This document shows positions 1 to 57,355 of a stretch of 57,355 nucleotides of DNA, piece by piece. Position numbers and translations under genes: made by a program. Position 1 is the stretch's first letter, and each line of letters starts with the position of its first letter. The notes beneath the pieces are model-generated. The model had not been told where the DNA came from. It ran no database searches and saw only the letters and a program-made list of their open reading frames with translations. Source of the stretch: a virus; IMG/VR virus record IMGVR_UViG_3300020411_002891, positions 1-57,355 of that record. The stretch is one strand, 5' to 3'.

Positions 1-1
1 A

Positions 2-556
2 ATATATAGATCCGTACCCGCCGCTAAGATTTCGAGAGAAGGGTACCTGTACTTTTGTCAGGGCCAGACGAGGATAGTAAGGGCTGATGAAGACTGGCTC
101 CCGGGCGGCTCCGCAGGCCCAGGCTTTCACAGTAGCTCAAACTACGCGAAGATAGGTAAGGGCCGTTACGTGTCTGACATGATGCTTCTTGGGGAGGATA
201 ATGACGTATACGTCTCTAACTCTGAGGGTGTCGTATTCGCGGCTACGTCAGATATAGAGTCAGAAGGCAACGCGGAGCTGCGCTATTCCGTCAAGGGCGG
301 TGAAGGTAAGTATAAAATACTTGCAGGCGGCGGCACTGATGACCGGCAGTGCCATGCGGTAGTAGTCGACGTTGAGACTGGCCATGTACTAGTCTCTTCT
401 GGAGACTCGTCTCCTGCGGTTACTGAGATTGACCTGTCTATTCATCATGCTTTTCGTGACTTTGACTCCACGTCTACACCTGCTGTAACTAGTAAGGTAA
501 AGTCGTTAGTATCTTTTAGGAACCCCGAGGGGCCTCCAGATAAGGAGATTAGCTGA
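2..556 (+). CDS. Tail/baseplate protein, C-terminal part (partial)
   Basis: The reading frame is open from base 2, so the start lies left of the window; only the last 184 codons are visible. The stop overlaps the ATG of the next gene. The visible part is rich in Gly, Ser, Asp and beta-prone stretches, with no recognised catalytic motif. Its place directly before a 1855-aa structural protein in a fibre/baseplate cluster suggests a tail or baseplate component. An internal GTG at 170 could be taken as a start, but the frame continues upstream with normal codon use, so truncation by the window edge is the better reading. Confidence 0.6.
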   Translation: MYRSVPAAKISREGYLYFCQGQTRIVRADEDWLPGGSAGPGFHSSSNYAKIGKGRYVSDMMLLGEDNDVYVSNSEGVVFAATSDIESEGNAELRYSVKGGEGKYKILAGGGTDDRQCHAVVVDVETGHVLVSSGDSSPAVTEIDLSIHHAFRDFDSTSTPAVTSKVKSLVSFRNPEGPPDKEIS

Positions 557-3500
557 TGGCATTCTGGATTGGCTCTACTGGCGGAGGTACTGCGGTACCC
601 TCTGTTCTGTCTATACGGGAACAAGTCTACTCTCCAGCATACGGAGAGGAGATCGACGCTAAGTTTATTTATCAGCTGCTCCCCTCTTTCTACCGCACCC
701 TTATGGATGACCAAGCCATATTCAGCAATATATGGGAAGGGGTGATGCATAGGCTATCAGCGGATTCATTGAATCTGTGGCAGACAGACTACTCGAAAAG
801 TCTGAGTGATGTTCCTACACACTCCCAAAGAAAGTGGCTTAAGTACGACTTTACTAAGGTAGTAGATTTTACGATAGATCCCTCCCTTACTACGGAAAAC
901 TTTGGTAGCGATCAGTTTGTCTACAGTCCTTCTTACATCAAAGGGAGTTGGGCAAGTAGGATTGGCGGGCCCGATCTTGCGGTAGTACCGCTTACGTCAG
1001 AACTAGATCATGACTGTAGCTTGTCGTGGTCGACTAACTTTATGTCTGCTACGGCTATAGATACGAACTCAGCGGCTTTATTTGGGTATTACTACTCCGG
1101 TACCTCTGCCACTACATTATCTAACGCGCTGTTCGTCGGTATTCAGGGCCCTCAGTCTGGTAGCTCTGGCGATAATGCATCGCTGATAGTAGGGCAGGTG
1201 TCCAGCAGTGGGGCGATTACTATACGGCGCAGCGGGCCTATTATACCCAAAGCAGCGGGCAAGAAGCTAAGGTTGGCAGGGGCATACTCGGCTTCTGATA
1301 CTTCGTTGCGAGGTACGGTATACGACCGAGAGTACACTAAGGCTTCTGGCACTGCCTCTACTGCTCCGGATACTGATTCAGACGGCTATACCGCTGAGCT
1401 TACTGACTCGTCTAAAAACTTTGATGACCTCGGAGTAATCCCCGGAGATCTTATTTATTACGACGGAGACGCGTATGAGATTGCTACCGTTTCTGGCTCG
1501 GTTCTTACTACAACATTAGAGCAGCTTCCTTCAGGAGCTTCCTCTATTAGCTATACTGTTGTAGGAGAAAAGCTTTTAGGCTCCGCGTACATAAATCTGC
1601 GTTCTATGGCCGGAGACTACAAGTTTAAGGTGAACTCTTTTGGTACGAGCTGCCTTGATTTAACTGCGGCTTCTGGGCTGTTTGGGACCGCATCGGACTA
1701 CTCCAAGGCGCAGAATAAATCTATTAGCGGCACAACTGACGGCTGGTCCTATTTAGACCCCACTGTAGATACTGACCTTTTATCTATACCAAGGCTCCAG
1801 ACCACTCTAACTGAGACTCTGGCGCCCTCCGATTACTTATACGGAGGCACAGACTACGATATTAAGGGCAAGGTAGTGCAGTTTGCTGAGCCTCCGGCTA
1901 CGGCCCTATACGCCGAGTATTCGGCATACGATGAGAGGCGAGTAGAGAGTAACTTTGGAGTAAATGTAGGGCTTACGGGAGAGTCTACTGAGGACTACTT
2001 AGGTAAGGTCAAAGGTCTTTACTACTCATACTTTACTGGTCCTACCGTCAGCTCCCTAAAAAGAGGTACTCATATCCACATCGGCCTTCCCGTAGCTAAC
2101 TATGCGGGCACGGTCACTGCCATTAACGAAGACTACTCCGGGGTATTTGGGAGGATAACTATAGGCACTAAGGGCTATCTATACCCGCTCGCAGCAGGAA
2201 CACAGTTAGAGGTCGGTGACGAAGTAGAGCAGTTTCAGCCCTTATGTGATGGAATCTATTATCAAGACTACGTAGAGAGCCCGACCTGGTTTGCAGATAG
2301 CGGCGTGGTGTTTGATCACGAAATTCAGAAGTACCATGCGTTTAGAATTAGCATGAATCTCGATGTGTTCGACCCCACCCTAATCGGGAACGCTGCTGCG
2401 TTTATTCGTGCGGTTAAACCTACATGGAAGAATGGCCTCTTGCAGGCTTACATGGCGGACTTTGACGATATTGACGTAGAAGATGGAATACATATCCGAC
2501 CTAGTATGGGAATCGTAGATACTTTCGGTGGATTTCCTGATCCCTACTATGACAGCGCATATCTGGTTGATTCAGATATAGACTACGATTGGCTATACGA
2601 TAGTGCTACGACCCACCATGAGTGGGAAAAGGCAGGTGGGGCACTACACGAAAGTTCCTATGACGCTACTCGATCACTCTTTTGGAAAGGTACTGCCGAG
2701 GCAAGTCGATGGCTTACCGGCATTCTTAATGTAGAGGACATCGTAGGCACTCCTGAAAATCGGGTGGATAGTGATGGTGCCGGGTTCCGATATAAGGAAG
2801 ATGCGGACGGGCCTTGTCGATTTGTCCGCCTTCTTGGGAGAGAGGTCGCCTCGGGTACCTGCAGTATAGATGATGGAACATCGCACGCCCCTTCGCACTT
2901 AGTTACCGTAAGCGGCGCTACCTTTAATACGTCGGGTACGGACGACTATATTCCCTCAGACGGTTCTGGCGTACCTATCCGTGCTCACGTCCGGATTATG
3001 TTGAAGAAAGCTGACGGCTCTGAGTACGCGTCCACTACGGTTACTGAGGTAGTGTCTGATACGGAAATTAAGGTCTTGAGTGCCGGGTGTTCTCCTGAGA
3101 ACAGAGCAATACCTTCAGGAATCTCTGGCGAAAGCGGCCTCTTATTCGAGATTCGATCTTCAGGCCCGTCCGGTAAAATGCTGTTTGACGGGATGGTTGA
3201 GGCAAGTGGTGTATTTGGAGGTGGCGGAAGCGATGTCACTTCATTTACTACGTCAGGATCGTCGGCTAACTTCACCAGCCTCATAGAAGTGGACGGAAGT
3301 AGTGTCCCTGTAGAAACTACCTACCTCGCTATACATGCGACAAACATAGCTAGTAGCGGATTTACGGAGAGCAAAGACGTATACATAGCGAAGGTGGCTA
3401 GCGTAGCTTCTGCTACTGAGCTTGTTTTAGAAGGAACCCCAACCGGGTACTATGCAGGTACTGCCCCCTCGTCCTTCGGCTCTGGTTATCGGTGGGAACT

Positions 3501-6123
3501 ATTTCGTTGCCCCAATACGCGATTGGTGCTTGGTGACGGCACTCCTACCAGATCTACCGGCGTACTCACTGAAGAGGACACTAAAATATCGGACTCGACA
3601 GTTTCTACGATTGGATCACTCCAAACCGATATTCAGTTGCGGTATTTTCCTGCGGGTAGGCTCCACGCCCTAAACATGCACAGCGCTACGTCTGATCCCG
3701 TAGAGTCATGGGGCGATTTACATACTCGCAACTGTATAGCTATGTTTAAGACCGTATCCCACGGACTGGGTACTGGGGCTTGGGCCAGGAGCACAGGAAT
3801 ACGGGCCGGGGATATTTTAGAAGTAACTAGTCCAAGTTCCGTTGCGGGCAGCTACCCAATTATTGGCGTAGCAACGCTAAAGGAGGGGTCCTCCGTAATT
3901 AACGATTGGGTAGTAGTAGAGTCATATACTGACGCAGATAAAGCCCTATCTCCTGCACTGTCGCCTTTAGAGCAGCACCTAAAGTCGCTCTCGTCTACTT
4001 ATAAGACTGATGATACTGCCCGGGGGTCTGGGTCAAGCGCTCTGGAAGCTAACATTCGCAGGCCTGTATTTGGGCGCATTCGGGCAGGCGATACTGTAGT
4101 AATTGATGACGGCCCGTTACCTGGAGAGTATGCTGTCTCTAGGGGAGTCAAGAGCGATGAGGTTCCCCTAAGTACTAGTGTAGTATTGAGCACCGCTATT
4201 GCTGACGCCACTGGCGTTACCTACAGGACGTACGGGCAGCCGGATTTGTTTGCTACCGTAATGTACGTACACTCTCCAGAGGTACTTTCTTTTAGAGATC
4301 AACCCTCTTCCACAGTAGATTTTTACTCAAAGACATCTTCCGGTGAGCCTACTGGATTTATTACCGCCGTGATGTACGACAGCTTTAACTACTCGTTCTC
4401 GATGTCTCTTGTAGACAACAACTATGGGGTGGTCTATTACGACCGGTATTTTGAGCTGTCGCCCGACGAAGAAGTATCTTTGGTATTACGAAACGGGTAC
4501 TCGAGAGGCGTACTCGGCCCGTATAGGGCCAGTTCCCAGTCGGGAGCGATATGGCCCAATTCTGCTGCAGATAACGCTTACATGGCATCTAGGTGGTTCA
4601 GCCCGTCTGAGAGTTTCGGCAGGACACTTCGTAATTCCTTCTTAATACCCTTATGTGGAAGGGAGATCATAAGTGGAAGAAACGGAGGGTCCGCTTCGGG
4701 AGCTTTATGGACTGCGTCTAACGACAGCACCTTTTCAGATATGTTTGTGTTTGAGGATACCGGTGCGGACTTTACTGTCATCGCAAGGGATTCCGACGGC
4801 AGGCCGAATAGCCCCACTTTTATCTTGATTGAGGAGAATCAGAATACTTCAGAGACACTCTCAGATTGGCAGGAGCTGCATCCTAGATACTACACCCTTC
4901 AAATATATGACGTGATTAGCGCTACCCAAGTACATCTTAGGTTCCATGACGCGGAGAGTATAATTGCAACCTCAAGTGGAGGTGAGCACCCGTCCATTCC
5001 TGGTACTACAGGCCTGACGGCGGCTATGGAGGCTCAGTGGGGCGGTGGTGGATCAGGATCAGCCCACCTCGTATACACCGTCAGAGATGCTGGGGGCGTA
5101 GACGATAGAAGATTTGTAGTGTCGGACAAAGCAGGAGTATGGCACGAGATATCGAGCTTAAATAACACCTATAGTACGTATACTACAGGCGCTGACTACT
5201 ACGATATACCTGGCTCATCCTCCACGGGGTCCTATAGCGGCAGCTGGGAAGCTGGTCACAGCGGATTGCCGCTACACACTACTGCAACCCTCACTAGAGA
5301 TATTCCGCTTTCAACCGGAACGAGTGAGATAAACGGAGTACCTTACCTCAGCTCACGAATAAACAGCGAAATAGATCTACGGAGTAATGCACCAGCGTTC
5401 CCTCATGAGGTGTTCCCGGATGGCTTTACTCTTACTAACGGAAGTACCGCTGTCTCTACGGGCTCGATAGGAAGTCTTAATACCCTTATTGGCACAGGTA
5501 AGCTAAACAATAATGATTGGGTACAGGGCGTTCCAACTAGGTTTGATACAAACCATGATGACGCTGAAGGCTACGCCAATTGGACTACGTCTCCAGGCGA
5601 GGCGCTAAGTAGATCTCCGGTATTTATGATGTCCGTTGACGTAGAGCCAGAGCAGGCGGAAGGCACGTTTAATGTTAATGCAAACCCTACTGGAAGCTTT
5701 ACAGTAACTATCGCAGGCACGGCAGTATCTGTAACGGCCGCCACCTCGTCCGCGTTAACAGCGGTAGCTATAAAGAACGCAGTAAACTCTGCGTCCGTTA
5801 GTGGCGTTAGGGCAGAGGCATCTGGGACGGTGACTACCCTAGCAGCCGGGTTTGGTGCTTCAGGTAATTCTATTACCATTAGCAGCAGTGACAGCGGCGT
5901 AGTTGCTTCCGGCACCAACCTTACCGGCGGGGTTGATGCGGCAATATCTACTAAGGTAAACTACACCGGAGAATCGTGTACTACTAAGCTAATTGTTAGG
6001 GGCAGGTCTATCTCTGGTTCTATAGGCAGTTTCGGTTCGTTTACCGATTGGATAAATCACGGGTCAGGGGATACTATTACCCATACAATTACGGAGAAGA
6101 CCGTCGATGAAGGCTGTGGATAA
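556..6123 (+). CDS. Very large virion structural protein (baseplate/tail), 1855 aa
   Basis: The start ATG overlaps the preceding stop. The first ~110 residues are helical, with a 'FYRTLMDDQ' stretch of the kind seen in tail or baseplate components. The rest is a long series of beta-rich, Gly/Ser/Thr/Asp-rich modules. Several share a pattern of Asp/Gly, a hydrophobic core, 'GD' and alternating strands (for example 'VIPGDLIYYDGD' and 'IRAGDTVVIDDG'). A module near residues 1690-1790 has the Ala/Thr/Val/Gly-rich repetitive character common in adhesins and tail proteins. No enzymatic motif was seen. It lies in a run of rightward genes with 1-4 base overlaps, ending in a fibre-like protein. Role in baseplate or host attachment is inferred from size, composition and neighbours; the family is not identified. 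Confidence 0.7.
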   Translation: MAFWIGSTGGGTAVPSVLSIREQVYSPAYGEEIDAKFIYQLLPSFYRTLMDDQAIFSNIWEGVMHRLSADSLNLWQTDYSKSLSDVPTHSQRKWLKYDFTKVVDFTIDPSLTTENFGSDQFVYSPSYIKGSWASRIGGPDLAVVPLTSELDHDCSLSWSTNFMSATAIDTNSAALFGYYYSGTSATTLSNALFVGIQGPQSGSSGDNASLIVGQVSSSGAITIRRSGPIIPKAAGKKLRLAGAYSASDTSLRGTVYDREYTKASGTASTAPDTDSDGYTAELTDSSKNFDDLGVIPGDLIYYDGDAYEIATVSGSVLTTTLEQLPSGASSISYTVVGEKLLGSAYINLRSMAGDYKFKVNSFGTSCLDLTAASGLFGTASDYSKAQNKSISGTTDGWSYLDPTVDTDLLSIPRLQTTLTETLAPSDYLYGGTDYDIKGKVVQFAEPPATALYAEYSAYDERRVESNFGVNVGLTGESTEDYLGKVKGLYYSYFTGPTVSSLKRGTHIHIGLPVANYAGTVTAINEDYSGVFGRITIGTKGYLYPLAAGTQLEVGDEVEQFQPLCDGIYYQDYVESPTWFADSGVVFDHEIQKYHAFRISMNLDVFDPTLIGNAAAFIRAVKPTWKNGLLQAYMADFDDIDVEDGIHIRPSMGIVDTFGGFPDPYYDSAYLVDSDIDYDWLYDSATTHHEWEKAGGALHESSYDATRSLFWKGTAEASRWLTGILNVEDIVGTPENRVDSDGAGFRYKEDADGPCRFVRLLGREVASGTCSIDDGTSHAPSHLVTVSGATFNTSGTDDYIPSDGSGVPIRAHVRIMLKKADGSEYASTTVTEVVSDTEIKVLSAGCSPENRAIPSGISGESGLLFEIRSSGPSGKMLFDGMVEASGVFGGGGSDVTSFTTSGSSANFTSLIEVDGSSVPVETTYLAIHATNIASSGFTESKDVYIAKVASVASATELVLEGTPTGYYAGTAPSSFGSGYRWELFRCPNTRLVLGDGTPTRSTGVLTEEDTKISDSTVSTIGSLQTDIQLRYFPAGRLHALNMHSATSDPVESWGDLHTRNCIAMFKTVSHGLGTGAWARSTGIRAGDILEVTSPSSVAGSYPIIGVATLKEGSSVINDWVVVESYTDADKALSPALSPLEQHLKSLSSTYKTDDTARGSGSSALEANIRRPVFGRIRAGDTVVIDDGPLPGEYAVSRGVKSDEVPLSTSVVLSTAIADATGVTYRTYGQPDLFATVMYVHSPEVLSFRDQPSSTVDFYSKTSSGEPTGFITAVMYDSFNYSFSMSLVDNNYGVVYYDRYFELSPDEEVSLVLRNGYSRGVLGPYRASSQSGAIWPNSAADNAYMASRWFSPSESFGRTLRNSFLIPLCGREIISGRNGGSASGALWTASNDSTFSDMFVFEDTGADFTVIARDSDGRPNSPTFILIEENQNTSETLSDWQELHPRYYTLQIYDVISATQVHLRFHDAESIIATSSGGEHPSIPGTTGLTAAMEAQWGGGGSGSAHLVYTVRDAGGVDDRRFVVSDKAGVWHEISSLNNTYSTYTTGADYYDIPGSSSTGSYSGSWEAGHSGLPLHTTATLTRDIPLSTGTSEINGVPYLSSRINSEIDLRSNAPAFPHEVFPDGFTLTNGSTAVSTGSIGSLNTLIGTGKLNNNDWVQGVPTRFDTNHDDAEGYANWTTSPGEALSRSPVFMMSVDVEPEQAEGTFNVNANPTGSFTVTIAGTAVSVTAATSSALTAVAIKNAVNSASVSGVRAEASGTVTTLAAGFGASGNSITISSSDSGVVASGTNLTGGVDAAISTKVNYTGESCTTKLIVRGRSISGSIGSFGSFTDWINHGSGDTITHTITEKTVDEGCG

Positions 6124-6268
6124 AATAAAAGTAGAAGACGGTGCGGTCCACATTCTCCTAAAGAAAAAGGGAGAGCCTGTTGCTGGTATCTATGTAGAGG
6201 GTAAAAAAGAGTTTGTATCTCCCGAACTAAGTAAAAAGGAAAAAGCTAATGACATCTCTGCTGAATAA
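6107..6268 (+). CDS. Small Lys/Glu-rich protein, 53 aa
   Basis: This short frame starts at ATG 6107 inside the last codons of the 1855-aa gene and ends inside the start of the next gene (20-base overlap), filling what would otherwise be a gap. A GGAG lies 10 bases before the ATG. The product begins MKAVDKIKVEDG and contains 'LLKKKGEPVAGIYVEGKK', which reads like a short beta-hairpin protein, possibly a small structural or chaperone-like factor. Overlap on both sides suggests translational coupling. No family recognised. Confidence 0.55.
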   Translation: MKAVDKIKVEDGAVHILLKKKGEPVAGIYVEGKKEFVSPELSKKEKANDISAE

Positions 6269-6860
6269 CCTTCGGCTATGGTGGCTTGGTCTTAGGAAGA
6301 CTGCCAATCTTATAGTCGATAGCTTTCGCCCGTCTGGGATGGTCGAGCTCCGCCTAATCCACGCCCAAGGCCCCAATAAAGGCAAGGTATATAAAAAGAT
6401 TAAGGGCCGTAACGTAGTTACGTCTTGGATCGGTAGTTCCCATACCTCTGGGCGTGATTTGATGAGGCGGCTCTTAGCGCCTCCGGCCAGTGAGTCGGCC
6501 ATTACTGCTTCTGGAGGTACATCCCTGTCTGGGGTAGCTTCCTGCTACGTCAAGTATATGATGCTCGGGGCGTCCTCTACCGCAGAAGATGCCACTGACA
6601 TTGCCCTAAAGTCTCCGTTAGACGGTACTGGAGATACAGAAGCCACTGAGATTGTGATTAGTTCGTACAGCTTAGACGGCTCAAATCCGTATATTACTTT
6701 TGTAGCAGAGTGGTCAGAGTCTCAGGCTAATACCGCGCTATCCGAAGTTGGGCTGTATTCTGGCAGGGATCCAAGGGACTTCATCGCTAGAAAGACATTT
6801 TCTACATTTACCAAGACAAACGAGTTCTCTCTTGAGATCCGCTGGACGCTGAGGTTCTGA
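6249..6860 (+). CDS. Virion structural protein, tail/fibre-associated, 203 aa
   Basis: Starts at ATG 6249 with an AGGA about 8 bases upstream; its stop overlaps the ATG of the following fibre gene. After a basic N-terminus, the body has a beta-rich pattern ending in 'SEVGLYSGRDPRDFIARK' and a final 'LEIRWTLRF'. This ending resembles small phage tail or baseplate proteins in which a 'SEVGLF' stretch is followed by a '(F)ARxxF...K' segment and a strand ending in Trp/Phe. Function is inferred from this resemblance and from its position between two very large structural genes. Confidence 0.55.
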   Translation: MTSLLNNLRLWWLGLRKTANLIVDSFRPSGMVELRLIHAQGPNKGKVYKKIKGRNVVTSWIGSSHTSGRDLMRRLLAPPASESAITASGGTSLSGVASCYVKYMMLGASSTAEDATDIALKSPLDGTGDTEATEIVISSYSLDGSNPYITFVAEWSESQANTALSEVGLYSGRDPRDFIARKTFSTFTKTNEFSLEIRWTLRF

Positions 6861-9800
6861 TGAGTATTTCAGATAAATTTAGAACGTGGGACCAGATGGA
6901 GACGGAGGATGACTTCATCCAGTACCTCGAGAGACTCGTTTCCGGCACCCCCTCGGAGTCCGCTGCGTCTACTGCGTCTGCGCGAGCTGCCGGCATCAAC
7001 CGCCCCTTATCTAGACTAGCCCACAACACGGATGCCCTCTTGGATGCTTTAGTAGCAACTCAAACAAGAGTGCTGCTGGCAGACAATGCGGACGAGGATG
7101 AGGCATATATAGACTTTACTGGTGGGGTCCTGACTTTCTACAAACAGTGGAAAATCTTATCGATGGCCCCCATCGAAGACAACGTTGGTTTATCTATTGC
7201 TGACGGGACTTCCGTAACCATGGGAGGCGACAACGTAGTTTATGCTGTGCTAGACCGATCTGCCGGCGACACTACTGTGGCGATTACCCCCCAGAAATCT
7301 GCGGGCTTTTCGACCCTTCGAGATACTATGAAGGCGGCCGAAGATACCGAGTCTTACTTAGATTACATTCTTATTGGGTACACCACGGGAGGTTCTGGAG
7401 ATAAGAAGACTTTTCGTATGTTCAACGGACAGACGATCCCAGACGGCGAGCGTATATCAGGCTTAGGGCTCAATACCTCATATGCTCCTGCTGTAATGGG
7501 TCGTCAGAACGGTGCGATTTTATCGGGCGGCGGCACACGCTCCTGGAATTCAGGCACGGGGGCTGTCAGTTGGAGCTCAGACCTTGACTTAAATATCCCT
7601 AGTTGCCCTAAGCTTACGGTAACGGACCCTTCTGGTTTATCTCTTCAACCCGGGGAAATACTGACAGCTACTATCACAGGTAGGAGCCAGAAGGCATTGT
7701 CCGCTACTACGCAGACAGCCCCTGCGGTAGTTCGTGACCCTTCAGCCACCTCTTTCCTTAACAGCGCCCTTGAGCACGACGGTAATGACTACGTCATTAT
7801 TGCTGTGTGCGGAGGCACTTCAGGTAATCGGACCCTTCACTGGCTTGATGGGGTAGTGCAGACAGAGCTGCTGACGTCCTTTAAGTCAGGTGACGTGGCT
7901 GGTTGGGGTACTACTGTAGTATCAGTAACGGCAGGAGACTCTGCTAAGGCTGAAGGAGCCGCCCTTACTAACGTACATAGGCAAGGCAACATTGAGATCG
8001 AGGGCGAGGGAGTAACGGTATCTTCCGAAGGCACCGACGGAAAAATAAAGGTTACGAACGACTACTACTGGCAAGACCGGAACATTTCCTTCTCTGCCCC
8101 TCATACACCTGACGGTAAGTTTTTCGTAGGGCTTCCTGGCGAGGGAGGTGTTCCGGCAGGTAAGGTGGAGATAACAGGGAAAAACTGGATATACGTAAAT
8201 GTCCCAGGCCTAACCTCAGCCACTAATATTATTGTTATTGATCTAGACGGCAGCGCAGCGCTACAGCTGGCGGAGGGTGAGCTGGCGTACTTTACTCTCG
8301 ATAGAGATATGAGCTCTTCTGTTCAGTTTGTGGGTTCTGGAACATCTCCTCTGAACCCTCTTACAGTTACCTCTATCGATAGCTTTAATAACTCAACTGC
8401 GGCTAAAGATGCCGTCGTAGTTGCCTACCGGCATCTCCAAGGATCCTCGGACACTGCGCTGGATGACTTATACGCACCGGTATTCCTCTGCGGTACTGCG
8501 ATAGAGCCTGGTAGTAATGCCTATATAGGTCAAGAGGTATCTCTGCTGGACATATCTGGCGCGCGTACCTACCAGTACTCTCATAGAGGGAGCATGGAGT
8601 GCGAGATAGTAAGTGGCAGTACGGACGCTATAAAGCTCTCCATCCTGGGCAGCCCTATAGTTATTAGCCGCCCAGGACGAGTAGGTCATATAACTGTTCC
8701 TGTAGGGGTCCTATACACAGAGTCTGTCGGAACTTTTACTAGCGCCTCGATAGGCCTCCCCGCTGTCCCAGGGTATGCCGTCATCGGAGTAACTTGGGAA
8801 GATGGCGGACGTACTCTAAGTACTGACGAGGGGTTTAGAAATAACTTTAAGGTTACGTCTGACGCAGACCGAACCCATGTAGATGACTACTTTATTCCTA
8901 TAGCCAAGCTCTACTGGAGCAGCTCTTCCGACTACCACTTCGTTTTGTGGAACGGTGCCATGATCGGAGAGGGCGGCAACATACCCAGTAAAACGTTTAA
9001 CAACGAGACTTTCTGGCACTATGGAGGTCTTTCTGTAGATGAGGCGGCTGCCATTACGGGAGCGGCATCGCCTTCCGCCTCTAATAAGTTCGTTACCGAA
9101 ACGGAATTATCTTCTGCTACGGCGACCGTCATTAGCGAATCTGACCTGGATACTCACGGAACGGGGTCTACGGATGGGGGCGCTAAGGTACTTACCTCAA
9201 AGCTTAACGTAGCGTTAGGTCCATACGTGCCGTTCCTCAACTTTGGGAAGATTGAGAAGAGCGGCAGTTTCAATCCCAAGCCTATTTACCAAGTCCTGAA
9301 CGGCTTTGATCATATCTACACAGATTCTCAAGGATCTGGCGGATCAAAAGGCGCTGATATGATTTATATTAGCGGCGGGATGGTGATTTTTGATGACACG
9401 TTTATCTCTCACGTAGACGGAACATATATAAACACGACTGTCACAGGTCACTGGCTCGGGTCTAGTGGTAACTCCAGTCTTATTAATAATACCCACAGAG
9501 CGAACCACTGCTTGGAGCTTCGAGAATCTGTGTGGTATGGAGAAGAAAGCGGCTACAAGACGGGGATCTGGCATCCCTCCCCGCCATCAGTAGGTCTCGG
9601 AACTGGGGCTACTATAGGAGGCCATTACTGGGGCATAAACTCAACCGACGGAGCTGAGCCATATAATGTAATTTGGGGTAGAAACTATATTTACATACGG
9701 CCGCACGAAGACTACGTCGTAGACACGGGTAGTGGTAAGCTGTGCTCTCGAGTAAAGGCGAGGATATCTAAATGGCCGCCGCTATTCTCATCCTCTGGTG

Positions 9801-10939
9801 GCGGCTACGGCCAGGGCACTAGAACTTTCGATACGACCCTTCATTCTGATGGGTACGGCGACGACGAAGGCACTTGGTTGTGTATAGGGTCGGTATATCT
9901 ACACGCTAATGCTACGGAGACGCAGTGGAAACTGGCGTCTTCCTTTGTAGGCGCTGGCGGCGACGACGATAACACTGGGGCGTACACCCAATACGGCGGG
10001 TTTAGTCCGACTGCGAACACCTTTGATAAAGATTGGGTAAGGGCTATACCCTTCTCTAAGATAGGTAAGCATGTAAAGTTTGAGCAGCCACTGGCGATTC
10101 ATTATCGCCCAAGCCCTGATATGGCTGTTGCGTTTGATGATGGAGTTCAGTGCGCGCATCCTAGCTGGGACGGGGATACGGTGTCGCCGACTGCCGGAGC
10201 AAGTCCTGCAGCTTTTACTGGAGGCTATAACAGAGCCAAGGGGCACTTCCCGAATACTGGCGTTGATATCGGCGGAGATCTAGATGGATACGATACTAAT
10301 AGCGTAGCTACTGCACTCGGAGCAAACCTAAACCTAGAACCGCTATTGCCGGAACTTCCTATTGGGTCGGTAGATTTTCATATATCTTGGGCGTTGAAGA
10401 CTATAGTTGACTCCGACCCAAAGACGCCGTGTATGCTCGCGGTGAAGTTAGGTGCAGTAGGGCGAATAAAAGAGCACGGGAGTAGTCAATCTATGCCCAC
10501 AGAGTGGACAGATATTAAATCTAAGTACTTCAGGTCTTGGTACATGGATAACGGCCGCCACGACCACGCCTCTTCCGGTGCCTACTCATCGAACCAGCTG
10601 TCTCCTCACTTCCAGGCAGACTTTACTATCCCCGGGATAGAAAATAGGCGGGCAGTGTTATTTCGGACAGAGCAAGACGGCGCCGTAGCAAAGATATTTG
10701 CAGACGAGTCGGCCTTTGATGTTGACGGCGGCACAACCGGCTACAGCATAAATGAGCACACCGGGTTCTTTATTACCGGCTATACAGAGAGCCTAACAAC
10801 TCAGACGATTGAGGATAAGATTGCCTTTAACTGTGATATTAATGAGAACTACTTCGAAGAGGATGACGGAGTAGCTACTATCCAAAAGAAGCACAGTACC
10901 TGGAAGAGCAACGGATCATCGGACGAGGATACTACGTGA
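6860..10939 (+). CDS. Large tail-fibre-like structural protein, 1359 aa
   Basis: Starts at ATG 6860 overlapping the previous stop and is the last gene before a strong terminator. The first ~60 residues are helical ('SDKFRTWDQMETEDDFIQYLERL') and could form the attachment segment. The remainder is beta-rich, full of Gly, Ser, Thr and Asp with many aromatic residues, and includes a Trp/Tyr/His-rich region around residues 830-1100. No intramolecular chaperone or enzymatic motif was recognised. Size, composition and final position in a tail cluster suggest a fibre or receptor-binding protein. Confidence 0.55.
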   Translation: MSISDKFRTWDQMETEDDFIQYLERLVSGTPSESAASTASARAAGINRPLSRLAHNTDALLDALVATQTRVLLADNADEDEAYIDFTGGVLTFYKQWKILSMAPIEDNVGLSIADGTSVTMGGDNVVYAVLDRSAGDTTVAITPQKSAGFSTLRDTMKAAEDTESYLDYILIGYTTGGSGDKKTFRMFNGQTIPDGERISGLGLNTSYAPAVMGRQNGAILSGGGTRSWNSGTGAVSWSSDLDLNIPSCPKLTVTDPSGLSLQPGEILTATITGRSQKALSATTQTAPAVVRDPSATSFLNSALEHDGNDYVIIAVCGGTSGNRTLHWLDGVVQTELLTSFKSGDVAGWGTTVVSVTAGDSAKAEGAALTNVHRQGNIEIEGEGVTVSSEGTDGKIKVTNDYYWQDRNISFSAPHTPDGKFFVGLPGEGGVPAGKVEITGKNWIYVNVPGLTSATNIIVIDLDGSAALQLAEGELAYFTLDRDMSSSVQFVGSGTSPLNPLTVTSIDSFNNSTAAKDAVVVAYRHLQGSSDTALDDLYAPVFLCGTAIEPGSNAYIGQEVSLLDISGARTYQYSHRGSMECEIVSGSTDAIKLSILGSPIVISRPGRVGHITVPVGVLYTESVGTFTSASIGLPAVPGYAVIGVTWEDGGRTLSTDEGFRNNFKVTSDADRTHVDDYFIPIAKLYWSSSSDYHFVLWNGAMIGEGGNIPSKTFNNETFWHYGGLSVDEAAAITGAASPSASNKFVTETELSSATATVISESDLDTHGTGSTDGGAKVLTSKLNVALGPYVPFLNFGKIEKSGSFNPKPIYQVLNGFDHIYTDSQGSGGSKGADMIYISGGMVIFDDTFISHVDGTYINTTVTGHWLGSSGNSSLINNTHRANHCLELRESVWYGEESGYKTGIWHPSPPSVGLGTGATIGGHYWGINSTDGAEPYNVIWGRNYIYIRPHEDYVVDTGSGKLCSRVKARISKWPPLFSSSGGGYGQGTRTFDTTLHSDGYGDDEGTWLCIGSVYLHANATETQWKLASSFVGAGGDDDNTGAYTQYGGFSPTANTFDKDWVRAIPFSKIGKHVKFEQPLAIHYRPSPDMAVAFDDGVQCAHPSWDGDTVSPTAGASPAAFTGGYNRAKGHFPNTGVDIGGDLDGYDTNSVATALGANLNLEPLLPELPIGSVDFHISWALKTIVDSDPKTPCMLAVKLGAVGRIKEHGSSQSMPTEWTDIKSKYFRSWYMDNGRHDHASSGAYSSNQLSPHFQADFTIPGIENRRAVLFRTEQDGAVAKIFADESAFDVDGGTTGYSINEHTGFFITGYTESLTTQTIEDKIAFNCDINENYFEEDDGVATIQKKHSTWKSNGSSDEDTT

Positions 10940-10950
10940 TGGCGAAAAAA

Positions 10951-10974
10951 GAGGCCGGGTGGATACCCGGCCTC
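10951..10974. terminator. Bidirectional hairpin terminator between convergent operons
   Basis: A perfect inverted repeat has 10-base arms (GAGGCCGGGT / ACCCGGCCTC) around a GGAT loop. It is flanked on the left by AAAAAA (a T-tract when read leftward) and on the right by TTAGTTTG. It sits 12 bases after the fibre gene stop and 20 bases from the end of the convergent leftward operon, so it can serve both. Confidence 0.9.
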
Positions 10975-10994
10975 TTAGTTTGTAAGGGTATTCC

Positions 10995-12362
10995 TTACTG
11001 TGGTCCTCTAGAGGCAAGTGAGATTACTTGCCTTATGAGACCTTGCTTATACACCTTCGTGTGTGGATCAGGTACTCCTAAGTACCCTGCAATCTCTCTC
11101 AACTCTTCCAAGTCAAGAGACCGCAGCTCGTCCCTTGCAGGTACGTGACCGTCCTTAATCTTATCTAGGATCGGCCCTTCAACAGATGGAGATGCTTCGA
11201 TAACTACACCTTCGGTAGCAGGCTCCTCTTGTATAGGAGGAGCGACCAAGCTCTGCTCTATCTCAGTCACGATATCAGGCATAGCAGAGCCTACGTGACC
11301 GTTTACGACTACCTCTTCTTCCTCTTCTACCGGAGCGAGTCCGAATCTGTCCTCGATTCCAGATAGTGCAGATAGATCGTTCTTGATGTCGTTGTCTATA
11401 CCAGGCAGCTCTCCGCCCTCGTTTAGATACCCATCCTTTACGAACATATCCACCATAGCGGTATGGGACTGCATCAGGGTATCTAAGTACCCAACGATAC
11501 CTCTAAGAGCTGTCTGGACCCTCCCAATTTCTTCTTTCAGATCATCTATAGAATCTTGAATGATTGTGTGGTTGGGTATCACAGGCATTTCTTCTGTGTA
11601 GGACTCGTCGGGCTCAAACACTTCGATAACCTCTGCTGGAGGCTCTTCGTGTAGCTGGATAGGCTCATCCTCTACTACTCGCAGATCTGGCGGAGCCTCC
11701 TCCTGGGACGAAGAATACTCTTGCAGACGAGCAAAGATAGCCGACCGCTTTCTCCCTAGATCGGAGATGTCTACTCCCAATCTGTCGGCCTCAGCACGCA
11801 GCTCTGCTAGCTTAGGTAAGTCGGATATTCCTCTGCCGGTTTTCTTAGTAGCCACTGGTTCCTCCGCTGGCTTTTCAGTCTCTTTGACTTCTTCTTTTAC
11901 TGGTGCAGTGTTTGCAGCTTGGGCCTCTTTAGGTAGTTTCCCTGTAGCTACGAACTCTTCAAATAGCTTAGTCAAGTCCTGACGGCTCCAGAACGTTGAC
12001 AGAAATGTTTGCAGCTCTTCTGGAGCAACGCCTGAGTTAGCCTCAAACGCCTTCATAAACTTATCTCTAGCTGCCATCCTCTCATCTAGCATGGCGATAG
12101 CATCGTCTGCTGTAGGCCACGCCCAGCCGCTATCTGTCTTCTCTATAAAGTTAGAGTAGTCCATAACGGCGAACAGAGGTGACCGCTTTGCGTCGATCAC
12201 GTCTGCCAACTGTGCGTTTGTCTTAAACTGCGTAAGCGCCCTTACTACTGCAGTACCGTCGATACCGAAAACTAGTTGCCCTAGCTTGATTAGGTGGCCC
12301 CTTCTTTTGATGAGGTGATCGTCTATCGGTGTCTCTGCGGTGATCTCAATACTTTGTGCCAT
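10995..12362 (-). CDS. Acidic protein with two SAP-like helical motifs, 455 aa
   Basis: This is the last gene of the leftward replication operon. Two stretches look like SAP-type DNA-binding motifs. One is near residues 185-220 ('LPKLAELRAEADRLGVD' followed by a basic helix). The other is at the C-terminus ('LDLEELREIAGYLGVPDPH' then a Lys/Arg helix). Between them is a Glu/Pro-rich, probably disordered region with a short coiled-coil segment ('SIDDLKEEIGRVQTALRG'). The neighbouring gene has a third such motif. A DNA- or RNA-binding role in the replication region is inferred; no enzyme motif was seen and the family is not identified. Confidence 0.6.
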   Translation of the reverse strand: MAQSIEITAETPIDDHLIKRRGHLIKLGQLVFGIDGTAVVRALTQFKTNAQLADVIDAKRSPLFAVMDYSNFIEKTDSGWAWPTADDAIAMLDERMAARDKFMKAFEANSGVAPEELQTFLSTFWSRQDLTKLFEEFVATGKLPKEAQAANTAPVKEEVKETEKPAEEPVATKKTGRGISDLPKLAELRAEADRLGVDISDLGRKRSAIFARLQEYSSSQEEAPPDLRVVEDEPIQLHEEPPAEVIEVFEPDESYTEEMPVIPNHTIIQDSIDDLKEEIGRVQTALRGIVGYLDTLMQSHTAMVDMFVKDGYLNEGGELPGIDNDIKNDLSALSGIEDRFGLAPVEEEEEVVVNGHVGSAMPDIVTEIEQSLVAPPIQEEPATEGVVIEASPSVEGPILDKIKDGHVPARDELRSLDLEELREIAGYLGVPDPHTKVYKQGLIRQVISLASRGPQ

Positions 12363-12363
12363 T

Positions 12364-12852
12364 CTATATCTCCTTCTCGATTAGGTCCGAGTTTACGGAC
12401 CAGCACTCTACTACTGTATTACTGGGGCACGTAGGGCAGTCTAAGCTGCACTTTTGTACCGATTTAACCATTGTCGAATTTCCCTTTACGTAAGCAAAGG
12501 TCTTATCCCGTATTGCGCTCAGAGGGTCATCCATTTGTATGGAGTCTCCTAATACAAACGCAAGCAAATCTTCTCTGAGCATTTGTCGGCTTGCGCCTTT
12601 ATTTCCCATATCCTTGCAGATGAGTACCAACTCACTATCGCTCATTTCGTAAACTTTAGAGAAGTCTACTTTGATAGGTTCTGGTGCCTTCTTCTTCCGA
12701 GGCTTCTTAGCTTTTGGGGCAGGTGCCTCAGTAGCTTTCTTCGGCTCCGGTAAAGTTAGCGATGCCCGAGCCTCTCCTAAGAGAAGCTCCTCTATTCGAG
12801 AGAGGCGATCATCATGCTCAAGGATAAGTTTGATCAGGTCAGATTGTTTCAT
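12364..12852 (-). CDS. SAP-like motif protein with Cys cluster, 162 aa
   Basis: ATG at 12852 is preferred over a TTG six bases upstream, because GGAGG lies 9 bases before it. The protein has a short N-terminal helix, a Lys/Pro/Ala-rich basic linker ('KKPRKKKAPEP'), and a SAP-like segment ('MSDSELVLICKDMGNKGAS'). A C-terminal cluster 'CSLDCPTCPS...VEC' has four cysteines that could bind a metal. It overlaps the RusA-like gene by 14 bases and precedes the 455-aa gene, which carries two similar motifs. A nucleic-acid-binding role is inferred. Confidence 0.6.
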   Translation of the reverse strand: MKQSDLIKLILEHDDRLSRIEELLLGEARASLTLPEPKKATEAPAPKAKKPRKKKAPEPIKVDFSKVYEMSDSELVLICKDMGNKGASRQMLREDLLAFVLGDSIQMDDPLSAIRDKTFAYVKGNSTMVKSVQKCSLDCPTCPSNTVVECWSVNSDLIEKEI

Positions 12853-13285
12853 CGTCAAACTCCTCCATAGGTTTCAAGATAGCGACAAGACCTTCTTGCT
12901 CGCTGGGTCTCTTATGCGCGCAAACTGTGAAGTTATTTCGATCTCGGATTCCTACAAGCTGACTTATGCAGTCCTCTACAAGTTTGATCATGTTTGAGGT
13001 ATCTATGTCCTTGAATGGACTTTTGATTCTTTTATCTTTGCCGTAAGTAAAGTTGTATAACTTTTCGGGCTTCATATAGAACCAGAGGTGGAGCTCGTAC
13101 ATCGACTCTTGGTCAGCACTAAAGGACATCAAATCGATTTCTGATGCTCCACCTCTTTCAGAGATAAACTTATTCTTAAATCTCTTACCTGCGGACGTAA
13201 GTATTCTTCGACCGCCTTTATGGAAGTAGAGTCTATTTACAGAAACAGGCAGCTCTGCAAACTCAAACTTTATCTCTACTCCCAC
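12839..13285 (-). CDS. RusA-like Holliday junction resolvase
   Basis: The predicted 148-aa product starts with a strand and then 'ELPVSVNRLYFHKGG', matching the 'P.SvNRlY' opening of RusA. It continues with 'KDIDTSNMIKLVEDCI' and 'GIRDRNNFTV', equivalent to the DxDN..K..D and late-Asp catalytic region that binds Mg2+. RusA-family enzymes resolve recombination and replication junctions, which fits the RecA and nucleases upstream. GTG 13285 is preferred: it lies one base after the upstream stop, with AAGG before it, and gives the usual family length. A TTG at 13345 with a stronger purine stretch would add 20 residues. Confidence 0.65.
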   Translation of the reverse strand: MGVEIKFEFAELPVSVNRLYFHKGGRRILTSAGKRFKNKFISERGGASEIDLMSFSADQESMYELHLWFYMKPEKLYNFTYGKDKRIKSPFKDIDTSNMIKLVEDCISQLVGIRDRNNFTVCAHKRPSEQEGLVAILKPMEEFDDETI

Positions 13286-13286
13286 G

Positions 13287-13886
13287 TTAGCGCCTTTTCC
13301 ATCTGTTTCTAGAGCCAGAACTTTCTGAGATAGAGTTTCTTTCAAACTCCTCCCCTCTACGAGTTTGCTCTCTACTGATTAAGTTTAGGCTTCTTTTGTA
13401 TTGCTCATACCTAGTCTCAGCTTTCTTAACGAATACTTCTGCTCTCAGTACAGCTCCGTCTATTTCTGCATACCGCTTGTCGGTAGCTACCCGGTCCTGG
13501 ACCTGGTTGGCTGGGACTTCCTTTTCTTCTTTGTAGTAAATACTTAGAGCTGACTCTACTACTTTGCAGTTTCTCTTCATCGTAAGATGTATGCACTTTG
13601 CTCTAGTTAGCTCACTCTGAACATAGTTTGCCCAGTTTGATATGAAACTAAATAACTTACCGATAGATACACTATCTAACTCTGTAAGATCTTCGGGTAT
13701 CAGAGGGTCTTGGTTTTCTCCATACTCTACTACAGCCTCAATGCCTGTAGGTGCTGCAGGTATAGGCAACCTTTCTGATATCTGACTTTCGAGCAAACTG
13801 TGAGAAACGTCATCTATGATCCCGTCGTAAAGTTCGATAAGTTCATCGACATTCATATTACGGGCTACTTGAAATCTTGCTGACAT
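13287..13886 (-). CDS. Helical protein of unknown function in recombination cluster, 199 aa
   Basis: The product is mostly helical, with a probable coiled coil in the C-terminal half ('AEIDGAVLRAEVFVKKAETRYEQY') and a Ser/Arg-rich basic tail ('SGSRNRWKRR'). No catalytic signature was recognised. It lies between a Cas4/RecB-like nuclease gene and the RusA-like resolvase gene, with stop and start one base apart, so it is probably co-translated with the resolvase. A DNA recombination accessory role is a guess from context. Confidence 0.6.
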   Translation of the reverse strand: MSARFQVARNMNVDELIELYDGIIDDVSHSLLESQISERLPIPAAPTGIEAVVEYGENQDPLIPEDLTELDSVSIGKLFSFISNWANYVQSELTRAKCIHLTMKRNCKVVESALSIYYKEEKEVPANQVQDRVATDKRYAEIDGAVLRAEVFVKKAETRYEQYKRSLNLISREQTRRGEEFERNSISESSGSRNRWKRR

Positions 13887-13893
13887 AGTTACC

Positions 13894-15198
13894 TCATAGT
13901 CTTGGTTTACATTTCCATTGATAAGGGCATGTTCTACATACGTAGTCCTTATCGATTGTGGGAGGCATCTTATCTGCTTCTACGGTATTAATTATCCGCT
14001 CAGCCCTTCCTGCTAGTCGATGCCAAAGTTTCTTATCTATTGGTACGTTGTAGCAAGCGATCTCTCCCGTATCTTTGTTTATATAGATGTACTGCATCTC
14101 CTTTAAGTTTAGGATGCTGCCGTACAAAGTTCCTTGTTTCTGGTGGTCAGACTTTGCGTTTGAAAGTTTGTCGAACCCCTTATACGAAATACTTTTGATT
14201 TCGAAGCCGGTACTTTCAAACATCCCGTCACAGTGACCGTGTATCTTTAGGTCAGGGTCATCTACTTCAGCCTCAATGACAACTTCGTCACCGAATACGT
14301 CCTCTAGTGCAGTTTGAATAACCTCATGTACTGAGTGCCCTGCATCAAAGATTCTGCGTAACCCTGCACCTATCTTTGGTTTAGTTTTCTCTCCCACCAA
14401 GCCGTAGGCTATTCTACGGTCACACTCAGAGATACTAAACTCTGACGGGTGTATGCAGTGAGTAGACCGCCCACTAGGTTTGTTGTTCAGCCCTACTAAG
14501 TAAGTATCTAAAACTTTTGCTACACCAAACTCCGGTGCTACGCCTACTTTTGATTTTACTTGTGGGTGAGGGTTACCTCTATGGGCATCACAGACAGAAG
14601 CGTATGGGCAGCTACGGCACTCAGACTCGACTCCTGACAGTTCCGCAGACCCTTCTACTAACTTTTGAAAGTATAAAACTTTCCTAAGAACGGCTTTAGC
14701 TGTGTCCTCAAAGTTTTCCGTTACGTTCCAACAAGACCACTTGAGGCTATTACGATTCATCGTAATAACTAGAGCCGACTCCTTATTTAGTAGGTGTGCT
14801 TTAGTTGCTACTGTCTCTACTACCCAAGGAGGTAGTCGCCTTCTTTCTGTGATCGTGTTGAAAGTTTTATCCGGCAGAGGAACAATCTCAACTAAGACAT
14901 CTCCATCAATAACTCCGTCAAAGTTTACTTCTATGACTTCGTTAAGTTTCTTAGAGAACCCTTCTTGGTACCGAGCGCCGTAGCATCCTGAAAGATACTT
15001 TTGCACCATCTCCCGTAGTCCGACAGAAAGTTTCCTTAGAGCTATTCTATTAGCAGGCTCTAAACTTACAGTCTCTTCGCCGAGGAAGCGTAAGTATTGT
15101 TGGTACGTGCAGGGACGCTTAACTATGTCAGACAAAGTTACATCTTGTGGGTAGCTGTCTTTTTGTAGAGACTTATTTATCTCCAACTGAAGATTCAT
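13894..15198 (-). CDS. Tandem Cas4/RecB-like PD-(D/E)XK nuclease, 434 aa
   Basis: The C-terminal half has the features of an iron-sulphur RecB-family nuclease. These are C259 ('SECDRR'), a D324 segment ('GHCDGMFE'), E333-I-K335, a Q...Y helix around 353-359, and 'CRTCPYQWKC' at 421-430. The N-terminal half repeats the layout: C30, an Asp segment ('DGVIDGDVLVE', 94-104) and 'CRSCPYASVC' at 194-203. It has Val at the position of the catalytic Lys (E104-I-V106), so it is probably inactive. Such enzymes trim DNA ends to give single strands for RecA. The gene overlaps the upstream putative nuclease by 26 bases. Confidence 0.7.
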   Translation of the reverse strand: MNLQLEINKSLQKDSYPQDVTLSDIVKRPCTYQQYLRFLGEETVSLEPANRIALRKLSVGLREMVQKYLSGCYGARYQEGFSKKLNEVIEVNFDGVIDGDVLVEIVPLPDKTFNTITERRRLPPWVVETVATKAHLLNKESALVITMNRNSLKWSCWNVTENFEDTAKAVLRKVLYFQKLVEGSAELSGVESECRSCPYASVCDAHRGNPHPQVKSKVGVAPEFGVAKVLDTYLVGLNNKPSGRSTHCIHPSEFSISECDRRIAYGLVGEKTKPKIGAGLRRIFDAGHSVHEVIQTALEDVFGDEVVIEAEVDDPDLKIHGHCDGMFESTGFEIKSISYKGFDKLSNAKSDHQKQGTLYGSILNLKEMQYIYINKDTGEIACYNVPIDKKLWHRLAGRAERIINTVEADKMPPTIDKDYVCRTCPYQWKCKPRL

Positions 15199-15808
15199 CG
15201 CGCCTCCTTTTTATGTCTTCAAATTCGGTTTCTGCAAGTATCCAAGGGGATGACTCCATGCCCTCGATCCACATAGGCGTAGTTTTAATGTGGTGGTCGT
15301 AGATACTTATGCCTTTCCCTTTTACTTCTAAGCAACCGCCCGCGTTGTCTTTGGTACTGCTATCTAGCCAGTCCTCTCGAACAACTACTAGTCGTGTTGG
15401 CATACTGCCTATCTGGAGATGTAGGAGAGGCTCTTCGCCTGCCTCAAGAGCGCCAGTACAGAGTTTTTCCCATACTTTGTGGGTAAGCCTGTACTTATTA
15501 GTCTTGGTTTTCTTACACTCAACCCGCCATTCATGGAAAGCACGTCCATCGCCATCTTCATTGACGGCACCCGACATTAGAGTTTCTCTGGCCTCTACGA
15601 GACTGTTTGCTCTCTTTTCTTGGGCTACCCACTCTTTTCTTCTCAGATGTTTAGGTTGCCTCTTTCGGTGATTTTGGATGCACGTAGACTTGTGCGTAAT
15701 GTAGTCAACTACGTCGACGGTTCCGTTATCTAAGTAGCGTATTGCTACCTTGCCTCTTGCTTTACATAGGGTGCAAGTAGCTTTGATATTTTTAGTCCTC
15801 CTTTCCAT
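15173..15808 (-). CDS. Putative PD-(D/E)XK endonuclease with N-terminal zinc finger, 211 aa
   Basis: A CxxC pair near residue 12 ('CTLCKARG') with a later Cys/His region suggests a zinc finger. The central part, '[19 protein letters not shown]' followed by '[22 protein letters not shown]', matches the pattern of a PD-(D/E)XK core: E-x-K with a following helix and strand, as in phage and archaeal junction or recombination endonucleases. The start overlaps the end of recA by 17 bases, with GGAG 7 bases upstream of the ATG. The exact class and substrate are uncertain. Confidence 0.5.
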
Positions 15809-16844
15809 CTAAGTACTCCTTTACCTTTTCTTGAATCTCTACTACTACTTTTGGGTGCTCTCTTAGGTACGCGGCGACTCGGTCTCTACCTTGTCCTACC
15901 GACTCTCCGTTGTATGAATACCAGGCGCCCTTCTTTTCGATTGCTCCGCACGCAATTCCATAGTCCATCAACTCACTTTCCCAGCTGATGCCCTGACCAA
16001 ACATAAGATCAAACTCTGTGGTCCTATGCGGCGGAGCCACTTTGTTCTTTACGATCTTTACCTTTACTCGGTTGCCCATGACAGCCTCGCCCTTTTTCAG
16101 CGAGCCGATTCTTCGGACGTCAAGCCTCACCGACGAGTAGAATTTGAGAGCATTGCCTCCAGGAGTAGTTTCAGGCGATCCCCACTTTACTCCGATCTTC
16201 ATACGGATTTGGTTGATGAATACTACTGTAGTGTTTGTTTTACCGATGGTACCAGTAATCTTCCTCATAGCTTTGCTCATAAGCCGAGCTTGTAGGCCTA
16301 CCTGCAGCTCGTCCATGTCTGCTTCCAGCTCCTTCATAGGAGTTAGGGCAGCTACCGAGTCTACGACGATTAGATCTACCTTTCCGGTACTCACTAAGTG
16401 ATCGACTAGGGATAGGGCATCCTCTCCTGATTCCGGCTGGTTAAAGAGCAGCTCCTCGAGATTTACTCCTACGTCCTCTGCGTACTCTGGCGTAAGGGCG
16501 TGTTCCGCATCAATAAACGCGGCTACGCCTCCCGCCTTCTGGCACTCAGCAAGTAGATGTAGCGTGAGCGTAGTCTTTCCGCTGGCCTCTGGTCCGAATA
16601 CCTCTACGATACGGCCTCTAGGCAGTCCTCCGACCCCTAGAGCGTGATCTAATCCAATAGACCCTGTAGAGATGGACCCTTTCGCAGTTTCTCTTACGGC
16701 GAACTTACCTCTAAGCGTTCCGATAGATCCTTTCCCAAACTGCTTCTCTGCCGTTGCAACTAAATTCTCTATTAGCTGTTCTCGATCTTCTGCTGTTGGG
16801 GCTATTGCAAGTGCCTCAGCGCTTTGCTTCTTCTTTCTTGGCAT
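15792..16844 (-). CDS. recA: RecA recombinase
   Basis: The 350-aa protein has the full RecA layout. Walker A is GPEASGKT at 84-91, the catalytic Glu is in '[15 protein letters not shown]', Walker B is '[12 protein letters not shown]', and the L2 region is '[16 protein letters not shown]'. It is close to the usual bacterial length (~350) and resembles cellular RecA more than T4 UvsX. RecA forms ATP-dependent filaments on single-stranded DNA for strand exchange. AGGAG precedes the ATG and the gene overlaps its upstream neighbour by 29 bases, so it is part of the operon rather than under its own promoter. Confidence 0.95.
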
Positions 16845-17136
16845 CAGGTGTCTCCTCTTCTTTCTTAGACTGCTTCTTTACTGCTTCTTGGGCTTCTTTT
16901 TCTTTTTCTGTGACCACTACTGCACGTTTTTCCATTGGGTCCTCCATGGGGCATGGTACCGAGTAGGCCTCTTCTACGGCCCTCATATAGTAATGTCTGT
17001 TCCAGAAGTTCCACTCAGGGTCGAACTCCCTTACGAATCTGTAGGATACCCCACACGTACATTTTATTAAAAATGCAAGATCAGGGGTATCCTCAAACAA
17101 CACGTCGATAGACGCGATCTCGTGAGATTCACTCAT
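16816..17136 (-). CDS. Small protein with Lys/Glu-rich tail, 106 aa
   Basis: The ATG shares an ATGA overlap with the DNA polymerase stop. The N-terminal 60 residues include '[14 protein letters not shown]' and could hold a small fold with a CxC pair. The C-terminal 40 residues are a charged helix of Lys, Glu and Ala ('[19 protein letters not shown]'). Its place between the polymerase and recA suggests a replication accessory factor. No family recognised. Confidence 0.6.
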
Positions 17137-19007
17137 TTAGCTTCCTTCCAATTATCTACGATTACTGGTTCTGCGGGTAATGGTACTCGCAGAGGGTTTA
17201 CAAAAGGATTCTCCATGTAGTCCTTTATGATTTCTGCTGCTTCTACTGCGTTTTCTTCAGGACAGTTGAACACCAACTCATCGTGAATTTGGAGCCGCAG
17301 CGTACATCCAAGACTATTTAGATATGCATCTTGCGCACACTTAATCATGGACTTTTTAACGATATCTGCGGCGGATCCTTGGATCGGAGTATTTACGGCC
17401 TGCCTCTCTGCATGACCCCTCTCGCCCCACTTACGGGACTTGAGCTTACTCAGTCTACGAAACCTCCCACAGATAGTTTGTACGTAACCCTTCTTCTTGG
17501 CGTGGTTCTTGAACCAATCAATCTGATTCTTCACGTCAGGGAACGCTGCTAAGTATCCGTTTAGGTACTTTTCAGCCTCCTCTACCGATACGGTTCTATT
17601 GAGGCTGCTAGATAAGTTTGACGCCAGCTTTTGGGGTCCGATGCAGTAGATAATCCCAAACCCTACGGCTTTAGCAGCTTGCCGCATTGTTTTCGCTGCG
17701 GGATCTTCTGCTTCCTTCATCTTCATGAAATCTTCGTATGAAGTTCCCATCATCAGGCTAGCTGTATACGAGTGCATGTCTCTGCCTGCGCAGATGCCCT
17801 CGATCATCGCTTTATCGCCTGATGCTTCTGCCATAATACGCATCTCTAGCTGAGCGTAGTCAGACACAATCAGCTTACAGCCCTCATCGGGTATGAACGC
17901 CGCCCGTATTCCATGAACGTCCCAGTTAGGTCTAGGGATGTTCTGGAGGTTTGGTTCTGATGAGGACAGTCGACCTGTTACCTTTAGCGGACTAAAGCTG
18001 GTATGTATATGCCCGTCTTTCTGTACGTGTTTGAGCAAGCCCTTGGCGTAAGTACCTAATAGCTTACCTGCCTTACGGTACTTCACGATCAGCTTACATT
18101 CCTCAAGCCCATCTACGTTTGCGTAGTGGTCTAAGGATGCCTCATCGCAGCTGGGAGCACCTTTAGGGGTGGTCTTTATTGGCTTAATGCCCTTCTCCTC
18201 AAAGAGTAGCTGAGCAACCTGCTTAGTACTCTGCGGATTTATGGGCCTGCCTACTAGCTTACAGAGGTCTCCCGCGATCCTTTCCATATCGAGTTCGAGA
18301 GACTTACTAACTGTCTCTAGCCGCTCTGTGTCGATATTGATGCCTCGCCGCTCCATCTCATAGAGGCAGCGGAGCTGGGGCTCCTCCATGTCCCAATAGA
18401 GATCAGTCAGTGTCCAGTCTTGGCCTGACCACAGAGGAACTTTATCCAGCTTGTCGAATAGGTACAGAGCTAGCTTCCTAGTTACCCAGGCATCTAGCGA
18501 CCCATAGTCTAAAAACTTTTCCCAAGACTCGTGGCCAGGTCGGATCTTTCTAGGGTCATTGTTCCCTACGATGGCTTTATACTTTGCCATAGGGATTTGA
18601 AAGTAGTCCCAAGAGCAGTTGTCTAGAGAGTGCCTATTTTCTCTAGTGTCCTCATCGTAGAGCCAGTCCAATACTAAAGAGTCTGCGACAGGGCCTTTTA
18701 CGGTCAATCCTGCATTTGCCAGCCTATGTGCATCAAACTTAAAGTTGTGGAATGACTTAGTTATATGAGGACTTTCTATTACGGGCTTAAAGTGGTGTAC
18801 ATACTGTCTAGGTACAAAGTACCTGACGGACTCATCGGGGCAGGCCCCCATATACAAGACCTGGTCATCTAGACTTTTGTACTGCTTGCCCAGTGTCTCT
18901 GTATCTAAGGCGAGAAGCTTAGAAGAAGCGCACCTATTGATGGCCTCCTCTAGCTTCTCTGGCGTATCTACAAATGATGGTCTTGGTACGTCAGTTACAA
19001 ACCGCAT
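17133..19007 (-). CDS. polA: Family A DNA polymerase with 3'-5' exonuclease
   Basis: The 624-aa protein has an N-terminal proofreading exonuclease (D35-x-E37, 'FHNFKFDAH' with D92, and Y168...D172). It lacks the 5'-3' exonuclease of bacterial Pol I. The polymerase part has motif A 'DYAQLEMR' at 383-390, the fingers motif R442...K446...F450...Y454, and motif C 'HDE' at 575-577. The usual Gly after the fingers Tyr is Cys455. F450 aligns with F762 of E. coli Pol I. It would be the replicative polymerase of the phage, working with the primase and helicase upstream. No clamp gene was recognised nearby. Confidence 0.95.
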   Translation of the reverse strand: MRFVTDVPRPSFVDTPEKLEEAINRCASSKLLALDTETLGKQYKSLDDQVLYMGACPDESVRYFVPRQYVHHFKPVIESPHITKSFHNFKFDAHRLANAGLTVKGPVADSLVLDWLYDEDTRENRHSLDNCSWDYFQIPMAKYKAIVGNNDPRKIRPGHESWEKFLDYGSLDAWVTRKLALYLFDKLDKVPLWSGQDWTLTDLYWDMEEPQLRCLYEMERRGINIDTERLETVSKSLELDMERIAGDLCKLVGRPINPQSTKQVAQLLFEEKGIKPIKTTPKGAPSCDEASLDHYANVDGLEECKLIVKYRKAGKLLGTYAKGLLKHVQKDGHIHTSFSPLKVTGRLSSSEPNLQNIPRPNWDVHGIRAAFIPDEGCKLIVSDYAQLEMRIMAEASGDKAMIEGICAGRDMHSYTASLMMGTSYEDFMKMKEAEDPAAKTMRQAAKAVGFGIIYCIGPQKLASNLSSSLNRTVSVEEAEKYLNGYLAAFPDVKNQIDWFKNHAKKKGYVQTICGRFRRLSKLKSRKWGERGHAERQAVNTPIQGSAADIVKKSMIKCAQDAYLNSLGCTLRLQIHDELVFNCPEENAVEAAEIIKDYMENPFVNPLRVPLPAEPVIVDNWKEAK

Positions 19008-20167
19008 TCGTTCTCCAATTCGTCAACTTGCCTTACTAGTTCTGGGAGCGGTCCGTATCCAAGAGGCTCGCCCATTAGATCGGATAACTCCTCTACCGTT
19101 TTGCATAGGGTAGTTGCTTCGCCTTTGAGTCGGGACATCGCGCCTTGGACAGCCCAGCTTCCTGGGCCGTGCGCACCGAGCACATTGATTACGTGGGGTA
19201 TCTTATCTCCATCAAGAATCTCCGACGCTACTTCCAATGCCTTCTTGTAGATGACGCACCATGCGTCATACTGACTGTCACGAAGGAGCTTATAAATGCT
19301 CGCCTCTGGGTGGCCATTCCACCTCAGTACACTCACAGCCTTCCGAAGTCCGTCATAGCTGCGAGACAAGAACACATCTAGCTCATCTACGTCTATCTGT
19401 TGATTTTGAACTTTGATTGGGTGGAATGAAGTTTCGTGTGTAGATATTTCATGGATGGCGTCATCTTCCGTAGACCAGCATATTTCCGCTGCATCGAAGT
19501 ATAGCTTACGCCCATCTACGGACTCCCTTACTCCCGAGTCTGATGTAGGCATCACTGCCCCGTTTATGTTTACTCGGCCGTCTAAGTAAATCTCCATTCC
19601 CGGTATAGTTTCGGAGCTCTCTACTGGACACAGAATCTCCATGCCCATCTCAGCAAAGCTACGCAAGTAGCCTCCGGATATGGCTACCACTCTGTTGTCA
19701 AAGTTGAATACGTACTTAGCTGCAGACTGTGTTCTCATCCGAGCGCCGAAGGTCGATCCCTCGTCGCTGTTTGGGTAGTAGGCCCTGGCCTTCCCAGCGT
19801 AGAATAAGTCCGTAAGGCTACGCCGCTCACCATTTGATAGGTGGTTGTCTATTACTTTGTATAGGCCGTCCACACTAAATTTGTGTGTACCTACCCACTC
19901 TTTCTTAACTATCTTCGATAGCTTCTTAGACATGGCAGGCCTAAACATATTTGCTTCTGTGTCTATCTCTGTGCCGTTTAGTATTCGGTAATCTATGAAT
20001 TGACCTTCTAGAGGTACAAACACCTTCTCAAGGAGTTCCTCCGAAAGGAAGTTAGCCACTGGGTCAATTACTACCGCCCAGTGGCCATTTCCTATTAGAA
20101 GGTTGTCTCCATCGAGTAAGGCAGTTGCTTCCCCCAGATCTCTCTGAATCTCTGGTGTGAATAACAT
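18995..20167 (-). CDS. Unrecognised replication-operon protein, 390 aa
   Basis: The gene overlaps the polymerase start by 13 bases and is overlapped by its upstream neighbour by 73 bases. The protein has alternating strands and helices throughout its first 270 residues ('NHLSNGERRSLTDLFYAGKA', 'YVFNFDNRVVAISGGYLRS'). A more helical C-terminal 120 residues follows. No motif was recognised. The length and position beside the polymerase would suit a processivity factor, but no clamp signature was seen, so this is only a possibility. Confidence 0.65.
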   Translation of the reverse strand: MLFTPEIQRDLGEATALLDGDNLLIGNGHWAVVIDPVANFLSEELLEKVFVPLEGQFIDYRILNGTEIDTEANMFRPAMSKKLSKIVKKEWVGTHKFSVDGLYKVIDNHLSNGERRSLTDLFYAGKARAYYPNSDEGSTFGARMRTQSAAKYVFNFDNRVVAISGGYLRSFAEMGMEILCPVESSETIPGMEIYLDGRVNINGAVMPTSDSGVRESVDGRKLYFDAAEICWSTEDDAIHEISTHETSFHPIKVQNQQIDVDELDVFLSRSYDGLRKAVSVLRWNGHPEASIYKLLRDSQYDAWCVIYKKALEVASEILDGDKIPHVINVLGAHGPGSWAVQGAMSRLKGEATTLCKTVEELSDLMGEPLGYGPLPELVRQVDELENECGL

Positions 20168-20364
20168 TCTGGTTCTCGTTGAAATTTTATTAGTAGTGGA
20201 TCCGGCTCTATTGCCAGCATCCGCGCTATGCGTAGGTACATCTCTACGCTGTTTACTCCGTCAGTCAGGCGTCCTTCTGAGAGGGCAGACCCTGACTTCA
20301 CATAGTAGTAGGCCAGGAGACCTCGGAGATGATCCAAGGCCTCCTGGCGCTTTGTCCAGCCCAT
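20095..20364 (-). CDS. Small helical protein, 89 aa
   Basis: The N-terminal region is helical ('RQEALDHLRGLLAYYYVKSGSALSEG' region, then 'SVEMYLRIARMLAIEPDP'). The C-terminal 24 residues lie in the overlap with the next gene, so their codon use is constrained by both frames. It starts 15 bases after the zinc-ribbon protein gene ends. No family recognised. Confidence 0.5.
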   Translation of the reverse strand: MGWTKRQEALDHLRGLLAYYYVKSGSALSEGRLTDGVNSVEMYLRIARMLAIEPDPLLIKFQREPECYSHQRFREIWGKQLPYSMETTF

Positions 20365-20378
20365 CGATTTATCGTAGC

Positions 20379-21572
20379 TTATCTACGAGCAAATCTGCTG
20401 TTGCCAAACGGTACCGCTCTCTTAGAGCCTGATGGAGGTCCGTCTGTACCTCCTACCCCTCGGTATGGGTTCTCTACTCCGAGCGCCTTAGCTTGTGCGT
20501 CTAGTACAGCCATGACGTACTCTTCGTCGGAATCGAACTTGTCGGGATTGACCCGCTCCGGACGGAAGAACTCTGAGAGATCCCACGGCTCCAACATTTC
20601 GTTGATCTCTTCATCCGAGAATCGGTGCTCTCGGAGCTTATCGATTACTCCGCCGAAGCGGTCGCTAGTATCGAAGCTAAGGGAGCTAGTAGCTTTCCCG
20701 TCAGAGCTTCTGGAGCCCGCACGCGTAACTGTTAGATTCTTGTCTAGCATAGAGGCGCGTACAGGTTCGTGATGACCCTCCTCGTGGTACTCGCAAATAG
20801 TGACCTCTTTCGGCCTACCTTTATGTCCGCAGTTCTTACAAGAGTAGTCGTCATCATAGGCAACTGACTCTATCTCAACTCCATCCATTCTCCGAATCTC
20901 TTCTTCAGACACTACTTCGTCACCACAGTTCTCGCACTCGAAACCGATGCAGTAGATGTCATTTCCGCAAAGATCTCCTGGGAGTTTTCCATCAGGTACG
21001 TCCGCAAGACACGTCTCGGATAGACGATCATCGACAGCATAGAGCGCGGAGGCCTGCTTACTGCTCAGCTCCCACACCTTATGCCCACCAAATATTCTAT
21101 TGGCTACTTCAGGATCATTCGATGCGCAGTCGCGGCATTTCCTAGGGTTTCCGTCCGGTCCTTCTACAGAGCACGGAGAGTAGATCAGCTTCTTACGGCC
21201 GTCTTTCTTTGGGTCATCCACTACGTGCGCGTGGAAGTACCTAAAGTCTATGACCTCAAAGATCTCCTTCGTAGTTGCGTACAGGTTGCTTTCCCGCTTC
21301 TCTTCCTTATCCTTGAGGTAGTAGTAGTTATATACATCCCGGCCTCCAAACATAGGTAAGTCCTGCGTAGCGGTCCTCGGGAACCCTACCCACACTACTT
21401 TTCGGATATACGATCCCCCACTCTCTGGCTCCAAGACCCTAATCTCTGCGCTCTCGTTTAGATCAAGGATGAAGTTCTTTGCGGTAAATGGTGGCCACAG
21501 TTTATCTGATCCGCCACCGCTATATTTCTTCTTTGCTGGCGGAGTGTGCCGCCTAAATCTACTGAATCCCAT
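20379..21572 (-). CDS. Zinc-ribbon protein, possible ssDNA-binding protein, 397 aa
   Basis: The N-terminus is basic and Gly-rich, followed by a beta-rich segment ('ESAEIRVLEPESGGSYIRKV'). One Cys group appears at 'CSVEG...CRDCAS' and a zinc ribbon at 'CENCGDE...CKNCGHKG'. The C-terminal third is acidic and then disordered, ending in a basic 'NSRFARR'. The combination of a beta-rich core, zinc site and flexible tail beside primase, helicase and polymerase recalls phage ssDNA-binding proteins such as T4 gp32. This is an inference from layout, not a sequence match. It overlaps the primase gene by 14 bases. Confidence 0.5.
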   Translation of the reverse strand: MGFSRFRRHTPPAKKKYSGGGSDKLWPPFTAKNFILDLNESAEIRVLEPESGGSYIRKVVWVGFPRTATQDLPMFGGRDVYNYYYLKDKEEKRESNLYATTKEIFEVIDFRYFHAHVVDDPKKDGRKKLIYSPCSVEGPDGNPRKCRDCASNDPEVANRIFGGHKVWELSSKQASALYAVDDRLSETCLADVPDGKLPGDLCGNDIYCIGFECENCGDEVVSEEEIRRMDGVEIESVAYDDDYSCKNCGHKGRPKEVTICEYHEEGHHEPVRASMLDKNLTVTRAGSRSSDGKATSSLSFDTSDRFGGVIDKLREHRFSDEEINEMLEPWDLSEFFRPERVNPDKFDSDEEYVMAVLDAQAKALGVENPYRGVGGTDGPPSGSKRAVPFGNSRFARR

Positions 21573-22584
21573 TGTATTTTCTACTCCACTTTTCTCTGGG
21601 CTCAGGGGCCCAGTATTGTCCTATTGTTTTTGCTTTTTCGATTGTTTTTTGTAGTTGCTCTTTTGTCAGGTCATCGGGACTGGTACCTATCTCTTCTCCT
21701 TCTTCGTATTGGCATATATAAGTGCGGCCCGACCGCGATAACCGTCGAGCAATCTTAACCGCTTGGCACGTACCTTTCTCGTTAGGAAATGCCTTTCCTG
21801 GCTCATTATCTAAGAGAATGTAGTACGGCCCCTTCATACGAAGAAGTGTCATAGCTTGGTGCTCTGTCATAAATGACCCTTGCAGAGCGACTGTATCGGA
21901 GAAGCCCAATTGCCTCGCCCATAAGCAGCCCTTGTACCCTTCTACAATGAGTATGGGGTCTTGGTTGCTGCTGTCGAAATACCTCGTAGGGTAGATCGTG
22001 TGCATTCCGTATAAATGAAGCCTATTCTTAGGCTCATACCCAGCTACGATATCGTAGAAGGCGGAATCATATACCTTATACCTTGGTTCTACCCAACTTT
22101 GCGCGGATCTACCGCTTACAGCAGTTAGTCGTCCTAGGTAATCACGTATACCGAATGTGATCCGATCTTCTTTAAAGTCGAATCCCACATCGTTTTCTTG
22201 GAGAGTCTCCATGCTAAATCCTGCATCCAGTAGTTGAACTGGGCAGTGATCGTATGCAGTGAGTACGTACTCTGGAAGCACGTCCCAAGTTTTGCGTAAG
22301 TCCATCTTCTTCTGCGTCTTTTTAGAGATCGCAGGAAGCTCATTCTTTACGCATACGAGCTTATCTACCTGATGCCTATCTAGGCCCATCCCGTACAAAA
22401 ACTGATGTATAGAGCCTGTAGCTCCGCAAGAAAAGCAGATCCACAGGCCTGTAGACATATCCATGGATAGAGGCCTACCAGATTTTGTATTGTGAAAAGG
22501 GCAGGAAGCTACGATGTTAGAGCTTCCAGATGGCTTGGCGTCAGGCAGATACTTCTGGATAATCCTCTGTATCTGTCTTTCCAA
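21559..22584 (-). CDS. DnaG-like primase (zinc finger + TOPRIM)
   Basis: A CHC2-type zinc finger is visible: C28, H31 ('CPFHN') and C50, C53 ('CFSCGATG'). After a linker comes a TOPRIM core with 'ILIVEGYKG' (acidic Glu) and 'YYILLDNEPG' (Asp...Glu). At 341 aa it is shorter than bacterial DnaG and lacks its helicase-binding C-terminal domain. It would make RNA primers for the phage polymerase, and it lies two bases downstream of the DnaB-like helicase gene, its natural partner. Confidence 0.88.
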   Translation of the reverse strand: MERQIQRIIQKYLPDAKPSGSSNIVASCPFHNTKSGRPLSMDMSTGLWICFSCGATGSIHQFLYGMGLDRHQVDKLVCVKNELPAISKKTQKKMDLRKTWDVLPEYVLTAYDHCPVQLLDAGFSMETLQENDVGFDFKEDRITFGIRDYLGRLTAVSGRSAQSWVEPRYKVYDSAFYDIVAGYEPKNRLHLYGMHTIYPTRYFDSSNQDPILIVEGYKGCLWARQLGFSDTVALQGSFMTEHQAMTLLRMKGPYYILLDNEPGKAFPNEKGTCQAVKIARRLSRSGRTYICQYEEGEEIGTSPDDLTKEQLQKTIEKAKTIGQYWAPEPREKWSRKYNGIQ

Positions 22585-22585
22585 G

Positions 22586-23932
22586 CTACCTCCTAAATGA
22601 CTTCTTAAAAGAGCCGGATGAGAACTTAGAGTTAGTTGGAGTACCAGACGGAGTGCTGTTTGTTCTAGCTTTGCTCTTCTGTTCCTCCTCCTCTTGCTCT
22701 ACGAAGTTCTTTACCCAACTGTAATCTTCGTCGATAACCTCGCCGAAGCCCGTACATAGGTTTGCATCCAGAGTTATTCCGATGCCTTCCCGTATACTTC
22801 TTCCGGCGTTTACTATTAGAGCCATCCTGTCGTTTCTACGGTCAGTAACGACTCTCATTGCCATATCTACTCGTCGAGTAATATGGTCTGACCAGGCGTG
22901 TTCTGTACTACTAGTGCCTCTACTTTTTGCGCCCTCTCTGTTTGCATGCCCTGCAAAGAAGAGAGGTATTTTCGCCTTTGTAGAGACGTAGTTAACCATT
23001 TGGTCGACCGCCCTAGCAACGTACCTATGCTCGCTGCCAGTCTTATCTCCCATCATATCGTCTGCCATAGCTTTGAAGTAGTCATGAAAAACTACTTGAG
23101 GTCTATGTTCCTCTATTTTTGCTTTGAAGGCAGACGTACCTTCGCCTATGTCGGTGATGATAAAGCGATCGCTGTCAGCAATTGCCTGCAGCTGTTCGCG
23201 TAGGTTCTTCTTCGCTTCTGTAGATATGTCTGCACGTAGAGTAGACAAGTAGTCTAGATCTCCGAGCAGTGCGAGTATTCGCCACATAAGCTCGTCGTGA
23301 GTCATCTCCCGAGTAAAGAAGAGAACCTTTAGTCCCAAGGACCAGTAGTGCAGGGCCAGGTACAGGAGTAGGAAGGTTTTTCTACTCTTCTGCCTACCGT
23401 ATATGTATATACAGTTTCCTGGGCATAGCCCTGTCGTTTGGGAGTTAAACATGTCCCAAGGCCACGGATATCCAATCAGCCCCTGGCCGCTCTGAAGCCG
23501 CTCGATCTTATGAAAGAGTGCATCAAGATTATGGCCTACTGTGTGGTCCGTATTCCCGGTACTGTTTCTGGCTACTATCTTTTCAGTAGCCTTCATTAGG
23601 CGAGTACGAGCATCCCAAGGATCTACTCTATTTACGCCAGCCAAGTCGTGTATGGCTTTCTCGATCTCAGCTCCAAGTCGCATGGTCTTAAGCTCATGGA
23701 CTATAGACTCTACCGAGTCGGACGGCTTAACGTGCTCATAAGTAGGGCACAGCGTCTTGAAGTGCTCTATAGAAGGCACTTCGTGGAAGCTGTCATACTG
23801 GTCCTTTAGTACGTCCCAGTAAATCTGTGCTTCATCTTCAAGTAAGTTTGGAGTATCAGCTCCTGCTGTAATGGCAGAAGTAATATCTCTGGATTCTAAA
23901 ACGGCCGATATCAGCCCTAGATCATAATTCAT
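22586..23932 (-). CDS. DnaB-like replicative helicase
   Basis: The 448-aa product has an N-terminal helical domain and a RecA-type motor domain. The P-loop is GRQKSRKT (179-186), the Walker B region is 'PQVVFHDYFKAM', and 'PLFFAGHANREG' resembles the DnaB H3/H4 region. The usual second Gly of GxxxxGKT is Arg. The C-terminal 40 residues are Lys/Ser/Arg-rich and probably disordered. The ATG at 23932 has GGAG 7 bases upstream and is preferred over an in-frame start 36 bases earlier. It would unwind DNA at the fork with the primase next door. Confidence 0.85.
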   Translation of the reverse strand: MNYDLGLISAVLESRDITSAITAGADTPNLLEDEAQIYWDVLKDQYDSFHEVPSIEHFKTLCPTYEHVKPSDSVESIVHELKTMRLGAEIEKAIHDLAGVNRVDPWDARTRLMKATEKIVARNSTGNTDHTVGHNLDALFHKIERLQSGQGLIGYPWPWDMFNSQTTGLCPGNCIYIYGRQKSRKTFLLLYLALHYWSLGLKVLFFTREMTHDELMWRILALLGDLDYLSTLRADISTEAKKNLREQLQAIADSDRFIITDIGEGTSAFKAKIEEHRPQVVFHDYFKAMADDMMGDKTGSEHRYVARAVDQMVNYVSTKAKIPLFFAGHANREGAKSRGTSSTEHAWSDHITRRVDMAMRVVTDRRNDRMALIVNAGRSIREGIGITLDANLCTGFGEVIDEDYSWVKNFVEQEEEEQKSKARTNSTPSGTPTNSKFSSGSFKKSFRR

Positions 23933-24056
23933 CCTCTGTCTCCACAGACAAATAGACACACAAACCACACCGGGAGGCGTGGTCTATAGTCGTTAGGTCA
24001 GCCCTTACAGAGTATGGCGTGCCGGTACTCAGGTCAAATAGATCTGAGAAAGGCAG
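23922..24056 (-). CDS. Candidate 44-aa protein with non-ATG (CTG) start
   Basis: The frame begins one base after the upstream stop (TAG-G-CTG) and ends by overlapping the ATG of the helicase gene, exactly filling the gap between two genes in a tightly packed operon. It reads LPFSDLFDLSTGTPYS and later 'CGLC' followed by an acidic end. GGAG precedes the CTG. No ATG, GTG or TTG is available near the 5' end, so the start is uncertain. The fit of the boundaries supports it; the product is unknown. Confidence 0.4.
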   Translation of the reverse strand: MPFSDLFDLSTGTPYSVRADLTTIDHASRCGLCVYLSVETEDEL

Positions 24057-24057
24057 C

Positions 24058-24444
24058 CTACTCCGGAGCTTCCCAATCGTCTTGGAGGTCCTTTACGTAC
24101 TCCATATGGGGCAGAAGTTGGTCTACGATTTCGTTGCGGACTTCTATGGCCTTTTCGATAGCTTCCTTCTTACACTCGGCAAAGACGGCGGCGCGGTCGG
24201 CCTCAGAGTCTTTGCACGGTCGAGTTACCCAAGTAGATACTTCAAATTTCTCCCGGGCAAACTGAGTACTGAAGCCCATAGACACAGACAGCCCTACAGA
24301 TGCAGTGCTCTCTCCAATCATGTCCTCCGTAAAGAGTGGCTGTGTGCCGCTCCCGGCTTCGCTGGTAACTACTTTATCTTCTTCTACGGATGCTCGATAT
24401 CCTCTCGACCCAGTTCGACCGGATCTACTACTAAACTTGCTCAT
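24058..24444 (-). CDS. Conserved-looking small protein, 128 aa
   Basis: The N-terminal 30 residues are Ser/Arg/Gly-rich and flexible. They are followed by a strand-rich core ('VGLSVSMGFSTQFAREKFEVSTWV') and a long helix ('FAECKKEAIEKAIEVRNEIVDQL'). A strand pair plus helix of this sort occurs in small phage proteins of unknown function encoded in replication regions. It ends one base before the candidate 44-aa frame. Confidence 0.6.
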   Translation of the reverse strand: MSKFSSRSGRTGSRGYRASVEEDKVVTSEAGSGTQPLFTEDMIGESTASVGLSVSMGFSTQFAREKFEVSTWVTRPCKDSEADRAAVFAECKKEAIEKAIEVRNEIVDQLLPHMEYVKDLQDDWEAPE

Positions 24445-25008
24445 TTACTTCTCCTGTTGTTCAGAAATGCGAACTGATGGGTTCTTGGCTTTTACTACAA
24501 TTCTGAAGTCTTCTACGTCTTCTACTTTTAGTCGGCCTGAGTTTATTGCTCGCTCCATTATGCTTTCGTCTATTTCTTGGATGACCAAGGGGTCGCCGTC
24601 AATCTCCATTGACTCAATCTCTGGAAACTTACTTAGCAAGCCCTCTACGTCATACCGTGCGGTAGTTTGCGGTCGAGTTACGACTAGTTTTGTGCTGCCT
24701 ACGTGCAGCTTCATGCCGTCCTTTACGTCCGCTATAGGCATAGAGTAGACAGTTTGTTTTATGGCAGTCTCCGTTGCCTTTATGTCCGCCTCAGTTTTTC
24801 TAAGGTCCTCGAACGCTTCTGGCTCGGCCTCCTCTGCTCTGGCTTTGTTTTCTTCTATCTCTTCGGCTATTTGCTCCTGCCTATCTGTCAGCTCTCTAAT
24901 AGTCCCGTAAAGATCTTCCAGACTGGCCTCTATGTGTTCTTCTATCTCTTCTTTTTTCTTCTTAAGGTCGCTCAGCTCTTGGGCTAGGCGAGTAACGTCT
25001 TCTTTCAT
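24445..25008 (-). CDS. Coiled-coil protein, 187 aa
   Basis: The first ~110 residues are a long charged coiled coil ('LSDLKKKKEEIEEHIEASLE' onward). They are followed by a small alpha/beta domain ('MKLHVGSTKLVVTRPQT' ... 'FRIVVKAKNPSVRIS'). ATG 25008 is chosen because GGAG lies 8 bases upstream; the longer open frame reaches into the UDG gene. This layout is seen in phage proteins next to recombination genes, but the function is not known. Confidence 0.65.
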   Translation of the reverse strand: MKEDVTRLAQELSDLKKKKEEIEEHIEASLEDLYGTIRELTDRQEQIAEEIEENKARAEEAEPEAFEDLRKTEADIKATETAIKQTVYSMPIADVKDGMKLHVGSTKLVVTRPQTTARYDVEGLLSKFPEIESMEIDGDPLVIQEIDESIMERAINSGRLKVEDVEDFRIVVKAKNPSVRISEQQEK

Positions 25009-25013
25009 CTGCA

Positions 25014-25709
25014 CTACTCCGTATCTCTCATAGGTATCGGTATTCCTTTGTAAATTTCGTTGTATTTGTCCGCTAATGCGAACGCCTTTTCCCACGCGTA
25101 GTAGGACTTTGCCATGTCACCCGAGTCTGACATGTCGTCATTCCTGAGTAGGTATGACGGATGGAATGTCACTATGCCGGGCCGAGTTACCTCTGTACAT
25201 TGGCCCTTCGTATACACGTCTACTGCACAGTGATTCTCATCCCTCGATAATGATGTCAGTGTTTTGCGCTCTTTAGTAAGGGACTTAAGCGGGGCGTTCC
25301 CCAAGAGGAGTATGACAAATGGATCTACTATCTCTATCGTTTGATGAAGCCTGTCGGAGCAGGCAGCTATCTCCTCCTTGCTAGGGGCTCTGTTTTTCCT
25401 CGGGTTGTCTTCTTGTGTGGGTCTGCAACAAACGACGTTTGTTATAAACACCTCGTCTCTACTGCTATTAAATGAGCGTAGGAGCTTCTCAAATAGATCT
25501 CCTGCCGGTCCTACAAAAGGTACTCCATGCAAGTCCTCCTGCTCACCAGGCGCCTCGCCTATAATCATTAGAGATGCGTCTACATTACCATCTGCGAATA
25601 CTACGTTATTTCGTTTCCTGTCTGTAGGGTTGCAGAGTCCGCACTTATCGCAGTTTGCGTACTCATCCACAAGCTCCTCAAGGAGCTCTATCTTAGTTTC
25701 TGTGTCCAT
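25014..25709 (-). CDS. Family 4 (iron-sulphur) uracil-DNA glycosylase
   Basis: Motif A is GEAPGEQED (51-59) and the later motif 'FHPSYLL' is the HPS active-site loop. Both are typical of the family 4 UDG group. Cysteines C20, C23 and C26 ('CDKCGLC') and a later CC pair could hold the 4Fe-4S cluster. The enzyme removes uracil from DNA. Its presence in the replication operon implies that the phage genome carries ordinary thymine and repairs deaminated cytosine. The 231-aa length is normal for the family. Confidence 0.88.
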   Translation of the reverse strand: MDTETKIELLEELVDEYANCDKCGLCNPTDRKRNNVVFADGNVDASLMIIGEAPGEQEDLHGVPFVGPAGDLFEKLLRSFNSSRDEVFITNVVCCRPTQEDNPRKNRAPSKEEIAACSDRLHQTIEIVDPFVILLLGNAPLKSLTKERKTLTSLSRDENHCAVDVYTKGQCTEVTRPGIVTFHPSYLLRNDDMSDSGDMAKSYYAWEKAFALADKYNEIYKGIPIPMRDTE

Positions 25710-25713
25710 ATAT

Positions 25714-27060
25714 CTAGTCCGATATGTAGTACGGATATTTGAGGTCTGTAAGGTGTGCCCTTAGCTTCTGGCACATCGCTTTACAGCCCGGTATCCGCTC
25801 GTCTTCAAAAATAATAACTACTGGTTTTGTTTCTTTGGCTCGCTGACTTCTGCCGATAATCTGCTCAAACCTGCCTCGATCAGTAAAGGGCATAGTAATG
25901 ACAACGGTATCCAACTCCTTTCTGTCTAGTCCGTCTCGGGCCAGTTGTGTGATGGCAAATACCATGTCATTGTCCTGCAGGATATTTGGGCGATCTTCTC
26001 CCTTTACTGCCCCATAGATAATGCCTGCGTCGTCGAATTTACTGTGCAGGTACTTCAGGTGCTCCACTCGCTCAGATAAGGCAAGCACTACTCGACCGTC
26101 TGATTTAGCCATTTCAAGCATGGAGATGATCTTCTTGTTTCGATCTTCGTGCTCTCCTAGCCACGTATAGAGTCGGGGCATATTAATCTCCCCTGACCTA
26201 TCTTTGAGCTTATCTGCATCCTCTGCCGTAAGAGTTACTCCAGTCTTCTTGAAAAAGACTTCGGGTATTACTTCCTGCTCTAAGTTTTGGTAGAGGATGT
26301 CGCCGGTGTGGTATCGATACAAAGCGTCCAGACCGTCTTTTCGGAAAGGCGTTGCGGATAGCCCCCAACGTATTCCTTGCCCAAGCGACGCCGTTCTATT
26401 GAAGTAAGGCGCCCCCAGCCGATGCACCTCGTCATAAATGACCACACCAAAATGGTTACGCATTTCTTCTGGGATCTCGTCGGACCTGCTTGCTAACGTT
26501 TGAATAAGGGCGACGGCTATCGGCTTATCCCAATCCCATTTATTTCCCTGTATCCACCCTACTTCTTCTCTGCGTATGTCAGTATGCTCGACTATTCGAC
26601 TTATCCATTGATGGGCTAAGTCTTGAGTAGGTACGACAATTAGTGCGGGTGTTCCGATCTCTGTCCACGCATGGAGGGAGATTACTGTTTTCCCTTTTCC
26701 GCACGATAGGGAGAGTATGCCGCTGCCCCTGTTTACTAGGTGAGATTTCCCTATCTCTTGGATCTCGTCTCGCAGAGTAAACGTAGGCTTTACTACTATC
26801 TCAGGGAATGTGTGAGGAGTTACGTTCTCTATCTCGAACGGCATCTCCGAATACTTCTCATAAGGAATGTACTCCCTCGGCACGCAGATATGGTTCTCCG
26901 TTAACGACCAGGCGTGGATATCTGGCTGCGCATCCATCTGGAAAGTCAGGGATTGCTTCACCCCGGCTAGGTTGTTTATGTGTTTTAGCGGTAGCCACAG
27001 CTGATCGCTGCGGTACCCTTTATCCGGCGATGCTTCTCGCCGTAACGTACTGTTGTTCAT
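25714..27060 (-). CDS. SF2 DNA/RNA helicase, UvsW-like
   Basis: Motif I is 'SCGKGKTV', motif II 'IYDEVHRLG' (DEVH), motif III 'GLSATPFRKDG', and the C-terminal 'FEQIIGRSQRAKE' is motif VI. The N-terminal region before motif I is about 120 residues. The layout matches phage SF2 helicases such as T4 UvsW and the XPB/RadD-like group, which reverse forks and unwind branched DNA. The ATG overlaps the XRE gene stop (ATGA). It is third in the operon behind two regulators. Confidence 0.88.
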   Translation of the reverse strand: MNNSTLRREASPDKGYRSDQLWLPLKHINNLAGVKQSLTFQMDAQPDIHAWSLTENHICVPREYIPYEKYSEMPFEIENVTPHTFPEIVVKPTFTLRDEIQEIGKSHLVNRGSGILSLSCGKGKTVISLHAWTEIGTPALIVVPTQDLAHQWISRIVEHTDIRREEVGWIQGNKWDWDKPIAVALIQTLASRSDEIPEEMRNHFGVVIYDEVHRLGAPYFNRTASLGQGIRWGLSATPFRKDGLDALYRYHTGDILYQNLEQEVIPEVFFKKTGVTLTAEDADKLKDRSGEINMPRLYTWLGEHEDRNKKIISMLEMAKSDGRVVLALSERVEHLKYLHSKFDDAGIIYGAVKGEDRPNILQDNDMVFAITQLARDGLDRKELDTVVITMPFTDRGRFEQIIGRSQRAKETKPVVIIFEDERIPGCKAMCQKLRAHLTDLKYPYYISD

Positions 27061-27434
27061 CCTAATCTCTTCAAGATTTCTTGAACGTAGTCTTCGGCAT
27101 CCTCATCAGATATTTCATAGTACTGTCTGAGGACTTCTATTGATTTGTTAGCTACCTGACGAGATTCCTCTGAGGTACTGATGACTACATTTTTTGTTGT
27201 TATTGGATCTATCTGCTCTTTGGCTAACAGAACCCAGGCTTTCATTGCCTCTGTTTCAGACATCTCTAGGGCTTCTATTATCTTAAGCAGCAGCTGCCCG
27301 GATGGTCTAGAATCGTTAGACTCAACCCGACGCATGTGCTCTAGAGATACGCCGACTTCATCAGCCAGCGATTTGACCGTCCTAAAACGGGCCAACCTCT
27401 TTCGAGCTTTTAGTATCAGGTCTCCGAGTTTCAC
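27057..27434 (-). CDS. XRE-family helix-turn-helix regulator
   Basis: Residues ~5-65 form an XRE HTH: 'FRTVKSLADEVGVSLEHMRRVES' is the turn and recognition helix, followed by 'PSGQLLLKIIEALEMSE'. The C-terminal 60 residues are helical and could dimerise. The start is GTG, overlapping the upstream stop as TAGTG. It is second in the leftward operon after the RHH protein and next to a palindromic control region, as expected for a regulator of the replication operon. Confidence 0.85.
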   Translation of the reverse strand: MKLGDLILKARKRLARFRTVKSLADEVGVSLEHMRRVESNDSRPSGQLLLKIIEALEMSETEAMKAWVLLAKEQIDPITTKNVVISTSEESRQVANKSIEVLRQYYEISDEDAEDYVQEILKRLG

Positions 27435-27598
27435 TATTTAGCCTTCTTTGCATATGAGCTAAGTAGTAGATCTATGGCCTCTCTGTGGAGTGCCGACTCG
27501 GGAATCCGGGTTTCTTTGCTTAAGTTAGATAGCTGCTTCTTCTGAGATAATAGAAGGTAGGCAGTAACCTGAACTTTGGGATCTTCTTTAATGTCCAC
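27434..27598 (-). CDS. Small ribbon-helix-helix DNA-binding protein
   Basis: The preferred GTG at 27598 has GAGG 5 bases upstream and gives a 54-aa protein: a strand 'DPKVQVTAYLLLSQ' followed by two helices ('KKQLSNLSKETRIPESALHR', then 'EAIDLLLSSYAKK'). This is the Arc/MetJ/CopG fold, and such proteins bind palindromes as dimers of dimers. The frame stays open to a TTG at 27634, but that extension would run into the palindrome. It is the first gene of the leftward operon; autoregulation through the palindrome 35 bases upstream is inferred. Confidence 0.75.
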   Translation of the reverse strand: MDIKEDPKVQVTAYLLLSQKKQLSNLSKETRIPESALHREAIDLLLSSYAKKAK

Positions 27599-27632
27599 TT
27601 TTACCTCGTCTCCTTTAGCTACCACAACCCTC

Positions 27633-27662
27633 AAGTGCAGTCAACTGCCATTGACTGCACTT
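27633..27662. promoter_or_regulatory. Perfect palindrome, probable operator
   Basis: Perfect 12-base inverted repeat AAGTGCAGTCAA / TTGACTGCACTT around a 6-base centre CTGCCA. It lies between the leftward RHH gene and the rightward 75-aa gene. The right arm contains the -35 hexamer TTGACT of the rightward promoter. The left arm presents TTGACT on the opposite strand, so a bound protein could control both directions. Confidence 0.8.
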
Positions 27663-27679
27663 GTTATTTAGCCTATAAC
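27651..27679 (+). promoter_or_regulatory. Sigma70-like promoter, rightward
   Basis: TTGACT, 17-base spacer, TATAAC; the ATG of the next gene begins 6 bases after the -10, so the transcript would be nearly leaderless. The -35 is inside the palindrome, which implies repression when that is occupied. A matching -10 on the leftward strand was not obvious. Confidence 0.65.
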
Positions 27680-27685
27680 ACTGCT

Positions 27686-27913
27686 ATGGCCGTAGATAAG
27701 ACCAGTGCTGATAGAGGGTGGTATGACGAGACTCTCGTTGATCGTCTTGATGCAGAGATACAGACATTGGATTTAATAATCGAATATCTATCTCTGAAGG
27801 CAGAGACTGAGGGCGTTTCCGCAGAAGATATACGTCGAGTAATGACTGCCATAGGCAACTTTACTAGGGCCTACGACTCTGCTCGACGTGATTGGTTGGA
27901 GAAAGTTTCTTAG
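27686..27913 (+). CDS. Small helical protein, 75 aa
   Basis: ATG 27686 is chosen because it lies just after the -10 TATAAC; an open frame continues upstream through the palindrome but has no better start. The protein is helical ('LVDRLDAEIQTLDLIIEYLSL'). It is the only rightward gene before a convergent gene, and the two stops overlap at 27911-27912. Being alone behind a strong regulated promoter beside a repressor, it may be an early regulator or antirepressor; this is a guess. Confidence 0.6.
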   Translation: MAVDKTSADRGWYDETLVDRLDAEIQTLDLIIEYLSLKAETEGVSAEDIRRVMTAIGNFTRAYDSARRDWLEKVS

Positions 27914-28302
27914 GGCATAAACCTTCTCTTCTGGAAGTAGTAAGCTACTTCTTGCGCGGCAGCTCCTATAGCTACCTCTAGCATCCTTAATCCTAAGTCT
28001 ATTAATATTTCTTTGAGGGTTGGAGGATTCCATTGCCCTACGTCTCCAGACGGCTCTTGCCTATATGCAAAGGGCCTATCTCCGCTGTTTTCTCTTCTGT
28101 TTTGTTGCCCAGTATGCGATCTGCGCTGGGCTACTTGCCCCCTATTCGAGGACGAATTTGTAGATCTTGTTCTAAACCTACTGGCAGAGGTGTTGTTCTC
28201 CGTGCTACTTCCTTGGTAGAATGAGAAGTCCCTTCTCTGGCTATTTGATCTAGGTCCGTTAGATGATTTTCGCAGTTCATCATACAGACGTGAATTTGAC
28301 AT
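27910..28302 (-). CDS. Ser/Asn/Arg-rich protein with C-terminal helix, 130 aa
   Basis: AAAGGAGGT immediately precedes two adjacent ATG codons (28305 and 28302); the second gives better spacing. The first ~90 residues are low-complexity (Ser, Asn, Arg, Gln) and probably disordered. A C-terminal amphipathic or hydrophobic helix ('LIDLGLRMLEVAIGAAAQEV') ends in 'YYFQKRRFMP'. It is divergent from the structural operon and convergent with the 75-aa gene. Function unknown. Confidence 0.6.
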   Translation of the reverse strand: MSNSRLYDELRKSSNGPRSNSQRRDFSFYQGSSTENNTSASRFRTRSTNSSSNRGQVAQRRSHTGQQNRRENSGDRPFAYRQEPSGDVGQWNPPTLKEILIDLGLRMLEVAIGAAAQEVAYYFQKRRFMP

Positions 28303-28340
28303 CATACCTCCTTTGCACAAAATGGTGCTTTAATGGCGAT

Positions 28341-28380
28341 CACTTTGCTTATGCGAGATAATCTGCGAATTTACCGAGGA
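28341..28380 (+). promoter_or_regulatory. Conserved upstream element, copy A
   Basis: Contains CTTATGCGAGATAATC at 28348-28363 and ATTTACCGAGGA at 28369-28380, both echoed upstream of the RNA polymerase gene at 32653-32684. GATAAT could act as a -10 for sigma70, but no good -35 is present, so it may instead be recognised by another polymerase or factor. It lies in an 83-base gap between divergent genes. Confidence 0.5.
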
Positions 28381-28385
28381 AAATA

Positions 28386-29477
28386 ATGGGTTACGAGCAC
28401 ACAACTCTTGATTTTTACGACGACATGGGAGCAATCCTTAAAGATACCGTGTCTGATTCTGCCGATCTGCCGGATTTCATTAAGACTGCGGCTTCTGTTA
28501 CTGACGAAGACCCGGGCAACTGCTTTGCTCTTGTCATGGTAGACGACGGTAAGGTGCTTAAGAAGTTTGCTACGGCTGATAAAGGTAATACGTGGCTATC
28601 CTCTCTGTACTTTTCTATGACGAAAGACCGCCTACCTCCAGAAGCGCAGAAAGTGGCCGCCGCAAATCTACTAGTAGCTTGTGAGCATTACGGAATCGAA
28701 GCGCAGCCTGACCTATATGATCTGTCTGGAGACGATCCCCCAACTACTAATGTTGTAGATGTCACGAACGTTATGCCCGCAGTAAAGGTAGCAGAGAGGC
28801 AAGACGTAAACTTTGCCATCGAACGGGCAGATGGAAGTAAGTCATATCCCCTCGATAACGCAGAGCAGCTGGCTGCTGCGAACGAGTACTTTTCTCTTAA
28901 TAAAGGCAGCTTTGTTCCTAGAGAACGTAGAGAGTTTGCGGTTAAGGTGGCTTCCGTTGCAGACAAAATGGGCATGCCAGTAAGCGATTCTGTGCGAGAG
29001 TATTCAGGGAGTGATTACTCCCCAGTCTTAGAGGGCCACCTATCGCTTAGGTACCAGCACCTTATGGACACGGATGCCGCCCCAGAGCTTCGAACAGAGC
29101 TTATGAAACTGGCCCAGTCTCGCGCCTCTGACGGCCCCGACTCTTTTGCTGATGGGCTATACGACTTTGATAAGAAGGCAGGACTTGATCGGTTTTGGGA
29201 CCGCACATTGTCCGATCCTTGGTACTCGACTTTTGGTATGACTAAGAAGGCGTACCCCGAGCCTAAGTCTGCTAAGTCCTATACCGTAGGGGCAGACACT
29301 GTTAGCGGAGAGGCACTGCATCGTCTTGCTGCCGCTCGCAAAGAAGTCTCTGATCATTTCGGTATGTCGTTTGCTAACGCGTTCTTAAAAGATCCTGAGT
29401 CCATGTTTGAGTCCATGCCCATGCCTCAGAAGAAGGTACTGGCTCGTATGGCTAATGATATGAGAGCCTCTTTGTAG
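28386..29477 (+). CDS. Virion-region protein of unknown function, 363 aa
   Basis: GAGGA precedes the ATG by 7 bases. This is the first gene of the long rightward structural operon. 'LPDFIKTAASVTDEDPG' near residue 30 carries the K(T/V/I)AxS-like signal found in other head-region proteins. Further 'KVA' segments ('AVKVAERQ', 'AVKVASVAD', 'LMKLAQS') recur along the chain. No enzyme motif was seen. Position three genes upstream of the portal suggests a head or internal protein. Confidence 0.65.
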   Translation: MGYEHTTLDFYDDMGAILKDTVSDSADLPDFIKTAASVTDEDPGNCFALVMVDDGKVLKKFATADKGNTWLSSLYFSMTKDRLPPEAQKVAAANLLVACEHYGIEAQPDLYDLSGDDPPTTNVVDVTNVMPAVKVAERQDVNFAIERADGSKSYPLDNAEQLAAANEYFSLNKGSFVPRERREFAVKVASVADKMGMPVSDSVREYSGSDYSPVLEGHLSLRYQHLMDTDAAPELRTELMKLAQSRASDGPDSFADGLYDFDKKAGLDRFWDRTLSDPWYSTFGMTKKAYPEPKSAKSYTVGADTVSGEALHRLAAARKEVSDHFGMSFANAFLKDPESMFESMPMPQKKVLARMANDMRASL

Positions 29478-30139
29478 TGGGACAGGCTTTACTGCGACCC
29501 GCAGGTATTCTAGAGGATGAGTATGGTCTACATCTGCTCGTCCTAGACGCCTTATGTATAAAGCATATCGGCCCTGAATACATAGGCTGGGACACAGAGG
29601 CTCTCAAGGCGGAGCTGTCAGAGGACTTTGGAGACATAGGCGTAGTTACCTGGGAGCGGATTCAGGCTGCTCGGCTGCTGCACGCTAACGACTCTTTTTG
29701 GAAAGAGTGGGAAGTTTTTGAGAAGGTCACTGCTGCGATTATGGGTGAGCCTCCTATATTTAGTTACTCTCAGCCTCCCGAAGCAGAGGAGATAGCTATA
29801 GCAATCGCCACTGCAGCTGCGGTAGCTAACCACAAATATACTGATGACGTTTGTGGGTATATGGCTGCTGCCTGTCTCTTTGACGGCTTGTGGTATCTCG
29901 ACGATCACATCGAAGTAGCTGAGGCTGCTTTGACAGAACACGATAAGAGAAAAGGTATTAGTCGTGCATTTGCTGCCGTAGCTGGTAGACTGGAAGAAGT
30001 TTCAGACTATATAAAAGAGCCTAACTCTGCTATTGATGTACAAGTCAATCACGTTATTTCCGTTAGGAAGGCACTTGCCGAGTACAACGGGCAGATAGAA
30101 AAACAGTTATTAAACCTCCCTAAGATTATGGAGCAGTAA
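29477..30139 (+). CDS. Helical protein of unknown function, 220 aa
   Basis: GTG start at 29477 overlaps the previous stop (TAGTG), indicating coupled translation. The product is alpha-helical, with an Ala-rich central region ('EIAIAIATAAAVANHKYTDD'). It ends directly before the ATG of the next gene. No motif recognised; virion assembly role inferred only from its place before the portal. Confidence 0.6.
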   Translation: MGQALLRPAGILEDEYGLHLLVLDALCIKHIGPEYIGWDTEALKAELSEDFGDIGVVTWERIQAARLLHANDSFWKEWEVFEKVTAAIMGEPPIFSYSQPPEAEEIAIAIATAAAVANHKYTDDVCGYMAAACLFDGLWYLDDHIEVAEAALTEHDKRKGISRAFAAVAGRLEEVSDYIKEPNSAIDVQVNHVISVRKALAEYNGQIEKQLLNLPKIMEQ

Positions 30140-30529
30140 ATGGACGACCTTAAAGAACTAAACGATATGGACTTAAAAGGTCGCTTTATCGCCCAGGCCT
30201 TTGTCGAGGAACTTGAGGAGATTGAAAAAGTCGCTAATTTAGGCTTTTTCGCTAACCTTGCGCGATCGGCTACTCGGTCAGGGGCAAAAATGTTGAGCGG
30301 AGTATCTAAGAAGGTACCCGGCGGCCAGGGCGCCCTTAGGGGCGCGGCGGGGCCCGTAGCCCCTAAAGGCGTGGGTAAGGCTACGAGCCGACAATACACA
30401 GGCAATAGCATGAAGGATCTGGCTAAGTTTTACGGCGGTAAGGGTCTAATGTGGGCCGGTAAGAACCCACGCAAGGCTACCGCAATAGCCGGCACTGGCG
30501 CTGTCGGTACTACTGCAGCACTTACGTAA
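30140..30529 (+). CDS. Small head-region protein with EKVA signal, 129 aa
   Basis: GGAG is 6 bases before the ATG. The N-terminal 35 residues are acidic and helical and end in 'EELEEIEKVANLGF', a form of the recurring ELEK(I/V)A signal. The rest is basic and Gly/Ala-rich ('SRSGAKMLSGVSKKVPGG'-type composition), with a hydrophobic C-terminus ('KATAIAGTGAVGTTAALT'). An acidic removable leader before a basic body would suit an internal head protein; this is inference. Confidence 0.65.
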   Translation: MDDLKELNDMDLKGRFIAQAFVEELEEIEKVANLGFFANLARSATRSGAKMLSGVSKKVPGGQGALRGAAGPVAPKGVGKATSRQYTGNSMKDLAKFYGGKGLMWAGKNPRKATAIAGTGAVGTTAALT

Positions 30530-30538
30530 GGATAGTTA

Positions 30539-32422
30539 ATGGCGGGCATCTCCACAAAGGGCTTTGGCCCGAGCAGTTCGTATCGGTGGTCTGGGTTTAG
30601 GCACGGATCGCTAGATGCGCGGAACAACACGTTCCGGTACCCATCTCAGTGGTGGGACATTGCTCATATGGAGTTGCCCACTTCAGTAAAGCAGCTCTTT
30701 CGCTGGTGCCGTTACCACGTATTAGTAAATCCGCTCATCAGTTCCGTTACGCGAAAGATGGCTTCGTACCCAATTACGAAAGTAATCGTCGACGATAAGG
30801 GGGAAGAGGGTTTTGATAAAAATTACAAGAGGTGGAATGACTTTCTGTTTCGAGTAATTGATATCAATAAGTTTCAGATTGAGGCGGGGCTTGATTACCA
30901 CACGTATGGGAACTGTGTGGTATCCATACTCTACCCATTCCATAAGCACTTAAAGTGCGGCTCCTGCGGATTCAAGGAACGGATCAAGCGGCTGAAGCGG
31001 AAAAAAGATTGGGACTTCCGAAACTTTGAGTACACGATGAGCTGCCCTAAGTGCGGCGCTCATGGAAAGGCTGAAGTAGAAGACGTATTCTATAGGTCCT
31101 ATAGAGATATTAAGCTCATCCGATGGAATCCTTCTGATCTAGACATCGATTTTAATCCTATTACTCAAAAGTCAGAGTATGCCTACCGTATCCCTGACGG
31201 AATGAGGAGAAGGGTTCTGCAGAAGAACTCTAAGTACTTAGAGGAGACGCCTAAGCGCTTTATCGAAGCGATGAAGAGCAAGAGGCCGGTCGTCCTAACT
31301 AGAGAGAACATCTTTCACTTTAAGGCACCGACGCCCTCTCTTTCGGGCAACGACGCTGGCTGGGGGTACCCCCCAATCTTGCCTGCCCTAAAGGACTCCT
31401 TCTATCTCCAGATAATGAAGAAGGCCCAAGAGGCCGTCATGCTCGAGCACTTGGTGCCTCTTGATATCCTCTTTCCTTCGTCTACGGACGCTAACGCAAA
31501 CCCTTATACGACCATCAACTTGTCTGATTGGAAGACTCGGATTGAGCGAGAGCTGAGTAAGTGGCGAGGCGACCCTAACTATAAGCCCATCCTCCCATTA
31601 CCTGTCGGGTACCAGCGAGTTGGCGGTAACGGTCGTGCCTTAATGCTTACGCAAGAGGTAAGGGCTTGGAGTGAGCACATTATCGTAGGTATGGGCGTAC
31701 CCCAAGAGTTTGCGTTCGGTGGACTGAGCTGGACTGGATCGAGTGTGTCCCTCCGTATGCTGGAAAACAACTTCTTGTCTTACCGAGACATGCATGAACA
31801 TTTCCTGAAGCACTTTCTGATATCAAGTGTAGCTAGGTTCATGGGCTGGAAAGAGATTGGCGTTCATATGAAGGCCTTTAAGATGGCTGATGATGTCCAA
31901 TCGAAGCAGCTTCTTATGTCCCTCAACCAGATGCGTAAGGTATCTGATCAGACCCTTCTTGCTGAGTTTGATAAAGATGCTCTCGATGAGCTTAGGATCA
32001 TTGAGAAGGAGCTTAGAAGAAACCTCGAGGTCACCAAGCTGGATACTATGTATAAAGCGCAGATTCAGGGAGAGAGTCAGCAGATTGCGACTAAGTACCA
32101 GATGAAGGCTCAAGATATCCAGATGGCCGCCCAGAGGCGTGCCGCTGAACAGCAGCAGGGCGAGCAGGCTCCACCAGAACAGCAGCAAGAACAGCCTGGC
32201 GGCGAGCAGAGGACAGTTAATGTCGTAGACCTTGCAGAAGCCTGGGCGAAAAAAATATCTAGGATGCCTGTTGAGGATCGGGCTCCGATCCTCAAACAGA
32301 TGGAGGATCAGAGCCCTAACCTTCATCAGTTAATTCTTCAGAAGGTTCAGGTTATTGACTCCCTTGAGCAAAAGCCTCTTCCAGAGAAGGCTCCGCCTCG
32401 CCGAAGCGGTGGGGTCATCTAA
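30539..32422 (+). CDS. Portal protein, with inserted zinc ribbon
   Basis: The 627-aa protein has portal-like features: an N-terminal wing, then 'GWGYPPILPALKDSFYLQIM', 'IIVGMGVPQEFAFGG' and a long C-terminal helical, Gln-rich crown. A pair of CxxC motifs at C140/C143 and C169/C172 with basic residues between looks like a zinc ribbon inserted in the wing. Portals form the dodecameric DNA channel at a capsid vertex. The C-terminal Gln/Glu-rich stretch is flexible. AGGA lies just upstream of the ATG. Confidence 0.85.
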   Translation: MAGISTKGFGPSSSYRWSGFRHGSLDARNNTFRYPSQWWDIAHMELPTSVKQLFRWCRYHVLVNPLISSVTRKMASYPITKVIVDDKGEEGFDKNYKRWNDFLFRVIDINKFQIEAGLDYHTYGNCVVSILYPFHKHLKCGSCGFKERIKRLKRKKDWDFRNFEYTMSCPKCGAHGKAEVEDVFYRSYRDIKLIRWNPSDLDIDFNPITQKSEYAYRIPDGMRRRVLQKNSKYLEETPKRFIEAMKSKRPVVLTRENIFHFKAPTPSLSGNDAGWGYPPILPALKDSFYLQIMKKAQEAVMLEHLVPLDILFPSSTDANANPYTTINLSDWKTRIERELSKWRGDPNYKPILPLPVGYQRVGGNGRALMLTQEVRAWSEHIIVGMGVPQEFAFGGLSWTGSSVSLRMLENNFLSYRDMHEHFLKHFLISSVARFMGWKEIGVHMKAFKMADDVQSKQLLMSLNQMRKVSDQTLLAEFDKDALDELRIIEKELRRNLEVTKLDTMYKAQIQGESQQIATKYQMKAQDIQMAAQRRAAEQQQGEQAPPEQQQEQPGGEQRTVNVVDLAEAWAKKISRMPVEDRAPILKQMEDQSPNLHQLILQKVQVIDSLEQKPLPEKAPPRRSGGVI

Positions 32423-32478
32423 CTGCTCAAGTAGAGCAGGACGCCGTGAATAACGGCTAGTACAAAGATAGGTATCAC
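32419..32478 (-). CDS. Candidate 19-aa hydrophobic peptide
   Basis: GTG with AAGGAT about 7 bases upstream opens a 20-codon frame, MIPIFVLAVIHGVLLYLSS, that would make a single membrane helix. It lies just downstream of the 40-aa leftward gene and overlaps the portal stop. The short length and the shared sequence with the twin hairpins make it uncertain. Confidence 0.25.
   Translation of the reverse strand: MIPIFVLAVIHGVLLYLSS
32423..32457 (+). other. Twin small hairpins after the portal gene
   Basis: CTGCTC-AAGTA-GAGCAG is followed at once by GCCGT-GAATA-ACGGC, both with 5-base loops. The second arm can also pair with CACGGC at 32476-32481. No T-tract follows, so this is not a standard terminator; it may be a processing or attenuation structure. 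Confidence 0.45.
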
Positions 32479-32489
32479 GGCTACTATCC

Positions 32490-32612
32490 TTAGTCTGGGT
32501 ATATAGAACTATTAAGTTCGTTTTCTATTTCTTCGTAATCTCCACAATCTTCTTCTACTTCCTCTTCATCCGCAGGGATTTCTTCCTTTGGATCGTTAAA
32601 TACATGAGTCAT
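32490..32612 (-). CDS. Small acidic protein, 40 aa
   Basis: ATG preceded by AGGAG with 6-base spacing. The product begins MTHVFNDPKEEIPADEEE and is strongly acidic. It is encoded on the strand opposite to the surrounding operon, in the 267-base gap between portal and RNA polymerase, facing away from the polymerase gene. A small acidic protein could be a transcription regulator or DNA mimic; nothing in the sequence decides this. Confidence 0.55.
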   Translation of the reverse strand: MTHVFNDPKEEIPADEEEVEEDCGDYEEIENELNSSIYPD

Positions 32613-32629
32613 GTTAATCTCCTAAGGGC

Positions 32630-32684
32630 AGCGACTATGCTTACCCATTAGTCTTATGCGAGAATCCTTAGTGGATTACCGGAG
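32630..32684 (+). promoter_or_regulatory. Conserved upstream element, copy B (before RNA polymerase)
   Basis: CTTATGCGAGAATC (32653-32666) and GATTACCGGAG (32674-32684) match copy A at 28348-28380. An upstream GCGACTATGCTTA also resembles copy A's GCGATCACTTTGCTTA. The ATG follows at a distance similar to copy A. It sits between the divergent 40-aa gene and the polymerase gene. A promoter or factor-binding role is inferred from conservation. Confidence 0.5.
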
Positions 32685-32689
32685 TATAA

Positions 32690-35600
32690 ATGTCACAGCT
32701 TGTTCCAGAGAAACAGTTTTCGGCCATTAAGACTGAGGTAGAGAAAGCTATCAGGGACAACTTTCCGGTATCTACGAAGAAGTCGGAAATAAAGCTGCAC
32801 GACGTTTGGGTAGATGACAACAAGAAGTCTACTGATGTCCGTGGGCAGAAAGACGCCCTGATGAGAGGCCGGAGCTGGAATGTACCGGTCTATGCTGACC
32901 TATCCCTACGGAGGGGCGGTAAGGAAGTCGATAGAAAGAAAGTTATTGTTGCCCACATACCTAAAATTACAGATCGATTTGGCTACATCGTTGACGGTAA
33001 TGAGTACCAAACGCTGAACCAGTTTCGCCTTAAGTCCGGCGTGTACCACAGAAGGGCCGCTAATGATCTCTTGCTAGCTGAGTTCAACCTAGCCAATCGA
33101 GATCAGTTTGCTAAGGGCAGGTCATTCAAAGTACAGGTAGATCCCAAGGATGCCATCTTCTACCTAAAGTTTGAGAACTCCCACATACCCCTGTACCCCT
33201 TAATGAAAGATCTGGGAGTCAGTGATCGAGTATTAGAGCGTACTTGGGGTAAAGAGATCGCTCGAAAAAACAGAGACAAGATGCCTCCCGATAGGGCTTT
33301 GTCTAACTTCTATAAAGCTGTGAATGGCAAAAAGCCGGAGAACATAGAGGAGGCTCGCGGCCTCCTAGGTGACCTACTCAAAAAGACTAAGTTGCTAGAG
33401 GAGACTACCAAAAAGACTCTGGGTAAAGGCTACAAGACCGTTGAGTCAGGCACGATACTATCTGCTACTAAAAATCTACTGTCTATGTCTAGAGGAGAGC
33501 GGGCTGGGGACGATAAGACGTCCTTAGACTTTCTTTCTGTCCACTCTGCTGAGGACCTAATCGCAGGCAGGATCAGGGACGCAGCATGGAAGACTCGTAG
33601 GAAGATCATAAATGGCCTGGATAGAAAGAGGAGCGTACGGAGCATTGTCCCTACATCTGAGTTCGACAAGCAGATAAAAAGCTTCTTCCATACATCTTTG
33701 GTATCTCAGGGCGAGCAAACCAATCCGTTAGAGATGCTTGCTGGCCAAAGAAAGACAACCATCATGGGAGAGCAGGGTGGTATTAAGTCTATCCACGCTA
33801 TCTCGGAAGACTCAAAGCTAATCAACCCGTCTCACTTAGGTTTTTTGGATCCCATCCATACTCCAGAGGGTGAGCGGACAGGCATTTCCCTTACACTACC
33901 TATCGGCGTCTCGAAGAAAGGTAACTCCCTTAACTCGACGTTTATGGACGCTAAGACTGGAAAGAAGAAAGCGTTGGATCCGGGAGAGGCCCTGACCGCT
34001 ACTGTAGGGTTTCCCGATCAGTACGAGTTTGTTGGAGGTAAGCCAAAGCCACGAGGGAAAACGGTAAAGGCAACAGTAAACGGCAAGGTAGTTAACGTAG
34101 ACCCGAAAAAGGTGGACTACATAATACCGAGTGCTCGCGGCATCTTTAGCGTCAGCTCAAACCTGATCCCGTTTCTACAGAACAATCAGGGCAATCGCGC
34201 TATGACTGCTGCAAGGCAGCAAGAGCAGGCAGTCCCTCTGGATAATAGGGAGGCTCCTCTGGTTCAGGTGCAGACGGATGGCGCTAACACTTTTGAGCAG
34301 GTTTTAGGTAAGTATGCGTCCCGCAGGTCTCCAGTAGATGGAGTTATAGATAGGGTAAAGAAAGACGCTATCGTAATTCGCAAAGGTAAGAAGAAATACG
34401 AAGTGCAGCTCTACCGAAACTTCCCTCTACAGGGACAGACTCTGTACGACTCTACGGTAAAGGTAAAGGCAGGCGATCGAGTAAAGAAAGGTCAGCTAAT
34501 AGCTGATAGCAGCTTTACTAAAGACGGTACGCTTGCGTTAGGTACAAACCTCCGTACCGCCTACATGCCCTTTAAGGGATATAATTTCGAGGACGGCATC
34601 GTAATCTCAGAGTCGGCGGCGAAGAAACTCACTTCGCTGCATATGTACAAGAAGGAAATTGAGGCCGACTCTGAGGCCGTCATTAACCGAAAGAAGTTCT
34701 TGGCTGAGCACCCTTACTCTTTCAAGAAGGACCAGATCTCTGGGATTGAGGATGGCGGAGTTATAAAGGTCGGAGCAGAGGTAAAGGAGGGAGACCCTCT
34801 GGTCCTTCTGCTAAGGAAGCCGTCTGAGACGAAGTATCGGTCTGATCTAAAAACCTTCAGTAGAGGTAGGCCCGATAAGTACAGGGACAGGTCTGTTGTG
34901 TGGGACAAGCCCTACCCCGGTATCGTTACCGACGTCGTTCGTAGGGGTAATAAGGTATCTGTGTTCGTTAAGACTAAGGAACCTGCCCAATCCGGAGACA
35001 AGCTAGTAGGTAGGCACGGCAATAAGGGAATTATTACTAAGATTGTAGCGGATTCAGACATGCCTTACCGAGAGGGTAAAGGCGGTAAGCGTGAGCACAT
35101 TGAGATCGCACTCAACCCGTTAGGCATCCCTGGTCGAATAAACATTGGGCAGGTCTTAGAGACCGCTGCAGGAAAGGTGGCTGAGAAAAAGAAGGGCATC
35201 TATAAAGTAAGGAACTTTGCCCCAGGATCAGACTACTTAGGCCAAGTAAAGGAAGATCTCAAAAGCGCAGGGCTCAAAGATAAAGAAACTCTCATAAACC
35301 CAGAGACTGGAAAGCCTTTTGATCAAGATATACTAGTAGGTAATCAGTACACGTTTAAACTACGGCACCAGGTCCAGAAGAAGATGTCGGCCAGGTCCGG
35401 CGGCTTTGGTAGCCCTTACAATATCAATCATGCGCCTGCTGGCGGAGCGCCGCACGGTGGCATGTCTTTGGGAGAGCTGGGCCTTTACTCAATGCTAGCC
35501 CACGGTGCTCGAGAGAATCTCCATGAGATGTTCGCGTACAAGTCGACGAAGAACGATGATCTATGGGACGCGCTACGAGAAGGCACTCCTCTACCTCCCC

Positions 35601-38600
35601 CTAAGACGCCCTTTGCTTACGAGAAGTTCCTTGGGTACATGAATGCTATGCGAGTAAACGTGAAGAAGGAGGGGAATCACTTAGTCCTGTCTCCATTCAC
35701 AGAAGAGCAGGTCAAAGCACTTTCGGCAGGCGAGCTGCAGCAACCCGGACTGGCCCTAAGAGGTAAGGATCTGAAACCTGAGAAGGGTGGCCTGTTTGAT
35801 GAGAAAGTAACCGGTGGAGTAGAAGGAACCCGCTGGTCGCACTTTAAGCTGTCTGAGCCTATGCCCAACCCTCTGTTTGAGGATGCTATTAAAAAGGTTT
35901 TGGGCCTAACACAGAAGAAATACGAAGACGTTGTTCGGGGCCGCACTTCGTACAAAGGACAGACCGGAGGTAAGGCTCTGCAAAGTATGCTCTCTGATGT
36001 TGACGTGTCCTCTGAGCGCAAGAAGATTGAGAGCAAAATTAAAGACGTCCGTGGGGAGACTCGAAATAAGCTCCACAGCAAACTTCGTATACTCAAAGCT
36101 CTAGAGACAAATAAATCGAACGCCACTGTTTACATGATGGATTCAGTGCCAGTACTCCCTCCTGTGTTCAGGCCCATCATTGTTAGGGAGGACGGTAACC
36201 TCTCTACAGATGACTTAAACAACTTATATAAAGACATCGGTGCAGTTAATGATAGCTTAAAGAGCAACAAAAAAGCCGGTGTTCCAGATGCGTTTATGCA
36301 AGACATTCGTGGTGAGCTGTATGACGGCCTTAAGGCGCTCACTGGCATGGGCGGCAGCATTACGCGAAAAGGTGAGTATAAAGGCATTATTGATATTATT
36401 TCTGGCAAAACTCGTAAGTCTTTTTCTGGCCAGCCCTCGGGAAGCCCGAAGCACGGATTCTTCCAAAAATCGATCATCAAACGACGGCAAGACTTTACTG
36501 CTCGTTCTACTATCGTCCCTGAGCCTAGGATGGGCCTCGACGAGTTAGGTCTGCCCGAAGGTATTGCTTGGAAACTGTATGAGCCCTTTGTATCTAGGGA
36601 GTTGATCCGCGCCAACTATAAGCCCTTAGATGCGTTTGATGCTATCAGCAAAAAGACTAAGGCTGCGGAGAGCGCGCTCAATAAGGTTATTCATGAGCGC
36701 CCCATTCTGCTCAAGCGAGATCCCGCCCTACACAAACATAATGTGATGGCCTTCAAGCCTAGGTTGGTCAAGGGCAAAGCTATTGAGATTCATCCCCTAG
36801 TGACCGCTGGCTATAATGCAGACTTTGATGGCGACGCCATGAATGTGTACCTTCCCATTACGTCTAAGGCGTCAAAAGAGGCCGAGGGAATGTACCCCTC
36901 TAACAATCTGTTCAGCCCTACTACAGGCGCTGTTCAATACACCCCAGGTCACGAAGCGTTGCTGGGACTCTACTTAGCGTCTAAGCCAGGAAAGAGGACT
37001 CGTAGGTCTTTCAAGACAGAGTCTGAGGCCCGCAAAGAGTTTAAGCGAGGCAAGATTGGGTACACGGACGTAGTTAAGGTTGGCGGCCACGAAACGACCA
37101 TAGGGCGTCTTGATATTGAGTCTACTTTGCCTAAGAAAATGCGAGAGACGGGAAGGAAGAAGATTGGCTCTATGCGGATTTTCGATAAAGGCGTAACTAA
37201 GCAAGTCCTTACAGACGTTGCTAAAAACCACCCCCATATGTATGGAGAGGTGGCCAATAAACTAAAGGATATTGGGAATAAACACAGCTATGAGGTGGGC
37301 TACTCTGTAGGGCTAGACGATTTTGCGGTAATCAACAAAGGCCATAGAGATAAGCTAATTAATAAGGCAAACGCGCAGGCCAGGAAAGTAGCCAGAGGCC
37401 GCGGGTCGGCAGAAGCCAAGAACAGTAAGATCATTGATATCTTTTCTAAGGTAGATGACGACCTAGACCGCCTAAATACATTCCACCTTAAGAAGTTCCC
37501 TACCAACATATCTACTATGGTTGACTCGGGCTCACGGGGTAGCTTCTCTCAGCTCAAGCAAATTATTAGCAGCCCGATCTTAGTAAAGGACTCTAAGGAT
37601 AGAGTCGTCCCTTACTTGATCCCTAAGTCGTACTCAGAGGGCATGGACGTAGCCTCTTACTGGACCACTATGCACGGTGCTCGTAAGGGAACTATCCAGA
37701 AAGTTCAGGGTGTTAGAGACCCTGGCTATATATCGAAACAGATCGTAAACTCCAGCATGAATCAGGTAGTTACTCAGAAGGATTGTGGTACGTCGCAAGG
37801 AATCTGGATGGACGTAAACGATCCGGATATTGTAGACAGGAGATTGGCTAAGGGTATTCGTACCGGGGGTAAGAGGTATCGTAAAAACACAGTGACTACT
37901 GCCAAGACTCTGTCGTCTGCTAGGAAGGGTCGTAGGGACAAGTTGTTTGTTCGAAGCCCCCTTAGATGTGAGTCCGCCCACGGCGTTTGCCAATCTTGTA
38001 TGGGTACGTCATCCGGAGGCAAGGACTGGGATATCGGAAGCAACGTAGGCATTATCTCTGCACAGGCCATTGGGGAGCCTTCTACTCAGCTCAGCCTTAA
38101 TACTTTCCATACAGGCGGTCTGGCCAAGGGTAAGGGAGCTAAGAGCCAAGGGACGTTTAAGAGGCTCGAGCAGCTACTTAGGATGCCTAAGATGCTGCCA
38201 AACTCCGCTCCGCTAGCTCTCGGTTCCGGTAAGGTCCAGAAAATAGAAAAGGCCCCGCAGGGTGGTGAGTACGTAACTATTGGCGGAAAGCAGCACTACG
38301 TACCCGCTAGTCAAGAGCGGAAAGTTAAGCTGCACCAGAAGGTGTCCAAGGGAGACTCATTGTCTGACGGCGTAGTAGATCCCAAGAAGCTGCTTGTCCT
38401 AAAGGGGCTACAGAGCGTGCAGGACTACCTTACGGATGAGATTAGGGGGGTGGTTAATACTGCTGCCCCAGTACGGAGAAGAAATATCGAGGTAGTGGTT
38501 AAGGCGCTTACCAACGTGACTCGCGTAGACGATCCTGGGGATCACCCGGACTGGGTTGTAGGTGATATGCGCCCCTATTCTCAAGTAAGGGCGTACAACT

Positions 38601-38845
38601 CAAAGAAAGGTAAGAAGCGAGTTCACCATACCCCAGCGTTGAAGGGCGTAGATATTCTACCCCTAGAGATGCAAGAGGACTGGGTAGCTAGGATGAACTT
38701 TAATAAACTTCAGACTACACTTACACAAGCAGCCAGAGAGGGGTGGCGGTCAAACATTCACGGATTCCACCCTATTCCGGCAGCTACCTATGCAGCAGAG
38801 TTTGGGCAGAAGAGTAAGGTTAAGGATTGGAAGGGGCAGTACTGA
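32690..38845 (+). CDS. Single-chain fused beta-beta' RNA polymerase, 2051 aa
   Basis: Beta motifs come first: 'GYNFEDGIVIS' at 630 with E634/D635, 'GDKLVGRHGNKG' at 769-780, 'NPLGIPGRINIGQVLE' from 809, and 'GGAPHGGMSLGELGLY' near 925. Beta' follows with 'SVPVLPPVFRPI' near 1150 and the catalytic NADFDGD (D1378, D1380, D1382). Next come bridge-helix 'THGARKG', the zinc site 'QKDCGTSQG' with 'CESAHGVCQSC', and trigger-loop-end 'GEPSTQLSLNTFHTGG'. The beta' N-terminal zinc domain is missing: 'GGLFDEKVTGG' runs straight into 'RWSHFKLSEP'. Alpha, omega and sigma are not in the window. GGAG precedes the ATG. Probable role: phage late or virion transcription. Confidence 0.95.
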   Translation: MSQLVPEKQFSAIKTEVEKAIRDNFPVSTKKSEIKLHDVWVDDNKKSTDVRGQKDALMRGRSWNVPVYADLSLRRGGKEVDRKKVIVAHIPKITDRFGYIVDGNEYQTLNQFRLKSGVYHRRAANDLLLAEFNLANRDQFAKGRSFKVQVDPKDAIFYLKFENSHIPLYPLMKDLGVSDRVLERTWGKEIARKNRDKMPPDRALSNFYKAVNGKKPENIEEARGLLGDLLKKTKLLEETTKKTLGKGYKTVESGTILSATKNLLSMSRGERAGDDKTSLDFLSVHSAEDLIAGRIRDAAWKTRRKIINGLDRKRSVRSIVPTSEFDKQIKSFFHTSLVSQGEQTNPLEMLAGQRKTTIMGEQGGIKSIHAISEDSKLINPSHLGFLDPIHTPEGERTGISLTLPIGVSKKGNSLNSTFMDAKTGKKKALDPGEALTATVGFPDQYEFVGGKPKPRGKTVKATVNGKVVNVDPKKVDYIIPSARGIFSVSSNLIPFLQNNQGNRAMTAARQQEQAVPLDNREAPLVQVQTDGANTFEQVLGKYASRRSPVDGVIDRVKKDAIVIRKGKKKYEVQLYRNFPLQGQTLYDSTVKVKAGDRVKKGQLIADSSFTKDGTLALGTNLRTAYMPFKGYNFEDGIVISESAAKKLTSLHMYKKEIEADSEAVINRKKFLAEHPYSFKKDQISGIEDGGVIKVGAEVKEGDPLVLLLRKPSETKYRSDLKTFSRGRPDKYRDRSVVWDKPYPGIVTDVVRRGNKVSVFVKTKEPAQSGDKLVGRHGNKGIITKIVADSDMPYREGKGGKREHIEIALNPLGIPGRINIGQVLETAAGKVAEKKKGIYKVRNFAPGSDYLGQVKEDLKSAGLKDKETLINPETGKPFDQDILVGNQYTFKLRHQVQKKMSARSGGFGSPYNINHAPAGGAPHGGMSLGELGLYSMLAHGARENLHEMFAYKSTKNDDLWDALREGTPLPPPKTPFAYEKFLGYMNAMRVNVKKEGNHLVLSPFTEEQVKALSAGELQQPGLALRGKDLKPEKGGLFDEKVTGGVEGTRWSHFKLSEPMPNPLFEDAIKKVLGLTQKKYEDVVRGRTSYKGQTGGKALQSMLSDVDVSSERKKIESKIKDVRGETRNKLHSKLRILKALETNKSNATVYMMDSVPVLPPVFRPIIVREDGNLSTDDLNNLYKDIGAVNDSLKSNKKAGVPDAFMQDIRGELYDGLKALTGMGGSITRKGEYKGIIDIISGKTRKSFSGQPSGSPKHGFFQKSIIKRRQDFTARSTIVPEPRMGLDELGLPEGIAWKLYEPFVSRELIRANYKPLDAFDAISKKTKAAESALNKVIHERPILLKRDPALHKHNVMAFKPRLVKGKAIEIHPLVTAGYNADFDGDAMNVYLPITSKASKEAEGMYPSNNLFSPTTGAVQYTPGHEALLGLYLASKPGKRTRRSFKTESEARKEFKRGKIGYTDVVKVGGHETTIGRLDIESTLPKKMRETGRKKIGSMRIFDKGVTKQVLTDVAKNHPHMYGEVANKLKDIGNKHSYEVGYSVGLDDFAVINKGHRDKLINKANAQARKVARGRGSAEAKNSKIIDIFSKVDDDLDRLNTFHLKKFPTNISTMVDSGSRGSFSQLKQIISSPILVKDSKDRVVPYLIPKSYSEGMDVASYWTTMHGARKGTIQKVQGVRDPGYISKQIVNSSMNQVVTQKDCGTSQGIWMDVNDPDIVDRRLAKGIRTGGKRYRKNTVTTAKTLSSARKGRRDKLFVRSPLRCESAHGVCQSCMGTSSGGKDWDIGSNVGIISAQAIGEPSTQLSLNTFHTGGLAKGKGAKSQGTFKRLEQLLRMPKMLPNSAPLALGSGKVQKIEKAPQGGEYVTIGGKQHYVPASQERKVKLHQKVSKGDSLSDGVVDPKKLLVLKGLQSVQDYLTDEIRGVVNTAAPVRRRNIEVVVKALTNVTRVDDPGDHPDWVVGDMRPYSQVRAYNSKKGKKRVHHTPALKGVDILPLEMQEDWVARMNFNKLQTTLTQAAREGWRSNIHGFHPIPAATYAAEFGQKSKVKDWKGQY

Positions 38846-40563
38846 TGAGAAGAAAGGCAGGGAAGGCGGTAAGTAAAGGGGTAGCTAAAGACGGATATAC
38901 GCCGGTACGTCTAGTAGATGGAATGGTTACTTCTGTCGATAGAATTAACTGGACGTGCAAGGTAAAGACTGACTTCCAGAGCAATCCTGTCGATGCTGAG
39001 ATTATGCCAGTGTATCTAGGCGGCGCAGGCAACGGACTGTTCTATCTTCCTGAAGTCGGTTCTCAAGTCTACGTCGCTTGGCCTAGCCATAAGAGTATGC
39101 CAGTAATTATTGGTGGCGCCGTCCTCTCTGACGAAAATAAAGACGGCGAAGAGGCTCTGGACGAAGACGGTAACGTCATAGAGGGTGGAGAGTCTAACGA
39201 CCCATCTTTTGCGGGCAATCGTCCCACCCTTAATGAGGGCGACATTATGATGTCGTCTGAGGGCGGAAACTTCTTAATCATGCGAGAGGGGGGAGTTATT
39301 GAAATTGGCTCATCCCAAGTAGCTCGCCGGTACTACATACCTATCTCAAACTTTATCCGTGACTTTTGTTCTACCTATGAGATGAACGCTGCGGGAGGCC
39401 AAATGGCCTGGTCCCGCAGAAGGGGTGCGGACACTTGGGGCACTACTACAAAAACAGACGAAGAAGGCGTTGAGACAGAAGTACTAAAGACTCCTGTTGA
39501 GTTCAGCCTGGACGTTAAGGAGTTTGCGGAAGAGCCGCCTATTATTAGCCTAAAGATGGGCCGTATAGAAGAGGAAGACGAAGAGAGGCTGATAGGAAAC
39601 TCGTCTGACGGTGAGATTGTCGTTTCTCTAAACGTAAATGACCACTTCAAGGCTTGGATTGATAAGAAGGGCAACCTTAGTCTCCACCAGGCTGGCACTA
39701 TCTCTCGCTCGTACGAGAAGGCTATTGTTGAGCACTACCAGGCATCTCAACTTGTTGAGGTAAAGGGGTTGCTCCGGTGGGCAGCCGGGCAGAGGCACGC
39801 AGAGATTACTAAAGACTCTTCAGACATTGTTCACGGCGATCGGATGTACGCAACAGACGGGGATCACGTAGACGTGTGTAAGGGGGGTAGATACGTAGAG
39901 ACACAAGGACCGTACCAGGAGAAGCACCTTAGCGTAGACAGCGACGTATCCGGCTCAGTTAACGAGGCCGTGGTAGGTCAGTACACTGCCAGCTATGGCT
40001 CTAGGGAAACCTCTGTGGCGGGAAACGATATGGAGATGGTCTCTGGTCAAAAGTCTATCTCTTGCGCTAACGCTATGCAGGACGGAACTGCTTTCAAAGT
40101 CACGTCCACTACTGGTGAAATACAGCTAAACGCTGCTTTGGGCGTAATTCGCTTGGCTTCGGGCGGCTTAGCCACGGGAGGGCTAGTTTCTTTTGTACCC
40201 ACCACGGTATGCGCAAGCGAGCTTGTGCTCGCGCCGTCGGGTACCGCTATAATGGAAACACGGATGCTGACTCCTACTGCGCCAGGTACTCCCCCTCCCT
40301 TTGGTAGAGTAGAGACGAACGCACTAGGGGCGGGCATCTACACCGCTATGGGTTCCGTTAAGGTGGACATGGCAGGCAACGTTGCTATGGGCGCCCCAGG
40401 TGGCCATGGGGCGGTCGTTACCACCCTGTCTCATCCAGTTTGCTATGTTACTGGCGCGCCGATTCTTGGAGTAACTACCGTAGGTGCAGCAGGCGTCCCC
40501 GGCCCGGCGTACGTACCCAATACAGAGATGCCGGACCTATCTGCTGGCACTCCGATAGTCTAA
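38845..40563 (+). CDS. gp5/VgrG-like baseplate spike protein, 572 aa
   Basis: Starts at ATG 38845 overlapping the RNA polymerase stop (TGATG). The N-terminal domain has an OB-fold pattern ending in 'FYLPEVGSQVYVAWPSHKSM PVIIGG' (written with a break), which is typical of gp5 and VgrG hubs. It is followed by an acidic linker, a helical/strand segment and a repetitive C-terminal beta region rich in Gly, Ser and Val. Such proteins form the trimeric membrane-piercing needle of contractile tails. No lysozyme domain was seen. Confidence 0.75.
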   Translation: MRRKAGKAVSKGVAKDGYTPVRLVDGMVTSVDRINWTCKVKTDFQSNPVDAEIMPVYLGGAGNGLFYLPEVGSQVYVAWPSHKSMPVIIGGAVLSDENKDGEEALDEDGNVIEGGESNDPSFAGNRPTLNEGDIMMSSEGGNFLIMREGGVIEIGSSQVARRYYIPISNFIRDFCSTYEMNAAGGQMAWSRRRGADTWGTTTKTDEEGVETEVLKTPVEFSLDVKEFAEEPPIISLKMGRIEEEDEERLIGNSSDGEIVVSLNVNDHFKAWIDKKGNLSLHQAGTISRSYEKAIVEHYQASQLVEVKGLLRWAAGQRHAEITKDSSDIVHGDRMYATDGDHVDVCKGGRYVETQGPYQEKHLSVDSDVSGSVNEAVVGQYTASYGSRETSVAGNDMEMVSGQKSISCANAMQDGTAFKVTSTTGEIQLNAALGVIRLASGGLATGGLVSFVPTTVCASELVLAPSGTAIMETRMLTPTAPGTPPPFGRVETNALGAGIYTAMGSVKVDMAGNVAMGAPGGHGAVVTTLSHPVCYVTGAPILGVTTVGAAGVPGPAYVPNTEMPDLSAGTPIV

Positions 40564-41243
40564 TGCCTCTTGTTGGTTCAGCTTTATCCGGCGCTGTTTT
40601 TGGGAAGTACGTAAGCACTATGCCAACAGCTACGGCTGCCGTACGTACCAACGTCTTAATGGGAGTGCCTACTCATTGCGTGCCTCAAGTCATGATTGAG
40701 TGTATCTGCAATGCATTCGCTGCGGCACTCCTTACAGTGACCGTAAAAGACATTGTGACTGGAACTGCGGGAGCAGGGACAGCTGCTCCCGTACCTTTTG
40801 TGTTCCCTCCCCCAGCTATAGCAGCCGCTCAAACGAAATTTATTGCCAACATGGCTTGGGCAGGACCTTCTGCTCCGATTCTAGCTACTGCCCTAATTAC
40901 TGACGTAGCAACCCAAGCAATGGCCATGGGTCAAGTTCAGATGGGTCCGCCTCCAGGAGTGGGGGTGGGGACTGGCGTTATAAGTCCGGCGTCAAACCCG
41001 CACCTTGCTATGGTTATGAGCGCCGCCGTTTCTGGTCAGCTAAATACATTCTTTACTGCGTCGAAGATGTTTAATCTAGGAGACGCTCCAGCAGGGCCGC
41101 TAACTCCGCAGATAGCTATGTTAATAATGAACTTATCAACGGCCTACGGATCTATCGTAGGGGCGGTTACCGGTAATGTGGCTTATGTAGGTTCGGCGTC
41201 GACTTCGGCGGCCGCTACTACAGGTACAGGTAAATTTATATAG
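40563..41243 (+). CDS. Hydrophobic Ala/Gly-rich protein after the spike, 226 aa
   Basis: ATG at 40563 overlaps the spike stop (TAATG). The protein is rich in Ala, Gly, Met, Pro and Val, with long hydrophobic stretches ('MIECICNAFAAALLTVTV') and a flexible Ser/Ala/Thr tail. It resembles neither a normal PAAR tip nor a holin by clear motif. Position directly after the spike gene suggests a tip, hub or membrane-interacting component ejected on infection. Confidence 0.6.
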   Translation: MPLVGSALSGAVFGKYVSTMPTATAAVRTNVLMGVPTHCVPQVMIECICNAFAAALLTVTVKDIVTGTAGAGTAAPVPFVFPPPAIAAAQTKFIANMAWAGPSAPILATALITDVATQAMAMGQVQMGPPPGVGVGTGVISPASNPHLAMVMSAAVSGQLNTFFTASKMFNLGDAPAGPLTPQIAMLIMNLSTAYGSIVGAVTGNVAYVGSASTSAAATTGTGKFI

Positions 41244-41252
41244 GGAGAAGCT

Positions 41253-41498
41253 ATGTCAGGTAAGTGGGAAAAAGGCGGAGTAGATGCGACGGCACTAGTT
41301 GATCTTATGCAGCAACTTAAGGATCTGCATGCAGTAGTTTCTGCGCAGCGTGATCAAGAGATAGATAAGGCAGTGGGGCTAGGAGAAAACATAGAAGTCC
41401 TGGTCGACTATAATCAAGTCAGTAGAGAGGCTGCGGAGAAGGTTAGGGCAGCGGCAGAACAACTAAAGAAGGCAAAGGCTAACTTTAAGAATGGCTGA
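41253..41498 (+). CDS. Small coiled-coil protein, 81 aa
   Basis: Preceded by GGAG with normal spacing. The product is helical with Glu/Lys/Ala heptads ('AAEKVRAAAEQLKKAKANF') and overlaps the next gene by 8 bases. It is probably a small tail or baseplate component. No family recognised. Confidence 0.6.
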   Translation: MSGKWEKGGVDATALVDLMQQLKDLHAVVSAQRDQEIDKAVGLGENIEVLVDYNQVSREAAEKVRAAAEQLKKAKANFKNG

Positions 41499-42936
41499 AT
41501 GGACAAAAATAGAGGCCAATACCGACCAGCTTACGGAGGTTATCCGTGACGTTGGTGACGTAGTAGGTCAAATTGCCGGTATTCTCGAAGCGGTAGCCAT
41601 TCTATTAGAGGCCATAGCAGAACTTTTAATTATACCGACAGATCTGCTGAAAGCTCTACTCAATCAGATCCTCAGAATGCTTGAGGATATTGTCCTTACA
41701 TTTCTCCAGAACAACATAGCGTTCTGTTTTCACTCAAATATAAACTTTGATTTTGAGTGGAGCTGGAAGCCTAAAGGTATACCAGACGGGGAGTTGGATG
41801 CAGGAGGGGCTTCGATTAGCGGGGCGACCGTCCACTCTGACTACAACCCAAACTATACTGTTGACGGTGATCTACCTTGGAAGGGCACCGGCCTAGCCGG
41901 TTGGTTGTGGGAGATAGCGGCATCAGGCCAAGACAAGACAGATCCGTGGCGCCCTCAGACAGATGCGGACTCTAAGACCGGGGCCTTGATAGGAATAAAA
42001 GCGCTGCCTGGGTTTGACGGCCTAGAGGGGCTACTCCCCCTGTTCAATAATATTTTCTTCGATTGGAAAGTAGATAAAGACAAGGAGTACACCAAGGAGT
42101 ATTGGGAAGACATAGCAGATAGCTGGCGCATGAAGCCTATGAAACGCCTCGGGTCTGCTATGGCGGCATCGATCATGGGCGATATGGCAGACGGAGAAGG
42201 GGAAATCCGGGTTACCATGGATGGGGTAAAGAAGTACCTATTCAACCAAATGGGTCCTGCTAGCCCGTTCGGAGGGCCTGACGAAGGAGATAAGCTACAG
42301 TACTTTATGGGCTCTATGCCTGTATGGCGTAGCGTACCTCTAGCTGAGATATTGGGGCCGCCAGTAAAGGCATTCTTTGAGGCTTTACGAGAGATAATAG
42401 AACAGCTCAAGTTTCCCTCAGATGATTACCTAAAAAGACTTGTTCTACTGATAGCTCGAAAAGTACAGCAGCTTAGCGAGCTGCTGAAGAAGATCGAAGA
42501 GGTAATCATGGACCTCGCGGATCTTATTGACTTGATTACTGACCTTGATTGGATCTACTTGCCCATAGAGGCAGGCGGTATGCAGGGCTTGGTAACTAGA
42601 GCGGTTGGTGCCGAAGGATTTATGGAACTAACGCAAGGTGAGTCAAAAGTAGCTACAAGTGATGGTAGAGTAGTGTTACTATCAGAAGCCACTGAGTCTG
42701 ATTTAGCTGGCGGAGAGATTCGTCAAACAGGCGGTATAGGAGAGACGGGCATCGTTTTCGGGTTCGTCGCGCTTTGGAATACAGAGGATATGGGTAAGAA
42801 AGTAGAACAGTTGATGGCGCTAGTTACCGGAGATATTGCAGGTCTGTTAAAGAGTCAGTACGAAGGCAAGATTAAAGCTATTGATGAGGCCGCTACTGGC
42901 GTCAGAAAGGCGTCGAACCCATCAGAAGATGTATGA
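41491..42936 (+). CDS. Tail/baseplate structural protein, 481 aa
   Basis: The N-terminal ~70 residues hold a hydrophobic helix ('IAGILEAVAILLEAIAELL'). A Trp-rich middle region ('WKPKGIPDGELDAGG', 'KTDPWRPQTD') follows, then helices and a beta-rich C-terminal part. No catalytic motif was seen. It lies between a small coiled-coil gene and a 650-aa gene in the structural operon. A hub or baseplate wedge is a reasonable guess. Confidence 0.6.
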   Translation: MAEWTKIEANTDQLTEVIRDVGDVVGQIAGILEAVAILLEAIAELLIIPTDLLKALLNQILRMLEDIVLTFLQNNIAFCFHSNINFDFEWSWKPKGIPDGELDAGGASISGATVHSDYNPNYTVDGDLPWKGTGLAGWLWEIAASGQDKTDPWRPQTDADSKTGALIGIKALPGFDGLEGLLPLFNNIFFDWKVDKDKEYTKEYWEDIADSWRMKPMKRLGSAMAASIMGDMADGEGEIRVTMDGVKKYLFNQMGPASPFGGPDEGDKLQYFMGSMPVWRSVPLAEILGPPVKAFFEALREIIEQLKFPSDDYLKRLVLLIARKVQQLSELLKKIEEVIMDLADLIDLITDLDWIYLPIEAGGMQGLVTRAVGAEGFMELTQGESKVATSDGRVVLLSEATESDLAGGEIRQTGGIGETGIVFGFVALWNTEDMGKKVEQLMALVTGDIAGLLKSQYEGKIKAIDEAATGVRKASNPSEDV

Positions 42937-42943
42937 GGTATAC

Positions 42944-44896
42944 ATGTCCACTAAACCACTTATTTATTCCCCAGAAGTAACTTTCGAGAAGGTTGCTTCT
43001 ACTGCACGATTAGAGTCGGACGCCAATGAGTGGCCTTCTGAGATCCTTAAAGTGGCTTACAAAACACTTCCGTATCTTAGGGCTTACGAGGTAGATGTTG
43101 ATCTAGATAAGATTGACGAAGCTAGAGGGTACGGCATCGGGAAGCTGTTGATCTACCCAGCTCGTATGACTAAGCAGGCAGCTGCGCAGCAAGAGCGGCT
43201 GATCTCCTTTCCTGTAATAGTAAAGGATCGGGAGATGTCTCCTCTTGATGTTTACTCACACAAAAACACGATGCATCCAGAGTCAGAGGAGGCTGTAGAG
43301 AGCCTTCTTTTCCGCCCCGACTTGTTTGAGAGCAACGCAAAGCCAAATACATTTGGTGGCCACGACTTAGGCGGCCAGATCAATCCGCCTACAATGAACC
43401 TCCGACCAAATACAGGTATTCAGAAGCTTTCTTCTGTAAACTTATGGAAGGCGGCTCTCCCAACATTTCGTGATGCGGACGTAGACTCTTTTAAGAAGTC
43501 TGTGAGCAACAGCATGGGAGTAAAGATTGCTTTTGCTACTAGCGAGGTACTTAAAGCCATCGTTGAAGATCTTGCAGACCACAAAGAGGTTACTGCATCG
43601 GATCTTGCTAGTAGTAGGGTAGAGTCAACTCCTCCCTCGACTGTTCAGTTTGTTGCTGATGGTATGGGGTATCGAGTAAAGACGGCAAGCCATCGATGCT
43701 ATGCGCCTACCGAGAAAACCATAGATAGATTTGAGGCGGAGGATGTCCTGTCTAAAGAGGCTATGGACCGACTCAAGAAAGACGGCATTCTTACCCTTAC
43801 TGTGGATCCCATCGAAGAGTCCTTTACTGTTAAAACTGCGCAAGAGGCCAACCGCTTCGGTATTTACTCTACTCGAGTAGGAAGTAAGGACGTTGAAGGC
43901 GTTGTCGTCCCTCGGATGATTTCCCTAGAAGGCAAGGAGCTTGACCTTCAGGTATTTGCTGGGGAAGGTGAGCACGCCGTCCAGGAGAAGATCGCTGGAG
44001 TGTTTAAGAACGATGTGATCGTCCCTGACGCAGCCCCCCGAGGCTCTGGTATCTTTGTGTATCAGTCTGGTCCTATGGCAGTGGCTACGGAGCCCGTAGA
44101 GATTACCAATCGCTTTTCCATCAACTACGGTACCGAGAAGGTAGCGCAGTACAGTGGTAAGACGTCTGTTTATGGAGAGCCTGTCCAGATCACTGTGGTA
44201 CCCGGTCTTCAGAAGATCGCCTCTACAGGTCCGGGGCAATATGCAATTCCGGATACGTTCCGATTTGTTCCCCTAAACGGTAAGCAAGTAACTGTAGCTG
44301 CCACGACGGATAGTGTTGATCTATTTGAGAAGCAGAAGGTTGCCGGAAGAAACTCTGTTGAGGTTATCTCCGATGGCTCTTTCTATTCGCTACGCGGCGC
44401 TAACTCTGAGAGTGCCTTTGGTGGTGAAGTACTAAACAAGGCAGAAGCGGAGTTTGCCCTTAGCGCCATGGGTGTTGCAGGTAACCAGGTCCGTGGGTTG
44501 CTGAAGAAAGCATCTGCAAATGGTAGTGTCCGAATCCCGCACACCCGGCAGGTAGTGTTGGAAGCCACTGCTAAATCAGCCCTACTTAAAGAAGCATCTG
44601 ACAATGCAGTAGACGTTACTCCTTACCGAGTAGATTTAGTTAAAGAGGCGTCTGTTATTGTGGATAAAGAGACTGCTGATGCAATTCTATCTCTTGGGTT
44701 CGTTACCCCTGAGAACGTATCTCTTTACGTAGACTATCTCCCAGAGCTTGAGAAGGTATCTTCTAAGCTGGCAGAGATTCTTGTAGCGAGCCGTTTGGGT
44801 ATGGACGACGTAAGGGAGTCCGCCGCTAAGAACGCTATGACCCAATTAACCTCAGTCGTTCAAGGTCTTGGGCAACTGAAAGCTAAAACACAGTAG
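42944..44896 (+). CDS. Large head-region protein with repeated K(V/I)A signals, 650 aa
   Basis: ATG 42944 is preferred over earlier in-frame starts because GAGG lies 5 bases upstream and it follows the previous stop. The N-terminus is 'STKPLIYSPEVTFEKVAST', carrying the recurring (F)EKVAS signal at residues 13-18. Similar segments recur along the chain: 'ILKVAY', 'IQKLSS', 'EKVAQYS', 'LQKIAST', 'LKKASAN' and 'LKEASDN'. The body is otherwise mixed alpha/beta. No enzyme motif recognised. A virion protein processed or packaged with the head is inferred. Confidence 0.65.
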   Translation: MSTKPLIYSPEVTFEKVASTARLESDANEWPSEILKVAYKTLPYLRAYEVDVDLDKIDEARGYGIGKLLIYPARMTKQAAAQQERLISFPVIVKDREMSPLDVYSHKNTMHPESEEAVESLLFRPDLFESNAKPNTFGGHDLGGQINPPTMNLRPNTGIQKLSSVNLWKAALPTFRDADVDSFKKSVSNSMGVKIAFATSEVLKAIVEDLADHKEVTASDLASSRVESTPPSTVQFVADGMGYRVKTASHRCYAPTEKTIDRFEAEDVLSKEAMDRLKKDGILTLTVDPIEESFTVKTAQEANRFGIYSTRVGSKDVEGVVVPRMISLEGKELDLQVFAGEGEHAVQEKIAGVFKNDVIVPDAAPRGSGIFVYQSGPMAVATEPVEITNRFSINYGTEKVAQYSGKTSVYGEPVQITVVPGLQKIASTGPGQYAIPDTFRFVPLNGKQVTVAATTDSVDLFEKQKVAGRNSVEVISDGSFYSLRGANSESAFGGEVLNKAEAEFALSAMGVAGNQVRGLLKKASANGSVRIPHTRQVVLEATAKSALLKEASDNAVDVTPYRVDLVKEASVIVDKETADAILSLGFVTPENVSLYVDYLPELEKVSSKLAEILVASRLGMDDVRESAAKNAMTQLTSVVQGLGQLKAKTQ

Positions 44897-44903
44897 GTGA
44901 CTC

Positions 44904-45293
44904 ATGATTTATTCAGATGACAACATTCATACAGCACTTGAAAAGTTGGCTGCGTCAGGTCTTGATAAGACAGCAGTTAGTGCGGACTTCGTGAGGGCTG
45001 CGATAAAGAAACGTCTGGAAGGCGTCCAAAAGGGTAAGCTCAGAGGAATGTTCGTAGGGCATAAGCCTGCAGCCGAAGCGACGTCAGCTCAATTAAGCCG
45101 TATTAGATACAATACTAAGGCACGAAAAGCTGCAACCCAGTCGGCTGCAAATAACCCTGACTTAATTTCTAGGCCCGGGGGCATGAAAAAGCTGAAGGCA
45201 TATAACAAAGCCAAGAATGTCGACACTGCCGTTGATGACGGCCAGAACCGCGCTAAGGTACTACAGCACACTAAACGCCTGTGGAAGTATTAG
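44904..45293 (+). CDS. Small basic head-region protein with EKLA signal, 129 aa
   Basis: The N-terminal 'HTALEKLAASGLDKTAV' has two adjacent copies of the K(L/T)A signal, followed by a Lys/Arg-rich body ('KARKAATQSAANN', 'KKLKAYNKAKN'). GTGA precedes the ATG. Charge distribution and position suggest an internal head protein. No family recognised. Confidence 0.6.
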   Translation: MIYSDDNIHTALEKLAASGLDKTAVSADFVRAAIKKRLEGVQKGKLRGMFVGHKPAAEATSAQLSRIRYNTKARKAATQSAANNPDLISRPGGMKKLKAYNKAKNVDTAVDDGQNRAKVLQHTKRLWKY

Positions 45294-45295
45294 TA

Positions 45296-45535
45296 GTGGA
45301 TCTCACCCCTACTAGCGTAGCGTCCTATTGGGATGAGCTTGAAAAGATCGCTAAGAAGTACAGCGTTCGCGGTGCTTCTGGCGGCCGTGCTCACAAGGGT
45401 GCGGCAGACGGCGTAAAGCTAGTTCTTGGAAAAAATGTTTCCATGAGCAAGCTAAAGCAGTATAAAAAGTCATCTCCTCTTCATGTAGGGGGAGATGAGG
45501 ACTGGGCAAACGTCCCTGCCACCTCAGTTCCGTAG
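45296..45535 (+). CDS. Small basic protein with DELEKIA leader, 79 aa
   Basis: GTG 45296 lies two bases after the previous stop, with GGAAG about 8 bases upstream. The N-terminal 'ASYWDELEKIAKKYSVRG' is one of the clearest copies of the recurring signal. The rest is basic and Gly-rich, with an 8-base-pair hairpin in its coding sequence (45470-45498). Likely a head-associated small protein. Confidence 0.6.
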   Translation: MDLTPTSVASYWDELEKIAKKYSVRGASGGRAHKGAADGVKLVLGKNVSMSKLKQYKKSSPLHVGGDEDWANVPATSVP

Positions 45536-45542
45536 CAGTCTT

Positions 45543-45572
45543 TTGCTATTGTATTAAGTGCGGATCTATTAT
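45543..45572 (+). promoter_or_regulatory. Sigma70-like promoter before the 294-aa gene
   Basis: TTGCTA, 18-base spacer, TATTAT in the only sizeable gap (48 bases) of this stretch. The ATG is 11 bases after the -10, so the leader would be only a few bases. This matches the short-leader style of the promoters at 27651 and 51230. Confidence 0.45.
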
Positions 45573-45583
45573 TATGGGTAGTA

Positions 45584-46468
45584 ATGGAATATCCACATCG
45601 CCGGTACCTGCTTTATCTGCTCTCAAAGAAGCTAACTTCTTTCGAGATAATGGCGGACTGTACCGACAGATGTTTACTGCCGCCTAGCGAAGAAGATATA
45701 CAGGCACTTGCATCAGATCTGGGGCCTCCGCCTAAGCACTGGAAAGCAAACATAGAAAAGTCTGGTACGACTTTTTATCGATGGCTTCGGGATCACAGAC
45801 TGCTAGATGCTTGGCGCAACACCGAACTGTTCGTTGAGGCTCGAGACTTTTTGCTTAAAGCAAATATCCGAAAGGATTTCGAGGCCCTCGTTTTAATGAA
45901 GGGTGATGTAGAGGAGGCTCGCAACGAGCTTCTACTCAACTACACAGATCGTTTGGTGCCTTCGCTCCGAGTACTTTCTAAGTATTGCGAATACTTTTGG
46001 AATCTTGGCGACATGTCTCAGGACGGGGTCTTTAACTTTCTACGCTCTAACCAAGAGCGCGAAGAGCTCCTTCCTGCGGTACGTGGTGATCTAGCCCAAA
46101 CATACGGACGACTAGGCTTACGTCAGCGTATTGAGGCAGAGCTGTTCTACGACAACTTAATCGCCTTAGCTAACCAGCAAGTTGAGCACGCACGTAGGTC
46201 TGGTCCGCAGAACCTTAATGGCAGTGCTTTAATGGGTATTGCTGCCCTTACTCGTCAGGCTATGGATGCAGTTGCCTCTCGTGATGAAATGCACAAAGCC
46301 GAGGTTGGCGGCGTCCTTGAATCCGTTAAGGAAGAGGCGATGGCATTTAGGATGCGGATAATCGAAGATTCCGAAATACCATCATTAGATGAAATTAAGC
46401 AGAAGGAAGTAATAGATGCAGAATTTACAGAAGCAGGAAATCTCAGGCAATTCCCTGGAGCCAAGTAG
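45584..46468 (+). CDS. Helical protein, possible terminase small subunit, 294 aa
   Basis: The N-terminal part 'HRRYLLYLLSKKLTSFEIMA' and 'GTTFYRWLRDHRLL' look like helical DNA-binding elements. The C-terminal two thirds are long helices. It lies upstream of the large terminase with four small genes between. DNA-binding style N-terminus, size and position would fit a small terminase subunit, but there is no diagnostic motif. Confidence 0.4.
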   Translation: MEYPHRRYLLYLLSKKLTSFEIMADCTDRCLLPPSEEDIQALASDLGPPPKHWKANIEKSGTTFYRWLRDHRLLDAWRNTELFVEARDFLLKANIRKDFEALVLMKGDVEEARNELLLNYTDRLVPSLRVLSKYCEYFWNLGDMSQDGVFNFLRSNQEREELLPAVRGDLAQTYGRLGLRQRIEAELFYDNLIALANQQVEHARRSGPQNLNGSALMGIAALTRQAMDAVASRDEMHKAEVGGVLESVKEEAMAFRMRIIEDSEIPSLDEIKQKEVIDAEFTEAGNLRQFPGAK

Positions 46469-46469
46469 C

Positions 46470-46862
46470 ATGGATATGCCAATCCCAACCCCAATCGAAT
46501 TCGAAACAAAGAGTTTTAAGTTCTTTGATGTAGAGTTCACTGAGCGCGGTAATGACGTGGTGTACCACTTCTGGCCCGTTCGGGGAGAGTCGGACTTCCC
46601 ACCTAAGTTTGGAGAGACTCTAGAGAAGGCATTTCTTAGTGTTTTGCCAGAGAGTGCTGACGTACGTGCTGAGTATATGGATAAGTTTGAGGCTGAGATG
46701 TTGATGCGTTTTGACGACGACGCAACCCAAGAATCCGAGCCCGTACCTACCTACTATATCCGTGTAGTGGGCTGGGCAGACAACCCAATGTGTGACATCA
46801 TCTTAAAGAACAGAGTCCTCAATAACTTAGAGGCTTTTGTTGCTGAGGAACTAAAACAATGA
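46470..46862 (+). CDS. Small acidic structural protein, 130 aa
   Basis: ATG 46470 follows the previous stop by one base, with GGAG 9 bases upstream. An alternative ATG at 46416 would overlap the upstream gene by 53 bases. The product is alpha/beta with acidic surface ('SKFKF'-like strand, 'VRAEYMDKFEAEMLMRFDDD'). Probably a head completion or tail-adaptor type protein; no family recognised. Confidence 0.55.
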   Translation: MDMPIPTPIEFETKSFKFFDVEFTERGNDVVYHFWPVRGESDFPPKFGETLEKAFLSVLPESADVRAEYMDKFEAEMLMRFDDDATQESEPVPTYYIRVVGWADNPMCDIILKNRVLNNLEAFVAEELKQ

Positions 46863-47245
46863 TCATGAGTAAGAAGTTTACTACCGCGAATGCCCTCGCT
46901 AAGTTTTTGCGGGGCTCCGTAGTATCTAGCGGCACAACAACGACGCTCTCTGGAACCGATTTTAAGGACACTGCCGCGGACTTTAATACCGACGGCATTG
47001 CCGTAGGGGATGCTGTATATATTTCCGGCGAGAAGACAGCGCTCACCATTGAGTCTATCTCAGGTACGCCAGCCACCGCAAAAATAGGGTTTACTCTATC
47101 TGCCGATGCTTCTGGCAGTGCTGGGGCTAACTACAGAATCTGTACCGATCAGATCGCCGCTTCTGATGTCCTTAGCATCTCTTTTGATAGCGCCAGCTCC
47201 ACCTGGTCGCTTATCTGGGATGGAATACCCGGCGCTAGCTTCTAG
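46859..47245 (+). CDS. Small beta-domain structural protein, 128 aa
   Basis: ATG overlaps the previous stop. After a short helix the chain is one beta module: 'DFKDTAADFNTDGIAVGDA' then 'VYISGEKTALTIESIS'. This follows the same 'D...F...(V/I)..GD.(I/V).(I/Y).G' pattern as modules within the 1855-aa structural protein at 556-6123. Likely a virion surface or decoration-type protein. Confidence 0.55.
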   Translation: MIMSKKFTTANALAKFLRGSVVSSGTTTTLSGTDFKDTAADFNTDGIAVGDAVYISGEKTALTIESISGTPATAKIGFTLSADASGSAGANYRICTDQIAASDVLSISFDSASSTWSLIWDGIPGASF

Positions 47246-47254
47246 GATATTAAT

Positions 47255-47737
47255 ATGCACCCGCTATTTATTGCGTTTAATGACGAGCTTGAGAAGATTG
47301 CTGGAGTCCCTAGACGATTAAGGGTGCTGGATAAGTTGCCTTTTGCGGAGCGCATGAAACGTAGAGTTTTTACCTACGGATCTGACATGATGGGAGCGCA
47401 CAACGTAGGTAAAGAAAGTTTTAGAACCGCAGTACGTCACTCTAAAGACCCTACTATGCGCAAGTATATGACGGAGCCTTTAGAACAGCGTAAGAAAGAT
47501 ATAATCGAACTAGGTAGGAAGCGTAAGGCCCGCGCTCGTAGAGCAGCTGAGCTTCGTCAGGCTACGGCTACTGCATACAAGCCAGGAACTCCGATGAGTC
47601 AGACAGGTAGGCGGTCGGAAGCGCTTAACGTTGAGGTCGCGCCTAAAGGACTTAAACGACGGATTCAGGACGGAGGTAAGACGCGTAGCCCTACGTTCAA
47701 GGACTACGTAAAGTCTACTAAGGGTATTGGTGGATAG
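47255..47737 (+). CDS. Basic head-region protein with DELEKIA leader, 160 aa
   Basis: The N-terminus 'HPLFIAFNDELEKIAGV' is a model copy of the recurring signal, an aromatic residue followed by ELEKIA. The body is strongly basic ('RKRKARARRAAELRQ'), as expected for a DNA-associated internal head protein. It lies just before a convergent leftward gene, whose stop abuts its own. Confidence 0.65.
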   Translation: MHPLFIAFNDELEKIAGVPRRLRVLDKLPFAERMKRRVFTYGSDMMGAHNVGKESFRTAVRHSKDPTMRKYMTEPLEQRKKDIIELGRKRKARARRAAELRQATATAYKPGTPMSQTGRRSEALNVEVAPKGLKRRIQDGGKTRSPTFKDYVKSTKGIGG

Positions 47738-48115
47738 CTAAGCAGGATCTGGTCGGTTTCCCTTCCAGTTCTTCTGCTGTCTCTTTAGTTGCTCCAACTC
47801 TGGTTCTGGTTTCTTGGGCCACCAAGTTATGTTTATAGAAGCTCTAACGGGAACTTCTTTTTCATCCGTGTAGTACGAGGTGCCGGCAGGTAGCATCTCA
47901 AACTTGGCCTCTACTCCTACGTTTTCTACTTGCATTTTAAGCCAGTCTATAGAGAATCTACGTAAGGCAAGATCTGTCTTATCTCCCGGGTTAACGTCTT
48001 GTACGGGGATTCTAGCTATCTGAAGATCCCCCTCTTGAGTATGCTGTACGTAGGGCAACACTCTTTCTCCACTGATCTTGGATAGAGTGTCTAGTAGAGG
48101 TTGGAGATCAAGCAT
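47738..48115 (-). CDS. Alpha/beta protein, antiparallel to terminase, 125 aa
   Basis: The predicted protein starts at the ATG on the minus strand that shares the CATG palindrome with the TerL start. It is a well-formed mixed sequence ('MLDLQPLLDTLSKISGERV', 'ALRRFSIDWLKMQVENVGV', 'VRASINITWWPKKPEPE'), and no rightward gene occupies the stretch. AAGGGG lies about 12 bases upstream. Function unknown. Its position between the small basic gene and terminase, opposite to both, is unusual. Confidence 0.6.
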   Translation of the reverse strand: MLDLQPLLDTLSKISGERVLPYVQHTQEGDLQIARIPVQDVNPGDKTDLALRRFSIDWLKMQVENVGVEAKFEMLPAGTSYYTDEKEVPVRASINITWWPKKPEPELEQLKRQQKNWKGNRPDPA

Positions 48116-49790
48116 GTCAGTAGTAGTCCCCTTAAATAACAACGGCTCTGTTCAGCTCACTCCCTATGAGTTTACTCAGTTTGCCGTTCGACATAAAGGC
48201 GTTCCTATTTCTTTAGTAGATCGCCCCTGGCTGCGTAGGATATATAACTGCCCAGTAACTAGGAATGGTAGTTCAGATCTACAGAGAAAGATGTTGCTCA
48301 TCTTTGGTCGTCAGTGCGAGAAGAGCACGACCATCGGAAATATGCTGATCTCTTTAGCTAACCTAAACCCATACCTACGCTTACTGTATGTAACTGCATC
48401 TAATCAGCAGATGGGTGAGTTCTCTGATGAGCGGTTGCGTGCCGTTATTGCGGATAGCCCTGCCTTACTCAATATGACTGGTTTCACTACCAAAGGCGGT
48501 AGAGAGACTCAAAACGTACAGACTAAGAGATGGCTAAACCAGTCAAAGATTGTTCTTCGTTCCGTATACCGAAGTGCTGACCGTGTTCGTGGTGTTGCTA
48601 CTGACGTTCTTGGGGTGGACGAGCTTCAGGATATCTACACTGACAGTCTTCCCGTTATTGAGGAGACCTTATTCCACTGCGAGCAACCAGACGGCCCAAT
48701 CTCTATTTACGCCGGTACGCCAAAGACTTTTGATAACCCCCTTGAGTTCTACTGGGCTAGGTTCTCTACTCAGAACGAGTGGCTGACCAAGTGTGATTCC
48801 TGTGGCAAGTGGAACACTATTGAAGAAGAGAATATCGGCCCAGTAGGGTTGATATGCACTAAGTGCAAGCACCTACTTAATCCTGTAGAGAACGGGCAGT
48901 GGGTACGATACGGAAAAGAAGATCAAGAGTGGGAGGGTTTCCGACTGCCTCAGCCGATTGTTCCTTACGCCTACCATAAAGATAGAACTATCTTTGAGCG
49001 ACACTGGACGGGGCTGCTCAATAAGCAAAAAAGGTATCCTCGCCCTAGATTTCTTAACGAGGTTATGGCCAGGTCGTATGACTCCGGTACTAAGCCAGTC
49101 ACGCTACAAGAGGTGCGTGAGTGCTGCATAGCAGGGAATCAACTTCTTAAGAGTATACCTAAGAGCCGCTCGCCGGTGATAGGGCGGAAGACTTGGGCTG
49201 GCATCGATTGGGGTACTGGGGACGCCTCGTATACAATCCTATCTATTTGGACTTACGACCAAGGCGGACGGTTCTTGCTTTTGTTTGCGAAGAAGTACGA
49301 AGGAGCCGAGTCAGACCCTGATCACTCAATACAAGACATTATTCGTATATGCCGAGGGTTTAATGTAGATCGTATTGGCTGTGACTGGGGGTTTGGGTTT
49401 TACCCCAACGCACAGCTAAAGAAGGCTTTTGGGGCTTCTAAGGTAATCTTGTACCAACACGCGGGTTCTCAGAAAGATAAGGTGCGCTGGGATAAGGCTG
49501 GCGGCAAGTTTACTACTCACCGAACACAAGTAATGCAGGACATATTTACGCTTATTAAGAAGGGTCCTGTATCTGGTGGTATTGCGTTCCCTTCTTGGGA
49601 TGAGATGGAGCCGTACGCTAATGATATTCTATCGGTTTACTCTGAGTATTCGGAAAGGCGTAGGGAGCTTGTTTTCGATCACCCAAGAAATGTTCCGGAT
49701 GACTTTCTACATACTATTGTTTACGCGTTCTTGGTGAGCCAGTTTGATCATAGAAGGCCCGACTTAAACTCACCGGGTATTAAGAGATAG
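48114..49790 (+). CDS. Terminase large subunit (TerL)
   Basis: ATG 48114 (GGAG 7 bases upstream) gives 558 aa. The ATPase has a P-loop GRQCEKST (65-72) and Walker B 'VLGVDE' (165-170). A zinc ribbon (C227, C230, C248, C251) lies between the ATPase and nuclease, as in GpA-like terminases. The nuclease has 'GIDWG' and 'IGCDWG' acidic segments and a final 'PDDFLH'. The usual Gly before the P-loop Lys is Glu. TerL packages DNA into the prohead through the portal and cuts the concatemer. Confidence 0.9.
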   Translation: MSVVVPLNNNGSVQLTPYEFTQFAVRHKGVPISLVDRPWLRRIYNCPVTRNGSSDLQRKMLLIFGRQCEKSTTIGNMLISLANLNPYLRLLYVTASNQQMGEFSDERLRAVIADSPALLNMTGFTTKGGRETQNVQTKRWLNQSKIVLRSVYRSADRVRGVATDVLGVDELQDIYTDSLPVIEETLFHCEQPDGPISIYAGTPKTFDNPLEFYWARFSTQNEWLTKCDSCGKWNTIEEENIGPVGLICTKCKHLLNPVENGQWVRYGKEDQEWEGFRLPQPIVPYAYHKDRTIFERHWTGLLNKQKRYPRPRFLNEVMARSYDSGTKPVTLQEVRECCIAGNQLLKSIPKSRSPVIGRKTWAGIDWGTGDASYTILSIWTYDQGGRFLLLFAKKYEGAESDPDHSIQDIIRICRGFNVDRIGCDWGFGFYPNAQLKKAFGASKVILYQHAGSQKDKVRWDKAGGKFTTHRTQVMQDIFTLIKKGPVSGGIAFPSWDEMEPYANDILSVYSEYSERRRELVFDHPRNVPDDFLHTIVYAFLVSQFDHRRPDLNSPGIKR

Positions 49791-49812
49791 CGAAAAAAGA
49801 CTTTCATATGTA

Positions 49813-49840
49813 GAGGCCCCTCCCGAATGGGAGGGGCCTC
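49813..49840. terminator. Bidirectional hairpin terminator after TerL
   Basis: Perfect 12-base arms GAGGCCCCTCCC / GGGAGGGGCCTC around GAAT. It lies 22 bases after the TerL stop and 17 bases before the end of a convergent gene. The T-tract on the right is weak (GTTGT), but the stem is very stable. Confidence 0.85.
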
Positions 49841-49857
49841 GTTGTACACGGCTTTGT

Positions 49858-50388
49858 TTAGCCGTTGGCTGCTGCACCCATTGGCACAACTTCTCCGCTG
49901 TGGAGAGCAGCGTTCTCAACCGAGAGACGCTTAGCCTTGCGGCCCCAAGTGAGGTAGCCGATAAGACCGGTACCCAGGAAGGTACCGCCAACGCTCATCC
50001 AGAATGTCTTCTTGGATGGGCGTCCGAGAGCCTCAGCAACTTGCGCTGCCTGCTCTTGTGTGAGAGTTTCGCCTGCATTGATAGTTTGAGTGTCGGCCAC
50101 GTTGGCCTCCTTTTTGTTTTGGTTTGTGGAATTAACTTCAGCTTCTGCAACGCCTTGCGCGATGCCTTTGCCCAACTGCCTACCGAACTCCTGAGGCTCA
50201 GCCAGCTGAGAGAGTACAGACTCCATGAGAATGGCTCCTGTCTTCTCGTCCAACACTTTTTGTGTCAGTGGACGAGACGCTCTCGGCTTTCGAGTTTGCC
50301 GGGGTTTGGTAGTTGATTGACCTCTGGATCGAGAAGTCGCTTTAGCCTTAGTTGGCTTTTTGGTGGAATCAGATTTGGCTGTTGCCAT
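49858..50388 (-). CDS. Basic protein with C-terminal membrane helix, 176 aa
   Basis: The N-terminal 45 residues are Lys/Arg/Thr/Pro-rich ('KPTKAKATSRSRGQST'), like a histone tail. A helical middle follows, then a C-terminal hydrophobic stretch 'FWMSVGGTFLGTGLIGYLTWG' that could span a membrane. AAAGGAGGG directly precedes the ATG, suggesting strong translation. It is transcribed opposite to terminase and behind a structured leader. Function unknown; DNA-to-membrane linking is one possibility. Confidence 0.65.
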   Translation of the reverse strand: MATAKSDSTKKPTKAKATSRSRGQSTTKPRQTRKPRASRPLTQKVLDEKTGAILMESVLSQLAEPQEFGRQLGKGIAQGVAEAEVNSTNQNKKEANVADTQTINAGETLTQEQAAQVAEALGRPSKKTFWMSVGGTFLGTGLIGYLTWGRKAKRLSVENAALHSGEVVPMGAAANG

Positions 50389-50402
50389 CTTTTCCCTCCT
50401 TT

Positions 50403-50442
50403 GTTTGGAATGCTAAGAGCGGATTCTCTTTTGCTTCCAAAC
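50403..50442 (-). promoter_or_regulatory. Inverted repeat/hairpin in the leader of the basic membrane protein
   Basis: On the minus strand GTTTGGAA and TTCCAAAC pair (8 bp). Inside them AAGAG and CTCTT pair (with a 4x4 internal loop), leaving a 6-base loop. The 3' arm ends just before the AAAGGAGGG ribosome site. A -10-like TATAAG lies at 50450-50445, so transcription may start within the left arm; the repeat could act as DNA operator or RNA switch. Confidence 0.5.
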
Positions 50443-50492
50443 AACTTATAGGGAAAAAGATCGGTTATTTTCACTTTTGCTGATTCGCTGAT

Positions 50493-51188
50493 TTAGGCCC
50501 TTGAAGCTATGTATTTGGCGATGTAAACATCTATAAAGCCGGGTTTAATATCCAACTGTTCCCGCAATGATAGGGCTTCTTTCTTGGGGAGTCCCGTAGG
50601 TACTTTAGTAGCGGCACTTATTAGGCCTAGTAGACGATCTTTGGCTCTACACAACCTTGAGTGCAGAGTACCTAGGCCTCTTTCTGGATATGATTCGTGT
50701 TGTTCTATGTAAGGCACCATTCTGTTTATTAGATCAAATAGTGGCGACCAAGCAACTTCTCCTTTGAGGTTGCACAGAGAAAGTAGATCTTCTTCATTAA
50801 GGGACATGGTAGTGTCCGCCACTTCTGACATTCTTCGAATAGACCACCCAGGCTGGGCTAGCTCATCCAAGAACTCTTGGCGTAGGATAAGAAGCTCCGC
50901 TTCTGTGCGTTGGCGTTTTTTGCTACCAAACCCGAGGCCCAGCTTTAATACTTCTAAAGTCTCTTCTATTTTTTGCACTCTACCAATTAGTTCGGTAAGC
51001 TCTTCTCTACTGGGCAATAGCCCCTTTTTTATATTTTCGTATAGGCCATGGACATCTTCTTGAGGTATCCATACCTTTCTTCCGCTATAAACTTTTCTAA
51101 GACGATCTTCTTTCAAGTAGTTAGTTACTTGACGAGTAGATATACCTAAAAGATTAGCAACTTGATTTTTATCGTAAAAACCTTCCAT
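50493..51188 (-). CDS. HTH (MerR/excisionase-type) regulator, 231 aa
   Basis: ATG 51188 is taken as the start because the HTH begins right there; an open frame continues to 51257 but runs into the divergent promoter. Residues 1-55 ('FYDKNQVANLLGISTRQVTN', then 'RKVWIPQEDVHGLYENIKKG') form a helix-turn-helix of the HTH_17/MerR-like type. The rest is helical, with a central coiled coil. No ribosome site is evident upstream. It is divergent from a head operon and probably regulates that and its own gene. Confidence 0.7.
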   Translation of the reverse strand: MEGFYDKNQVANLLGISTRQVTNYLKEDRLRKVYSGRKVWIPQEDVHGLYENIKKGLLPSREELTELIGRVQKIEETLEVLKLGLGFGSKKRQRTEAELLILRQEFLDELAQPGWSIRRMSEVADTTMSLNEEDLLSLCNLKGEVAWSPLFDLINRMVPYIEQHESYPERGLGTLHSRLCRAKDRLLGLISAATKVPTGLPKKEALSLREQLDIKPGFIDVYIAKYIASRA

Positions 51189-51229
51189 GGAAGTAAAGAT
51201 AACACGCTCGGCGGGCCATTTCACGTTCG

Positions 51230-51258
51230 TTGACGTGGTATACCGGTAAGAGTACACT
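51230..51258 (+). promoter_or_regulatory. Sigma70-like promoter of the head-gene operon
   Basis: TTGACG, 17-base spacer, TACACT, with the ATG 11 bases after the -10. CACGT-N6-ACGTG (51222-51237) overlaps the -35, and GGTATACC (51237-51244) lies in the spacer. Either could be an operator for the divergent HTH regulator. Confidence 0.6.
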
Positions 51259-51268
51259 TGAGGTCATC

Positions 51269-52147
51269 ATGAATGAATTTATTGAGAAGCTCGCAAACAC
51301 ACGAAGCAGCTCCACTTCTTCCGACCACTTGCGGCTATTAGCAAAAAGAGCCGCCAGCATTTTTTCGGAAGATCAAGATAGTGGCCTTAACAATGCTATT
51401 TCCTCAGCGATTGGTGGAGAGGACTTAAACAGAGATCAAATCTCTAGAGTTACCGAGATGGCTAACCAAGAGACCTGGAAGCACTTATTTGCTGAGGGTA
51501 ACGGTGATCGCAACGCCAGCTTCTCTCCTGGAGAGAGTTCTTCTATTATTGATTCTCTTGCTACTACCCCCGATCAAGCAGCCGCCCCTATTACTGATTA
51601 TGCAGAGGATCCTCGAGGCGAGTCCATCCCAGATGACCTTGATTTAGAAAACCTCTTTGGAGTATCTAAGGATACTCCTGAGTACGAGTCTTTGAACCCG
51701 TCCCGCTCAGAAGAAGTGGCGCACGACAAGGCTGCCGCTGCCGCTGACTTAGCTCGGCACGGTATTGATGGTCTTATTAGAGAGCTTCAAGACATCAACG
51801 AGTCTTTCTACGAGCAAGTAAAGCAGGCGCACATCAGAGATGGTCATAGCATTCTTCAGATCGCTAAGTCTGTTGCTGAGGTTACTGAGCCTGCGTTTGC
51901 GGAGAATGTAATTCAAGTTGCAGCGACAAAGATGCAGGAAAACGGTATTAAGATCGATCTAGAGAAAGAGGCCAGTATTGCCTCCGCACCCTTCGTAGTA
52001 AACACAGAGCACCCATTACTCGAGACGGCAGTTGTTTTTGAGAAGATTGCGTCTTCTTATGTAAAGGCTGCGAGGACGCAAGAGAAGTTGGAAGCTCATG
52101 CTGCGGACACTGCTAAAGCCCTTAAAGATAAGATTCGGGGCGTATAG
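51269..52147 (+). CDS. Head-region protein with EKLA leader, 292 aa
   Basis: ATG 51269 is preferred to an upstream TTG because it follows the promoter and has GAGGT 4-5 bases upstream. It opens with 'NEFIEKLANTRSS', the recurring signal within the first 9 residues. The protein is acidic in the middle, with later K-A-containing helices ('LEKEASIAS', 'FEKIASSYVKAA'). First gene of the head operon; scaffold or internal protein inferred. Confidence 0.6.
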   Translation: MNEFIEKLANTRSSSTSSDHLRLLAKRAASIFSEDQDSGLNNAISSAIGGEDLNRDQISRVTEMANQETWKHLFAEGNGDRNASFSPGESSSIIDSLATTPDQAAAPITDYAEDPRGESIPDDLDLENLFGVSKDTPEYESLNPSRSEEVAHDKAAAAADLARHGIDGLIRELQDINESFYEQVKQAHIRDGHSILQIAKSVAEVTEPAFAENVIQVAATKMQENGIKIDLEKEASIASAPFVVNTEHPLLETAVVFEKIASSYVKAARTQEKLEAHAADTAKALKDKIRGV

Positions 52148-53145
52148 TGACAGACGCCGAGCTACTACTTCTTTCTGCCAAAGGCTTTCGCGCCTATGAG
52201 TTGGAGAAGTCTGCGAACATAGCCGCTGGCGCAAGAGCGGGCTGGGGCGCGGTAAAGGGTTGGCTCGGTCGCACTGCTTCCAAGTCAACTGCTAAGGCTG
52301 GAGCAAAAGATGTTGCTAACGCCAACCTGCTGACTCGCTTGGGTAGGTCTGCTAAGAAAGATCCTATGGCCGCTGCAGGAGCAACGATGATGTTCCCTGT
52401 GCTTCCCGGCATAGGCAAGAATCCTTTGTATATGCCAATGACCGGAGAAGCTGGGGCAAAACACACTCAGCGAGCGGCACGCAATAAGGCTATACAAAGT
52501 TACTACCAAACAGGAAAACAAAAGAGGCACCCTATGACTCGTCTTGCTTCAGACAATAGATACGAAGGGCTTACGAAAGTTGCCTATGATGAGAGCACTC
52601 TTAGAAGAGCAGCGCAGCTAAGGCGGTCCTTAGAAAAAACTGCGGCGCCTGGTGGTATCTTCGCTAACTTAATGAAGTCTACTCCTAAGAAACTCTTTAT
52701 GCTTGGTGCAGGGCTAACTGCCGGTACAGCAGCAGCGCAGGGCGGCATGACTGCAATCCATCAGGGTATGGGCGCTATGGGCCGTGCGCTGCATAGTGCT
52801 AGAGAAACGAGTGCTTACAACAAGATGTTGAAGGCGGACCCATCACTTAGGTCTGAGCCCGAGGCGCGTAACTATTTTGGCGTAGTCCACCGTGCTAGTC
52901 CGTACATCTCTAGTGAGCCCATTATTGCAGCCGCTACCGTGCGCTCTATGATTGAGTCTCCGTTGGGTGCCCCTGACGAAAGACGTATGCAGTCTGTATT
53001 GGGTACCGAGACTGAATACCGCAAGCAGAGATACCCATGGTCGGGTGGCGGGCAAAAAGCTCCTGGCCCTAGAGATATTGCAGCCGCTGATGATATGTTA
53101 TCTGGAGCTGTACAGAACGCAGCTCAAATGGGTATGTTCACATGA
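52147..53145 (+). CDS. Head-region protein with ELEKSA signal, 332 aa
   Basis: GTG start overlaps the previous stop (TAGTG). The N-terminus 'AYELEKSANIAAGARAG' carries the signal, with further copies at 'LTKVAYDE' and 'SLEKTAAPG'. The body is basic, with a hydrophobic Ala/Gly-rich segment ('LFMLGAGLTAGTAAAQGG') that might be a membrane or packing helix. Probably an internal or ejected head protein. Confidence 0.6.
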   Translation: MTDAELLLLSAKGFRAYELEKSANIAAGARAGWGAVKGWLGRTASKSTAKAGAKDVANANLLTRLGRSAKKDPMAAAGATMMFPVLPGIGKNPLYMPMTGEAGAKHTQRAARNKAIQSYYQTGKQKRHPMTRLASDNRYEGLTKVAYDESTLRRAAQLRRSLEKTAAPGGIFANLMKSTPKKLFMLGAGLTAGTAAAQGGMTAIHQGMGAMGRALHSARETSAYNKMLKADPSLRSEPEARNYFGVVHRASPYISSEPIIAAATVRSMIESPLGAPDERRMQSVLGTETEYRKQRYPWSGGGQKAPGPRDIAAADDMLSGAVQNAAQMGMFT

Positions 53146-54707
53146 TGGATAAGATTGTCCGGTTTCAGACACACGACGACATTGGAAGGTGCTTTGCTGA
53201 GGCGCTCCATGTGCGTCCGTCTGGTACTGGGCATGAGAAGGTTGCTGGGGAGTTACACCCAGAGCTGAAGAAGTTTATTCAGACCCTTCAACCAGATCCT
53301 AGATACCAGTACGTTCTTATGACTCCAATGGGGGCATTTGAGTACTGGGGTATGAATGTAAACGGAGACGTATTCCCGGAAGCATCTTTGGCATTTGACT
53401 CTACTAAGGACAACGCAGTTTCTGTAGCAAGGGCGCTAGAAGATAAGTGGCTACGTCCCTTCGGTAAGACCATGCCTCCAGGCAACTATAAAGAGTTTGG
53501 ATACAAAACCTTTATGAACGCTCTGCGTTACCGGCATCATGTAAATAAGAACCCTGAGATAGCCTACGGTGACATTGTGTTCACTATCTGGAACCCCGCT
53601 ATGAAGAGGGTTGAGTGCATAGCTAGGCACGACCGAGAGAAGGCTAAGAGAGTTGGTGCAGAAGAAATCATCCGTGATCTAGATGAAGGTAAGCCACGTC
53701 AGATCAGTATGGGCTGTAAGGTTCCTTTTGACGTATGCACCGTATGCGGTCACGTTTCTAGAACCCCGCACGATTATTGCGAGCACCTAAAGTTTGAGAT
53801 GGGCAGCATCCGCCCAGACGGTAAGGTAGTCGGAGCAGTAAACTTCTTTCCGCGCTTTTTTGATCTATCTGATGTATTTGTGCCGGCTGCTAAAGAATCC
53901 GGCGTACTTATGAAAGTAGCTCGAGATACTTCGGTACCTTTTGAGGAAATAAAGCAGGCCGCAGTAAACAAAGTAGCGGAAATGGACAAAAAGGTTTTGC
54001 CTAACGCCGCCAGTAGAGCCATGCTTGAGGCCAATAAAGCTGAGCCCGATATCCCCAAAGATGTTTTGCGTAGGCCGGATTTTTCAGATGTTCTGTCTAC
54101 GCTTGCTATGCTCGGTATTGTTCTAAAGCCCTCTGAGTTCCAGTTTGGCATGCTGAATAGAATGGGCCATTCGTCATTAGCAGATAGATTGTTTAGAGAA
54201 CGTCGAGTATTCTCTCCGGTTAGCTACAGCGGCCCTGCATCTTTATCTGCAAATAATTACACACCCAGCATTGCGCGCTTGGTATCCTCGTTAATACCGC
54301 ACAGATCGGGATTCTATCCACATCTGCCAAAGCGTATGATTAAGATTACTGTGATTAAGAAAGCGCCGCCCAAGGAAGAAATGCGCCCAGCACCACAAGA
54401 TACAGTGTTATCTAAAGTAGCGTCGGCGTATGCTATGTATCGGAAGTCCTTGCGAAGTTTGCCTACCGCGCTAAACATTGCAGTGGAGAGTGATCCTGAG
54501 TATTATTCTCAACACTTCTTTAGTGATCTAATAGTAGACTCTATGAACAAGACCGCCTCAGTTCACGGGGCTTTTTCGGACAAACCACTCGTTTCTCAAT
54601 ATCTTTACAGCGCACATGGTGATGAGGTAATGTCACCACCAAGAACCTGGGCTGCCGAGATAGCATCTAATTCACCCGCAAAAGCCTTATTGGGCCCAGT
54701 ATTGTGA
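53142..54707 (+). CDS. Probable prohead maturation protease with zinc knuckle, 521 aa
   Basis: 'RYRHHVNKNPEIAYGDI' (His at 132/133, then A-x-G) followed ~57 residues later by 'ISMGCKVPFDVC' (Ser189) matches the His...Ser spacing of HK97-like prohead proteases. A CxxC...CxxH knuckle ('CTVCGHVS...YCEHL') follows directly. The N-terminal 'HEKVAGEL' at 31-38 has the recurring signal and could be self-processed. The C-terminal ~270 residues carry further 'KVA'/'KTAS' segments and may be a scaffold part. It lies before the capsid genes, as expected. Confidence 0.55.
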   Translation: MMDKIVRFQTHDDIGRCFAEALHVRPSGTGHEKVAGELHPELKKFIQTLQPDPRYQYVLMTPMGAFEYWGMNVNGDVFPEASLAFDSTKDNAVSVARALEDKWLRPFGKTMPPGNYKEFGYKTFMNALRYRHHVNKNPEIAYGDIVFTIWNPAMKRVECIARHDREKAKRVGAEEIIRDLDEGKPRQISMGCKVPFDVCTVCGHVSRTPHDYCEHLKFEMGSIRPDGKVVGAVNFFPRFFDLSDVFVPAAKESGVLMKVARDTSVPFEEIKQAAVNKVAEMDKKVLPNAASRAMLEANKAEPDIPKDVLRRPDFSDVLSTLAMLGIVLKPSEFQFGMLNRMGHSSLADRLFRERRVFSPVSYSGPASLSANNYTPSIARLVSSLIPHRSGFYPHLPKRMIKITVIKKAPPKEEMRPAPQDTVLSKVASAYAMYRKSLRSLPTALNIAVESDPEYYSQHFFSDLIVDSMNKTASVHGAFSDKPLVSQYLYSAHGDEVMSPPRTWAAEIASNSPAKALLGPVL

Positions 54708-54714
54708 GGATCTC

Positions 54715-55158
54715 ATGGACATGAACTCTCTTCTCGAATCTCTTTACTCCAACGACGTTGCTACTCCAGACCTTGAGAAGACAGCAGAATCTGCTCTTAT
54801 CGACGGCCTAAAGGGTCCCGAAGCGCCCGTAGAAAACCCATTCATGGAAATGTCTACTGCTGACCTAATTAAGATGGCACAAGAGCTCGAGGCTCCCGTA
54901 GCCGTAGAGGAGTCAACTCCTGAAGCTACTGCTGAGGTAGAGGTTTCTGAGGAAGACGAGGCAGAGAAGATTGCTTCTGAGCAAGAGCTTGAGAAGGTGG
55001 CATTCGATATGCTGGGCGGTCAGATCATGGCCCACTCTATGATTCACGAGTTTGGCCTTATTAAAGAGGCTATGGCTCAAGGACTTTGCCGAGTATGCAA
55101 AGAGCAGGCGATGGACGTCGAAGGCTCTTCCGTATGCTCTGTATGCCTAAACGGTTAA
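54715..55158 (+). CDS. Acidic scaffold-like protein with C-terminal zinc knuckle, 147 aa
   Basis: GAGGATCTC precedes the ATG. The N-terminal part has 'DLEKTAES' and 'LIKMAQEL', then 'EAEKIASEQELEKVAFD' with two signal copies nine residues apart. The middle is very acidic (Glu/Ala/Val). The end is 'CRVCKEQ...CSVCLNG', a CxxC pair of zinc-knuckle type. An acidic helical core with processing-like sites suggests a scaffold; the zinc knuckle is unusual for one. Confidence 0.6.
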   Translation: MDMNSLLESLYSNDVATPDLEKTAESALIDGLKGPEAPVENPFMEMSTADLIKMAQELEAPVAVEESTPEATAEVEVSEEDEAEKIASEQELEKVAFDMLGGQIMAHSMIHEFGLIKEAMAQGLCRVCKEQAMDVEGSSVCSVCLNG

Positions 55159-55159
55159 A

Positions 55160-55348
55160 GTGGTTTATAACTATTTCGCAAGGGAGCTTGAAAAGATAGG
55201 TGTTGCTAATCAGCCTAAGCCCGATGACCCTAACAAGTCATGGAGAAGAGGCCCGAAACCCCCACCTTCGGTTAAGCCGGCTCCAAGTAAAGGTCCCCTT
55301 TCTAAGTCTTTTAAGACACATTCCCCAAAACCCCCAGAAGTCAAATAA
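55160..55348 (+). CDS. Small Pro/Lys-rich protein with ELEKIG leader, 62 aa
   Basis: GTG start one base after the previous stop. The leader 'VYNYFARELEKIGVANQ' is a near-perfect form of the signal (Gly for Ala). The rest is Pro/Lys/Ser-rich and basic ('KPPPSVKPAPSKGPLSK'), probably disordered, resembling T4-type internal head peptides in style. Confidence 0.55.
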   Translation: MVYNYFARELEKIGVANQPKPDDPNKSWRRGPKPPPSVKPAPSKGPLSKSFKTHSPKPPEVK

Positions 55349-55359
55349 GGACACCCTAC

Positions 55360-55977
55360 ATGGCTAAGACACTGAATGAACTTATTACGGCAGCCATCTC
55401 TGGTGCCGAAGAGGACGAGGCCCGCGTAACAGCTGATCTCGAGCCTGCTGTTGAGGAGCCAGCTGTAGCAGCCAGTTCTTTTGACGGCGACGTAGAGAAG
55501 ATTGCTAGCGCTCTTGAATTTATCGGCCGTAGGGGAATTGAGTCCTTTACTAAAGTCGCAGATGCGCCAGAGAACAACGAAGGCCATCTTCGCAAGGACA
55601 CCGTAGACCTTAAGGGTAAGGGGCTTGGGGATCACAACCCAGCACTTGCCTCTAACGAGGCTGCAACCAACTTCGATAAGAAGGTGAAGGCTAAGCAAGT
55701 TTCGGACACACTGTCCGAGGCTCTTAGCCACACAGCGTTTGCGGATCCTGGACTAAAGAAGGCCGTTTCTAACGCAGCTGCTAAGGGTGATAAGAACATT
55801 CACTCTAAAGCAGCCTCTGTAAATGACACAAATGAAGATGAGCCCGAAAACGTGGTAGAGTCTACTACGGAAGAAGCAACCGAGAAGGTTGCTTCGGCTT
55901 CAGATGCTGATCTTATCAGACAAGCTCTTGCTGCTAAGATCGCAGAAGCTAAGGGAGATGATAACCATGTTAACTAA
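55360..55977 (+). CDS. Acidic head-region protein with three signal copies, 205 aa
   Basis: AAGGA lies upstream of the ATG. 'VEKIASALEF', 'FTKVADAPE' and 'TEKVASASD' are spread through a Glu/Ala/Asp-rich helical chain. Such a chain punctuated by repeated K(I/V)A(S/D) segments is what a scaffold degraded by a protease would look like; this is inference. It ends overlapping the next gene. Confidence 0.6.
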   Translation: MAKTLNELITAAISGAEEDEARVTADLEPAVEEPAVAASSFDGDVEKIASALEFIGRRGIESFTKVADAPENNEGHLRKDTVDLKGKGLGDHNPALASNEAATNFDKKVKAKQVSDTLSEALSHTAFADPGLKKAVSNAAAKGDKNIHSKAASVNDTNEDEPENVVESTTEEATEKVASASDADLIRQALAAKIAEAKGDDNHVN

Positions 55978-56329
55978 GATTGGAAGCGCAGAAGTAAACG
56001 CTACGCTTATCAAAGCAGCGGAAGCGATCCGCGATCTTAATGCAGATAACGAACGTCTACGCGCTGAAATTAATGAATATGTAAGAAAAGGTCACGCGGA
56101 GAAGATCGCTTCGTCCGCAGTAGAACGTGGCATTATGGACGTAGAAGAAGCAGATGAGTATGCTCGTGGTTTAGCGAGTGGTAGCACAGATTTAGATATG
56201 GTTGAAGAGTTTGTCTCCCGTACAGTTGCGGGAGTACCCCTTGGATCTGCAGTTAAAACTGCATCCGCAGACGTATCTGAGGTAGACTCGGATGTGTTGA
56301 CGTCTTTCTTGTTAACTAACGACATTTAA
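55967..56329 (+). CDS. Small head-region protein, 120 aa
   Basis: ATG 55967 has GGAG 9 bases upstream and overlaps the previous gene by 11 bases. The chain is helical, with 'LIKAAEAIRD', 'HAEKIASSAVERG' and 'AVKTASADVSEV' signal-like segments. Probably a scaffold or head-assembly protein encoded next to the capsid gene. Confidence 0.6.
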   Translation: MLTKIGSAEVNATLIKAAEAIRDLNADNERLRAEINEYVRKGHAEKIASSAVERGIMDVEEADEYARGLASGSTDLDMVEEFVSRTVAGVPLGSAVKTASADVSEVDSDVLTSFLLTNDI

Positions 56330-56346
56330 TTCCCTGGAGGAACATT

Positions 56347-56853
56347 ATGGCTCTCGAGCTTAGAACCCCCGTTAACGACGTCATCCGACACGATGTCGCC
56401 GTTGCCGATGCAAGTAATCTTCTTGATCCCGATAACTCAAGCACAAGCGATCCCTGTCTTGTAGCCGGCGAGTGGCTGATCCCTGGCGCCGATGGTTGGG
56501 ACCGCCCAACCGACGAGAATACCGCAGCCGCAGCTCAAGTGTTCTCCCAAAAGGGAGACTTTGGTGTGCAGGCTCTGTCTAAGGTCGCGGTTATTCGTAG
56601 CTTTGGCTACGAGGCTGAGACCGATATGTACGAAGCTGCCGATGACAGTGGCGTCGACTACGCTATTGGTCAGGTACTTGCGGTTGAGACTGAGACGATT
56701 GATAGTAACGAGCGTGCTATCCTGACCAACTCAGTAACTGCAGACACAGACTACGTACATGCTGTAGTTACTGCACTTCCTTCTGCTACTGCAAGTGGGA
56801 AGCTTCGTTTCATGCGCGTATCACCATACCGCTCACCCGTTACCAATTCCTGA
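56347..56853 (+). CDS. Small capsid-associated protein, 168 aa
   Basis: GGAGG precedes the ATG. The sequence is beta-rich and acidic ('PGADGWDRPTDENTAAAAQ', 'ALSKVAVIRSFGYEAETDM', 'LAVETETIDSNERAIL'), with no enzyme motif. Its location immediately upstream of the major capsid gene suggests a decoration or stabilising head protein. Confidence 0.55.
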   Translation: MALELRTPVNDVIRHDVAVADASNLLDPDNSSTSDPCLVAGEWLIPGADGWDRPTDENTAAAAQVFSQKGDFGVQALSKVAVIRSFGYEAETDMYEAADDSGVDYAIGQVLAVETETIDSNERAILTNSVTADTDYVHAVVTALPSATASGKLRFMRVSPYRSPVTNS

Positions 56854-56883
56854 GCATAGCTTCAGACTAAAGGAGAAATCAAA

Positions 56884-57355
56884 ATGGCTGACGCTAACGC
56901 CAGTACAATTAATTCACTATTTTCCGCCCACCTCGATAACCCCGAGGGCAAGGAGAAGCTTGCAGCTGTAGCTCAGGCTTACGTACGGGATAAGCTGCGT
57001 GAAAACAGCTTCGCTCGCAAGATCCTTCCGCCCATGATGGTTACCAAGGCTGATATGCAAGTCAGTGTAAACCACGACACGTTGGTCTACATTGATGAGG
57101 TCGAGCCCGACTCTCGTGCGATGGCTATGTCCTTCCGTGGACAGCCCACTGCACGGTTCATCTCGGCTAAGCGGTATGAGATCCCTTGCTTCACAATCTC
57201 GTCCGAGCGGTTCGAGAAGACTGAGCAGGAGCTCATGGCATACCGTATGCCCATCACCAAGGTAATCGAGGACAACTCGGTTAAGGACATTCAGGAGATC
57301 GAAGATCACCGATTCATCACTTACGTTGAAGCTGCTGTTCAAGCTACTTCTAAGA
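56884..57355 (+). CDS. Major capsid protein, N-terminal part (partial)
   Basis: AAAGGAG precedes the ATG, and the frame is open to the right window edge (157 codons visible), so the gene is cut. The product begins MADANASTINSLFSAHL. It has 'AYVRDKLRENSFARKILPP', a capsid-like N-arm leading to a beta-rich region ('MQVSVNHDTLVYIDEVEP') and then the long E-loop/spine-helix style segment. HK97-fold capsid proteins have this layout. It follows protease, scaffold-like and decoration-like genes, as expected. Confidence 0.7.
   Translation, partial: MADANASTINSLFSAHLDNPEGKEKLAAVAQAYVRDKLRENSFARKILPPMMVTKADMQVSVNHDTLVYIDEVEPDSRAMAMSFRGQPTARFISAKRYEIPCFTISSERFEKTEQELMAYRMPITKVIEDNSVKDIQEIEDHRFITYVEAAVQATSK

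Follow-up and report, generated by a model that had tools for sequence, protein, structure and literature searches.

Genes carrying the motif

The window, meaning the whole stretch of DNA analyzed here, comprises the 57,355 nucleotides of IMG/VR virus record IMGVR_UViG_3300020411_002891. Its right-hand block (28386-57355) encodes, on the plus strand throughout, a series of proteins that share a short segment of the EKxA type. Toward the end of the block lie a predicted capsid maturation (prohead) protease (53142..54707; EKVA at residues 32-35, K-x-A-G at 53235-53246) and two scaffold-like acidic proteins, one at 54715..55158 with EKTA at residue 21 (54775-54786), EKIA at 84 (54964-54975) and EKVA at 93 (54991-55002), and the other at 55360..55977 with EKIA at 46 (55495-55506) and EKVA at 175 (55882-55893). 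They are accompanied by a scaffold-like protein with a predicted helical segment (55967..56329; HAEKIAS, with EKIA at 56099-56110) and by the 5' part of the major capsid gene, which runs off the window (56884..57355; KEKLAA, 56953-56964). Upstream of the protease are a Gly-rich protein (52147..53145) with YELEKSA at 52204-52215 and EKTA at residue 163, and a head-block protein (51269..52147) with EKLA at residues 6-9 (51284-51295) and FEKIAS near its C-terminus. Orthologues of the Gly-rich protein have a variable N-terminus and yet in most cases retain K-x-A near it, while N-terminal sites are present in 12/13 orthologues of the 51269 protein.

The smaller carriers begin with a cargo-like protein of 129 amino acids (30140..30529), in which a lengthened form of the segment, AFVEELEEIEKVA, occupies residues 20-32 (30197-30235; EKVA at 29-32); its orthologue in the related genome G3 reads AFEEELEKIA. 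Three others are a tagged cargo-like protein of 160 amino acids and net charge +21 (47255..47737; AFNDELEKIA, residues 7-16, 47273-47302), a tagged protein of 79 amino acids (45296..45535; SYWDELEKIA, residues 10-19, 45323-45352) and a tagged basic protein of 62 amino acids (55160..55348; YFARELEKIG, residues 5-14, 55172-55201). A further small protein (44904..45293) has an N-terminal ALEKLA, with EKLA at residues 13-16 (44940-44951) and a second site, DKTA, 8 residues on. Immediately before it, a 650-amino-acid protein of unassigned function (42944..44896), for which no homologue was found among cultured phages, carries EKVA at residues 15-18 (42986-42997) and about four internal sites. Finally, a head-block protein at 28386..29477 contains AQKVAAA, an internal (A/E)(E/Q)K(V/T)AAA site at 28647-28658 that is conserved in its orthologues. 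The segment had been reported from twelve unrelated proteins in a first-pass annotation, and all twelve genes do carry it (12/12); the list omitted two carriers, the 28386 gene and, at 56884, the incomplete gene of the major capsid protein.

Enrichment of the motif

In the right-hand block, EK[IVLT]A occurs 18-19 times, compared with about 1.0 expected from composition shuffles (maximum 6 in 5000) and 1.26 expected under a first-order Markov null (maximum 5 in 100). The pattern is absent from the replication block of the window (0 vs 0.6 expected), whose proteins had been said to lack it at their N-termini, and from its tail-fibre block (0 vs 0.15 expected); a motif just as frequent among replication and tail proteins, named beforehand as the outcome that would tell against the idea, was tested for and did not occur. 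When gapped tripeptides were scanned without bias in the head blocks of the window and its relatives, L.K.A, EK.A, KVA and K.AS ranked highest, and these were not top patterns outside the head block wherever the scan was run. The reported tendency of the motif to lie near the N-terminus is borne out by the 12 of 32 window sites that fall within the first 40 residues (5.5 expected), and two relatives show the same bias (16/61 vs 8.4 and 20/52 vs 8.6 expected). Internal recurrence is likewise evident from extra copies in, for example, the 42944, 51269 and 54715 proteins. Since no pair of motif proteins in the window matches by BLASTP at E<=0.01, the carriers are not detectable paralogues.

Two nested signals

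The segment is best described as two distinct things. One is a K-x-A core, general among head-morphogenesis proteins; the other is a longer AFxDELEKIA tag on small cargo-like proteins. The core, [LMIF]-E-K-[TVI]-A-[SA], is found in the capsid protease, the scaffold-like proteins, the N-terminus of the major capsid protein and other head proteins, and is absent from the portal, the baseplate and most replication proteins. Counted over orthologue families, those of the protease, the scaffold-like proteins, 51269 and 42944 hold 27-101 core sites each, with the 42944 family the densest carrier (101 sites in 11 orthologues vs 2.3 expected), while the portal, baseplate hub, decoration-like and many replication families hold 0. 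The earlier description of the carriers as head-region proteins is too broad, as the portal, baseplate hub and decoration-like proteins are encoded in this block and lack the motif. The RNA polymerase, tape measure and terminase show chance-level or coincidental internal matches only; the EKVA/EKIA matches of the RNA polymerase fall in a conserved internal segment and were judged coincidental.

Within the core, K and A are nearly invariant and Ser is enriched 4-fold at the next position. The tag reads A-F-x-D-E-L-E-K-I-A and begins near residue 8. The preference for Ser at P1' belongs to the core sites; in the N-terminal tags, the residue that follows Ala is not biased toward small ones.

Capsid protease and major capsid protein

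By tblastn and alignments, the 53142 protein is homologous to annotated capsid maturation and prohead proteases. The head maturation protease family phrog_18299 is matched by 7 of 12 members of the protease family, the window protein itself reaching only E=0.036. His133 and Ser189, invariant in 12 sequences that include annotated prohead proteases, are candidate catalytic residues on the strength of this conservation. K-x-A-G stands directly before the core domain and is invariant in 11 orthologues, and K-x-A precedes the core domain even in proteases that are about 25-30% identical to that of the window. The AlphaFold model of the protease has a pLDDT of 55, and this low-confidence model gave no significant Foldseek match.

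The major capsid protein of the window matches phrog_2522 and has no Pfam match; its AlphaFold model (pLDDT 31) is too poor to use. The EKLA site of this protein was considered as the end of a propeptide, a reading that was downgraded because the deposited chain of phage G gp27 retains the equivalent, aligned N-terminal segment. KEKLAA in the capsid protein may instead be an inherited N-terminal helix.

Tagged proteins across contigs

All counts from the tag scans of contigs are lower bounds. The tag is present on at least 86 families that are unrelated once it is removed, with a median start at residue 8 and a start at or before residue 15 in 80/86. The family count uses tag-free sequences, since single-linkage clustering with the tag kept in lumped 85 tagged proteins through matches to the tag itself. 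Free of the tag, the remainders have a net charge of +12.0 vs -1.1 per 100 amino acids (p=1e-30), are net positive in 96% of cases and contain 0.15% Cys vs 1.2%, in keeping with small, basic carriers of a DNA-binding-like kind. Enzymes are also among the tagged proteins, namely an SNF2 helicase and a GNAT acetyltransferase. Some tagged small proteins are encoded far from the head genes.

The pattern starts at or before residue 20 in 52/87 cases, compared with 11/80 in GTDB genomes, where it is mostly internal (p=4e-10). The number of tags per contig is uneven, ranging from 0 to 9, which speaks against the sorting and processing code proposed below; in the window and the genomes G1 and G3, all of which were found without using the tag, there are 3-9 per genome vs at most 0.01 expected. 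A homologue of the window-type protease is encoded in 39/48 tag-bearing contigs vs 0/40 contigs with an internal pattern, a co-occurrence for which shared descent alone could account. Matches in a T4-like portal (AFMSELEKIAVVHL) and a tape-measure protein (AYIKELEKIAKAQR) in IMG/VR, where the pattern is internal, served as negative controls. Pseudanabaena phage PA-SR01, reached via a helicase match, has no tag.

A putative sorting and processing code

Because the core of the label is shared with head-building proteins and the head protease, the label probably serves to bring its carriers into the head of the virus and is afterwards removed, by analogy with T4 but with a different code. It is judged likely that the motif represents a code in two parts by which head assembly sorts and processes proteins, a capsid-targeting sequence combined with a maturation-cleavage code. 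From the computed signals, their distribution, their conservation at the protein level, the composition of the cargo and the association with the protease gene, we infer a docking partner, packaging, cleavage and delivery as follows. The core, [L/M/I/F]-E-K-[T/V/I]-A-[S/A/G], would be what the capsid maturation protease encoded by the phage itself (gene 53142) recognizes and cuts; it is present in the protease, the acidic scaffold-like proteins and other proteins that are probably inside the prohead. The AFxDELEKIA tag would act as the capsid-targeting sequence: by docking on the scaffold core through its aromatic and hydrophobic part (F, L), it would carry small basic cargo, and now and then an enzyme, into the prohead. 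There the protease may cut at the K-x-A part of the tag and free the cargo, which could bind the packaged DNA and be delivered along with it at infection. The cut most likely falls between A and S, or between A and another small residue, with cleavage after K as the alternative.

That the motif is a packaging or processing mark resembling the T4 signals had been suggested from the first reading of the window. The idea is supported in part, by the basic, cysteine-poor carriers, the link with the protease, and the K-x-A core in the protease and scaffold-like proteins, and it fits the distribution of the tag; it had merged two signals that need separating.

The strongest competing explanation is docking without cleavage, in which the EKxA helix would be a short linear motif with a single binding hub, be it the scaffold, the inner face of the capsid or the portal, and cargo and scaffold co-assemble. 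By inspection of the sequence, F, L and I line up along the same side of a predicted amphipathic helix, the tags do not favour small residues after Ala, and several copies per protein would give avidity. However, the near-invariant K and A followed by the enriched Ser have the look of a protease logo, K-x-A stands ahead of the core domain of the protease itself even in divergent relatives, and the protease family marks the tagged contigs, leaving docking alone as an unlikely account, if one to be taken seriously. Sorting to a nucleus-like or vesicle-like intracellular compartment instead of the capsid would suit basic tagged proteins that include a helicase and an acetyltransferase, but is improbable given that the proteins that would have to be imported, those of replication, recombination and the RNA polymerase, are without the tag and that the core is common to scaffold-like proteins and the capsid protease. 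Even more doubtful is an effect of composition or shared ancestry, whether Glu/Lys/Ala-rich helices or one duplicated N-terminal domain: head-block proteins are indeed helical and rich in Ala, Lys and Glu, yet neither the composition nor the Markov null reproduces the site counts, other large proteins of the head block are without sites, and the carriers share no homology after removal of the tag. A nucleic-acid signal, in DNA or RNA (promoter, operator or translation signal), that is coding by chance would explain why sites lie near gene starts but is hardly credible, since synonymous codons are mixed at all degenerate codons of the tag, which excludes a DNA-level signal, and the core also occurs in frame deep within genes.

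To return to the sorting and processing code, it seems reasonably probable that a large, mostly uncultured lineage encoding an RNA polymerase uses this undescribed code (AFxDELEKIA; K-x-A|S) to load a fast-changing injected arsenal, with the tag alone identifying many virion-delivered proteins, helicases and acetyltransferases included. For internal proteins of the T4 and phiKZ kind, identities came from experiment, largely mass spectrometry. If the proposal is true, the injected internal proteins of a large uncultured lineage would be predictable directly from sequence, and the readable tag would offer both a handle on the specificity of the capsid protease and a new address label for loading foreign proteins into phage heads.

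Relation to known systems

Herpesvirus assemblin cleaves at hydrophobic-x-Ala|Ser sites. At the level of sequence features, the present system is similar in having Ala-Ser at the presumed bond, conserved His and Ser residues, and sites in the protease precursor and scaffold; the core of the window differs by its fixed Lys two residues before Ala.

A closer parallel is the T4 capsid-targeting sequence (CTS) of IPI, IPII, IPIII and Alt, processed by gp21 (PMC9026906). In IPIII the first 10 residues suffice, with positions 4 and 7 serving targeting and 8 and 10 processing, and the T4 internal proteins are small, basic and cysteine-poor (PMC9026906). In both systems, unrelated proteins that are small and basic begin with a peptide some 10 residues long, its first part aromatic or hydrophobic and its second part cleavage-like; in both, the cleavage core also occurs in other head proteins and the cargo genes differ among relatives (PMC9026906). 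The features of a CTS system found here are the common N-terminal peptide, the small basic carriers and the genome-encoded prohead protease. The code differs, being K-x-A(S) with the consensus AFxDELEKIA in the window and L/I-x-E in T4; in the gapped-tripeptide scan of the window head block, L/I-x-E is not among the top patterns and K-x-A is the enriched pair. The tagged phages also differ in having at least 86 families of predicted cargo that include a helicase and an acetyltransferase. Among open-licence PMC papers, the strings ELEKIA and DELEKIA returned unrelated words only, and no N-terminal packaging motif was found beyond T4.

The proteases phiKZ gp175 and SPN3US gp245 cut head and inner-body proteins, and there too numerous head proteins carry N-terminal propeptides in which the sites are redundant (PMC10052503, PMC9026906). 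SPN3US protease cleaves at A-x-E|S, which resembles the K-x-A core in its two fixed residues spaced by one and in the small P1' residue, or Ser, after the cut (PMC10052503). In contrast, these phages cut after Glu at S/A-x-E, and no N-terminal tag common to small cargo proteins is mentioned in the available excerpts of both papers (PMC10052503, PMC9026906). S/A-x-E is not among the top patterns of the window and does not hold in Vibrio phage D69 or Salmonella phage Arash.

Lineage and cultured relatives

Rpb1 and Rpb2 Pfam domains in 32690-38845 indicate that this tailed phage encodes the beta and beta' subunits of a multi-subunit RNA polymerase, which has relatives in IMG/VR and among cultured phages. 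The mReC phages likewise encode a deep-branching multi-subunit RNA polymerase among structural genes, but combine a gp23-type capsid (PF07068) with a PF03237 terminase, unlike the phrog_2522 capsid and PF05876 (GpA-type)/phrog_675 TerL of the window, and the excerpted text mentions no head-protein motif (PMC7481178). In actinophages Myrna, E3, Pupper and RedWattleHog, which have related proteases, the [LM].K.A[SAG] core was not seen. The core is, however, enriched in the head proteins of cultured phages D69 and Arash. [LM].K.A[SAG] occurs 22 times in the D69 head block vs 1.2 expected and 16 times in Arash vs 1.4 expected, while [LIAV].E stands at 136 vs 142 and 160 vs 133 expected, respectively. 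The full AFxDEL form was not found in either phage, and some basic N-tagged proteins are present alongside the core. Beyond the cultured relatives, the core is enriched in many contigs that encode the deep-branching multi-subunit RNA polymerase.

Genome layout and affiliation

The record is a linear viral fragment of 57,355 bases. Its left end (about 1-10,900) is a block of tail-fibre genes. Replication genes, on the minus strand, form the next block (about 11,000-28,300), and structural genes, mostly on the plus strand, form a third (28,386-57,355). Gene starts were taken from a simple gene caller. The structural block encodes a single-piece beta-beta' RNA polymerase of 2051 residues with Pfam Rpb1 and Rpb2 domains (32690-38845), along with a baseplate hub, a terminase of the GpA type (48114-49790) and a capsid maturation protease (53142-54707). 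The major capsid gene (phrog_2522) begins at 56884 and is represented by its first 157 codons. Annotated relatives of the protease are named prohead protease or capsid maturation protease, and phrog_18299 appears in 7 of 12 aligned members. The virus falls within or beside the RNA-polymerase-encoding Caudovirales described by Weinheimer and Aylward (PMC7481178), but the terminase and capsid families given in that study are not those of this virus. The polymerase is likewise one 2051-residue polypeptide in the related contigs G1 and G3. In Vibrio phage D69 (L030, 23289-27872 and 28511-30340) and Salmonella phage Arash (L031, 30094-34671 and 39442-41262), a break inside beta' leaves pieces of about 1527 and 606 residues.

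A recurring core in head-region proteins

The first-pass annotation described a short ELEKIA-like segment shared by unrelated head-region proteins and not seen at the N-termini of replication proteins, and proposed comparing head, tail and replication sets. That comparison bears the description out: the structural block has 18 copies of EK[IVLT]A, where composition shuffles predict 0.99, and the replication block (0.6 expected) and tail-fibre block (0.15 expected) have none. With refined gene starts the count becomes 19; 5000 shuffles gave at most 6, and a first-order Markov model predicts 1.26. BLASTP at E<=0.01 links no two of the window's carriers, so they are not detectable paralogues. An unbiased scan of every gapped tripeptide, made with no prior choice of pattern, placed L.K.A, EK.A, KVA and K.AS at the top in the head blocks of the window and two long relatives, and over the whole contig of a third relative; for the window and those two long relatives, the top lists from proteins outside the head block contain none of these patterns.

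In as many as 14 related contigs, core sites concentrate in orthologues of the window genes starting at 28386, 30140, 42944, 44904, 45296, 47255, 51269, 52147, 53142, 54715, 55360 and 55967 and of the capsid protein, with 101 sites in the 42944 family (2.3 expected) and 45 in that of the protease. Numbers are low in the families of the terminase, the tape measure and a few replication genes, and the portal, baseplate hub, decoration-like 56347 and most replication families have none. Averaged over 547 distinct contexts, the core reads [L/M/I/F]-E-K-[T/V/I]-A-[S/A], and serine is 4-fold enriched after its alanine. Because the deposited chain of phage G gp27 retains the equivalent segment, the site in the capsid protein may be an inherited one. 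The 42944-44896 product, with 650 residues and about nine K-x-A sites per orthologue, has no tblastn match in 50,697 cultured phage records and may be a large scaffold protein or an internal one.

An N-terminal tag on basic proteins

A longer form of the core is found as an N-terminal tag in 47255 (AFNDELEKIA), 45296 (SYWDELEKIA) and 55160 (YFARELEKIG). Tags within the first 60 residues number three in the window, five in G1 and nine in G3, where 0.004-0.01 are expected, and 4 of the 5 in G1 and 4 of the 9 in G3 lie beyond the head block. The window, G1, G3, G4, G5 and G6 were found via other genes; contigs G049, G082, G051 and G083 were chosen for containing the tag, and their counts are not independent. 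IMG/VR was scanned with A[FY]xxE[LF]EKIA back-translated into degenerate DNA, which yields lower bounds, and matches with the tag near the N-terminus were pooled with those of fetched genomes. The resulting set holds at least 119 proteins, forming at least 86 families once the tag is removed. Among the matches listed, the tag starts at a median of residue 8 and by residue 15 in 80 of 86 families; the pattern starts by residue 20 in 52 of 87 viral matches versus 11 of 80 from bacterial and archaeal genomes (p=4e-10), where it is mostly internal. Synonymous codons are freely mixed in the tag, so the constraint acts at the protein level. Some proteins bear two tags in tandem (contigs L176 and L117). 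The beta-beta' RNA polymerase has no N-terminal tag.

With the tag removed, tagged proteins differ sharply from 1148 untagged proteins that match them in size range and contigs: median net charge per 100 residues is +12.0 versus -1.08 (p=1e-30), 96% versus 42% are net positive, cysteine is 0.15% versus 1.2% and Gly+Ala 24.5% versus 15.1%. The large exceptions include two proteins. One is a SNF2-type helicase of 720 residues (L103:766-2928), whose tagged form suggests that it may be packaged. The other, a GNAT acetyltransferase with a glyoxalase-like domain (L141:4859-6058), is a candidate injected enzyme with a role comparable to that of T4 Alt. The helicase homologue of Arash, gp217, lies beside an RNA polymerase fragment and is untagged.

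A possible head-processing pathway

From the observed sequence signals, their distribution and conservation, the composition of the carriers and the gene association, we infer a pathway of docking, packaging, cleavage at a particular bond and injection. Acidic scaffold-like proteins, protease and cargo would come together inside the prohead, where the cargo would dock through the tag's hydrophobic half (A-F-x-D-E-L). The protease would then cut at K-x-A, most likely at A|S/A/G, taking the tag off the cargo and breaking down the scaffold-like proteins, and the freed basic cargo would remain with the DNA for delivery at infection. Herpesvirus maturation sites have an Ala|Ser bond, of which the one proposed here is reminiscent. 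For the SPN3US protease, the mass-spectrometry logo is A-x-E|S (PMC10052503), which shares with the site predicted here its two fixed residues one apart and the small residue that follows the cut. T4 internal proteins are likewise basic, are present at about 300 copies each and differ between relatives; their first 10 residues serve as an address in which targeting and processing residues are separable (PMC9026906).

The protease and cultured relatives

K-x-A lies directly N-terminal to the conserved protease domain and is invariant across 11 orthologues; D69, Arash and two further RNA-polymerase phages have it at about the same place in proteases of about 25-30% identity. The head blocks of D69 and Arash contain 22 and 16 copies of [LM].K.A[SAG] (1.2 and 1.4 expected). 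The cultured relatives identified have the core, and some of their basic proteins are N-tagged, but they lack the full AFxDEL tag.

When contigs among the matches listed were searched with a profile built from the protease family of the window, 39 of the 48 with an N-terminal tag proved to encode a homologue; several of the other nine are short fragments. No homologue appeared in 40 contigs, many of them short, in which the pattern lies inside a large protein such as a portal or tape measure. This association supports the processing pathway without proving it, because shared descent could yield it with no functional link.

In the head block of Gordonia phage RedWattleHog (L328), K-x-A-[SAG] occurs 18 times (5.4 expected); neither the [LM] nor the E position accompanies it, and a related protease may here use another cleavage code. 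In four tagged contigs (G055, G062, G076 and G081), the protease homologues occupy open frames 1000-1679 residues long in which the domain is broken into pieces set far apart; this suggests that very large insertions or fused regions are present.
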